DNA of 36,340 bases from the IMG/VR virus record IMGVR_UViG_3300022745_000099, positions 1-36,340 of that record; one strand, written 5' to 3'. A program made the translations under genes and the position numbers. The notes under the pieces were generated by a model. The model was not told where the DNA came from. It worked only from the letters and a program-made list of their open reading frames with translations, and did not search any database. This DNA comes from a virus. Shown here piece after piece: positions 1-36,340 of the stretch (position 1 is the stretch's first letter; each line of letters starts with the position of its first letter).

Positions 1-81
1 GCCGCGCCTCGGTACCCGGTGCTGCTGGCCGCGCCTCGGTACCCGGTGCTGCTGGCCGCGCCGTAGTGCCCGGTGCTGCTG
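1..81 (-). repeat. 27-bp tandem repeat inside the DUF7666-like gene
   Basis: Three head-to-tail 27-base units lie at 1-27, 28-54 and 55-81. The first two are identical and the third differs at a few positions. The unit length is a multiple of three, so each encodes nine residues on the minus strand. The array is cut by the window edge, so the copy number is unknown. Confidence 0.9.
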
Positions 82-494
82 GCCGCGGCACGATCAGCCG
101 TCATATGGTTCTCATCCGACTTTACCGCGCGGTCCCACACCCAATCCCATGCACGCTGCACAAGCTGCGGAATCGTGATTTCGACGCCTATCGTGATTTT
201 GGCCGCAGCGATCTTGTCGCCATGCGTATCGGTCTCGCCGCTTACTTCGACATCAAAGTACCGCGACGCCCCCGGCGCATAATATGAGAACACCGAAAGC
301 GGGTGCTGATCGACCGGGCAGGCGTGAAAGCCGTTACCGCAAGCCTTGATCTTGCCATCGACAGTGTAGGTATTGCCGGGCGTGAACTGGTGGCCACGGC
401 ATTGCAGGTTCTCGTCGAAGCCCTTGATGGCCTTGATCGTGGCTTCCTGTGTGGCGGGCGCTTTAACAGGCGCGGCGGTTTTCTTGCGGGTCAT
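1..494 (-). CDS. DUF7666-like phage protein with C-terminal 9-residue repeats (3' end outside window)
   Basis: Read on the minus strand from an ATG at 494 and still open at base 1, so the C-terminus is missing. GGAGGT at 504-499 lies 4 bases before this ATG; an ATG at 497 is too close to it. The first ~130 residues contain IKGFDENLQCRG, KACGNGFHACP and VFSYYAPGASRYFDVEV, which resemble the DUF7666 domain of phage and prophage proteins of unknown function. After a motif near QLVQRAWDWVWD the protein changes into repeats of the form AASSTG(H/Y)(Y/R)G, encoded by 27-base units that continue past the window edge. It is the last gene of the leftward operon. Family assignment is from memory of the motif pattern; function is unknown. 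Confidence 0.72.
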   Translation of the reverse strand, partial: MTRKKTAAPVKAPATQEATIKAIKGFDENLQCRGHQFTPGNTYTVDGKIKACGNGFHACPVDQHPLSVFSYYAPGASRYFDVEVSGETDTHGDKIAAAKITIGVEITIPQLVQRAWDWVWDRAVKSDENHMTADRAAASSTGHYGAASSTGYRGAASSTGYRGA

Positions 495-509
495 CATTAC
501 CTCCAAAAT

Positions 510-608
510 TCAGGCGAACATGGCGAAGCCGACAGAACAGGCTAGCCCAAGGAACACCGCCCAAGTCAGCAGCCCCCAAGGTTCGGCGTTGTCGTTGGCG
601 GGGGTCAC
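510..608 (-). CDS. 32-residue single-span membrane peptide
   Basis: A GTG start at 608 overlaps the TGA of the upstream gene (605-607) in a GTGA junction, the same coupling style used throughout this phage. The product begins MTPANDNAEP and then has one hydrophobic stretch, about residues 12-31 (WGLLTWAVFLGLACSVGF and on). It could be a small holin, antiholin or exclusion peptide, but nothing in the sequence shows which. It lies 13 bases before the SD-bearing start region of the DUF7666-like gene. Confidence 0.55.
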   Translation of the reverse strand: MTPANDNAEPWGLLTWAVFLGLACSVGFAMFA

Positions 609-898
609 AGGATCACCGCCAGTTCCCGCAGCATGGTGCGGTCGATCCCGATGTCGGCGAACGCGTCCCGCATGTCGTCGCGGGCTTCGAGAGCGGCGCT
701 GTCCAGTGCGAACAGTTGGCTTTCCGGCGTGTCGTCGGTGCTCGCCATATGGGCAGCACCGGCCTGCTGGCTCAACAGCACGGCGGTACGGATGGACTCG
801 CGCAAGGCGATCATGGCGAGGGCGTCGCGGGGCTGCACGGGCGGCAGCGCGGCAAACGACGCGGCCAAACACGCGGCCTCGGTGCGCGACGGGCTCAA
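605..898 (-). CDS. hypothetical phage protein, TTG start
   Basis: The frame opens with TTG at 898, whose bases overlap the TGA (895-897) of the preceding gene. A GGGAG lies about 9 bases upstream. The 97-residue product is Ala-rich and acidic, with LALxMIALRESIR-like helix and a tail DRTMLRELAVIL. No conserved domain was recognised. The coupling on both sides and the absence of another good frame support it as a gene in the leftward operon. A longer reading to 1069 in the same frame would run through the neighbouring gene and is less likely. Confidence 0.6.
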   Translation of the reverse strand: MSPSRTEAACLAASFAALPPVQPRDALAMIALRESIRTAVLLSQQAGAAHMASTDDTPESQLFALDSAALEARDDMRDAFADIGIDRTMLRELAVIL

Positions 899-1209
899 TG
901 TCCGCGCTCCCAAGCGGCGAGCATCTGCTCTTCGCGGCGGCACTCGTAGAGCCAATCCGCATATTCGCCGCCGTGCAGCATGGACTGGCGGCGCTCGGCT
1001 TCTTCCTCCCGCTCGATCATGAACGCGAAGTCGCACGCGTCGGCATCGCAGCCGTTGTCGAGGAAGCACTGCGCTTCATAGGCCCACTCAGCGGCGGTGT
1101 AAAAGCTGTGGAGGCCGTAGGGGTTGCGCCATTGGCCAGACACGATGCGCTGGGCATCGCGGCGCAGGCTGCGTTCGGTGATGGTGGGGAATGCCTGGTG
1201 GGCGTTCAT
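895..1209 (-). CDS. hypothetical phage protein
   Basis: ATG at 1209 overlaps the TGA of the HTH gene by one base (TGATG); a GTG one codon earlier is an alternative. The 104-residue product is rich in Trp, Tyr and Glu (for example RNPYGLHSFYTAAEWAYEAQ and EREEEAERRQ), which is typical of small soluble phage proteins. No family was recognised. It sits second in the operon that starts at 1400 and couples to the TTG-start gene downstream. Confidence 0.7.
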   Translation of the reverse strand: MNAHQAFPTITERSLRRDAQRIVSGQWRNPYGLHSFYTAAEWAYEAQCFLDNGCDADACDFAFMIEREEEAERRQSMLHGGEYADWLYECRREEQMLAAWERGH

Positions 1210-1400
1210 CACGCGGCCCTCCCCAGCATGATCGCAACCGCGTGCGGCGAGGTCTTTGCGCCGAGACGACGCAGGGCTTCGCGGCGCTGCAGGCGAACCG
1301 TGTCAGCTTGCAAACCGAACTGCGCTGCAATGTCGCGGTTCGTCAGGCCAGTCGCGACCAGTTCCATGATCTGGCGTTGGCGGGGTGATAGTGCGTTCAC
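1209..1400 (-). CDS. LuxR/GerE-type helix-turn-helix regulator, single domain
   Basis: The 63-residue product is almost entirely a GerE-type DNA-binding domain. LSPRQRQIMELVATGLTNRD is the usual first half, followed by IAAQFGLQADTVRLQRREALRRLG as the recognition helix region. There is no receiver or ligand domain. The GTG start at 1398-1400 has AGGAGG 5 bases upstream (1411-1406). It is the first gene of the leftward operon, directly downstream of two repressor operators, so it is likely silenced in the lysogen. It may regulate later phage genes; its target cannot be read from the sequence. Confidence 0.75.
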   Translation of the reverse strand: MNALSPRQRQIMELVATGLTNRDIAAQFGLQADTVRLQRREALRRLGAKTSPHAVAIMLGRAA

Positions 1401-1439
1401 TCTAGCCTCCTGATGCCTGTGCGGCTTCGATGGAGGGCT

Positions 1440-1456
1440 ATTCGCAGATTGCGAAT
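1440..1456. promoter_or_regulatory. operator 1 (palindrome ATTCGCA-N3-TGCGAAT)
   Basis: A perfect 7+3+7 inverted repeat in the gap between the leftward operon (start 1400) and the rightward gene at 1553. The same palindrome recurs at 1474 and at the cro promoter (2920), so it is most likely bound by the CI-like and Cro-like proteins of this window. Confidence 0.75.
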
Positions 1457-1473
1457 GTTAGGTCAACTAGAAG

Positions 1474-1490
1474 TTTCGCAGATTGCGAAT
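1474..1490. promoter_or_regulatory. operator 2 (one-mismatch copy of the palindrome)
   Basis: TTTCGCA-GAT-TGCGAAT, one change from the perfect palindrome. Its centre is 34 bp from that of operator 1. A minus-strand TTGACC (1466-1461), a good -35 element pointing left, lies between the two operators. A rightward TTGCGA (1483-1488) with TATATC at 1505-1510, 16-bp spacer, overlaps this operator. Confidence 0.72.
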
Positions 1491-1510
1491 ATATTTTTAC
1501 CTGATATATC
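1483..1510 (+). promoter_or_regulatory. candidate rightward promoter for the 1553 gene
   Basis: TTGCGA at 1483-1488 and TATATC at 1505-1510 are separated by 16 bp. The -35 hexamer is part of operator 2. The proposed cro promoter is built the same way, with TTGCGA taken from an operator half-site, which supports the pairing. Confidence 0.4.
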
Positions 1511-1552
1511 GGCGCACGCAAAAAGCCCGGCGCGTGGCCGGCGAGGAGAACG

Positions 1553-2002
1553 ATGATGACGGAGCCGTTGACGCTTAACGTATCGAGCCGCGCCTTTGAT
1601 GACGCCGCGTCGCTCGTTTCAAACTACTCGGAAGAATGGGGCACCGCAGAAAACACGGTGCGCGAAATCATTGAGATATTGGCACCGGGAACCATCCTTC
1701 ATGTAGAGGCCGATCCCCGCCGCTTGCTGCCTCAATCGTCAGCGCATCGACCGATGCAGTGTATGAATTTAGAGCAATTTAAGGCGCTGTACTGCCCTAA
1801 GGCAAACGTTCCGTTGCCCCGCACGGAGGACAGGGTCTATGACAGGCCGGTACTGGAAATCACTCCGGAGATGCTGGACGCGGGCGTCGAAGCTCTCGCC
1901 AATCACGAGCACTCTTGTTTATCGCTGGCGGCAAATGAGGCTTTTCTGGCCATGATGAAGGTTCTAAATTGGGAGGTGCATTCGAGTACATGGCAAACAT
2001 AA
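1553..2002 (+). CDS. hypothetical phage protein
   Basis: ATGATG at 1553 follows a GAGGAGAA Shine-Dalgarno. The 149-residue product ends with LEITPEMLDAGVEALANHEH, a motif shared by many small phage and prophage proteins of unknown function (ITPEMxxAGVEAL followed by a helix). The first ~80 residues are unlike anything I recognise. The gene is under control of the operator pair upstream. Its last 143 bases overlap the 3' end of the convergent gene at 1860; both frames look protein-like. Confidence 0.6.
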   Translation: MMTEPLTLNVSSRAFDDAASLVSNYSEEWGTAENTVREIIEILAPGTILHVEADPRRLLPQSSAHRPMQCMNLEQFKALYCPKANVPLPRTEDRVYDRPVLEITPEMLDAGVEALANHEHSCLSLAANEAFLAMMKVLNWEVHSSTWQT

Positions 2003-2465
2003 CGCCGTTTGCAAAATTCATCAGGTCCCAGCACCATCCTGTAAACTCATGGATTTGTTCAATCGTATATACATCAGAATTCTTTTTAAGTTTCCCTTTG
2101 GCGCTCCATGAATGGATGACAGCGCCTCCAGCCACGTCAGAATACATAGCTGGGCCATGTATGATATAATTTCTATGGCCCGAAATTATACTGAAAAGCT
2201 TGGCCACATAACATACTTCGGTCGCAGCATCGCCAACGAGAATATCATTTGCGATGGACTGAAGAGTCTCTGCTATCGCCCTGGTTCCCAGTTCAGCGGA
2301 TAGGATATTCCCAAGAACGCTATGGGTTTCTCCGCTAATTAAGGCAGATAACAACTGCCTAACCTGTTGTTCCGCACCGTTCCAAGCAATCACGCATCTG
2401 CCGTATGCGAGAAAGAATGATCGGGCTTCAACCGACAGGTGATCCGTGCTGAAACTATGGTTCAT
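1860..2465 (-). CDS. candidate HEPN-like protein in the repressor operon
   Basis: ATG at 2465 (GTG at 2474 possible) gives about 201 residues. About 98 residues in is the sequence SGHRNYIIHGP. Its R-N-x3-H core matches the Rx4-6H motif of HEPN ribonucleases and related helical proteins, and the surroundings are helical, as in that superfamily. No other domain was recognised. It lies 28 bases downstream of the CI-like repressor on the same strand, the usual position for genes expressed by a lysogen such as superinfection-exclusion or abortive-infection genes. The region is clearly more AT-rich than its neighbours, suggesting separate acquisition. The HEPN reading rests on one motif and is tentative. 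Confidence 0.6.
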   Translation of the reverse strand: MNHSFSTDHLSVEARSFFLAYGRCVIAWNGAEQQVRQLLSALISGETHSVLGNILSAELGTRAIAETLQSIANDILVGDAATEVCYVAKLFSIISGHRNYIIHGPAMYSDVAGGAVIHSWSAKGKLKKNSDVYTIEQIHEFTGWCWDLMNFANGVMFAMYSNAPPNLEPSSWPEKPHLPPAINKSARDWRELRRPRPASPE

Positions 2466-2493
2466 GAAACACACCGGTCAGGAGCGCTGGTAG

Positions 2494-2850
2494 TCATATG
2501 CTGTTCGTCCCGTCCTTGAGCTGGTCGGACTTCACCACTGCCCGCGCCACGTCGGAAAGCGTTTTGCGCTGCTCTAAGCTGGCCGTTACCCAAATCTCTA
2601 TCAGATCGGAATCCAGGTCGAATGGATCATGGTCCAGAAGCATGCCCGGCGTCGTTTTCAGTTCGGGCGCGAGCCGCCGTAACCACTTTGCCGAAAGCGC
2701 CCGGTTGCTGTTGACCAGATCGCTCACCATGCCGGGGGTGATATCGAGTGACTTCGCCAGCGCCGCTCCTTTGATCTTGCGATAGCGCATCCACGCCCCA
2801 AGGTGATTGGGGCCGCCGTTCTTCTCTTCGGAGTCGTGGGCGTCTGGCAT
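2494..2850 (-). CDS. CI-like repressor, XRE-family helix-turn-helix protein
   Basis: A Cro/CI-type HTH is visible: LGAWMRYRKIKGAALAKSLD, then ITPGMVSDLVNSNRALSAKW, with Leu and Gly at the usual turn positions. The tail (IEIWVTASLEQRKTLSDVARAVVKS) is the helical segment found in short phage repressors; there is no LexA-type peptidase domain. I chose ATG 2850 (118 residues) because longer starts up to 2988 would place the operator and the divergent gene inside the coding region. No clear Shine-Dalgarno precedes it, so the start is uncertain. It probably binds the palindromes at 2920, 1440 and 1474 to hold lysogeny. Confidence 0.75.
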   Translation of the reverse strand: MPDAHDSEEKNGGPNHLGAWMRYRKIKGAALAKSLDITPGMVSDLVNSNRALSAKWLRRLAPELKTTPGMLLDHDPFDLDSDLIEIWVTASLEQRKTLSDVARAVVKSDQLKDGTNSI

Positions 2851-2893
2851 GTACGCAGTGTGCGATACTAGCCAATTTGGTGCATCCCGCGTT

Positions 2894-2922
2894 TTGCGAA
2901 TTTGAGGGCTTGCCAATATATT
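2894..2922 (+). promoter_or_regulatory. candidate cro (early rightward) promoter
   Basis: TTGCGA at 2894-2899 and TATATT at 2917-2922 are separated by exactly 17 bp, a good sigma-70-type promoter. The -35 overlaps the operator half-site TGCGAAT (2895-2901) and the -10 overlaps the full operator at 2920, so bound repressor would block it directly. The predicted start is near 2929, 16 bases before the cro-like ATG. Confidence 0.6.
2895..2901. promoter_or_regulatory. operator half-site TGCGAAT
   Basis: An exact right arm of the palindrome with a degenerate left arm (3 of 7 matches at 2885-2891). Its notional centre lies 35 bp from that of the 2920 operator, nearly the 34-bp spacing of the 1440/1474 pair, which argues for cooperative binding at both places. 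Confidence 0.45.
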
Positions 2923-2936
2923 CGCAATCTGCGAAT
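2920..2936. promoter_or_regulatory. operator 3 between repressor and cro-like genes
   Basis: Perfect ATTCGCA-ATC-TGCGAAT palindrome, the reverse complement of operator 1. It sits between the divergent CI-like (start 2850) and Cro-like (start 2945) genes and covers the -10 of the cro promoter. Confidence 0.78.
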
Positions 2937-2944
2937 GTTGGGCC

Positions 2945-3175
2945 ATGGAAAAACCTACCACATCGGGTTTGGCGGAGGCGGTTGGCATTAGCCCTTCCTA
3001 TGCCAGCGAGATTTTGAGCGGCAATCGCGGCCGCGCGCCGTCACGCCCGCTCGCAATCCACATCATGCGCAAGACGGGCTGGCGGCATCCGATGCTGAGC
3101 GGACTGACAGATGCGCAAATCGAAGCGCTCGAACAGATCGAACCGTGGGCGCCGACTTCCGAGCGCGCAGCATGA
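2945..3175 (+). CDS. Cro/YdaS-like helix-turn-helix protein
   Basis: The 76-residue product carries an HTH near its start: GLAEAVGISPSYASEILSGN, followed by a basic segment RGRAPSRPLAIHIMRKTGW. Short antirepressor or Cro proteins of the YdaS type look like this. It diverges from the repressor gene across operator 3 and begins the rightward early operon, the position of Cro. The start ATG lies 9 bases after the operator and no strong Shine-Dalgarno is present. The downstream gene overlaps its stop (ATGA). Confidence 0.75.
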   Translation: MEKPTTSGLAEAVGISPSYASEILSGNRGRAPSRPLAIHIMRKTGWRHPMLSGLTDAQIEALEQIEPWAPTSERAA

Positions 3176-3294
3176 CCACCCTCGCCCTCCTCCTCACCGC
3201 GCTCGGCTTCTACGCCGCCCCCCGCATCGGTCGCGCCATCGCACGCGGTGTTGGCGAGATGCTGGATCAGGCCAAAGATCAGGATTGCGCTTAG
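3172..3294 (+). CDS. 40-residue membrane-anchored peptide
   Basis: ATG at 3172 overlaps the TGA of the Cro-like gene (ATGA). The peptide begins MTTLALLLTALGFYAAPRIG, one hydrophobic segment followed by a short polar tail (GVGEMLDQAKDQDCA). Its stop TAG is immediately followed by the next ATG at 3295. Its coupling on both sides suggests it is translated; the function is unknown. Confidence 0.5.
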   Translation: MTTLALLLTALGFYAAPRIGRAIARGVGEMLDQAKDQDCA

Positions 3295-3480
3295 ATGGCT
3301 ACGATCGACCTTGGCGCGAAGGTTCGCGACAAATTGACCGGCGTTACCGGCGTGCTGCTGTGCAAGCAGATTTGGCACGATCGCACCGATGAATGGGCGA
3401 TCCAGCGCCCCGGCCTGGATGCCGATGGCGAGCCGTTTGCACTGCTGTGGTTTCCCGCCATGCGCATCGTGGAGGCCTAG
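3295..3480 (+). CDS. hypothetical small early protein
   Basis: The start codon abuts the previous stop. The 61-residue product (MATIDLGAKVRDKLTGVTGV and on) has the pattern of a small beta-barrel: a G-V-x-D-x-x-T-G-x-x-G-V opening, then CKQIWHDRTDEWAIQRPG and a hydrophobic end. Many phage proteins of this size with a KVRDxxTGxxG opening are of unknown function. It belongs to the early operon. Confidence 0.6.
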   Translation: MATIDLGAKVRDKLTGVTGVLLCKQIWHDRTDEWAIQRPGLDADGEPFALLWFPAMRIVEA

Positions 3481-3483
3481 GCT

Positions 3484-3624
3484 GTGGTGCGCGAGATCAT
3501 CACCCTGACGCCCGACGAATACCTTGCCCGCGTCAAGGCTGGTGAGCGCGGCCGGTTTTGCATCGCGTCCGTCAAGCATGATCCCAAAGTTTCGCATTTC
3601 CCGATTCTGACACGTTCGGCCTGA
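3484..3624 (+). CDS. hypothetical 46-residue early protein
   Basis: Two GTG codons (3484, 3487) follow GGAGG at about 3472, three bases after the previous stop. The product begins VVREIITLTPDEYLARVKAG and ends at TGA 3622-3624. No family was recognised. It keeps the compact spacing of the early operon but is too short for strong support. Confidence 0.45.
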   Translation: MVREIITLTPDEYLARVKAGERGRFCIASVKHDPKVSHFPILTRSA

Positions 3625-3656
3625 CCTGCAAACTGCAGCGTTGGACGTGTGCCGCT

Positions 3657-3685
3657 TTGAAACGCCTTTGACCATTAACCATAAT
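3657..3685 (+). promoter_or_regulatory. possible sigma-70-type promoter
   Basis: TTGAAA at 3657-3662 and CATAAT at 3680-3685 are 17 bp apart, in the 73-base gap before the gene at 3698. The predicted start near 3692 would remove most of that gene's Shine-Dalgarno (GGAGGA, 3688-3693), so the match may be fortuitous or use a start slightly upstream. Confidence 0.35.
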
Positions 3686-3697
3686 TCGGAGGAACCG

Positions 3698-4057
3698 ATG
3701 GCAGTTCTGGAAGTTGCAACCGCCGTCTCGACGATCACCGCTGCGATTTCGCTCTGGCGCTGTTCGGTGTGGCGGGGCACTGCGCGCGCGTTCGATGACG
3801 TGGCCGAGGAATGGGCGGCGAAGTGGCGGGAGGCGGATGCTGCTCGCAAAGCTGCCGAAGCCGCCGAACGCAACGCCAGCACCCGCTGCGACAAGGTGCG
3901 CGGCCTGCTGCACGCTTCGGAACTGGACCTGCACAACGAGCGCGCCGCCCATGCTGCCACCCGCCATCGCGCCGACGAAGCCGAGGCCAAGCTCGCCCGC
4001 ACGCACCTGGGGCAACCGCGCGGCGTGCGTGGGCGGTTCGGGAGCAAGGCGGCGTGA
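3698..4057 (+). CDS. hypothetical coiled-coil protein with N-terminal hydrophobic segment
   Basis: ATG 3698 has GGAGGA 4 bases upstream, which is why it is preferred over an ATG at 3641. The 119-residue protein starts with a hydrophobic stretch (about residues 2-20) and continues as a long Ala/Glu/Arg helix (EEWAAKWREADAARKAAEAA and on), likely a coiled coil. Its end (LGQPRGVRGRFGSKAA) is basic. No family was recognised. The next gene overlaps its stop by a GTGA junction. Confidence 0.6.
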   Translation: MAVLEVATAVSTITAAISLWRCSVWRGTARAFDDVAEEWAAKWREADAARKAAEAAERNASTRCDKVRGLLHASELDLHNERAAHAATRHRADEAEAKLARTHLGQPRGVRGRFGSKAA

Positions 4058-4512
4058 AAAACCTTGCCCGCAACACCGAGATCGTCGCGGCATGGCTGTC
4101 TGGCGAGTTTCAGTACGTCATTGCAGAACGCTATGGACTCGCAGCTTCTTCGGTGTCCGCGATCATTCGACGGATGAAGGCCAAACGCGCGCAGCCTTGC
4201 AAGTCGGCACGCAATGCACGGCTGGCGGATGACTACCGCGCCGGGGCCACGCTGGCCGAACTATCCGCCAAGTATGGCATCGGCATGGGCCGCGCGTCGG
4301 TGATCCTGAAGCGCATGGGTGCCCGCGCTGATGATGCCGAACGTCATGCCCGGATCATGCGTGGCATCGCGCGGGCAAAGGCGGCTGGTCTCAAGCCGGG
4401 GCCGTCGAAACTGCCGTATTCCAATGATCCGGCTTACATCAAGATGCGGTGCTATTTCGGCGCAACCTACGCGCGGCAGCAGTTCGAGCAGGAATTGCGG
4501 AGGGCAGCATAA
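4054..4512 (+). CDS. phage DNA-binding protein with two helix-turn-helix motifs
   Basis: GTG at 4054 overlaps the previous TGA, and a GGAG lies upstream. The 152-residue product has two similar HTH units: roughly residues 10-36 (AAWLSGEFQYVIAERYGLAA and on) and 55-82 (RAGATLAELSAKYGIGMGRA and on), each ending RRMK or KRMG. This resembles tandem sigma region 4-like or resolvase-like HTH segments. The tail (PYSNDPAYIKMRCYFGATYA) is of unknown role. It is a candidate activator of the repeated late-promoter element, an inference from fold and gene position only. Confidence 0.65.
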   Translation: MKNLARNTEIVAAWLSGEFQYVIAERYGLAASSVSAIIRRMKAKRAQPCKSARNARLADDYRAGATLAELSAKYGIGMGRASVILKRMGARADDAERHARIMRGIARAKAAGLKPGPSKLPYSNDPAYIKMRCYFGATYARQQFEQELRRAA

Positions 4513-4715
4513 TGCGCCGCGCCCCGAAGCGCGACACGGCGCCAACCCGCGAATATCACCGCGCGGCCTTCCTGACCGCGATCACGACGCGGCAAGACCT
4601 CGACGGCGTGGAACCGTTCATTGCCGGGTGGGCGCGCGCTACCGGGTGGAGCGAGGAGACCATTCGCCAGAAGGTTGCGGACGCGCGTCGGCATCGTGCG
4701 GAGGTGTGGGGGTGA
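4512..4715 (+). CDS. hypothetical small early protein
   Basis: ATG at 4512 shares a base with the TAA of the gene before (TAATG) and its own stop overlaps the next GTG. The 67-residue product contains RAAFLTAITTRQDLDGVEPF and WSEETIRQKVADARRHRAEV, the second of which could form an HTH-like helix pair. No family was recognised. Coupling on both sides supports translation. Confidence 0.55.
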   Translation: MRRAPKRDTAPTREYHRAAFLTAITTRQDLDGVEPFIAGWARATGWSEETIRQKVADARRHRAEVWG

Positions 4716-5191
4716 CCGAGTGGGACGCCCTTGAAGCGCCGACCGCGCCGCTGTTTCCGGTTGAGCCTACGCCCGCGCCCGGTCCTGATCCGCGCATGTG
4801 GCCGGAAGTCGAGCGCCAGAAAGCATTCATCGCCTACATCCGCAAGACCAGCCCCGAACTTATCGCGTTCGCCATCCCCAATGCCGGGAAGCGTTCGCAG
4901 TGGGCGGCGGGCAGGGCGAAGGCGGAAGGGTTGCTGCCTGGGGCTGCTGACCTCGTGGTTGCTTGGGACTGGCGCAAGTCGCTCGAAGCTGACCCGGCGC
5001 GGTCTTGCGCCTGGTTGGAACTGAAAGGTTTCGACAAGCACGGCAAGCCCGGCAAGCTGTCGGCCGCGCAAATCGACTTCGGCAATTCCATGACGGAGCG
5101 CGGGCACGCCTACGGGTGCTTCTTCACCGTCAAGGCTGCTGTCTCATGGCTGGCCTCGCTGGGCGCTCCTGTGCGGGGGCGGGTGGCATGA
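4712..5191 (+). CDS. VRR-NUC-type nuclease
   Basis: GTG at 4712 in a GTGA junction gives 159 residues. The second half has the VRR-NUC (PD-(D/E)xK) pattern: IPNAGKRS, then GAADLVVAW with the catalytic Asp, then CAWLELKGF (E-x-K), then LSAAQIDF with the conserved Gln. Phage enzymes of this type resolve or cut branched DNA during replication or packaging. The N-terminal ~50 residues are Pro-rich and probably a flexible extension. It lies two genes before the primase-helicase, fitting a role in replication or recombination. Confidence 0.78.
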   Translation: MTEWDALEAPTAPLFPVEPTPAPGPDPRMWPEVERQKAFIAYIRKTSPELIAFAIPNAGKRSQWAAGRAKAEGLLPGAADLVVAWDWRKSLEADPARSCAWLELKGFDKHGKPGKLSAAQIDFGNSMTERGHAYGCFFTVKAAVSWLASLGAPVRGRVA

Positions 5192-5382
5192 GGAACGATC
5201 CCGCTACCCCCGCGCAATCCTTCGGCGACGTGCTCAAGGGCATCGTCCTGCGCATGATCGAAGCCGAGCGCGGCAACCCGGCCGAGCAGAAAGCCCGCAT
5301 CCTCATCGCGCACCAGCACGGCCACATTTCCACGCAGGAAGCCGAGGACTGGATTCGCGTTCTGGACTTGAAGGCGGCATAA
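5188..5382 (+). CDS. hypothetical small early protein
   Basis: ATG at 5188 overlaps the TGA of the nuclease gene, and its TAA shares a base with the primase-helicase ATG. The 64-residue product (for example QSFGDVLKGIVLRMIEAERG and HISTQEAEDWIRVLDLKAA) is predicted mostly helical. No family was recognised. Its place between nuclease and helicase suggests a replication accessory, but this is only context. Confidence 0.6.
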   Translation: MRNDPATPAQSFGDVLKGIVLRMIEAERGNPAEQKARILIAHQHGHISTQEAEDWIRVLDLKAA

Positions 5383-7730
5383 TGGCGACGGCATCCTCTG
5401 ACCTGCAAACGCCCGCGCCAGCATGGACCGCTTGGCCTGTGACCGTGTTCGAGGGGCAATCCGACACGAACATCGACACCGGCGAAGACTACAGCACGCG
5501 CACGCTGCAGCAGATTTTCACGATGAAGCCCGGCGACAAGGCCAAGGGCGGCGGTTTGGCATTCATCCCATCGACCTACCACGACCACGACGCGCGTAAC
5601 CACGGTGCGCAGCGTGAGCGCGGCTCGTTCGTGGCGCTCACTGGCGACATCGACAAGGGTGATCACCCGCTGAACACGGTTCGCGAGCTCGTGCGCCAGT
5701 TTGCCGGCGATCTTGCATGGCTGGTCTATAGCAGCGCCCACGCCCGGCCCGGTGACATGCGTTGGCGCGTGGTCATACCCTTCGCGGTGCAGTGCGGCTT
5801 CAATGACTGGTACGATGCGCAGACCGCGTTCTTCGACTTCATGGAAGCGAACGGCGTGGCGATGGACCGCGCGCTGTCCCGCGCCGGGCAGCCTGTCTAT
5901 GCGCCGAACGTCCCGGCGATCCATGCCAAGTCGCAAACGCCTTTGCGCGGCGACGACGGCGCGCCGCTCTATTTCAAACGCGCCAGCAGCGGTCTCGACA
6001 AGCCCGGCCTGCCGATCGACCAGGGCACCGTTGCGGCCGGCATCGCTGCCATCCGCCGCAAGCGCATCGAGGACGAGCAGGAGCGCGAACGCATCCGCCG
6101 CGAAGCCGAGCAACGCCGGGCCGCGAAACCCCGCGGTGACGGCGCGTCGATCATGGAGGACTTCAACGCCGCGAACAGCGTTGCCACGATGCTGGAAATT
6201 TGCGGCTACGAACAGTCACCGCGCCATCCCGAGGACTGGCGCTCGCCCCTGCAAACCGGCGAGACGTATGCGACGCGGGTGATCGGTTCCAAGTGGGTCA
6301 GCCTGTCACAGAGCGACGCGGCAGCGGGCGTGGGCACTGCCTGCAAGTCGGGCTGCTTCGGCGATGCCTATGATCTCTACGTTCACTTCAAGCACGGCGG
6401 GGACCACAAGTCCGCCTATCGCCAGCTCGGGCAAGAAGCGCGCGCCTCGAACGTGATCTATCCGACCCAGCGGGACGCGCCTGGGTGGATGTTCGAGACG
6501 CCGGGCTATGACGATATGCCGGATTGGGTGGAAGGCGGAACGATCGAATATGATGCGCCGGAAGAAACGCCGGCTGCCGAACCGACTGACTTCAAGGTTG
6601 TCGATGCGTTTGACTTTGAAGAGGCGGACGTTCCTCCGCGCCCGTGGATCATCCCAGGCGTCATGTTGTCCGGCTACACACATATGCTGGTAGCGCCTGG
6701 CGGTTCGGGCAAATCGCTGTTCACGCTGCAGCTCGCTATCACCCTTGCGACTGGCGGTGCATGGGGCGACATGATCCCGCGCAAACGGTGCCGGGCGCTG
6801 GTCATCAACGTCGAGGACGACATGCAGGAGCAGCGCCGCCGTCTCGCCGCTGCACGGCGCGTCATGGGCAAGGATGTCACCGAACTGCGCGGCATGATTG
6901 ACCTTGCGGCCGATCCCGAAAGCATCATCGTCGCGCGCGCTGATCCCAACCGAAAGACGGTGGTTTCAACCCCGGTCGTCGAGACGCTGCGCCGGTACAT
7001 CGTCGACCATGACATCGGTGTTTTAATCGTCGATCCCTTCGCGGAGACTTTCGAGGGCGACGAGAACAGCAACAGCGAAGTCAAGTGGGCCATGCGCATC
7101 TGGCGCGACGAGATCGCCCGCGCGACCGGTTGCGCTGTCTACCTCGTGCACCACACGACCAAGGGCTCGGAGAACGGCGCGGGCAACGCCGATATTGTCC
7201 GAGGCGCCGGCTCGATCGTGAACAGCACTCGCATCACTGCCACGCTCATGCCGATGAGTGCGAACGACGCCGAGCAGATTGGCATCGACCCGGCCGAACG
7301 GTTCCGGTTCGTCCGCTACGATGATGCAAAGGCCAACCAGTCGCTCAAATCGGGACGGGCGCGGTGGTTTGAGAAGATCAGTGTGACGCTCAATAATGGC
7401 ACTGATGACCTGCCTCCTGACGAGGTGGGTGCGCTTCGTCCCTGGACGCCTCCCAGCGTGTTCGATGGTGTGACGGTCTCACACTTGCGGCGCGTTCAGT
7501 TGGCGGTCGGGGCCGGGCGCTGGCGGGAGAACCAGCAGGCCAAAGATTGGGTAGGGCGTGCTGTGGCGGACGTGATGATGTTCGATCCTGATGAACCGCG
7601 CGATCGCAAGCGCATCATCTCTCTGCTTCGCGAGTGGGTCAAAAATGACGTGCTCCGCGTGGTCGAGGACGAGGACGAAACGCGGCGCGTTCGCAAATTC
7701 GTGGTGGTCGGAACATGGGTCGCAGAGTGA
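5382..7730 (+). CDS. primase-helicase: AEP-like primase region plus RepA/RecA-type ATPase
   Basis: The 782-residue protein has two parts. Near the N-terminus, VALTGDIDKG (Asp89, Asp91) and YSSAH (His120) fit the first two motifs of archaeo-eukaryotic-type primases, followed by RWRVVIPF. After a charged linker (about 215-250), the second half is a RepA-like RecA-fold helicase. It has Walker A PGGSGKS at 439-445, a VEDD motif about 35 residues later, Walker B VLIVDPF with Asp551, and a VYLVHHTTKG motif. It would open and prime the phage origin. The octamer cluster right after its stop is the likely site of action. Start ATG overlaps the preceding TAA. The primase assignment is less certain than the ATPase. 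Confidence 0.82.
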   Translation: MATASSDLQTPAPAWTAWPVTVFEGQSDTNIDTGEDYSTRTLQQIFTMKPGDKAKGGGLAFIPSTYHDHDARNHGAQRERGSFVALTGDIDKGDHPLNTVRELVRQFAGDLAWLVYSSAHARPGDMRWRVVIPFAVQCGFNDWYDAQTAFFDFMEANGVAMDRALSRAGQPVYAPNVPAIHAKSQTPLRGDDGAPLYFKRASSGLDKPGLPIDQGTVAAGIAAIRRKRIEDEQERERIRREAEQRRAAKPRGDGASIMEDFNAANSVATMLEICGYEQSPRHPEDWRSPLQTGETYATRVIGSKWVSLSQSDAAAGVGTACKSGCFGDAYDLYVHFKHGGDHKSAYRQLGQEARASNVIYPTQRDAPGWMFETPGYDDMPDWVEGGTIEYDAPEETPAAEPTDFKVVDAFDFEEADVPPRPWIIPGVMLSGYTHMLVAPGGSGKSLFTLQLAITLATGGAWGDMIPRKRCRALVINVEDDMQEQRRRLAAARRVMGKDVTELRGMIDLAADPESIIVARADPNRKTVVSTPVVETLRRYIVDHDIGVLIVDPFAETFEGDENSNSEVKWAMRIWRDEIARATGCAVYLVHHTTKGSENGAGNADIVRGAGSIVNSTRITATLMPMSANDAEQIGIDPAERFRFVRYDDAKANQSLKSGRARWFEKISVTLNNGTDDLPPDEVGALRPWTPPSVFDGVTVSHLRRVQLAVGAGRWRENQQAKDWVGRAVADVMMFDPDEPRDRKRIISLLREWVKNDVLRVVEDEDETRRVRKFVVVGTWVAE

Positions 7731-7890
7731 CTGCTCCACCTCAAATAGGTGGAGTGGAGCAAGGTGGAGCAAGTGGAGCAGGGACATGGCCCGGAATGCT
7801 GCTCCACCACCACCTCCCCCCCGGAGGGGGGTGGTGGGTGGAGCGGAGCATGTAGCGCGGGTTTGGTGGAGCAATTTCGAGGTGGAGCAA
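7731..7890. other. iteron-like octamer cluster, candidate replication origin
   Basis: In 160 bases there are six exact copies of GGTGGAGC: plus strand at 7763, 7837, 7865 and 7881; minus strand at 7733 and 7801. Three more differ by one base (7748, 7753, 7772). They build one 8-bp hairpin (7734-7741 with 7747-7754) and one long GC-rich hairpin (7801-7844). The block lies between the primase-helicase stop and the next gene. Phage P4 has 8-bp iterons in both orientations bound by its primase-helicase, so an origin is the best guess. The last copy also serves as Shine-Dalgarno for the next gene. Confidence 0.55.
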
Positions 7891-8073
7891 ATGAGCGAGC
7901 GGCACGAATTGAATTGCGACCGAATTGAGGAGGCAGACGAGATCAATGGCGACGACCAACTTGTCTGGATTTGGTGCGGCACTCATCGCCGGTTCGAATG
8001 GCATTCTGTGCCGGTCGAAAATGTCCGGGGCGGTGGCAAGTGGGTTTCAACGCGCAAGCCGGTGCAATGGTGA
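7891..8073 (+). CDS. hypothetical small protein
   Basis: ATG at 7891 follows GGTGGAG with good spacing. The 60-residue product begins MSERHELNCDRIEEADEING and ends basic (GGGKWVSTRKPVQW). In the same frame the reading stays open upstream through the octamer cluster, but that part would encode low-complexity Trp/Ser/Pro sequence and is unlikely to be translated. No family was recognised. Confidence 0.5.
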   Translation: MSERHELNCDRIEEADEINGDDQLVWIWCGTHRRFEWHSVPVENVRGGGKWVSTRKPVQW

Positions 8074-8149
8074 TGGTTGCTGGCAATCCGAAAATCATCG
8101 CGGCCCATCTTCGGTGGCTGGGCAGATGAACATGCAAGGGGGACTTACG

Positions 8150-8533
8150 ATGAACGCGATGACTGACGATTTCCCGTCGCCGGCTGAACTGAGCCCGGCC
8201 GAGCAGGTGGTTTATCAGATGATCTATGAGGCGGCTGACATGGGGCTGCCTTGCCCGGTGAACATCGACTTCGAGGTCGCGGTGGGATTCGAGTCCTGCT
8301 CGATGGGGCCCAAGACGGTGCATCGACTGGAAACGAAGGGGCTGATCGAGGTGGAGCGTTTTGCAAATCGGTATCGGCGCATTCGGGTGGTAGCAACCGG
8401 GCGCTGGACTGCCTTCGATCCGCGGCAAAAGACTTTCGAGCCGCATGTGCCCAAAGGATCGAAGGCGATCAAGGCTGATGCGGGTGGGACTTATCGGATC
8501 AACACGAGGGGCGCGCGGAATGTACAGCCCTGA
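8150..8533 (+). CDS. putative winged-helix DNA-binding protein
   Basis: ATG 8150 is preceded by AAGGGGGA at 8137-8143, so it is preferred over ATG 8126. The 127-residue protein has PAEQVVYQMIYEAADMG, then FESCSMGPKTVHRLETKGLI as a recognition-helix region, then ERFANRYRRIRVVATGRW as a wing. This is the layout of a small winged-helix regulator. Its end is basic. It directly precedes the terminase genes (14-base overlap with the small subunit) and could act in packaging or late transcription. Function is not certain. Confidence 0.6.
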   Translation: MNAMTDDFPSPAELSPAEQVVYQMIYEAADMGLPCPVNIDFEVAVGFESCSMGPKTVHRLETKGLIEVERFANRYRRIRVVATGRWTAFDPRQKTFEPHVPKGSKAIKADAGGTYRINTRGARNVQP

Positions 8534-8999
8534 GGCTCGCCAGAAGGCCATCCAGCGCGTTCTCGAAGGTTTGGCTAATGGGACGCCGCTCGCAGTGCTT
8601 TGCCGCGATGAGGGGATGCCTGACGCATCGACGGTGAGGGGATGGTGTGACGAAGACGAAAATCTCGCCATCGCGTATGCGCGCGCGCGCGAACTCGGCT
8701 TCGATGTGCTTGCGGCTGAGTGCATGGACATCGCTGACGAGACCGGCCGCGACACGATCCGCACCGCTGATGGCGTCCGCGCCGATAGCGAATGGATCAG
8801 CCGATCGAAGCTGCGTGTCGAAACCCGGCTCAAGTTGCTCGCGAAGTGGGACCCCAAGCGCTATGGCGACGCGACCACGATCAAGCACGCCGATGCCGAT
8901 GGCGAGAAACTGGCGCTGGGCGAAGTCGAGCGCGCAACCAGGCTTGCGGCGATCCTGGCGGCTGCGGAAGCGCGCAAGGGCAGCGATGAGTCTGACTGA
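8520..8999 (+). CDS. terS: terminase small subunit
   Basis: The 159-residue product follows the pattern of small terminase subunits. It has an HTH that reads LANGTPLAVLCRDEGMPDAS and TVRGWC, then IAYARARELGFDVLAAECMDIADE, then SRSKLRVETRLKLLAKWDPK with RYGD. This is the Sf6/P22-like arrangement of DNA-binding N-terminus and oligomerisation helices. It recognises phage DNA for packaging and feeds the large subunit. Its coding end overlaps the large subunit start by 14 bases. Confidence 0.85.
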   Translation: MYSPEARQKAIQRVLEGLANGTPLAVLCRDEGMPDASTVRGWCDEDENLAIAYARARELGFDVLAAECMDIADETGRDTIRTADGVRADSEWISRSKLRVETRLKLLAKWDPKRYGDATTIKHADADGEKLALGEVERATRLAAILAAAEARKGSDESD

Positions 9000-10569
9000 C
9001 CCTGCCTACCTCGATGCGCTGTGGGAGCATCTGACGCCCGACGAGCGCGACGAGGTGACGCGGCTGCTGGAAAGCGATCTGTCGCAACACATCTGGCGCG
9101 CGCAAGTCGGTAGGCAATCCGAGGCGGCGGACAGCCTGGCATTCATCACCGGCTATGGCGGCGCTGCGGGTGGCGGCAAGTCAGACCTGATCGTGGGCTT
9201 GGCGCTGACCGAGCACAAGCGCACCGCGATCTTTCGGCGGGAAAAGACCCAGACTGAGGGCATAATCCAGCGCATGACGGAAATCCTCGGGTCAACCGAT
9301 GGCTACAACAGCCAGAAATCCGCCTGGCGCGTAGGCGATCGACTGATCGAATTCGCCGGTCTCGACAATCCGACCGACCACCAGAAATGGCAGGGGCGCC
9401 CGCACGACCTCAAGGCATATGACGAGGTGACGGAACAGCGGGAGGCGCAAGTGCGCTTCACCATGGGCTGGACGCGCTCGAACGATCCTGTGCAGCGCTG
9501 CCGGGTGCTGATGACGTTCAACCCACCGACCACGACCGAGGGGCGCTGGGTGATCAAGTTCTTCGCGCCGTGGCTCGATCCGCACCATCCTAACCCTGCC
9601 AAGCCGGGGGAACTGCGCTGGTTCACCACGATCAAGGGCGAGGACGTGGAATGCGAGAACGACGCGCCGTTCGTGCTGTTCCGCGGCGAGCCCGTCTATG
9701 ACTTCGACCCGGGCGAGTTCACTGCGGAAAAGATCATCATGCCGCGGTCACGCACGTTCATTCCGTCGCGTGTCACCGATAACTATTTCTACGTCCGCTC
9801 GGGCTATATCCAGACGCTGCAGAGCTTGCCCGAACCCCTGCGCTCGCAAATGCTGGAAGGCGATTTCGCGGCCGGCGTCGACGACGATCCGTGGCAGGCG
9901 ATTCCGTCGTCGTGGATCGACGCAGCGATGGCGCGATGGAAGGCGCGCGATGCGAAAGGCGTGATGGATAGTCTGGGCGTTGATCCTGCTGCCGGCGGCG
10001 CCGACAACATGGTGATTTATGCGCGGCATGGATCGTGGTTCGATCATCCCGTGCGCATTCCCGGCCGAGAGATACCGCAAGAGCGTGCCGGCCCGATCGC
10101 TGCGGGCCACGTCATCATGGCGCGCAAGGACCGCGCTGTGGTCCACGCCGACGTGATCGGGTGGGGCTTGTCCTGCGTCAACTTCCTGACCGCGAACGAC
10201 GTGCAGACGGTGCCGGTCAACTTCGCGTCCGGATCAAAGGGCAAGACGGCCGATGGCACGCTGGAATTCTTTAACCTGCGCGCTGAGGTGATCTGGCGAA
10301 TGCGGGAAGCACTAGACCCGCAAAGTCCGGCGCCGATCGCGCTGCCACCTGATCCCCGGTTGCGCAAGGATCTGGCGTCTTACAAGTGGGAACTGCGACC
10401 AGGCGGTATCTTCATCATGCCCAAGGACGCGCAGAAAAAGGCGCTCGGGCACTCACCGGACGATGGCGACGCGTGCTGCCTTGCCAATCTGACGACGCTG
10501 AAGAATATCGAGATCGACGCGATGGCTGCGAATGTGACAGGAGGCGACCGCTATGCAGAGCTTGACTGA
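8986..10569 (+). CDS. terL: terminase large subunit
   Basis: The 527-residue packaging motor shows both expected parts. The ATPase has Walker A GGAAGGGKS at 58-66 and Walker B AYDEV with Asp146-Glu147, followed by the coupling motif FNPP. The nuclease part has GVDPA with Asp333, DVIGWG and the C-terminal SPDDGDA motif. It cuts and pumps DNA into the procapsid through the portal. ATG 8986 (MSLTDPAY) is chosen because it lies within the end of terS with coupled spacing; upstream reading in the same frame is terS shadow. Confidence 0.92.
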   Translation: MSLTDPAYLDALWEHLTPDERDEVTRLLESDLSQHIWRAQVGRQSEAADSLAFITGYGGAAGGGKSDLIVGLALTEHKRTAIFRREKTQTEGIIQRMTEILGSTDGYNSQKSAWRVGDRLIEFAGLDNPTDHQKWQGRPHDLKAYDEVTEQREAQVRFTMGWTRSNDPVQRCRVLMTFNPPTTTEGRWVIKFFAPWLDPHHPNPAKPGELRWFTTIKGEDVECENDAPFVLFRGEPVYDFDPGEFTAEKIIMPRSRTFIPSRVTDNYFYVRSGYIQTLQSLPEPLRSQMLEGDFAAGVDDDPWQAIPSSWIDAAMARWKARDAKGVMDSLGVDPAAGGADNMVIYARHGSWFDHPVRIPGREIPQERAGPIAAGHVIMARKDRAVVHADVIGWGLSCVNFLTANDVQTVPVNFASGSKGKTADGTLEFFNLRAEVIWRMREALDPQSPAPIALPPDPRLRKDLASYKWELRPGGIFIMPKDAQKKALGHSPDDGDACCLANLTTLKNIEIDAMAANVTGGDRYAELD

Positions 10570-10732
10570 CCCCTTCCACGCCTATGCCAACGCCCTGATC
10601 CAGCTCGGCCACGATCGCCACTGGATCAGGCGTAACGAGCCTGCCATGCGGAAACGTTTCGCCATGGACCCGACGCCATTTCCCCCGCTGCCTGAGCCTG
10701 TTCGGGTGCGGGATCGGTATGAGGAACTCTAA
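10553..10732 (+). CDS. hypothetical 59-residue protein
   Basis: ATG 10553 lies inside the end of the terminase gene, with GGAGG at 10540-10544 well placed. The product (MQSLTDPFHAYANALIQLGH, then basic and Pro-rich, ending RVRDRYEEL) is small and soluble. No family was recognised. It is the last gene before the terminator at 10800. Confidence 0.55.
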   Translation: MQSLTDPFHAYANALIQLGHDRHWIRRNEPAMRKRFAMDPTPFPPLPEPVRVRDRYEEL

Positions 10733-10736
10733 CCCC

Positions 10737-10766
10737 GCGATTCAACCACCACGCCGGGCCGAATAA
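10737..10766 (+). promoter_or_regulatory. late-promoter element, copy 1
   Basis: GCGATTCAA at 10737-10745, 17 bases, ATAA at 10763-10766. This copy has ATAA where the other four have ATAG, and its downstream half is in a small GCCGGG/CCCGGC hairpin (10753-10772). No gene follows before the terminator at 10800. Confidence 0.55.
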
Positions 10767-10799
10767 CCCGGCCCCGCCTCACGGCATCCCCTCCCGACT

Positions 10800-10837
10800 A
10801 GGCCCGCCTTGACCCCCGTGAAGGCGGGCCTTCCTTT
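10800..10837 (+). terminator. rho-independent terminator
   Basis: An 11-bp perfect stem (10800-10810 with 10821-10831, arms AGGCCCGCCTT/AAGGCGGGCCT) with a 10-base loop and a following TTCCTTT. It ends the early/terminase transcript just before the head operon promoter. Confidence 0.8.
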
Positions 10838-10841
10838 GCCC

Positions 10842-10871
10842 GCGATTCAAGCAACCACCCCCACGCGATAG
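10842..10871 (+). promoter_or_regulatory. late-promoter element, copy 2 (head operon)
   Basis: GCGATTCAA at 10842-10850, 17 bases, ATAG at 10868-10871. It lies between the terminator and the GTG at 10899 and would drive the connector, scaffold and capsid genes. Confidence 0.72.
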
Positions 10872-10898
10872 CCAGCCTCCGAACCTAGGAGGCCGCAC

Positions 10899-11099
10899 GT
10901 GCCGATCGCCATCATCATCCTGCTCGCCGCCATCGCGCTCTACTGCGCCGTAAACTGGGTGCGCGTCTGCCTCTTCGACCTGAAGCATCGCGGCGCGCTC
11001 GATCTCGAAACCATCGCGATGCTCGACCGATCGGCCTTCCACAACGGTCTCTGCGTGATCCTGTGTGTCGGCTTCATCGGCCTCATCACGCACGTCTGA
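10899..11099 (+). CDS. small two-span membrane protein
   Basis: A GTG start at 10899 follows TAGGAGGCCGC, a ribosome site that recurs almost unchanged before two other late genes. The 66-residue product has two hydrophobic segments, about residues 3-18 and 49-65, with a charged loop (DLKHRGALDLETIAMLDRS) between. It is the first gene after late promoter copy 2. A membrane role during late infection is likely; no family was recognised. Confidence 0.65.
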   Translation: MPIAIIILLAAIALYCAVNWVRVCLFDLKHRGALDLETIAMLDRSAFHNGLCVILCVGFIGLITHV

Positions 11100-11114
11100 C
11101 CATAGGAGGCCGCT

Positions 11115-11300
11115 ATCTGCTCCACCCCGTCCATGCCGCCGCCGCCCGCTGAGCGCCAAGCCATGAAGCTGCCCGATCAGGGCGCGCAGAACGTCGGCAC
11201 CGATCCCTCGCGCCTGCGCCGCGCCATGCTCGCTGGCATGATTACCTCGCCTCAGGGCGTGCTCGGCTCGCCCACGGTCTCGAAGCCGACCCTTGGCTAA
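11115..11300 (+). CDS. small structural-module protein, probable ATC start
   Basis: AGGAGG at 11104-11109 is followed 5 bases later by ATC at 11115, which opens a frame reading (M)CSTPSMPPPPAERQAMKLPD and ending at TAA 11298-11300. Short phage proteins beginning MCSxPxxP are common next to portal genes, so the unusual ATC may be the true start (61 residues). ATG 11133 would give 55 residues but is 23 bases from the ribosome site. The product is Pro-rich at the front and ends SPQGVLGSPTVSKPTLG. Its stop overlaps the connector gene start region. Function unknown. Confidence 0.6.
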   Translation: MCSTPSMPPPPAERQAMKLPDQGAQNVGTDPSRLRRAMLAGMITSPQGVLGSPTVSKPTLG

Positions 11301-12981
11301 CGAACCCGCCACTTTCAACGGGGACAGTCTGCGTCACCGGCTGCAACGCCGGCTCGAAGGCATGAAGGCGATCCGCACCGATTTCGAGGCGGAATGGCTC
11401 GACATCGCCCGGTTCGCACAGCCTGCCCGGTCGCGATTCCTCTCGAACGAACGCGACAAGGGATCGCGGCGCCGGGTGCGCAACAACCGCCTGCTCGATC
11501 CCAAGGGCATCGAGGCGTTCCGCACGCTGACCAACGGCATGACAAGCGGGCTGTCGAGCGTGTCCCGCCCGTGGTTCATGCTCAAGCTGGCTGACGAGGA
11601 ACTGAGTGAGCGACCCGAGGTCAAGGACTGGCTGAGCGTCTGCGAGAAGCGGCTCTACAACTTCCTCGGCGCGTCCAACTTCTATTCGTCGGCCAAGGCG
11701 GGATATGCGGAACTCGGCCTGTTCGGCACCGAGGGCTGCGTCATGGTCGAGGACCAGACCGTTGGCGCGGTGTGCCACTCGCTGACGGCCGGCGAATACT
11801 GGATCGCGATCAGCCACTCGCTTGTGCCAGACACGCTGTTCCGGTTCTGCCCGATGGATGTGCGCCAGGCCGTGCAGACATTCAAGGACCGCGTCTCGCC
11901 AGCGGTGCGCAACCTCTACGATCAATCGAACTACACGCTGCCGGTGCAGTACTATCAGGCGATCGAGCCTGATCCTGAGTACAATCCGAACCGCATCGGG
12001 TCCAAGCCGTGGCGCTCGGTCTATTGGGACTACAACGACACCCGCGCAGATTTCGTCACCAAGATATCGGGCTACAACGAGCAACCGTTCTGGTCGCCAC
12101 GTTGGGACGTCGTGGGCGGCGATACCTATGGCGTCTCGCCTGCCATGGAAGCCCTGCCTGCACTGCGTGAACTGCAGATGCAGACCAAGCGCCGCAACGA
12201 GGCGATCGACAAGTTGGTCAAGCCGGAGATGGGCGTTCCGACTGGCGCGCGACTGACCGGCGAACCTGGGCGCACGTTCACCACGAACGGACTGACGCAG
12301 GATCAGGTCGTCATCCCGTACCAGATGCCCTATCAGGCCGTCGAGGCGATCGGGCAGGAAGTGCTCAAGTGCCAGCAGCAGATCGATGCGCTGTCCTATG
12401 CCGACCTGTTCAACGCCATCACGAACATGCAGGGCATCCAGCCCCGCAACGTCGAAGAGATCGCGGCGCGCAATGAAGAGAAGCTGACCCAGCTCGGCCC
12501 GGTGATCGAGCGCGTCTCGAACGAAAAGCTGGAAGTCGCAATCGACCGCGCGTTCGGCATCATGTTCCGCGGCGGGATGCTGCCCCCGCCCCCGCAATCG
12601 CTGGTCGATGCGGGCGTGGATCAGATCAACGTCGAGTTCGTGTCGATCCTGCACCAGATGCAGCGCATGGTTGGCATTGGCCAGATCGAGCGCACGGTCT
12701 CGTTCGTTGGCAACATGATCGCCGCGTTCCCCGACGCGCACGACAAGATCGATGTCGACGCCACGATCGACGAATACGCCTACCGGGCTGGCGCGCCGTC
12801 GAAGATCATCCGCTCGACTGCCGAGGCGGAACAGATGCGCCAGGCTCGCGCACAGCAGGCGCAGGCCGCGCAGATGGCGAGCACGATGCCTGCTGTGAAG
12901 GACGGCGCGCAGGCCGCGCAACTACTCAGCCAGACCGATGCGAACGGCACCTCGCTGCTCAATCGGATGATGCCTGCATGA
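11293..12981 (+). CDS. portal / head-tail connector protein (T7 and BPP-1 type)
   Basis: The 562-residue product matches the head-to-tail connecting protein family of podoviruses. It has an N-terminal helix LRHRLQRRLEGMKAIRTDFE with WLDIARFAQP, then LDPKGIEAFRTLTNGMTSGL, SRPWFMLKL, GTEGCVMVED, and late helical motifs MQTKRRNEAIDKLVKPEMGV and GIQPRNVEEIAARNEEKLTQ. It forms the dodecameric ring through which DNA enters and leaves. The C-terminus is Gln/Ala-rich. The start is TTG at 11293, overlapping the end of the previous gene. The next gene overlaps by ATGA. Confidence 0.9.
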   Translation: MANEPATFNGDSLRHRLQRRLEGMKAIRTDFEAEWLDIARFAQPARSRFLSNERDKGSRRRVRNNRLLDPKGIEAFRTLTNGMTSGLSSVSRPWFMLKLADEELSERPEVKDWLSVCEKRLYNFLGASNFYSSAKAGYAELGLFGTEGCVMVEDQTVGAVCHSLTAGEYWIAISHSLVPDTLFRFCPMDVRQAVQTFKDRVSPAVRNLYDQSNYTLPVQYYQAIEPDPEYNPNRIGSKPWRSVYWDYNDTRADFVTKISGYNEQPFWSPRWDVVGGDTYGVSPAMEALPALRELQMQTKRRNEAIDKLVKPEMGVPTGARLTGEPGRTFTTNGLTQDQVVIPYQMPYQAVEAIGQEVLKCQQQIDALSYADLFNAITNMQGIQPRNVEEIAARNEEKLTQLGPVIERVSNEKLEVAIDRAFGIMFRGGMLPPPPQSLVDAGVDQINVEFVSILHQMQRMVGIGQIERTVSFVGNMIAAFPDAHDKIDVDATIDEYAYRAGAPSKIIRSTAEAEQMRQARAQQAQAAQMASTMPAVKDGAQAAQLLSQTDANGTSLLNRMMPA

Positions 12982-13331
12982 TCGCCGACCTCACGCGCGA
13001 GGATGCGGAATACCTGCTCGGCCGCGCTGAATTTCGCCGGTTCCTGTTCGCCGCGATTCAAGCCGCTGGCCTGCTCGGGCACATCAACCCCGCCAATGGG
13101 CAAACAGGGCGTGATCTCGCGGAGGGACGTCGTAGCTTGGGGCTCGATCTGCTGATGCTGGCTGATGCCGGACAGCCTGAACCGCTGCGCTCGCCCCAAG
13201 GTTTGGCGACGCTCGATCAGATTATCCGTGAAGCCATGAACCCCAAGCCGAAGGACAAACCCCGTGACCGACGAAGTGACGATCCAGACCGAGACGACGA
13301 CAGCCAGCCCGGCCGATACGCCGGTATCTGA
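12978..13331 (+). CDS. Bbp19-like phage protein
   Basis: ATG overlaps the connector stop. The 117-residue product contains LTREDAEYLLGRAEFRRFLF and SLGLDLLMLAD, a pattern typical of the Bbp19 family in BPP-1-like phages, where it lies next to the portal gene. Function is unknown in the family. Its last 68 bases overlap the scaffold gene in another frame; the overlapping end is highly charged (RDRRSDDPDRDDD), so that part may be functionally unimportant. Confidence 0.72.
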   Translation: MIADLTREDAEYLLGRAEFRRFLFAAIQAAGLLGHINPANGQTGRDLAEGRRSLGLDLLMLADAGQPEPLRSPQGLATLDQIIREAMNPKPKDKPRDRRSDDPDRDDDSQPGRYAGI

Positions 13332-13986
13332 TGCACAGGCCGCCCCCGCTGCGTCGCCCGAAGCCGTTCAGGCCGAGGCCCCTGCCGCCGAAGAAGGCAC
13401 GGTGCTGGGCGACGGCGAGGTAACTGCGGTCAAGGAAGGCGAGGAACCCGCTGCCGAGACCAAAGATCAGCCTGCCGGCGCGCCTGAGAAGTACGAACTG
13501 GCGCTCGAAGGCATCGACCTCGATCCCGAACTCGTCGCTGAAGCTGAGCCGATCCTGCGCGACCTGAACCTGACCAACGACCAGGCCAACGCCTTGCTGC
13601 CGCTGGCGCCGAAGATCATGGAGAAGGCGCAAGCCGCGCTGACGCAGCAACTGCTCGATGCCGGCGCTTCGCAGCGCAAGGCGTGGCTCGATGCGTTTGC
13701 GGCTGACCCCGACATCGGCGGCGCCAAGCGCGAAGAGTCGACGCACCTCGCAGCCAAGGGCCTCGATGCCCTCGGCTTCCGCAACACGGGCTTCGGTGAG
13801 GACGGCAAGTCGCCGCATCCTTTCCGCGCGGCCCTCAACGAAACCGGCTTCGGCAACCATCCCGACATGATCCGTGCATTCCGCGCGCTCGGCGAGATGG
13901 CTGGCGAGGACGGCCTGTTCGCCCGCTCCAATTCCGGCGTTCGCGAGGACGTTCCGGCTTGGAAGGCGATGTATCCCAACGACTAG
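13264..13986 (+). CDS. scaffolding protein
   Basis: The 240-residue product is acidic, with an Ala/Pro/Glu-rich N-terminus (to about residue 80) and helical segments after it (ILRDLNLTNDQANALLPLAP and on). The tail contains GNHPDMIRAFRALGEMAGED. This composition and its position right before the capsid gene are typical of podovirus scaffolds, which shape the procapsid and then leave. The start is GTG 13264 with AAGGA upstream, inside the end of the Bbp19-like gene. The capsid gene follows after 11 bases. Confidence 0.8.
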   Translation: MTDEVTIQTETTTASPADTPVSDAQAAPAASPEAVQAEAPAAEEGTVLGDGEVTAVKEGEEPAAETKDQPAGAPEKYELALEGIDLDPELVAEAEPILRDLNLTNDQANALLPLAPKIMEKAQAALTQQLLDAGASQRKAWLDAFAADPDIGGAKREESTHLAAKGLDALGFRNTGFGEDGKSPHPFRAALNETGFGNHPDMIRAFRALGEMAGEDGLFARSNSGVREDVPAWKAMYPND

Positions 13987-13997
13987 GAGACTGAACC

Positions 13998-15017
13998 ATG
14001 GCCGTTCTTGGCGCCACCTACTGGAATCTCATCGATGCACTCAAGATGCAGGACCTCGGAGCCGAGGCTGCGATCGCCGAAGTGCTGCACCAGTTCTCGC
14101 CCTTCCTGAAGGACGCGAACGTGCAGGCCTGCAACAAGGGCACGAAGCACGCCGTCTCGATCCGCTCGGGTCTGCCTTCGGTCTCGTGGGGCGCGCTCTA
14201 TCAGGGCATCGCGCAGAGCAAGGGCGGCTACACGACCGTCGAAGAGACCACCGGCTTTGCCGAGGGCCTGTCGAGCGTCGACACCCGCCTGCTCAAGCTG
14301 CACCCGACCGAGACCGGCAAGCTGCGCCTGATGGAAGCGCAGGGATTCATCGAATCCATGGCGCAGACGCTGGAATCGGCGTTCTTCTACTCGAACGTGT
14401 TCACCTCGCCGACGCAGTTTCACGGCCTGGCGCCGCGCTACAACTCACTGAGCAACGTCAACGTGATCGCTGGCGGCGGTTCGGGCTCGGACAACACCTC
14501 GATCTGGTTCGTCACCCACGGCGACATGCAGACCTCGGTGCTGACCCCGGCCGGCATTCCTTCGGGACTGCAGCGCGAGGACAAGGGCGAAGTCCGCGTG
14601 CTCGACGGTTCGTCGAACCCTTACTACGTGAAGGAAGAATACTTCGCGCAGCACGCGGGTCTCTGCGTGAAGGACTGGCGTTGGAACGCCCGCGTCGCGA
14701 ACATCGACGTTTCGGACGTGATCGCCGGCTCGGTCAAGGTGAACGCGCTGATGCGCAAGGCCTACCACAAGCTGCAGGGCACCCACGCCTATCAGATGGA
14801 CAAGCCGGGCGTCGCATCGCCGGGCCGCACCGTCATCTACATGAACCGCACCATGTACGAGGCGCTCGACGCGGAATCGACCAACCGCCCAGGTGGCACC
14901 GACAACTTCGTCCGCCTGACGCCGATGGAAATCCAGGGCGAGGAAGTGATGTCGTGGCGCGGCATTCCCATCCGCCGCACCGACGCCCTGCTGAACACCG
15001 AAACCCTGGTGAGCTGA
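13998..15017 (+). CDS. major capsid protein (BPP-1 Bbp17-like)
   Basis: The 339-residue product begins MAVLGATYWNLIDALKMQDL and contains RSGLPSVSWGALYQGIAQSK, then ETTGFAEGLSSVDTRLLKLH and IESMAQTLESAFFYSN, with a C-terminal domain ending IPIRRTDALLNTETLVS. This pattern is shared by capsid proteins of BPP-1-like podoviruses, which adopt the HK97 fold. The ATG has AGGAG about 7 bases upstream. Its neighbours, scaffold before and Bbp16-like cement after, confirm the identity. Confidence 0.9.
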   Translation: MAVLGATYWNLIDALKMQDLGAEAAIAEVLHQFSPFLKDANVQACNKGTKHAVSIRSGLPSVSWGALYQGIAQSKGGYTTVEETTGFAEGLSSVDTRLLKLHPTETGKLRLMEAQGFIESMAQTLESAFFYSNVFTSPTQFHGLAPRYNSLSNVNVIAGGGSGSDNTSIWFVTHGDMQTSVLTPAGIPSGLQREDKGEVRVLDGSSNPYYVKEEYFAQHAGLCVKDWRWNARVANIDVSDVIAGSVKVNALMRKAYHKLQGTHAYQMDKPGVASPGRTVIYMNRTMYEALDAESTNRPGGTDNFVRLTPMEIQGEEVMSWRGIPIRRTDALLNTETLVS

Positions 15018-15054
15018 CGGCTCGACTGACGAACTCTTGAAATTGGAGAACACA

Positions 15055-15504
15055 ATGATCTTCGACACTACCCTGCAGTTCAGCAGCAATCAGGCCATCA
15101 CGGCGACCGCTGCCTCGACCAACTCCATTGATCTGGGTGCTACCGGCACTCCGTTCGGCGGCATCGCTCTCACGCGCGACATCGGCGCCGGCAAGGAAAT
15201 CGCCATTTCCTGCCTCGTCACCGAAACGTTCGCGACGCTGACCAGCCTCACCGTCACGATCGAGACCGACGACAACTCGTCGTTTTCCTCGGCCACGACC
15301 GTCTATTCGTCGGGTGCGATCCCGGTGGCGACGCTGGTGGCGGGCTATCCGTTCAAGGTTCCGGCGCACTTCCCGCTCGGCACCAATGAGCGTTATGTCC
15401 GCCTCAAGTACACCGTGGCCGGGTCGAGCGCGACCACGGGCAAGATCACGGCCGGCGTCGTTGACGGTCGCCAGACCAACAGCGCCCTCGGCGTCGCGGT
15501 CTAA
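15055..15504 (+). CDS. Bbp16-like capsid cement protein
   Basis: ATG 15055 has TTGGAG upstream and starts MIFDTTLQFSSNQAITATAA, followed by GGIALTRDIGAGKEIAISCL and a beta-rich body. This matches the Bbp16 family, which decorates and stabilises the capsid of BPP-1. The 149 residues are Thr/Ser-rich with few charged residues, as expected of a jelly-roll. It follows the capsid gene by 37 bases. Confidence 0.82.
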   Translation: MIFDTTLQFSSNQAITATAASTNSIDLGATGTPFGGIALTRDIGAGKEIAISCLVTETFATLTSLTVTIETDDNSSFSSATTVYSSGAIPVATLVAGYPFKVPAHFPLGTNERYVRLKYTVAGSSATTGKITAGVVDGRQTNSALGVAV

Positions 15505-15516
15505 GGGGGTTGAACG

Positions 15517-15738
15517 ATGGCACGCTATCGCGCAACCGACATCGCCGTTTATCTCTGCGACCAGGGCCGCATGGTGTTCGTCGGCGAGGAATTCTCGTTC
15601 GACGGCCCGGCGGGCTCGACCTGGGAACCGATCGACGATGCGGCCAAGGCGGCATGCAAGGCGGCTTTCCCGGAGAAGTATCCGGATGAAGCGCCGGCCA
15701 AGGGTCGCAAGGCGCCCGCCGACCTTACGGACGGCTGA
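15517..15738 (+). CDS. hypothetical structural-module protein
   Basis: Starts 12 bases after the cement gene stop, with GGGGG just upstream. The 73-residue product begins MARYRATDIAVYLCDQGRMV and has a Lys/Ala-rich tail (GRKAPADLTDG). Equivalent small genes lie at this place in related phages. No function can be read. Confidence 0.65.
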   Translation: MARYRATDIAVYLCDQGRMVFVGEEFSFDGPAGSTWEPIDDAAKAACKAAFPEKYPDEAPAKGRKAPADLTDG

Positions 15739-15746
15739 CAGGGGGT

Positions 15747-15775
15747 GGGGCGGTTGCTCCGGTAGCCGCCCCTTT
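15747..15775 (+). terminator. weak terminator or attenuator hairpin
   Basis: GGGGCGG (15747-15753) pairs with CCGCCCC (15766-15772), extended by weaker pairs, and is followed by TTT only. It fills the 42-base gap before the ATG at 15781. It might reduce transcription beyond the capsid genes. Confidence 0.45.
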
Positions 15776-15780
15776 CCATC

Positions 15781-16092
15781 ATGGCACAACTTAACCTCTC
15801 CGATCAGCCCAGCGCGCGCGGCCAGCAGTCGACGGAAGTCGGACCTTCAGACTATGCGCTCGGCAAAACCGCTGCCGGGCTATCTGGCGATTTCATCGCG
15901 CCCGTGGTCTCGTCGGCATGGGCCGCTGCAACCGGCACCGCTGACCGTACGACCTTCGCCACATACACCGCACCGACGATCAGCAACCCGCCCACGCAAG
16001 CCGAGGTGCAGGCGGTCGCGAATGCCGTTCAGGTGCTGTCTCGCCACATGAAGGCGCTGGTCGATGACCTAAAGGCCAAGGGCGCGATCTGA
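15781..16092 (+). CDS. hypothetical structural-module protein
   Basis: The 103-residue product starts MAQLNLSDQPSARGQQSTEV, has a Thr/Ala-rich middle (ATGTADRTTFATYTAPTISN) and ends with a helix (AVQVLSRHMKALVDDLKAKG). No Shine-Dalgarno is clear, as the upstream bases form the hairpin. It is the last gene before late promoter copy 3. Family unknown; a head-completion role is possible by position only. Confidence 0.6.
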   Translation: MAQLNLSDQPSARGQQSTEVGPSDYALGKTAAGLSGDFIAPVVSSAWAAATGTADRTTFATYTAPTISNPPTQAEVQAVANAVQVLSRHMKALVDDLKAKGAI

Positions 16093-16094
16093 TC

Positions 16095-16124
16095 GCGATT
16101 CAAGGCCGGGGCATCGCGGCATAG
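16095..16124 (+). promoter_or_regulatory. late-promoter element, copy 3 (tail/ejection operon)
   Basis: GCGATTCAA at 16095-16103, 17 bases, ATAG at 16121-16124, followed by TAGGAGGCCGC before the ATG at 16154. It begins three bases after the previous stop. Confidence 0.72.
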
Positions 16125-16153
16125 GCAGCGGGAAAGCCTAGGAGGCCGCGTCT

Positions 16154-16474
16154 ATGATTATCCAGAAATTTGCACCTCGACCCGGTGCTTCTGTCGGACT
16201 GGCTGTGACTGCCTCGATGGAGAGAAAGCAGGTTAGTTCCGACGTGGAAGTTGATTTGCTGATGTATAACCAGGGCGCGAAGGACTGCTACATCGAAATA
16301 GGCGGCAGTACGGTCACGGCCACTGTTACGACCACTAGCGCGAGCGGTTCCATGCCGATCAAGGCTGGTGACAGCAGAATCATTCGGAGCCTTGGTGGCA
16401 GCGTCTATGTTGCCGCCATTTGCGATGGCACCGACACCACGACGCTCATGGTCACTCCCGGCAACGGCTCGTAA
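16154..16474 (+). CDS. hypothetical virion-associated protein
   Basis: ATG 16154 lies 8 bases after AGGAGG. The 106-residue product (MIIQKFAPRPGASVGLAVTA and on) is beta-rich, with runs such as VDLLMYNQGAKDCYIEIGGS and SGSMPIKAGDSRIIRS. That pattern resembles small head or tail decoration domains, where a value is measured along a strand and capped by a GD turn. The family was not recognised. It leads the tail operon. Confidence 0.6.
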   Translation: MIIQKFAPRPGASVGLAVTASMERKQVSSDVEVDLLMYNQGAKDCYIEIGGSTVTATVTTTSASGSMPIKAGDSRIIRSLGGSVYVAAICDGTDTTTLMVTPGNGS

Positions 16475-16480
16475 TCTCCG

Positions 16481-17116
16481 ATGGCCTCCGTCATCACGCT
16501 CTGCAACGAGGCGCTCTCGACGATCGCGGCGGGACAAATCGCAGCTCTGACCGAGGACAGCCTCGAAGCGCGCGAGTGCAAGCGCTGGTCGCAAACCGTG
16601 CTCGACGAGATGGCGGAATGGACCGACTGGATCAGTCTGCTCAAGCGGGCAACGCTGGCCAAGGTCACGAACGATCGCGCCGCCGAATGGCTCTATGCCT
16701 ATGCGCCGCCTGCCGACATGACTGATCCCGTCGATCTGCGCGAGACCGAGGACGCGGCAACCACGCTGCAAGCCTATGGCCTTGGCGACTACCCGGTGCA
16801 GGATACCGCCTCGATCCCGTTCACCTATGAGGGCGGCGTGATCTACGCGAACATCGACAACGCGATCCTCATCTATGCCAGCGCGACGTTCGATGTCGGC
16901 ACCATGCGCCCGCTTGTGCGCCGCGCCTTTGTCACTGAACTCGCATTCCGCATTGCCCTGCCGATCAAGAAGGATGCCCGCCTCGCGCAGTTCGCGCAGT
17001 CGTTGGCGATCGCCGCGAAGAACATCGCTATCGCCGCTGAAGAGAATAAGAACCCACGTCGCCAGCCCCGCTACGTATCCGATGCCGAGTGGGCGCGTTC
17101 GGGAGTCGGCGTGTGA
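16481..17116 (+). CDS. tail tubular protein A-like (gatekeeper / adaptor)
   Basis: The 211-residue product begins MASVITLCNEALSTIAAGQI and contains CKRWSQTVLDEMAEWTDWIS, a helical layout typical of T7 Gp11-like adaptor proteins. The second half has a helix pair ending FAQSLAIAAKNIAIAAEENK. These proteins dock on the portal ring and begin the short tail. It precedes the large tail protein by a GTGA overlap, the standard order gp11-gp12. Confidence 0.75.
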   Translation: MASVITLCNEALSTIAAGQIAALTEDSLEARECKRWSQTVLDEMAEWTDWISLLKRATLAKVTNDRAAEWLYAYAPPADMTDPVDLRETEDAATTLQAYGLGDYPVQDTASIPFTYEGGVIYANIDNAILIYASATFDVGTMRPLVRRAFVTELAFRIALPIKKDARLAQFAQSLAIAAKNIAIAAEENKNPRRQPRYVSDAEWARSGVGV

Positions 17117-19218
17117 ATTTTCGCGCCGCGCAGGTCAACTTCAGCCGGGGGGAAATCGGCCCGCACCTCTATGGCCGGTTTGATGTCGATGCATGGCAGT
17201 CTGGCCTCAAGAAGGCGCGCAACGTCTTTGTGCTGAAATACGGCGGCGTGACGAAGCGCCCTGGGATGGAATTTGTGGCGGAGGTGATCGACGCCGCGCA
17301 TGACAATCGGCTGATCCCGTTTCAATTCAGTCTGACGCAGGCCTATGCGCTGGAATTCGGGCACCTCTACATGTCGCCATGCGCTGATGGTGGGCGCGTG
17401 CTCGATGGCCCCGTGCCGTATCAGTGTGCCACGCCGTACACGGGGACGGAACTGGCTGAAGTCGATTACGATCAAACGACCGATACCGTCTATCTCGCGC
17501 ACCTCAGCCATGCCCCTTCGAAGCTGCTGCGCCACACGAATACCAATTGGGAAGTGGTCTCCCTGACCTTTGGTCCGTCGATCTCTGCGCCGGCCGGGCT
17601 GGCCGTGACGGCGAACACTCCGAACACCGATGCACCAAACAGCGGCGCGGCGTACTTCCCCCTCAACCAGTCCTATGTCGTCACTGCGGTCAACGACGAC
17701 AATGGGCAGGAAAGCCGGGCAAGTGGTGTGCAGACGGTCAACAATGATTTGACGCTCAAGCGCAACTACAATGCGCTCTCATGGTCGGCGGTGACAGGTG
17801 CAACCCGCTACAACGTCTACAAGGCCGAACAATTCCAGTTCTACGGCTATATCGGCACGACCGAGGATCTGCAGTTCACCGATAACAATATCGGCCCCGC
17901 CCTCGACAAGGCTCCGCCGCAAGCCTTCAATCCGTTCCCCGGCGCTGGCGATTATCCGTCCAGCGTTACCCTTTTCCAGCAACGTCTGTTCTGGGGCCGC
18001 ACAACCAATGTCCCGCACGGCGGGTGGGGATCGCGCACGGGCGTCTCACAGTTGGAGAACATGGACCGCTCGCGACCACTGCGGGCCGATGACAGCTTGT
18101 CGTTCGCGGTCATGGGCGCCAAGGTCGGCGCGCTGAACCACTTCGCGCCCACAACCTCGCTCATCGCCCTGACCAGCGATGCAATCTTCAACATTGACGG
18201 CGATGGGCAAGGCGGGGCGATCACGGCAAACTCTGCCCCATCGGTGCGCAGACAGTCAGGCCGGTCGGCCTCGCGCCTCAAGCCTATCGTGATAGACAAC
18301 GTGATCTTCTACACGCCAGCCACTGGATCAGCGGTGCGCACGATCGGCTATGACTTCGCCATCGACGGCTACAAGTCGAACGATGTGTCGATCTTCTCGC
18401 CGCACTTCCTTGAGCGCATGTCGATCGTGTCATGGTGCTATGTGCAGGAACCGCATTCCCTGATCTGGGCCGCGCGTTCTGATGGGGCGCTGCTGTGCTT
18501 CACTTGGGAGCAAGAGCAAAACGTCTGGGGCTGGACGCTGTGTGAGACCGATGGGCTAGTGAAGTCGGTCTGCTCGATATTCGAGAACGGCGAGGATCGT
18601 GTCTATCTAATTGTCGAGCGCGTGATTGCCGGTGTGACCAAGCGCTTCGTTGAGCGCATGGCATCATATTGGTGGAACACAGTCGCAGATTCCAACTACC
18701 TCGATTGCTCGGTGTCCGGTGAATACGGAACGCCTCAATCGACGTTTTCAGGCCTAAGCCATCTCAATGGCCGCACCGACATTGCTGGACTGGTCGACGG
18801 CGTGATTGTGACCGGGCTGACGGTATCGGGCGGGTCAGTCACATTGCCGGCATCGGTGCCACCGGGCCGCAAAGCTGTGTTCGGCATCCCCTACTCGCTT
18901 GCGGTTGAAACGCTGCCCTATCGCGCGAACACGCCGGGCGTTGGGGTCAACGTCGGTCGCTCGCACAATGTCGGCATGGCGGTGCTGACGTTGAAGGACA
19001 CTCGCTCGGTCAAGGCTGGGATCGATGCTGATCACCTGTTTCGCGTCAAATCGCGCATGACTGAGGCTTATGGCACTGCCGACGACCTCATGAACGGCGA
19101 CTGGATCGTGAACTGTGACAACGCGGTGAAGGACTACGCATCCCTCTATATCGCGCAGGATGATCCGGTGCCGTTCACGCTGCTCGGCGTGGCATATGAT
19201 CCGATCGTAAACGGGTGA
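17113..19218 (+). CDS. tail tubular protein B-like (tail nozzle)
   Basis: The 701-residue product begins VNFRAAQVNFSRGEIGPHLY and continues RFDVDAWQSGLKKARNVFVL and GGVTKRPGMEFVAE, the standard opening of large podovirus tail nozzle proteins. Later motifs include FQQRLFWGRTTNVPHGGWGS, typical of the same family. The middle carries a fibronectin-like segment (SYVVTAVNDDNGQESRASGV). GTG 17113 overlaps the previous stop. It forms the distal tail tube through which DNA passes. Confidence 0.85.
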   Translation: MNFRAAQVNFSRGEIGPHLYGRFDVDAWQSGLKKARNVFVLKYGGVTKRPGMEFVAEVIDAAHDNRLIPFQFSLTQAYALEFGHLYMSPCADGGRVLDGPVPYQCATPYTGTELAEVDYDQTTDTVYLAHLSHAPSKLLRHTNTNWEVVSLTFGPSISAPAGLAVTANTPNTDAPNSGAAYFPLNQSYVVTAVNDDNGQESRASGVQTVNNDLTLKRNYNALSWSAVTGATRYNVYKAEQFQFYGYIGTTEDLQFTDNNIGPALDKAPPQAFNPFPGAGDYPSSVTLFQQRLFWGRTTNVPHGGWGSRTGVSQLENMDRSRPLRADDSLSFAVMGAKVGALNHFAPTTSLIALTSDAIFNIDGDGQGGAITANSAPSVRRQSGRSASRLKPIVIDNVIFYTPATGSAVRTIGYDFAIDGYKSNDVSIFSPHFLERMSIVSWCYVQEPHSLIWAARSDGALLCFTWEQEQNVWGWTLCETDGLVKSVCSIFENGEDRVYLIVERVIAGVTKRFVERMASYWWNTVADSNYLDCSVSGEYGTPQSTFSGLSHLNGRTDIAGLVDGVIVTGLTVSGGSVTLPASVPPGRKAVFGIPYSLAVETLPYRANTPGVGVNVGRSHNVGMAVLTLKDTRSVKAGIDADHLFRVKSRMTEAYGTADDLMNGDWIVNCDNAVKDYASLYIAQDDPVPFTLLGVAYDPIVNG

Positions 19219-19221
19219 GCC

Positions 19222-19683
19222 ATGCATAGCCGCGTTCGCTTAGTCCCCGCGCAGCACAAGCATATCGGCCGCATTGCCCGGCTGATGCGAGACATTGACC
19301 AGCAGGAATGCTGGGCAATGGGCCGCGAACCGAAGCAAGCGCTGCGGCATGCACTGGCATCGTCGGCGAAGGCGTGGACTGCGCTGGTCGATGGTGAGCC
19401 GGAAGCGATGTTCGGCGTTGTCGTGCAGTCTGTGTTGACCGGCGATGGCGTGCCTTGGTTCCTGGGGACCGACGAGGTTTATCTCCATGGCCGCGAACTG
19501 CTGATGTGGGGGCCGGGGATGGTTGCGCGGCTGTGCGATTCAACCGTGACTCTGCGCAACCTAGTTTCATCGCACAACACCCGCGCCATCCGTCTCCTAC
19601 AGCGGTGGGGCTTCAACATAGGGAAGGAGGTGATAAAGATCGCCGGTGTCGAGTTCCTTCCCTTTGAAAAGGTGCCTTCCTGA
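19222..19683 (+). CDS. T7 Gp13-like protein with GNAT-type fold
   Basis: The 153-residue product resembles the internal virion protein A (Gp13) family of T7-like phages: RLVPAQHKHIGRIARLMRDI, then WTALVDGEPEAMFGVVV, then WFLGTDEVYLHGRELLMWGP, ending NTRAIRLLQRWGFNIGKEV. The last motif is the acetyltransferase-fold hallmark. Gp13 helps virion assembly; enzymatic activity is not shown. Its TGA shares a base with the next ATG. A GCGATTCAA...CTAG sequence lies inside its coding region (19535). Confidence 0.75.
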   Translation: MHSRVRLVPAQHKHIGRIARLMRDIDQQECWAMGREPKQALRHALASSAKAWTALVDGEPEAMFGVVVQSVLTGDGVPWFLGTDEVYLHGRELLMWGPGMVARLCDSTVTLRNLVSSHNTRAIRLLQRWGFNIGKEVIKIAGVEFLPFEKVPS

Positions 19684-20261
19684 TGTGTCTGCCTGTCGCC
19701 GCCCTTGCCATCGCTGGTGCCGCGCTCGGCGGTATCGGAACGATGGTCAGCGCAATCCAATCCAGCGCCGCATCGAATTACAAGGCACAAATCGAAGACC
19801 GCAACGCGCAGATTGAGCATGAGGCCGCGAATCAGGAACAGGAGAACACCCGGCTTGCCGCGCTCGATCACTACCGCAAGGTCGCCCAACTCAAGGGGCA
19901 GCAGATTGTTGGCGCGGCGGCGAATGGCGTTTCGACCGACTTCGGCACGGCGGCGGACAATGTGAGCGATACCGAAATGCTCGCGGCTGAGGATGTGAAC
20001 AGGCTCTATAAGCAAGGCGCCCAGAACGTCCGCGCGCATGACATCGGCGCTTGGAATAACGTTGCGCAGGCAAATGCTGATCGAGCAGCGGCCAGTGGCG
20101 CGCTGATCTCGGGGGCATTCGGCGCGGCGTCGACAGTGCTTTCGGGCGCATCGCAGTATCAACGGCTGAAGGCTGGGATGCCGGGAAGCACGGCTACTAG
20201 CCCCAAGGCGATGGGCGGCTACATCGTCAATATGGGCAGCAATCGCGGGTTCGGGGTGTAG
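19683..20261 (+). CDS. internal virion protein B-like (T7 Gp14 type)
   Basis: The 192-residue product opens with a hydrophobic, Gly/Ala-rich segment (MCLPVAALAIAGAALGGIGT), then a long helix of Glu/Gln/Asn (QIEDRNAQIEHEAANQEQEN), then a second hydrophobic segment (ASGALISGAFGAASTVLSGA). This matches Gp14-type ejection proteins, which enter the outer membrane during infection. ATG overlaps the previous stop by one base. It precedes the transglycosylase gene by three bases, as in related phages. Confidence 0.78.
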   Translation: MCLPVAALAIAGAALGGIGTMVSAIQSSAASNYKAQIEDRNAQIEHEAANQEQENTRLAALDHYRKVAQLKGQQIVGAAANGVSTDFGTAADNVSDTEMLAAEDVNRLYKQGAQNVRAHDIGAWNNVAQANADRAAASGALISGAFGAASTVLSGASQYQRLKAGMPGSTATSPKAMGGYIVNMGSNRGFGV

Positions 20262-20264
20262 GTC

Positions 20265-22343
20265 GTGCCACGCATCCCAACCTATCAGCCTGGACAAGTC
20301 GGCCCGGTCGAAGTCACCTCGGCGCGTTTCCGTGCGCCGGACATGCCGGGCAGTGCGCTCGGGAAGGGATTGGAGCAGCTTGGCGGGGCGGTGCAGGACT
20401 ACGCCCACGTTCAGGACGCCATCAACGCGCAAAACGACGAAACGCAGGCCATGAAGATGGCGGCGGATGGTCGCACGCAAATGGCGGCGGTGGCGCAGCA
20501 GTTTCGCGGGCAACTCGGCGGGAATGCGCGCGCCGGCCAGCAAGCGGCCATGGATCAAATCACCAAGGCCAAGTCGGACTTGATCGCGCAGGCGACAAAT
20601 CCACGCATGGCCCGGATGCTCGAACAGCACATCGACCGCTTCTATGGCGATGCGACCGAGCAAGTAACGACGCATGCATTCCAGCAGGCTCAGGTCGAAC
20701 ACTCGACGGCATTGAAGGCCAACGTCGATGCTCTGTCGGATAGCGCCATCGCTGCCGACGACCCGGCCAAGCGGCTCGGGTATGTGCAACAGGCTGTGCA
20801 GGCGAAGAACGCGCACCTCGACTTCCTCGGCGTCACCGATCCGACGACGCGGGCGATGGAACAGCGGGATACGACCTCGGGCATTCACCGTGGCGTGCTT
20901 GATAACATGCTCGCCGATCCGAACCGCGACGTGAACTTGGTGCAGGCCTATTTCGCTGCGCATCGGGATGAGATGACGCCGAAGGATAGCTTGGCGGTCG
21001 AACGCGATCTGCAGGCCCCCTTGCATGCTCAATCACTCGAAGCCGGTTTCGTGCGCGCGATGACGGCTGGCGCGAAGGAACAGGGCGCACCCGCTGACGG
21101 GTCGGCGCCGGGTGTGACGCCCGATCGCATGACGGCGATCACCGCACAGTCGGAAAGCGGCAACCGCGATCTTAATGCCGATGGATCGCTGGTCACGTCG
21201 CCGAAGGGCGCGATGGGTCGAATGCAGGTCATGCCCGCGACCGCGCGTGATCCGGGGCACGGCATTGCGCCGTGGGACGGCAAGAACACTGACGACCTCG
21301 CGCGGGTCGGGGTGCAACTGCAGAACGCCTTGCTTAAGAAGTACGGTGACCCGGCAAAGGCATGGGCGGCGTACAATTGGGGCGAGGGCCATGTCGATGA
21401 TGCGGTGTCGAAGTACGGCGCGGCATGGCTACGGTCGGCGCCAGCTGAAACCCGCGACTACGTGGCGAAGAACATGGCCGCGCTGGGCGACGGCTCGCAC
21501 ATCGGCACCGCGCCCGTGCAGTGGGACAAGACGGCGGTCTATGCGAAGATCGACGCGCAGGCAAAGGCTGAGGGCTGGACGTGGGAATTCACGCAAGACA
21601 TGAAGCAATTGGCCGACAGGAAAATTGCACAAGACGAAGGGTTGGTGCGGCATCAACGCGACATGGCCGACGAGGCAGCGGTGCGTGCGGTCACGCAGAT
21701 GGGCGACAAGTTCACCTCGATCAACCAGCTTCCCCAGACGGTGCGAGACCAATTGTCGCCGGAAGCCTATGCCCGGTATGTGAAGCAGGCTGAGACCAAC
21801 GCAACGCCGGATGCGCCCAAGGCGAACAGTCAGACCGCGATGTCGCTCGATATCATGCGGATTGAGGAGCCGGCCAAGTTCGCGGCGATGAACCTGGGAG
21901 AGCTCGTCGGCAAGATCACGCCGGGCGAAATGTCTGGCTACCTGACGAAGCAGGCCGAGATGCGCGTCAATGCGCAGAAGCCGCAACAGCCGTGGTCGCC
22001 AGCAAGCGGGATCAGCGAGGCTGTCGGCTATGGCGAGCGCATCGGAAACCTGAAACTCAAGGACGACGAGAAGTCGGCAGTTATGCAGACAATGGAAGCC
22101 GAGGCGACGCAGCTGCACGCGGCGGGAAAGCCGATCGACTTCCACTCGCTGTTCCAGCACGCGACGCGGAACGTGAAGGTGTCGGGCCTGTTCGGTTCGA
22201 GCGACACGCCGCTCTACAGGCTCTCACTGTCGAACATGCGGGACGATCAGCGCGCCGAACTGGTGGGCAAATTCCGGCGCGAGATGGGGCGGCCGCCGAA
22301 CGATGATGAACTGTTGCGTTTGTACCGCGTGATGAAGCGTTAG
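20265..22343 (+). CDS. ejection protein with lytic transglycosylase domain
   Basis: GTG 20265 opens a 692-residue protein. Residues ~1-280 are helical. Around 290-380 lies an SLT transglycosylase domain: ITAQSESGNRD with the catalytic Glu297, GAMGRMQVMPATA (315-327) and AAYNWGEG (369-375). It would make a local hole in peptidoglycan so that phage DNA can enter, like T7 Gp16. The remaining ~300 residues are helical, ending RREMGRPPNDDELLRLYRVM. Its stop overlaps the convergent lipoprotein gene by a few bases. Confidence 0.88.
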   Translation: MPRIPTYQPGQVGPVEVTSARFRAPDMPGSALGKGLEQLGGAVQDYAHVQDAINAQNDETQAMKMAADGRTQMAAVAQQFRGQLGGNARAGQQAAMDQITKAKSDLIAQATNPRMARMLEQHIDRFYGDATEQVTTHAFQQAQVEHSTALKANVDALSDSAIAADDPAKRLGYVQQAVQAKNAHLDFLGVTDPTTRAMEQRDTTSGIHRGVLDNMLADPNRDVNLVQAYFAAHRDEMTPKDSLAVERDLQAPLHAQSLEAGFVRAMTAGAKEQGAPADGSAPGVTPDRMTAITAQSESGNRDLNADGSLVTSPKGAMGRMQVMPATARDPGHGIAPWDGKNTDDLARVGVQLQNALLKKYGDPAKAWAAYNWGEGHVDDAVSKYGAAWLRSAPAETRDYVAKNMAALGDGSHIGTAPVQWDKTAVYAKIDAQAKAEGWTWEFTQDMKQLADRKIAQDEGLVRHQRDMADEAAVRAVTQMGDKFTSINQLPQTVRDQLSPEAYARYVKQAETNATPDAPKANSQTAMSLDIMRIEEPAKFAAMNLGELVGKITPGEMSGYLTKQAEMRVNAQKPQQPWSPASGISEAVGYGERIGNLKLKDDEKSAVMQTMEAEATQLHAAGKPIDFHSLFQHATRNVKVSGLFGSSDTPLYRLSLSNMRDDQRAELVGKFRREMGRPPNDDELLRLYRVMKR

Positions 22344-22717
22344 TTGACCCGGCGTGCGAATTCAGGGTTAGCGAGGCAATTGCCCGATCTGGCGCTGACC
22401 ACGATATAGGCCGAACGCTTGCGCATGATGTCGAGCAGCTTTTCCCTGAGTTGATCGGCTCGGAGTTGGTCTTTCTCGTCTGCTGTCATGGCCTGAACCT
22501 CGTGATCGCATTCTACTGCCGCCGCCGATGCGATCTCCGACGCTGATCCCAGCGCGTTGCTCATTCGCGCGGCGGCGATGTCCATGCACATCTGCGCGTC
22601 GTTCACCGGCTTGATGCCGTGCAGCAGCATGGGGTCGATCACAGGGCAATGTCTGCCATCGGAATCGTGCTTGGCGCAACCTGCGAGCAGCAGGACGGCG
22701 GCGATGGCGCTGCGCAT
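22340..22717 (-). CDS. small lipoprotein on the opposite strand (moron candidate)
   Basis: ATG 22717 follows GGGAGGTT on the minus strand; longer starts to 22777 lack a ribosome site and would cross the late promoter. The 125-residue product begins MRSAIAAVLLLAGCAKHDSD, a signal peptide with lipobox LAGC and Cys14. The mature part is soluble with several Cys residues. It is the only leftward gene among the late genes and lies between two promoter-driven blocks. Inner-membrane Asp at +2 is absent, so outer membrane is likely. Superinfection exclusion or envelope change of the lysogen is a guess. Confidence 0.72.
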   Translation of the reverse strand: MRSAIAAVLLLAGCAKHDSDGRHCPVIDPMLLHGIKPVNDAQMCMDIAAARMSNALGSASEIASAAAVECDHEVQAMTADEKDQLRADQLREKLLDIMRKRSAYIVVSARSGNCLANPEFARRVN

Positions 22718-22731
22718 GGCTAACCTCCCGT

Positions 22732-22761
22732 GCGATTCAACCCCAGCCTTATGACGCATAG
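22732..22761 (+). promoter_or_regulatory. late-promoter element, copy 4 (giant protein)
   Basis: GCGATTCAA at 22732-22740, 17 bases, ATAG at 22758-22761. The next gene starts at 22771, only nine bases later, so the mRNA would be almost leaderless. The element also lies in the upstream region of the divergent lipoprotein gene. Confidence 0.68.
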
Positions 22762-22770
22762 CCCCGCACG

Positions 22771-25700
22771 ATGGCAACAGACCCGCTCAACGATCCTTTC
22801 GCCTATGCCGAGCGGTTCAATCCGCGCACGCCAGCGCAGCCGCAACCCGCATCGAATGATGATCCGGTCGTTGCCGAAATCCGGCGCCAACGTGCGTTGC
22901 AGACGTTCAGCGACATTACTGGCTCTCCACCTGCCGATCAGGTAGCGCGGGTCTCGCGCGTGGCCCGCGATGCCGGTCTGCCGCCTGGTGCCGTCGACAA
23001 CCCCGATCAGGTCGAGCAATCACTGAACGCGGGCGCGCTTTCGAAGGTCATGGACGATCACCCCGCCATCGGCGCTCACCTCGCGGCGAACCCGCGCACG
23101 GCGGTCATGGCGCAAGGGGATCACAAGGCGCTGGGGATGCTCGGTCTTGCGTTCTCGGTTCCCCAGATGGTGCGCCAGGCTATCTTGGGGGACCAACAGG
23201 CGATCGACGCTGAAATGATGATTCCCGGTCAAGTCAGCGGTGCGCTCAAGGCCGGCACCGCGAACATCTATTCCGGCATTGCAGGTTTCGCACAGATGCT
23301 TTCCGAAGGCGTCGGGCACAAGAGCGAGTCGGCGGCGCTGCGGCAACAGGTCGTGAATGCCAACGACTACGCCAAGCGCACGATGCCGCAAACCGGCAAC
23401 TGGTTCGCCGATCAGGTGCTTGCCGGCATCAGCAATGCACCTTCGACTACGCTTGCAATGGCCGGTGGTCTTGCTGCTCGCGGCGTCGGGCTGGGCATCA
23501 AGGCCGCGTCTCTCGTAGGCGCGGCGACGGGCGGCATTTCTCAGGGTGGGCAGTCCTACACTGCGGCGCGCGAGCAAGGCGCATCATATGCCAAAGCAGC
23601 GACATATGCCGGCATCGATACGGCAACCGAGATCGGCGGCGAGTATGTTGGCAAACTGTCGTTCCTGCATCAAACCGAGGCGGGCGGTTCGGTCCTCAAG
23701 CGCTTTCTGAAAAGCCAGATCGGCGAACAGCTCGGCGAGCAATTCTCGACGGTCGCGCAGGACATTTCCGCGCATGCGATGTTGCCTGAGAACAGGGACA
23801 AGACGCTCGGTGATCTTGCCGCAAAACTGCCAGGCGACATGGCGGCGACGACTGTGCAAACGCTGGTGGCTGGCGGTATTGCGAACCTGACGATCGCAGG
23901 GCTGGAAAAGTCGCTGAACACGGCCGGCGAAAAGGCGCGGGCCGCTGCGGCTGCGCGCGCTCATCAATCTCAGGCTGCAGTCGAATCTGCGACCATCGAC
24001 GCCCTCGGCCGCGCCGCACAAGATTCGAAACTGCGCGGCCGCGATCCGGTGGCATACAATGGCCTCGTCGCGGAAAACGCGGACCATCACGGCGTGCAGG
24101 CGGTCTATGTCCCCGCCACAGCAGCGCAAGCCTACATGCAATCAGACAGTTACGACCAATACACGGATCCGATGGAGCGCTACCGGGCGCACATCGACGA
24201 AGCCGCTGCGACTGGCGGTGATGTGGTCCTGCCGCCTGACTTCGCGCTCGGGACGCTGCCAGGCACCAAGGCGTGGGAAGCGCTCAAGCCTGACATGCGG
24301 CTGTCAGCGGGTGGGCTGTCGTCGCGCGAGGCCGATGATCTGCACGCGCATCTCAACGAAGCGGTGTCGCAAATCGAGGATACCGCGGCAAAGCAGGCTG
24401 CGCAGGGGCAGGCCGAGAACACCGCGCACGCTCAGATTGTCGAACGCGTCCGCACGATGCTGCAAGATGCCGGGTTCACGCCCGACGCGGCGACGAAGCA
24501 AGCTGAACTGATCGCGCTGCGGGAAGCGGTACGGGCTGCGCGCATGGGGCGTCCGCTGACCGGCAACGAATTCTCGACGCAGGTTCAACAGGTATTGCCG
24601 CCCGCTTTGGCTGCGGCGCGTGCTGCCGATGCGACCGATCTGGTCATCAACGCGCTGCGCAAGGGCAAGCCGGCCGAGGTGCAACAGGGGCAATCGCTGC
24701 TGCAGTTCATCGCCGATCGCGGCGGCGTCGAGGATAAGGGCGGCGATCTGGCGGCGATGGGCGCTGGTGACTGGCACATGCGCACGACCGACAAGGGCAA
24801 GCGCGTGCCGATGGCTGGGCGCAAGAAGTTGCTCAAGCCGTTCGTCGAAGCGCAGGGCAACATGATCGGCGGTGCGCACAATCCGAACAGCATGGAAAGC
24901 ATGTTCGATGCGGCGGTGTCGGCGGGCTATTTCCCTGACCTGTATGCGCAGCGCGAGAACGGCACCGGCTATGCGGACGCTCTGGACCTGAACGACTTCA
25001 AGGCGGCTATCGCTGATGAACTGGCTGGGCGTCCTCGGCATGCCGCTGAGCCCAAGGTCGACCACTACCGGGCTGCGGCTGACGAACTGGCGACGTTGCT
25101 GGGTCAGCGTGGGATCGATCCGGCGGGGATGTCTGATGCCGAACTGCGGGGGGCGATTGATCGGTTGGGGGTGGAACAGAGTGGGGGGTACGATCAGGCT
25201 CCGGGTCCGTTCGACTTTACGAATCCGGGCGGCAAGGGCGAGATCAGCGGCCAATATGGGCGCGATACGTGGGTGGGCGACACGAACATTTCCTACTCGG
25301 TGAAGCCGAACGGGATTGTCGAGATTGGCCTGCTGAAAACCCGAGACGGGCATGAAGGCGCTGGCTCTGCGCGGGGAGCGATGGAGCAACTTATTCGCCA
25401 GGCTGATGCGGAGGGCAAGACGTTGGCCCTGACGTCGGAACCGATGAACAAGTCGGTCAACAAGGCGCGTCTGACTGCGTTCTACAAGTCGCTGGGATTT
25501 GTCGAGAACAAGGGTAAGTCACGCAATTTCGAGACGCAGGCGGGGATGATCCGGGAGCCTCGCTCATACAATCAGGCTGATCCCGCCACCAGCGAGGCGT
25601 TCAAGGCATGGTCAGGTAATGCCGATGTGGTCCGCTCAGGTGAAGCCAAGTCGTTCGACTTCGCTACTGGCAAGCCTGTCGTGGTCGAGGCGTTCCACGG

Positions 25701-28700
25701 CACCGCACGCCCCGATCGCGTTAGCGACACCTTCCGCAAGGACCGGGCATCTGCCGGGCCGATGTCCTATTTCACGTCATCGCCGGAACTGGCATCGAAG
25801 TATGCCACCAGCAAGAATGACACGTCGATCGACGACAGCGAATTCGAGTATGGGAACTGGTTCAAGGTCAAGGTCGGCCGGAAGTCGGTGCCGGCCGATC
25901 AGGCATTCCTCAAGCTTGATCCTCTGACGCGATCCAATATCCGCAAACTCGCTCCTCGTGTGACGATGGATTGGGATACCGACAAGGTGATCTTGGGTGA
26001 TGCCAGCACGATGCGCGGCAACGGCGGCTATGATCCTGCAACCCGCGATCCGCTCAAGGGCCTCGTCGAGGCCTGGCTGACCAGCGGCGCACTATACGAT
26101 CGCGAGGACGACTTTCTCGACGTTCTGAAACTGGCTGGTGTCCCGCCCAAGTTGATCGAATACGACAACCCGCACGCAACCGCTGCGTCGGTGTTCCATG
26201 TGTGGGTGTCGATGAAAAACCCGCTCTATGTCGGGGATATACCTGCTGACGTATCGAAGTCGCTGGATGATCTGGCGGCAAACGATGCGTCTACGGCTGA
26301 GGAACGCCCCGGCTACCAATGGGACAAGCGCAGTATCACACCCCGCGATTGGGTGGCGGAATTGCGCGGCGATCACGGCACTTATGCATGGACGCGCATT
26401 CCCGATGCGGTGACGGAATTGTTCAAGTCGCACGGCTATGACGGGATCGTTGACTATTCAGGCAAGGGCGGTGGCACTGAGATGGCACCGGTCTACATTC
26501 CGTTTGAGGAAACGCAGGTCAAGGCGATCAACAATCGCGGCACATTTGATCCCAATGATCCGCGAATGCTCAACCAAACCTACGGCGACGGCCCGCGCGG
26601 TCGCATCATCTTCGACCAGAACCGCCCACCGCTGATCCAGCTTTTCCAGCAGCGCAACATGTCCACGCTGCTGCATGAGATCAGCCATCAATGGCTCGAA
26701 GAACTGCGCGCCGATGCCGAGCACCCTGACGCGCCCGATCAGGTCAAGGCTGACTGGCAGACCGTGCAGGACTGGTTCCATGCCAACGGCCATGTGCTCG
26801 ATCAGGGCATCATCCCGGTCGAGGCGCATGAGATGTTCGCCCGCACTGGCGAGCGCTACCTGATGGAAGGCAAGGCACCATCGTCGGCTTTGACCCGCCT
26901 GTTCGAGACGTTCCGGGGCTGGATGCTGGCCGTCTACAAGACGCTCGACAAACTGCGCTCGCCGATCAGCCCGGAAATCCGCGAAGTGTTCGATCGACTG
27001 CTCGCGACCGACGACGAAATCCAGGGCGCGCGCGAACGGGAAGCGCTCGATCCGCTGTTCAAGGATGCGGCATCCATCGGCATGACGGGGCCGGAGCATG
27101 AGGCCTACATGCGCCAGGTGCAGGGCGCGCGGGACGAAGCGAACTCGGCGCTGCTGGCAAAGACGATGGCGGCGATCAAGCGGCGCGAGACGAAGGCCTA
27201 CAACGACGAGCGCAACGGGGTGCGTGACGAGGAATCGGCGCGGCTCGATCAGTCACCCATCCTGGCCAGCCTGCGCGCGATGAAGGAAACGCCGATCAGC
27301 AAGGAATGGCTGACCAGCAACATGGGCGAGGACGTGCTCGACCTGCTGCCCAAGCGCGTCCCGCCGCTGTGGCGTGAGGGCGGCGTGCATCCCGACGAGA
27401 TTGCCGAGGAACACGGCTTCGGCTCGGGGCAGGAAATGATCGAGACGCTGATCGGGCAGGATCGCGCGCACCGCAACGCACGCGAGGCTGGCGACAAGCG
27501 CACGATGCGGGATCGCATGATCGACCAGGCCACCGATGCCGAGATGAAGCGGCGCCATGGCGACGATCCGTTCGACAACGGCGCGATTGAGCGTGAGGCG
27601 CTGGCTGCGGTCAACGGTGAACTGCAGGGCGAAGTCATGGCGACCGAGCTGCGCGTGCTGGCCCGCAAGTCCGGCAAGCGTCCGACGCCATATGCGATGG
27701 CGCGCGAATGGGCGCGAGGCAAGGTGCGCGGCGGTACGGTGGCGCAAGAGGCGGCCCCGGCTGCTATCCAGCGTCATGCTCGCAACGTCGCCAAGGCTGG
27801 CCGTGAAGCCGAGCATGCGATGATGGCCGGCAAGACCGACGAAGCGTTCGCGGCAAAGCAGCGCCAGATGCTGTCGAGCGCGTTGCTGGCTGAGGCGAAG
27901 GCGGCGAATGACGACGTGACGGCGGCACAGTCGCGTATGGCCAAGGTCGCCAAGGCCAAGACCATGAAGTCGGTCGATCAGGACTATCTCGAACAGGCGC
28001 AATCCCTGCTCGAAGCGGTTGACCTGCGCCCGCGTTCGCAGCGCGCCATCGATCGGCAAGCGAAATGGGCAGCGTGGGCGGAACAGCAGCGCGCGGCCGG
28101 GCATGATGTCGTGGTGCCGGACAGCTACGCGGCGACGCTCGAAGGCCAGCACTGGTCGCGCATGTCGGTCGAGGGGCTGCTCGGTCTCGACGAAGCGGTG
28201 CAGCAGGTCATGCACCTGGGCCGGTTCAAGCAAACACTGCTCGACGGCAAGGAGCGACGCGATTTCGATCAGGTCGTGCAAGAGGCGGTCAACGGCGCGG
28301 GGAACATCAAGGGTCCGCCGCCTGCCGATCTGGCATCACCAGACTTCCTCGACTCGATCCGCAACAAACTGTCATTCGTTGATGCGGCGCTGCTGAAACT
28401 GGAAACGATTTTCGACTGGCTCGACGGCGGCAATCCGAACGGCGTATTCAACCGCATCGTGTTCCGTCCGCTCGCCAAAGCGCAGGCACGCGAGCAGGAT
28501 ATGCTCCACGACTACTATGGCCGCATCAAGGCGCTGTTTGAAGCGGTGCCTGCTGAACAGGTCCAGCGCTGGAACGACAAGACCCTGCCTCCGTTCATCG
28601 ACCGCTTCACAGGGCGCCCGATGCGGATGGACCGGCAGCAGGTCGTCGCGATGGCGCTCAACATCGGCAACGAGGGCAACCTGCAGCGCCTGACTGACGG

Positions 28701-30378
28701 CTATGGGATCAATGCTGAGGCGCTGCAGTCCTATCTCAACGACACGCTGACGGCCGAGGAATGGCAGTTCGTGCAAGGCGTGTGGGATACTATCGATACG
28801 CTCTGGCCTGAGATTGAAGCGCTGGAACGTCGCGTCAACGGCGTTGCCCCCGACAAGGTGGAAGCCCGCGGCTTCACGACGCCGCATGGCGAGATGCGCG
28901 GCGGGTATTATCCAGCAGTCTACGATACGACGCGAGATCGGCAGGCAGGTGAGAACGCGGATAAGGCTAGCGACCTGTTTGCCGCGAAGGCAACGCGCGC
29001 CAATACACGGGCATCATCAACAAAGGCGCGTGCTGAAAAGGTTTCGCGCCCGCTGAATTTCGACCTGGGCGTCATCAACCGCCATCTCGGCGAGGTCATC
29101 CATGATATGACCCATCGCGAGGCGGTGATGCAGGCATGGAAATTTCTGTCGAGCAGCCGCATTCAATCTGCGGTCGATGCAGCGCTGGGCCATCACATCA
29201 CCAACCAGTTCAAGCCGTGGGTCAAGTTCATCGCCAATTCGTGGGCGATGGATCAGGCTGGTAATGAAGGTTTGGTGAAAATCATTCGTCGAGCGCGGAC
29301 GAACACCACGATGGTCGGCATGGGATTCCGTGCCACCACGATCATTTCGCAGGTAGCCGGCTACACGAACTCGATGGAGGTGGTCGGCGCAAAAGCCATG
29401 GCAAAGGCGATGGTGCATTTCCTGCAACATCCGGTCCAGGTTTCGCGCTCGGTGCTCGAAAAGTCGGATGAAGTGCGGCAGCGCATGGATACCATGGACC
29501 GCGACATCAAGGCGGAAGTCGAGCGACTGGCGGCAAACAATCCTGCGTCCCGGTTCCTCGCCAAAGTGAACGACGGCAAGCAGTTCGCGTTTCACTTCAT
29601 TGGCCTGATGGATCGCGTGGTATCGATCCCGACTTGGTTGGCTGGCTACAATAATGCTTTGGAAGCGGGTGCCAGCGAAGAGGACGCGATCTATGCCGGT
29701 GACAAGGCGGTGCGCGTCTCACAAGGTGCTGGCGCAGCGAAGGACCTGGCAGCAGTGCAGCGGGGAACTGGCGCGCTGGGTGAAGCCGGCAAACTGCTGA
29801 CCATGTTCTACAGCTTCAACTCGATGCAGTATCAGCGTGAGCGGACACTGGCGCGCGATGCGATGGGCGCTGACGATCGGGTCAAGCGCGTGACGCCAAG
29901 ACTGATGGCGCGGGCAACCGTGCTATTCCTGATCGGGCCACTGCTGACCGAGGTCATGCGCGGCGTTGCTGGTGCGCCGGCCGGGCCAGATGATGACGAA
30001 TGGTGGGCGCAATGGGTATCGCGCAAGATGCTCGCCAATGCGGTCGGCCCCATCCCTGTCGTGCGAGATGTGTTTGAGCCGTCATGGAACAAGGCGATCA
30101 AGGGGCGTTATGCATCGGCTTCGATTACCCCTGTGCAGCGCGCCCTTGATAGCATCGTCAATGTGTTCGGTGATGTCGGGAATGTTGCGCGAGGCGAGCC
30201 GACGAAGCACGCGACGAAGAATGCGCTTGAACTAACTGGCTATGCGACTGGCTTGGTGCCCGGCCAGATTGCCAGCGCAACTCAGTTCCTCGTCGATTGG
30301 GCGAACGGCGACGCTGATCCACAATCGGCAGGCGATGTGTTGCACGGCCTTTCCACAGGCCACGTGCCCAAACACTAG
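22771..30378 (+). CDS. giant polyvalent virion (ejection) protein with GNAT, ART and zinc-protease modules
   Basis: 2535 residues, a large polyvalent protein of the kind injected with phage DNA. The N-terminal ~370 residues include Gly/Ala-rich hydrophobic stretches. A GNAT-like acetyltransferase lies near 825-930 (HEGAGSARGAM at 861-871, then LTAFYKSLGFVENKG). An ADP-ribosyltransferase-like module follows, from EAFHGT (His976) and SYFTSSPELASKYA (999-1012) to GYDGIVDYSGKGGGTEMAPV near 1220. A zinc-protease motif HEISH is at 1302-1306, with PVEAHEMFARTGERYL near 1350 as likely third ligand. The rest is helical, ending in a tail resembling LPD38 of such proteins. These activities could modify host proteins at entry. 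No Shine-Dalgarno is visible. Confidence 0.82.
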   Translation: MATDPLNDPFAYAERFNPRTPAQPQPASNDDPVVAEIRRQRALQTFSDITGSPPADQVARVSRVARDAGLPPGAVDNPDQVEQSLNAGALSKVMDDHPAIGAHLAANPRTAVMAQGDHKALGMLGLAFSVPQMVRQAILGDQQAIDAEMMIPGQVSGALKAGTANIYSGIAGFAQMLSEGVGHKSESAALRQQVVNANDYAKRTMPQTGNWFADQVLAGISNAPSTTLAMAGGLAARGVGLGIKAASLVGAATGGISQGGQSYTAAREQGASYAKAATYAGIDTATEIGGEYVGKLSFLHQTEAGGSVLKRFLKSQIGEQLGEQFSTVAQDISAHAMLPENRDKTLGDLAAKLPGDMAATTVQTLVAGGIANLTIAGLEKSLNTAGEKARAAAAARAHQSQAAVESATIDALGRAAQDSKLRGRDPVAYNGLVAENADHHGVQAVYVPATAAQAYMQSDSYDQYTDPMERYRAHIDEAAATGGDVVLPPDFALGTLPGTKAWEALKPDMRLSAGGLSSREADDLHAHLNEAVSQIEDTAAKQAAQGQAENTAHAQIVERVRTMLQDAGFTPDAATKQAELIALREAVRAARMGRPLTGNEFSTQVQQVLPPALAAARAADATDLVINALRKGKPAEVQQGQSLLQFIADRGGVEDKGGDLAAMGAGDWHMRTTDKGKRVPMAGRKKLLKPFVEAQGNMIGGAHNPNSMESMFDAAVSAGYFPDLYAQRENGTGYADALDLNDFKAAIADELAGRPRHAAEPKVDHYRAAADELATLLGQRGIDPAGMSDAELRGAIDRLGVEQSGGYDQAPGPFDFTNPGGKGEISGQYGRDTWVGDTNISYSVKPNGIVEIGLLKTRDGHEGAGSARGAMEQLIRQADAEGKTLALTSEPMNKSVNKARLTAFYKSLGFVENKGKSRNFETQAGMIREPRSYNQADPATSEAFKAWSGNADVVRSGEAKSFDFATGKPVVVEAFHGTARPDRVSDTFRKDRASAGPMSYFTSSPELASKYATSKNDTSIDDSEFEYGNWFKVKVGRKSVPADQAFLKLDPLTRSNIRKLAPRVTMDWDTDKVILGDASTMRGNGGYDPATRDPLKGLVEAWLTSGALYDREDDFLDVLKLAGVPPKLIEYDNPHATAASVFHVWVSMKNPLYVGDIPADVSKSLDDLAANDASTAEERPGYQWDKRSITPRDWVAELRGDHGTYAWTRIPDAVTELFKSHGYDGIVDYSGKGGGTEMAPVYIPFEETQVKAINNRGTFDPNDPRMLNQTYGDGPRGRIIFDQNRPPLIQLFQQRNMSTLLHEISHQWLEELRADAEHPDAPDQVKADWQTVQDWFHANGHVLDQGIIPVEAHEMFARTGERYLMEGKAPSSALTRLFETFRGWMLAVYKTLDKLRSPISPEIREVFDRLLATDDEIQGAREREALDPLFKDAASIGMTGPEHEAYMRQVQGARDEANSALLAKTMAAIKRRETKAYNDERNGVRDEESARLDQSPILASLRAMKETPISKEWLTSNMGEDVLDLLPKRVPPLWREGGVHPDEIAEEHGFGSGQEMIETLIGQDRAHRNAREAGDKRTMRDRMIDQATDAEMKRRHGDDPFDNGAIEREALAAVNGELQGEVMATELRVLARKSGKRPTPYAMAREWARGKVRGGTVAQEAAPAAIQRHARNVAKAGREAEHAMMAGKTDEAFAAKQRQMLSSALLAEAKAANDDVTAAQSRMAKVAKAKTMKSVDQDYLEQAQSLLEAVDLRPRSQRAIDRQAKWAAWAEQQRAAGHDVVVPDSYAATLEGQHWSRMSVEGLLGLDEAVQQVMHLGRFKQTLLDGKERRDFDQVVQEAVNGAGNIKGPPPADLASPDFLDSIRNKLSFVDAALLKLETIFDWLDGGNPNGVFNRIVFRPLAKAQAREQDMLHDYYGRIKALFEAVPAEQVQRWNDKTLPPFIDRFTGRPMRMDRQQVVAMALNIGNEGNLQRLTDGYGINAEALQSYLNDTLTAEEWQFVQGVWDTIDTLWPEIEALERRVNGVAPDKVEARGFTTPHGEMRGGYYPAVYDTTRDRQAGENADKASDLFAAKATRANTRASSTKARAEKVSRPLNFDLGVINRHLGEVIHDMTHREAVMQAWKFLSSSRIQSAVDAALGHHITNQFKPWVKFIANSWAMDQAGNEGLVKIIRRARTNTTMVGMGFRATTIISQVAGYTNSMEVVGAKAMAKAMVHFLQHPVQVSRSVLEKSDEVRQRMDTMDRDIKAEVERLAANNPASRFLAKVNDGKQFAFHFIGLMDRVVSIPTWLAGYNNALEAGASEEDAIYAGDKAVRVSQGAGAAKDLAAVQRGTGALGEAGKLLTMFYSFNSMQYQRERTLARDAMGADDRVKRVTPRLMARATVLFLIGPLLTEVMRGVAGAPAGPDDDEWWAQWVSRKMLANAVGPIPVVRDVFEPSWNKAIKGRYASASITPVQRALDSIVNVFGDVGNVARGEPTKHATKNALELTGYATGLVPGQIASATQFLVDWANGDADPQSAGDVLHGLSTGHVPKH

Positions 30379-30385
30379 CCCGCGC

Positions 30386-30415
30386 GCGATTCAAGCCAGC
30401 GCCCCCGCCCCATAG
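30386..30415 (+). promoter_or_regulatory. late-promoter element, copy 5 (fibre/lysis operon)
   Basis: GCGATTCAA at 30386-30394, 17 bases, ATAG at 30412-30415, followed by CAGGAGGCGCGC before the ATG at 30447. It starts seven bases after the giant gene's stop. Confidence 0.7.
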
Positions 30416-30446
30416 ACCGGCGCGTGTCTCAGGAGGCGCGCACGGC

Positions 30447-31310
30447 ATGGCGATCGGTACGACCAACGCATATTCGGGGCCGTACACGCCCAACGGGGCT
30501 ACGACCGCGTTCCCTTTCACCTTCAACGTCCTGAGTGTCGATCAGGTTTCCGTGATCTTGCGCGATTCCGATGGCAATGACGCGACGGTCTCGACGTCGC
30601 TCTATTCGGTCTCCCTGACTGGCGCAGCGCCGTCGACGGGCACCGTGACGTTCGGCGCGGCCCCGACTGGCGCTGAGCTCTATGTTCTGCTCTCGCCGGC
30701 CTTCACTCAGGACATCGAATTCGCCGATGGCGCGGCCTGGCTCGCGGGCCCGGTCAACGATGGATATGACCAATCCGCTTTGCGCGATCAGGTATTGAAG
30801 CGCGACGTCACCCGGGCGCTTAAGGTGCCGGTCGGCGAAGCGGAAATTACCTTTCCCGGCACCTCGGCTCGGGCGAACAAATTTCTCGGGTTTGCAGGCG
30901 ATGGGACATGGGCACTATATGACGTGCCAGAGGGAGCGACCATTTCGGCGATGTCGCTGGTTGCGTCGGAAGCCATCGCTGCCGGTGATTTTGTCAATAT
31001 CCATGACGTTGCCGGGGTTGCAAAAATCCGCAAGATCGACGCCGACGATCCGACAAAGGACGCCGATGGATTTGTGCTGACCGCCTGCGCATCTGGTGCG
31101 GCAGTTTTCGTTATGACAGCCGGCATCAATACGGCTGTCACGGTGACTTCGGCCGGCGAAGTGTGGGCAAGCACAACGGCGGGTGGTTTCATGACCAGCC
31201 CGCTTGACCAGACCGACGAAGCCAACACCGGCAAGCTATTCCAGAGCATCGGCAAGGGCATTCCCGGTGTCGGCATTCTGTTTAATCCCAAGCCAGGGCA
31301 GAAAATCTGA
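30447..31310 (+). CDS. tail fibre protein, virion-binding N-terminal type
   Basis: The 287-residue product begins MAIGTTNAYSGPYTPNGATT with AFPFTFNVLSVDQVSVILRD, the opening of podovirus fibre/spike adaptor domains (T7 Gp17/P22-like, where the residues after SGP and the hydrophobic TAFPFTF set the fold). A helix DQSALRDQVLKRDVTRALKV connects to a beta-rich C-terminal domain (ISAMSLVASEAIAAGDFVNI and on). AGGAGG precedes the ATG. It would anchor the receptor-binding proteins to the tail. The next gene overlaps its stop by one base. Confidence 0.75.
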   Translation: MAIGTTNAYSGPYTPNGATTAFPFTFNVLSVDQVSVILRDSDGNDATVSTSLYSVSLTGAAPSTGTVTFGAAPTGAELYVLLSPAFTQDIEFADGAAWLAGPVNDGYDQSALRDQVLKRDVTRALKVPVGEAEITFPGTSARANKFLGFAGDGTWALYDVPEGATISAMSLVASEAIAAGDFVNIHDVAGVAKIRKIDADDPTKDADGFVLTACASGAAVFVMTAGINTAVTVTSAGEVWASTTAGGFMTSPLDQTDEANTGKLFQSIGKGIPGVGILFNPKPGQKI

Positions 31311-33322
31311 TGATCCGTCGTATCCTTCTCACGCTCGCCGCCCTCGCCACGCCAGCCCATGCCGCCGACCGCAAGCCGTTGGTTATCGGTTCGACCGGGC
31401 AGAACCAGCAAATCCAATCCGGCGACACGCTGGACGTTGCCAATGGCAGCAGCTTTTCGGCATCGCCCAATTGGGTGGGCAACGCATCCGATTTCAAGCT
31501 GGTGGGCGTTGACGGCACGACCGGGACACCCTCGACGACAGCGGCCCCGGTTGCTGCGATCAGCAAGACAGCCAATGTCAGCGCCTTCAATTCCTTCGGC
31601 GTGATCGCGAACAAGAAGTCCAGCGCCAGCAATGCGCGCGGCACGGCGGTCTATGGAGAAGCGGTTGATCTCGCGGGCGGTTCGACCTCGTTCGTCGAAG
31701 GTGGGCGCTTTCAAGGCGTGCTTTCGGCGGGGGTGAACGGTTCGGCATACGGATCGATTTGCGCCGCAGGGACGAATGCCAGCGGCCCGACGACACCTGC
31801 GTATCTGATCGGCTGCGAAGGCGAGGTGACCAAGCAGGTTGGCAGCGATGCGCCGACCTATGGCAGCTTCAATGCCAACGCCTTCACAGCTTCGTTCAAT
31901 GCCACGGCGGGCGTTGGCGTCGGTTCGGTCAAGAAGGTGGACGCGGCAATCGTCGTGAACCCTTACTCGGTCGGCAAGTTCCGCACCGGGCTGCTGCTGA
32001 CCAGCGCAGTGGATGATACCGGCATTGCCGCAGCAAGCGGTTCGAGCATGGCAAATGCTATCGACGTGCACATGGCGACGCTCTCCTACTCGGCCCTCTG
32101 GGCGCCGAACAACGTGCCGATCCGCGCGAGCAACGCGGCGGGTTCGAATGCCTGCGGAATGGTCCGGCTCGATAGCAGCGACAGCCTGGTGCTGGGCGAT
32201 TTCGGCTGTTCGGCAGGGGTCAAGAGCGACGTCGCGGTGACGCTCAATGGCGCTTCGACTCACTGGTCGCAGAACGGGGCCAAAATCCACCGCTTCAACG
32301 ATCGCGTATTCATCGGCGCGATGACTGCCAACGACGGCGCCTACCCGAACGTCGCGAAGGACTGGCTCTCGACCTTGCAGGTCGCATGGGGCAACACCAT
32401 CGGCTACCCGACTGGCAGCGTGCTCAACGTTAGCACGATCGCCACCTCGGACAGCCAGATGGCGATCACCGGAGCGGCACGAACCAACTATTTCACGAAC
32501 GCAGCACAGTCCGCGATCGGCGTGCAGGGGTTCGCGGTGGCGGACAACACGACCTATGCCGCGAAGGCCTGGGGCTTATACGGCGAAGCGCACCTCGTCT
32601 CGGGCAGCGGCGGCGCCTATGGCATTGAGGTTGACCCGGTGGCGCACATTACCAGCATTGCTCCGACGCCGAACCAGCAGGGCAATGTCGTCGGCTACCA
32701 GGTCGCTTGCGGCGGCTCGTACTCCGGCTTCACCCAATACGATTGCAGCAACGGCATCCAGTTCGCGGCCAATGGCGCCAAGTTCAAGCAGGCGATCACG
32801 GTGACGCGCGGCAGTGTCACGACTGGCGGCCTCTCGCTGGCGCTGCCGACCGGCAACGGCATCGGCTTCTATGATGCGGTGGGCCACCTCGGCGGAGCGA
32901 TCAGTGCAAGTTTCACCGCCGGCACCACGGCCAACCTCGGCTTCGACGACAACGGCTTGCAGATCGCATCGACCAATGGCAGCGGCACGATCGCCTACTT
33001 TTTCCAGTCGGCAAGCCCGGTCAATTATCTGACCTTCAACGGCAACGGCACGGGCAACGCACCCAAGGTGGCGGCGTCCGGGTCCGACACGAACATCGAC
33101 CTCGAACTCGCCGGGAAGGGCACCGGCGCGGCCTATACCTCGAATGGCTTGCGGCTCAAGAAAACCACGGTCAGCGGCTTGCCCACCTGCAACGCGGCGG
33201 CAGAGGGCACGATGATCGCCGTGACCGACGCCACCAGCACGACCTTCAATGCGGCACTGGCCGGCAGCGGCGCGAACCATGTCGTCGCCTACTGCAACGG
33301 CACTGGCTGGACGGTGCACTGA
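31310..33322 (+). CDS. tail fibre/receptor-binding candidate with signal-peptide-like N-terminus
   Basis: The 670-residue product follows the fibre adaptor directly and is a long, Gly/Ser/Thr/Asn-rich beta protein, as in phage tip proteins. Its beginning, MIRRILLTLAALATPAHA with a good cleavage point before AD at 18/19, looks like a Sec signal peptide, which is unusual for a virion protein. The C-terminal ~60 residues (DLELAGKGTGAAYTSNGLRL, then TCNAAAEGTMIAVTD) resemble fibre tip domains. It might instead be an exported protein, but the operon position favours a fibre. Confidence 0.65.
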   Translation: MIRRILLTLAALATPAHAADRKPLVIGSTGQNQQIQSGDTLDVANGSSFSASPNWVGNASDFKLVGVDGTTGTPSTTAAPVAAISKTANVSAFNSFGVIANKKSSASNARGTAVYGEAVDLAGGSTSFVEGGRFQGVLSAGVNGSAYGSICAAGTNASGPTTPAYLIGCEGEVTKQVGSDAPTYGSFNANAFTASFNATAGVGVGSVKKVDAAIVVNPYSVGKFRTGLLLTSAVDDTGIAAASGSSMANAIDVHMATLSYSALWAPNNVPIRASNAAGSNACGMVRLDSSDSLVLGDFGCSAGVKSDVAVTLNGASTHWSQNGAKIHRFNDRVFIGAMTANDGAYPNVAKDWLSTLQVAWGNTIGYPTGSVLNVSTIATSDSQMAITGAARTNYFTNAAQSAIGVQGFAVADNTTYAAKAWGLYGEAHLVSGSGGAYGIEVDPVAHITSIAPTPNQQGNVVGYQVACGGSYSGFTQYDCSNGIQFAANGAKFKQAITVTRGSVTTGGLSLALPTGNGIGFYDAVGHLGGAISASFTAGTTANLGFDDNGLQIASTNGSGTIAYFFQSASPVNYLTFNGNGTGNAPKVAASGSDTNIDLELAGKGTGAAYTSNGLRLKKTTVSGLPTCNAAAEGTMIAVTDATSTTFNAALAGSGANHVVAYCNGTGWTVH

Positions 33323-33323
33323 T

Positions 33324-33674
33324 ATGACCGACGCACCGAAGCCTGTCCGGCGCCGCGCGGCGCCGAAAGCCGATAGCCTGCATTCCGACGTGGCCGCCCT
33401 GACAACCGCCGTGGGCCAGATCGTCGAAGCCTTGAAGCCCCTGGCTGACATCGCGCCGCACGCCTCTGCGCTTGCCGAGATGGCGGCGGTCTACAGTGCG
33501 GGCAAGAACGGGACTGTTGCGGCAGGGCGGTTTGGCATCTGGCTGGGGCACCTGCTCGGCCGGATCGGCAAATGGTCGCTGGGCGTGGCAACGTCCTTCG
33601 CGCTGGTATGGGCCGCGATCCATCATCGGTGGGACGCGGTATTCTCGGCGGTGCTTGGCGAGGGGCAGAAGTGA
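33324..33674 (+). CDS. membrane protein of lysis cassette
   Basis: The 116-residue product has a basic N-terminus (APKPVRRRAAPKADS), a helical middle and one hydrophobic segment at about 84-100 (WSLGVATSFALVWAAIH). It stands between the fibre gene and the endolysin, whose start overlaps its stop by one base. A holin-associated or tail-chaperone-like role is possible. The family was not recognised. Confidence 0.6.
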   Translation: MTDAPKPVRRRAAPKADSLHSDVAALTTAVGQIVEALKPLADIAPHASALAEMAAVYSAGKNGTVAAGRFGIWLGHLLGRIGKWSLGVATSFALVWAAIHHRWDAVFSAVLGEGQK

Positions 33675-34123
33675 TGGCCACAATACCCACCGGCGTCATC
33701 GGCGCCGCGCAGGCCGCGCAGAAGGCCAGGGCCATCCCTGCCAGCGTCTCGATCGCGCAATGGGCACTGGAAAGCGCCTGGGGCGCGCACGCGCCGGGGT
33801 TCAACTGCTTCGGCGTCAAGGCGCTGCCCGGCCATGCCGTCCAGACATTCACGACGCATGAGGTGGTCCACGGCCACTCGGTCCAGTGCCAGCAGAACTT
33901 CGCGGCCTTCGCCACGCTGGCCGAGGCCTTCGACTGCCATGCCAAGCTGCTGGCGACCTCGGCCTACTACAAGGACGCGATGGCGGCTTTGAAACAGGGC
34001 TGCGCGGTCGATGCTTTCGTCCGCCTGATGGCGCCGCACTACGCCACCGATCCGCAATATGCCGCCAAGATCATGTCGGTGATCCGGGCGCACAACCTCA
34101 CTCAGTATGACGGGAGCAAGTGA
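33674..34123 (+). CDS. endolysin, GH73 glucosaminidase type
   Basis: The 149-residue product has the family signature: SVSIAQWALESAWG with the catalytic Glu33, then FNCFGVKA and TTHEVVHGHSVQCQQNFAAF. These match the FlgJ/GH73 group of peptidoglycan hydrolases. No signal peptide is present, so it depends on a holin to reach the wall. ATG shares a base with the preceding TGA. Confidence 0.88.
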   Translation: MATIPTGVIGAAQAAQKARAIPASVSIAQWALESAWGAHAPGFNCFGVKALPGHAVQTFTTHEVVHGHSVQCQQNFAAFATLAEAFDCHAKLLATSAYYKDAMAALKQGCAVDAFVRLMAPHYATDPQYAAKIMSVIRAHNLTQYDGSK

Positions 34124-34124
34124 C

Positions 34125-34397
34125 ATGATCGACCTCACCAACCCCGAGGCGCGGCGCGGGTTCCGCTCCGTGGTCCAGGGCCTTGTGCAGTTCGCGCTGC
34201 TGGCCTTCGTCTATTCGCTGATCGACGACTTGCATGGCGACGCGCCAAGCCTTCGCCTGATCGCTCTGGCCGCGCTGCTCATCATCGGTCTCGATGAACT
34301 GGGCTACGTCATGGAGAACGGAATGCGCGCGTTCAAGGTGACGGCGAGCGCTTCCGGCATCGATGTCGATGCGGCGGGAGGCAACGGCAATGGCTGA
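34125..34397 (+). CDS. holin candidate, two membrane spans
   Basis: ATG 34125 follows GGGAG, just after the endolysin stop. The 90-residue product has two hydrophobic segments, about 16-34 (VVQGLVQFALLAFVYSLI) and 43-58 (LRLIALAALLIIGLDE), with a short charged loop, and a polar C-terminus. This size and layout fit a class II holin; its place directly next to the endolysin supports it. Confidence 0.68.
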   Translation: MIDLTNPEARRGFRSVVQGLVQFALLAFVYSLIDDLHGDAPSLRLIALAALLIIGLDELGYVMENGMRAFKVTASASGIDVDAAGGNGNG

Positions 34398-34845
34398 TCT
34401 GCCCATGCACGAACAGGTCGAAACCCTGCGCATCGATGTCGAGTACCCGGCGCACCCGCCGCGCACCGAATCGGCGGAGTTCGCCGCGAACAAGCGGACG
34501 CTGGTGACCAAGCTCGACACGCCCTGCTTCTGCTGCGGCGGCAAGGAAGCGCGCGAGGTTCACCACATGGTGATCGAGTGGGCCGAGTGGGATAATGCCG
34601 ATCCGGCCAAGGTGCTGCAGAAGGTCCACCAGATCGACATCTACGGCTATGCCGCGCAGCTCGGCGACAAGCCGGTGGCCAGCCCCGACGACATCCGCAA
34701 CCTGGTGGTGATCTGCGCCAAGTGCCATCGCGGCGCCGGCGCCGGCATCCACCTTGTGCCGTTCCCCAACTGGATTTCGCAGGTGGTGGCCAAGGACGGC
34801 GTTGTGGTGCTCAAGCCCACTGGCGGCAAGGCAGACGCGGCATGA
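34390..34845 (+). CDS. HNH-type nuclease-like zinc protein
   Basis: The 151-residue product has a Cys cluster PCFCCGG (Cys46, Cys49), then REVHHM with His58-His59 as the HNH catalytic site, then LVVICAKCHRGAG (Cys109, Cys112, His113). This is the HNH fold with two CxxC knuckles. HNH proteins often assist packaging or are homing elements, but it is placed within the lysis cassette, an odd location. It overlaps the holin gene by 8 bases. Confidence 0.75.
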   Translation: MADLPMHEQVETLRIDVEYPAHPPRTESAEFAANKRTLVTKLDTPCFCCGGKEAREVHHMVIEWAEWDNADPAKVLQKVHQIDIYGYAAQLGDKPVASPDDIRNLVVICAKCHRGAGAGIHLVPFPNWISQVVAKDGVVVLKPTGGKADAA

Positions 34846-34985
34846 TCTGGCTGCTCATCCCCGGCGCCGCTTACGCCTTCGGCGCGGGCTACATGGCAGG
34901 TCAGGGCTACGGCCCCGTCGTCACCGCGCTCTGGCCATTCGCCATCGCGCTGCGCTGGGCTGTGAATAGGGTTGCGGGGCGATGA
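34842..34985 (+). CDS. 47-residue hydrophobic peptide
   Basis: ATG overlaps the previous TGA. The product (MIWLLIPGAAYAFGAGYMAG, then QGYGPVVTALWPFAIALRWA) is almost entirely hydrophobic with two short spans. It lies between the HNH and Rz-like genes, so it may be a second holin or antiholin. Coupling on both sides suggests translation. Confidence 0.58.
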   Translation: MIWLLIPGAAYAFGAGYMAGQGYGPVVTALWPFAIALRWAVNRVAGR

Positions 34986-35443
34986 TGTTCGTTCTCGGCC
35001 TGCTGCGCGGCCTGTCGATCTGGGGCAAGATCGCAAACGCGCTCGGCGCATTCGTGCGCTGGGCCGAGCGCCCGATCTCGATCCCGCGCGGCGATGTGGC
35101 GGCGCTGGCGGCCGTTATCGCGGTACTGGGCTGGATGCTGCACGGCGCCCACGCTGAAACCGCCGCGGTGAAGGCCAAGGACGGCAAGGTGATCGCCAGC
35201 CTGATCGACACTACGCACCGTTTCCAGTCTGCCTTTACGCTGATCGAGGGCGCTGTTCAGAAGTGGAGTGATACCGGGAAACAGTTGCACGTGGTCCAGC
35301 AGGCCGGGCTGGCGCGCGCACGGCAGGAAAGCGCCGACCGGGTGACCTCCGCAGCCCGCCAGTCCGCCGACTCGCTGAAACAGGCTCCTGGCGCCGATTG
35401 CCGGACGCCCGATGCCGTCATGGCCGACAAGGGGAGGATTTGA
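34982..35443 (+). CDS. i-spanin (Rz-like)
   Basis: The 153-residue product has one membrane segment at about 38-55 (DVAALAAVIAVLGWMLHG), followed by a periplasmic helix of Lys, Glu, Gln and Ala (QQAGLARARQESADRVTSAA and on). It ends DCRTPDAVMADKGRI. This is the type II membrane plus coiled-coil layout of Rz proteins that fuse inner and outer membranes in the last step of lysis. The lipoprotein gene for the partner overlaps its stop. Confidence 0.78.
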   Translation: MMFVLGLLRGLSIWGKIANALGAFVRWAERPISIPRGDVAALAAVIAVLGWMLHGAHAETAAVKAKDGKVIASLIDTTHRFQSAFTLIEGAVQKWSDTGKQLHVVQQAGLARARQESADRVTSAARQSADSLKQAPGADCRTPDAVMADKGRI

Positions 35444-35739
35444 TGCGCTACGCCACGATCCGCGATGTCGTCCTGCTATGCGCGGCTCTGGCGATGGGCG
35501 CGTTCATGATCGGCGCGCTGGCGGGATGCCACGAAGCCATTCCGCAGTCGCCGAAGGTGGTGACCATTCCGGTGCGGCAAGCCTGCATCGATGCAAACGA
35601 CCTGCCCGACGCCGTGCCGATGACCGATCTCAACGGCCTCGCCACGCATGATGCCGACACGCTGGCGGCCACGAACAACCTGCTCCGGCGCCAGGTTGCA
35701 ATCCTGATGTCACTGATCGTGCCTGCGTGCACGAAATGA
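35443..35739 (+). CDS. o-spanin (Rz1-like lipoprotein)
   Basis: ATG shares a base with the Rz-like stop. The 98-residue product has a signal peptide with lipobox ALAGC (Cys29), then a Pro-containing stretch (HEAIPQSPKVVTIPVRQACI). It is the outer-membrane partner of the i-spanin. Unlike the classic nested Rz1, this gene is consecutive and somewhat long. Confidence 0.75.
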   Translation: MRYATIRDVVLLCAALAMGAFMIGALAGCHEAIPQSPKVVTIPVRQACIDANDLPDAVPMTDLNGLATHDADTLAATNNLLRRQVAILMSLIVPACTK

Positions 35740-35840
35740 CGCCCGCGATCATCATCGCGGCCGTCGTGCTGGCCCTGCTGTCGATCAGCGCAGCCCCGGC
35801 CATCGTCTACTTGAACGGCCCATCCGCCTTCTTTCCCTGA
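35736..35840 (+). CDS. 34-residue membrane peptide
   Basis: ATG overlaps the Rz1-like TGA (ATGA). The product, MTPAIIIAAVVLALLSISAA followed by PAIVYLNGPSAFFP, is one hydrophobic span. It is the last gene of the coupled lysis string. Function unknown. Confidence 0.5.
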   Translation: MTPAIIIAAVVLALLSISAAPAIVYLNGPSAFFP

Positions 35841-35864
35841 AATCCCTCGACAGGAGATGCCTCT

Positions 35865-36335
35865 ATGACCGCAATGACCGATACCCTCGAAAACAAGCTG
35901 GTCGACTGGTTCTTCCGTGCGCAGGCCATCGGCACCACCGGGGCCACGGCTGCGGCAGGCACGGGCCCGGCCACGCTCTACGTCGGCCTGTTCACCGTCA
36001 CGCCGTCCGACACCGGCGGCGGCACCGAAGTCAGCGGCAACGCCTATGCGCGGGTCGCTGTCACGTCCTCGCTCGCCAATTGGGCCGGGACGCAGTCGGC
36101 GGGTTCGACCACGGCGTCCTCGGGCACCGGCGGCACGACCTCGAACAACAACGTCATCTCGTTTCCGACGCCGACGCCTTCGGGCTGGGGCACTGTGGTC
36201 GCGGTGGGCCTGTTCGACGCATCGAGCAGCGGCAACTTGCTGATCTGGGGAGCGCTGACGACTTCGAAGACGATCAACCCGGGCGATACCGTCACTTTCC
36301 CGGCGGGCACGCTGACCTTCCAGATCGACAACTGA
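35865..36335 (+). CDS. phage tail fibre-associated protein
   Basis: AGGAGAT precedes the ATG. The 156-residue product begins MTAMTDTLENKLVDWFFRAQ and then has ATLYVGLFTVTPSDTGGGTE, a pattern shared by small phage virion proteins in which YVGLFT leads a beta domain (Gp80-like). The C-terminal part (ISFPTPTPSGWGTVVAVGLF and LLIWGALTTSKTINPGDTVT) continues that fold. It follows the lysis genes after 24 bases and could be a fibre accessory or head-decorating domain. Confidence 0.65.
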   Translation: MTAMTDTLENKLVDWFFRAQAIGTTGATAAAGTGPATLYVGLFTVTPSDTGGGTEVSGNAYARVAVTSSLANWAGTQSAGSTTASSGTGGTTSNNNVISFPTPTPSGWGTVVAVGLFDASSSGNLLIWGALTTSKTINPGDTVTFPAGTLTFQIDN

Positions 36336-36340
36336 GACCG

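Follow-up and report, generated by a model that had tools for sequence, protein, structure and literature searches.

What does a nine-base word do that recurs, always on one strand, in the gaps before the late genes of a phage, and what reads it? We addressed this question in a virus record of 36,340 bases, the whole of which is called the window here. The sequence-only reading of this DNA had proposed a phage-specific late promoter serving a regulon with an unknown activator. We think it likely that the full explanation has three parts, namely late promoters, a winged-helix reader and translation guards, an inference made from sequence and without expression data.

The window is a temperate podophage

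The DNA of the window belongs to a temperate podophage, kin to Novosphingobium prophages: close relatives reside as prophages in Novosphingobium and in other Sphingomonadales, and its portal/connector is related to those of epsilon15 and BPP-1. The plus-strand genes run in the order terminase, portal/connector, capsid, tail and internal virion proteins. The scanned ORFs of the window include no RNA polymerase gene and give no confident sigma-factor match, and an Rfam scan of the window found nothing. Two further genes are:

2494-2988, minus strand: repressor-like gene
22771-30378: late gene encoding a 2535-aa protein, with promoter P5 (see below)

The 2535-aa protein matches the ADP-ribosyltransferase domain of polyvalent proteins, and also LPD22. 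At the left end of the window (1-87) lies a tandem repeat of a 27-base unit in 3.2 copies. The small pre-portal gene (11115-11297, plus strand) has an apparent ATC start codon after AGGAGG; over distinct contexts the codon at this place is ATC in 17 (the window included), ATT in 3 and ATG in 30, and a recurring AUC or AUU start would be unusual.

Copies of the element in the window

The word GCGATTCAA occurs seven times in the window, on the plus strand only. Dinucleotide shuffles gave a mean of 0.64 occurrences, and none of 100 shuffles reached seven. Five copies are intergenic, were re-located exactly where they had been reported, and have ATA exactly 17 bases on; the finer description of this second half, ATAG (once ATAA) with C two bases after it, is true for all five. 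The earlier count was right for the intergenic copies but not for the total, which includes two within genes.

10737-10765, plus strand: P1, GCGATTCAA-N17-ATA (ATAA), inferred start 10776
10800-10838, plus strand: terminator-like hairpin with a T-rich tail, between P1 and P2
10842-10870, plus strand: P2, the first late promoter, before the portal/capsid block, ATAG, inferred start 10881
13053-13061, plus strand: site X, inside gene 12978-13331, box only, with GCA in place of ATA
16095-16123, plus strand: P3, promoter before the tail block, ATAG, inferred start 16134
19535-19563, plus strand: P4 (site Y), inside gene 19222-19683, GCGATTCAA-N17-CTA (CTAG), inferred start 19574
22732-22760, plus strand: P5, promoter of the 2535-aa gene, ATAG, inferred start 22771, the A of the ATG
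30386-30414, plus strand: P6, promoter before the fibre block, ATAG, inferred start 30425

The region 10774-10842, which spans the terminator-like hairpin, has a folding energy of -29.9 kcal/mol (z -4.7). The tandem arrangement of P1 and P2 is also seen in one relative, locus L114, where the whole cassette of P1, hairpin and P2 (window 10737-10870) is kept at 3484-3620 with a different hairpin sequence. The RNA predicted from P1 up to the terminator-like hairpin is about 60 nt long.

The element is conserved in relatives and its box changes in concert

In dozens of diverged relatives the same late blocks are preceded by an element with the consensus GAT(T/C)CA(A/C)-N17-NTA. It is kept upstream of the portal block in relatives whose portals are 56-71% identical, and three full phages (G001, G007 and G008) have it ahead of most of the blocks that it precedes in the window, the site before the large gene of G007 having a spacer of 16 bases. 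Counted across all loci of the group, distinct sites number 77 on the plus strand and 5 on the minus strand. The two bases preceding GAT are less fixed than the box itself. The loci overlap, and their thinning was based on identity and took no account of phylogeny. Most of the box and TA letters in the thinned site sets are dictated by the search pattern, so the information content at these positions is partly forced, which is not true of the strand bias or of the spike of ATG positions described below.

Three box types occur, for which the box DNA words in the phages are GCGATTCAA, GCGATCCAA and GCGATTCAC:

GATTCAA: type A
GATCCAA: type B
GATTCAC: type C

The variants are uniform within one phage, coding sites included, and differ between phages of one genus; both A-type and B-type phages occur in Novosphingobium. 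This pattern of different boxes in one genus, each uniform per phage, is why we infer that the box reader is probably phage-borne. Coding and intergenic sites change together within a phage, because the spellings of sites X and Y follow the box type. The box half of site X is conserved in relatives of all three types, with the TA half missing: it reads GCG ATT CAA in most A phages, GCG ATC CAA in B phages and GCG ATT CAC in C phages, the last of these changing Gln to His. Site Y is conserved as a full element in relatives with GATTCAA or GATTCAC (GAT TCA A or GAT TCA C), with its CTA leucine codon fixed, and both halves are lost in B phages; CTA makes up 2% of the leucine codons in the late genes of the window. 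One locus, L009, deviates from this in-gene pattern by one base. The concern that the motif might be equally common in the coding DNA of relatives was not borne out: the few copies in coding DNA keep to fixed positions and are conserved elements in their own right. In host genomes, most box-type sites fall within the prophage, with few outside. In Novosphingobium sp. SG751A, for instance, prophage sites were located on contig C1 at 251671, 256774, 259882, 264532 and 273995.

In several relatives, GCGATTCAG-N17-CTA also occurs inside the winged-helix gene described below (L106 10180, L112 8273, L097 7273, L114 864, L137 10177 and others), where it is spelled with CGA, AGG and GCT codons. It is absent in the window and may be an additional promoter that serves the terminase genes.

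Promoter geometry places the inferred start 12 nt after the T of NTA

At 19 of the 77 sites an ATG follows the T of NTA at a distance of exactly 12 nt, and no site has one at 10, 11, 13 or 14 nt. The genes concerned are the small pre-portal gene, the first tail gene and the gene for the 2535-aa protein. Leaderless mRNAs beginning with AUG are known in alphaproteobacteria (PMC3616915). The exact 12-nt distance indicates that T is -12, that A is -11 and that the mRNAs in question are leaderless; with T at -12, the box falls at -37 to -31. The mRNA of the 2535-aa gene, at 22771, is among those inferred to be leaderless.

Two elements at a fixed spacing, with transcription beginning some 12 nt downstream of the first -10 base, are what a promoter should display, and the sites conform to this as far as sequence can tell, the start itself being inferred. 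No ordinary -35 element stands out at them. We conclude, subject to expression data, that host RNA polymerase uses the element as a promoter whose -35 box is non-standard. The earlier view that both hexamers are unusual holds for the first element, but the TA of the second fits positions -12 and -11 of an ordinary -10 element. The starts inferred here lie 3 nt from those previously expected at 10779, 16131, 22768 and 30422, and the list now also includes 10881 and 19574.

A LexA-fold winged-helix protein is the candidate activator

8159-8533, plus strand: candidate late activator, a 124-aa LexA-fold winged-helix protein (start codon uncertain, the ORF opening at 7925)

The gene lies just upstream of the ORF for the terminase small subunit and overlaps it, and it is the sole non-structural gene common to eight compared phages. 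Relatives of the protein were found in 40 loci identified by their portals and in 64 viral loci from a search with its alignment; many of these 64 had been missed by the portal search, and most of those with enough downstream DNA carry the element. The element is present in 83 of the 96 loci with the winged-helix protein and in none of the 10 portal relatives without it. Some of the 13 loci with the protein and no site are short, but L136 and L138 are not. Among the window genes tested, G184 has relatives only of the winged-helix protein and of one internal virion protein, and it has two GCGATTCAA-N17-ATA sites. The motif is absent where weak homologs of the protein occur in other genomes.

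The predicted structure of the protein is confident over about residues 10-80, and the last ~22 residues are of low confidence. The nearest fold among the matches listed is the LexA DNA-binding domain (Z 9.0, rmsd 2.1, 71 residues aligned), and by this measure the protein does possess a LexA winged-helix DNA-binding domain. The 124-aa protein gave no match to the C-terminal self-cleaving peptidase domain of the LexA family. MotA is not among the fold matches listed, the family matches no named phage family, and a collection of phage records held no match to the window's protein.

Among phages that share one box (the A phages) the recognition helix is highly variable, so the wing or other residues may read the box. 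Compared with all GATTCAA members, the GATTCAC group differs consistently in two residues only, F44 to A and N/Q70 to H, and residue 70 lies in the wing. This difference may reflect one lineage only, which leaves covariation of protein and box unsettled. On balance we regard the protein as a likely late activator, the activation being inferred: it would read the box and bring in host RNA polymerase at a weak -10 element.

Some late genes appear to be translated only from late-promoter RNA

10875-10893, plus strand: hairpin GCCTCC/GGAGGC burying the Shine-Dalgarno, with the left arm (10875-10880) upstream of the inferred start

At 15 distinct pre-portal sites of the non-B types, the predicted pairing partner of the Shine-Dalgarno is a segment from roughly -9 to +2. 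Pairing is better between the matched arms than after arms are re-paired (5 of 3000 were as good) or left arms are shuffled (0 of 1000). The left arm was sought within -10 to +2, and a wider search region gave similar arms. Nine B sites gave no such pairing signal. Since the left arm lies upstream of the inferred start, only read-through RNA should be able to form the hairpin. Predicted Shine-Dalgarno exposure at the non-B sites is 0.39 in the late RNA, 0.14 in the read-through RNA and 0.30 when -12 to -1 is shuffled; it differs little between the RNAs at B sites. At P2 of the window it falls from 0.41 in late RNA to 0.17 in read-through RNA, and P3 and P6 have no Shine-Dalgarno hairpin.

The layout of some sites thus seems to restrict translation of late genes to RNA that starts at the late promoters, and there would be two such guards: an ATG that is itself the +1 base, and a Shine-Dalgarno buried in a hairpin whose left arm precedes +1. 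With either one, efficient translation is inferred to require RNA begun at the late promoter.

Alternative explanations

Another phage factor, such as a cryptic protein of the sigma type or a further activator, might read the promoters, with the winged-helix protein merely accompanying that factor. The variable recognition helix leaves room for this, and a two-HTH protein (4054-4512, plus strand) has weak matches to Mor, to sigma-70 region 4 and to phage late activators. It was our first candidate for the activator and was dropped, as no relative of it was found in the loci examined for it; its region 4 match is sub-threshold and the gene is not conserved, and the ORFs scanned gave no better candidate for a phage sigma factor with regions 2 and 4. 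With no other non-structural gene shared by the eight phages, we consider a different phage factor unlikely, though not negligibly so. LexA-type domains are best known from repressors, and the winged-helix protein could be one, covering host-sigma promoters until it is removed on induction. Its nearest fold is a repressor domain and its boxes would likewise change together with it, but an operator has no need of a fixed distance between box and TA, and the ordinary -35 element expected of host-sigma promoters is not conspicuous at the sites; repression is accordingly an improbable role.

The two-part layout resembles sigma-factor promoters in general, which might suggest a host alternative sigma factor. 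Boxes that differ between phages of one host genus and not within a phage make this very improbable, and a host regulon was rejected given that so few sites lie outside prophage. We give least credence to an RNA signal, a packaging site or a replication site that is no promoter at all: every copy is on the coding strand, a terminator-like hairpin separates P1 from P2, and site X lacks its TA half, but a variable spacer of fixed length with ATG at 12 nt is the geometry of an RNA polymerase. Such a spacer of 17 bases also does not fit a contiguous promoter of the T7 type, and no scanned ORF matched a T7-type single-subunit RNA polymerase. GANTC is the CcrM methylation site in alphaproteobacteria, and the GATTC of all A- and C-type boxes is a GANTC site; methylation cannot be required, because the GATCCAA group lacks it.

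Discussion

The proposal of a late regulon is supported by comparison with dozens of relatives, in which the element keeps its spacing and favours one strand, and also by the ATG spike, the concerted box changes and the scarcity of host sites outside prophage. What it lacked were the winged-helix candidate, the in-gene promoter at 19535, the leaderless start at 22771 and the hairpin at 10875-10893. As we picture it, the element would be a late promoter class of Sphingomonadales temperate phages: the box GAT(T/C)CA(A/C) at -37 to -31 would substitute for the usual -35 element, TA would supply positions -12 and -11 of the -10 element, and transcription by host RNA polymerase would begin 12 nt past the T. 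The most likely reader of the box would be the LexA-fold protein that the phage itself encodes immediately ahead of its terminase genes. Five intergenic copies and one in-gene copy would turn on the blocks for portal/capsid, tail, internal proteins, the 2535-aa protein and fibres.

The nearest precedent is the T4 middle promoter, where sigma appropriation by MotA and AsiA lets a phage box replace the -35 element while the -10 element is kept (PMC6755090). The present sites share this plan, with only the TA of the -10 element remaining, and here too a phage DNA-binding protein is inferred to redirect host RNA polymerase. Unlike the MotA box, which is centred at -30, the box here spans -37 to -31; MotA has two domains and the co-factor AsiA, whereas the protein here is a single winged-helix domain with no known co-factor; and MotA serves middle genes, not late ones. 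For the guards, the precedent is T4 gene e, whose Shine-Dalgarno has been demonstrated to be hidden in long read-through RNA and free in late-promoter RNA, which lacks the 5' arm (PMC3014915). The non-B pre-portal sites and P2 of the window match this design, given the inferred start: the Shine-Dalgarno is masked by a predicted hairpin whose 5' arm would be absent from late RNA. In contrast to gene e, the putative gate stands at the first late promoter of many phages, and a second design, the leaderless ATG, exists beside it.

Late activators can be encoded near terminase genes, an example being staphylococcal RinA, and the winged-helix protein resembles RinA as a small phage DNA-binding protein encoded beside them. 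It shares the fold of its DNA-binding domain with the LexA repressor, but differs from it in lacking the peptidase domain and in its proposed role as an activator of phage late genes. We suggest only tentatively, and with somewhat more doubt than assent, that LexA-fold winged-helix proteins form a new class of late activators that replace sigma at the -35 position, with a regulon that couples translation to RNA from its own promoters. The open-access literature yielded no paper that joins late promoter, phage and Novosphingobium.

For a widespread, uncharacterised group of Sphingomonadales prophages, this supplies a defined late regulon, a candidate for its master switch and predictions exact to the base. 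Naturally occurring box variants, together with the two residues of the GATTCAC group, offer a ready-made test of specificity. That translation seems to be tied to the late promoter in two ways points to a general rule open to direct test.
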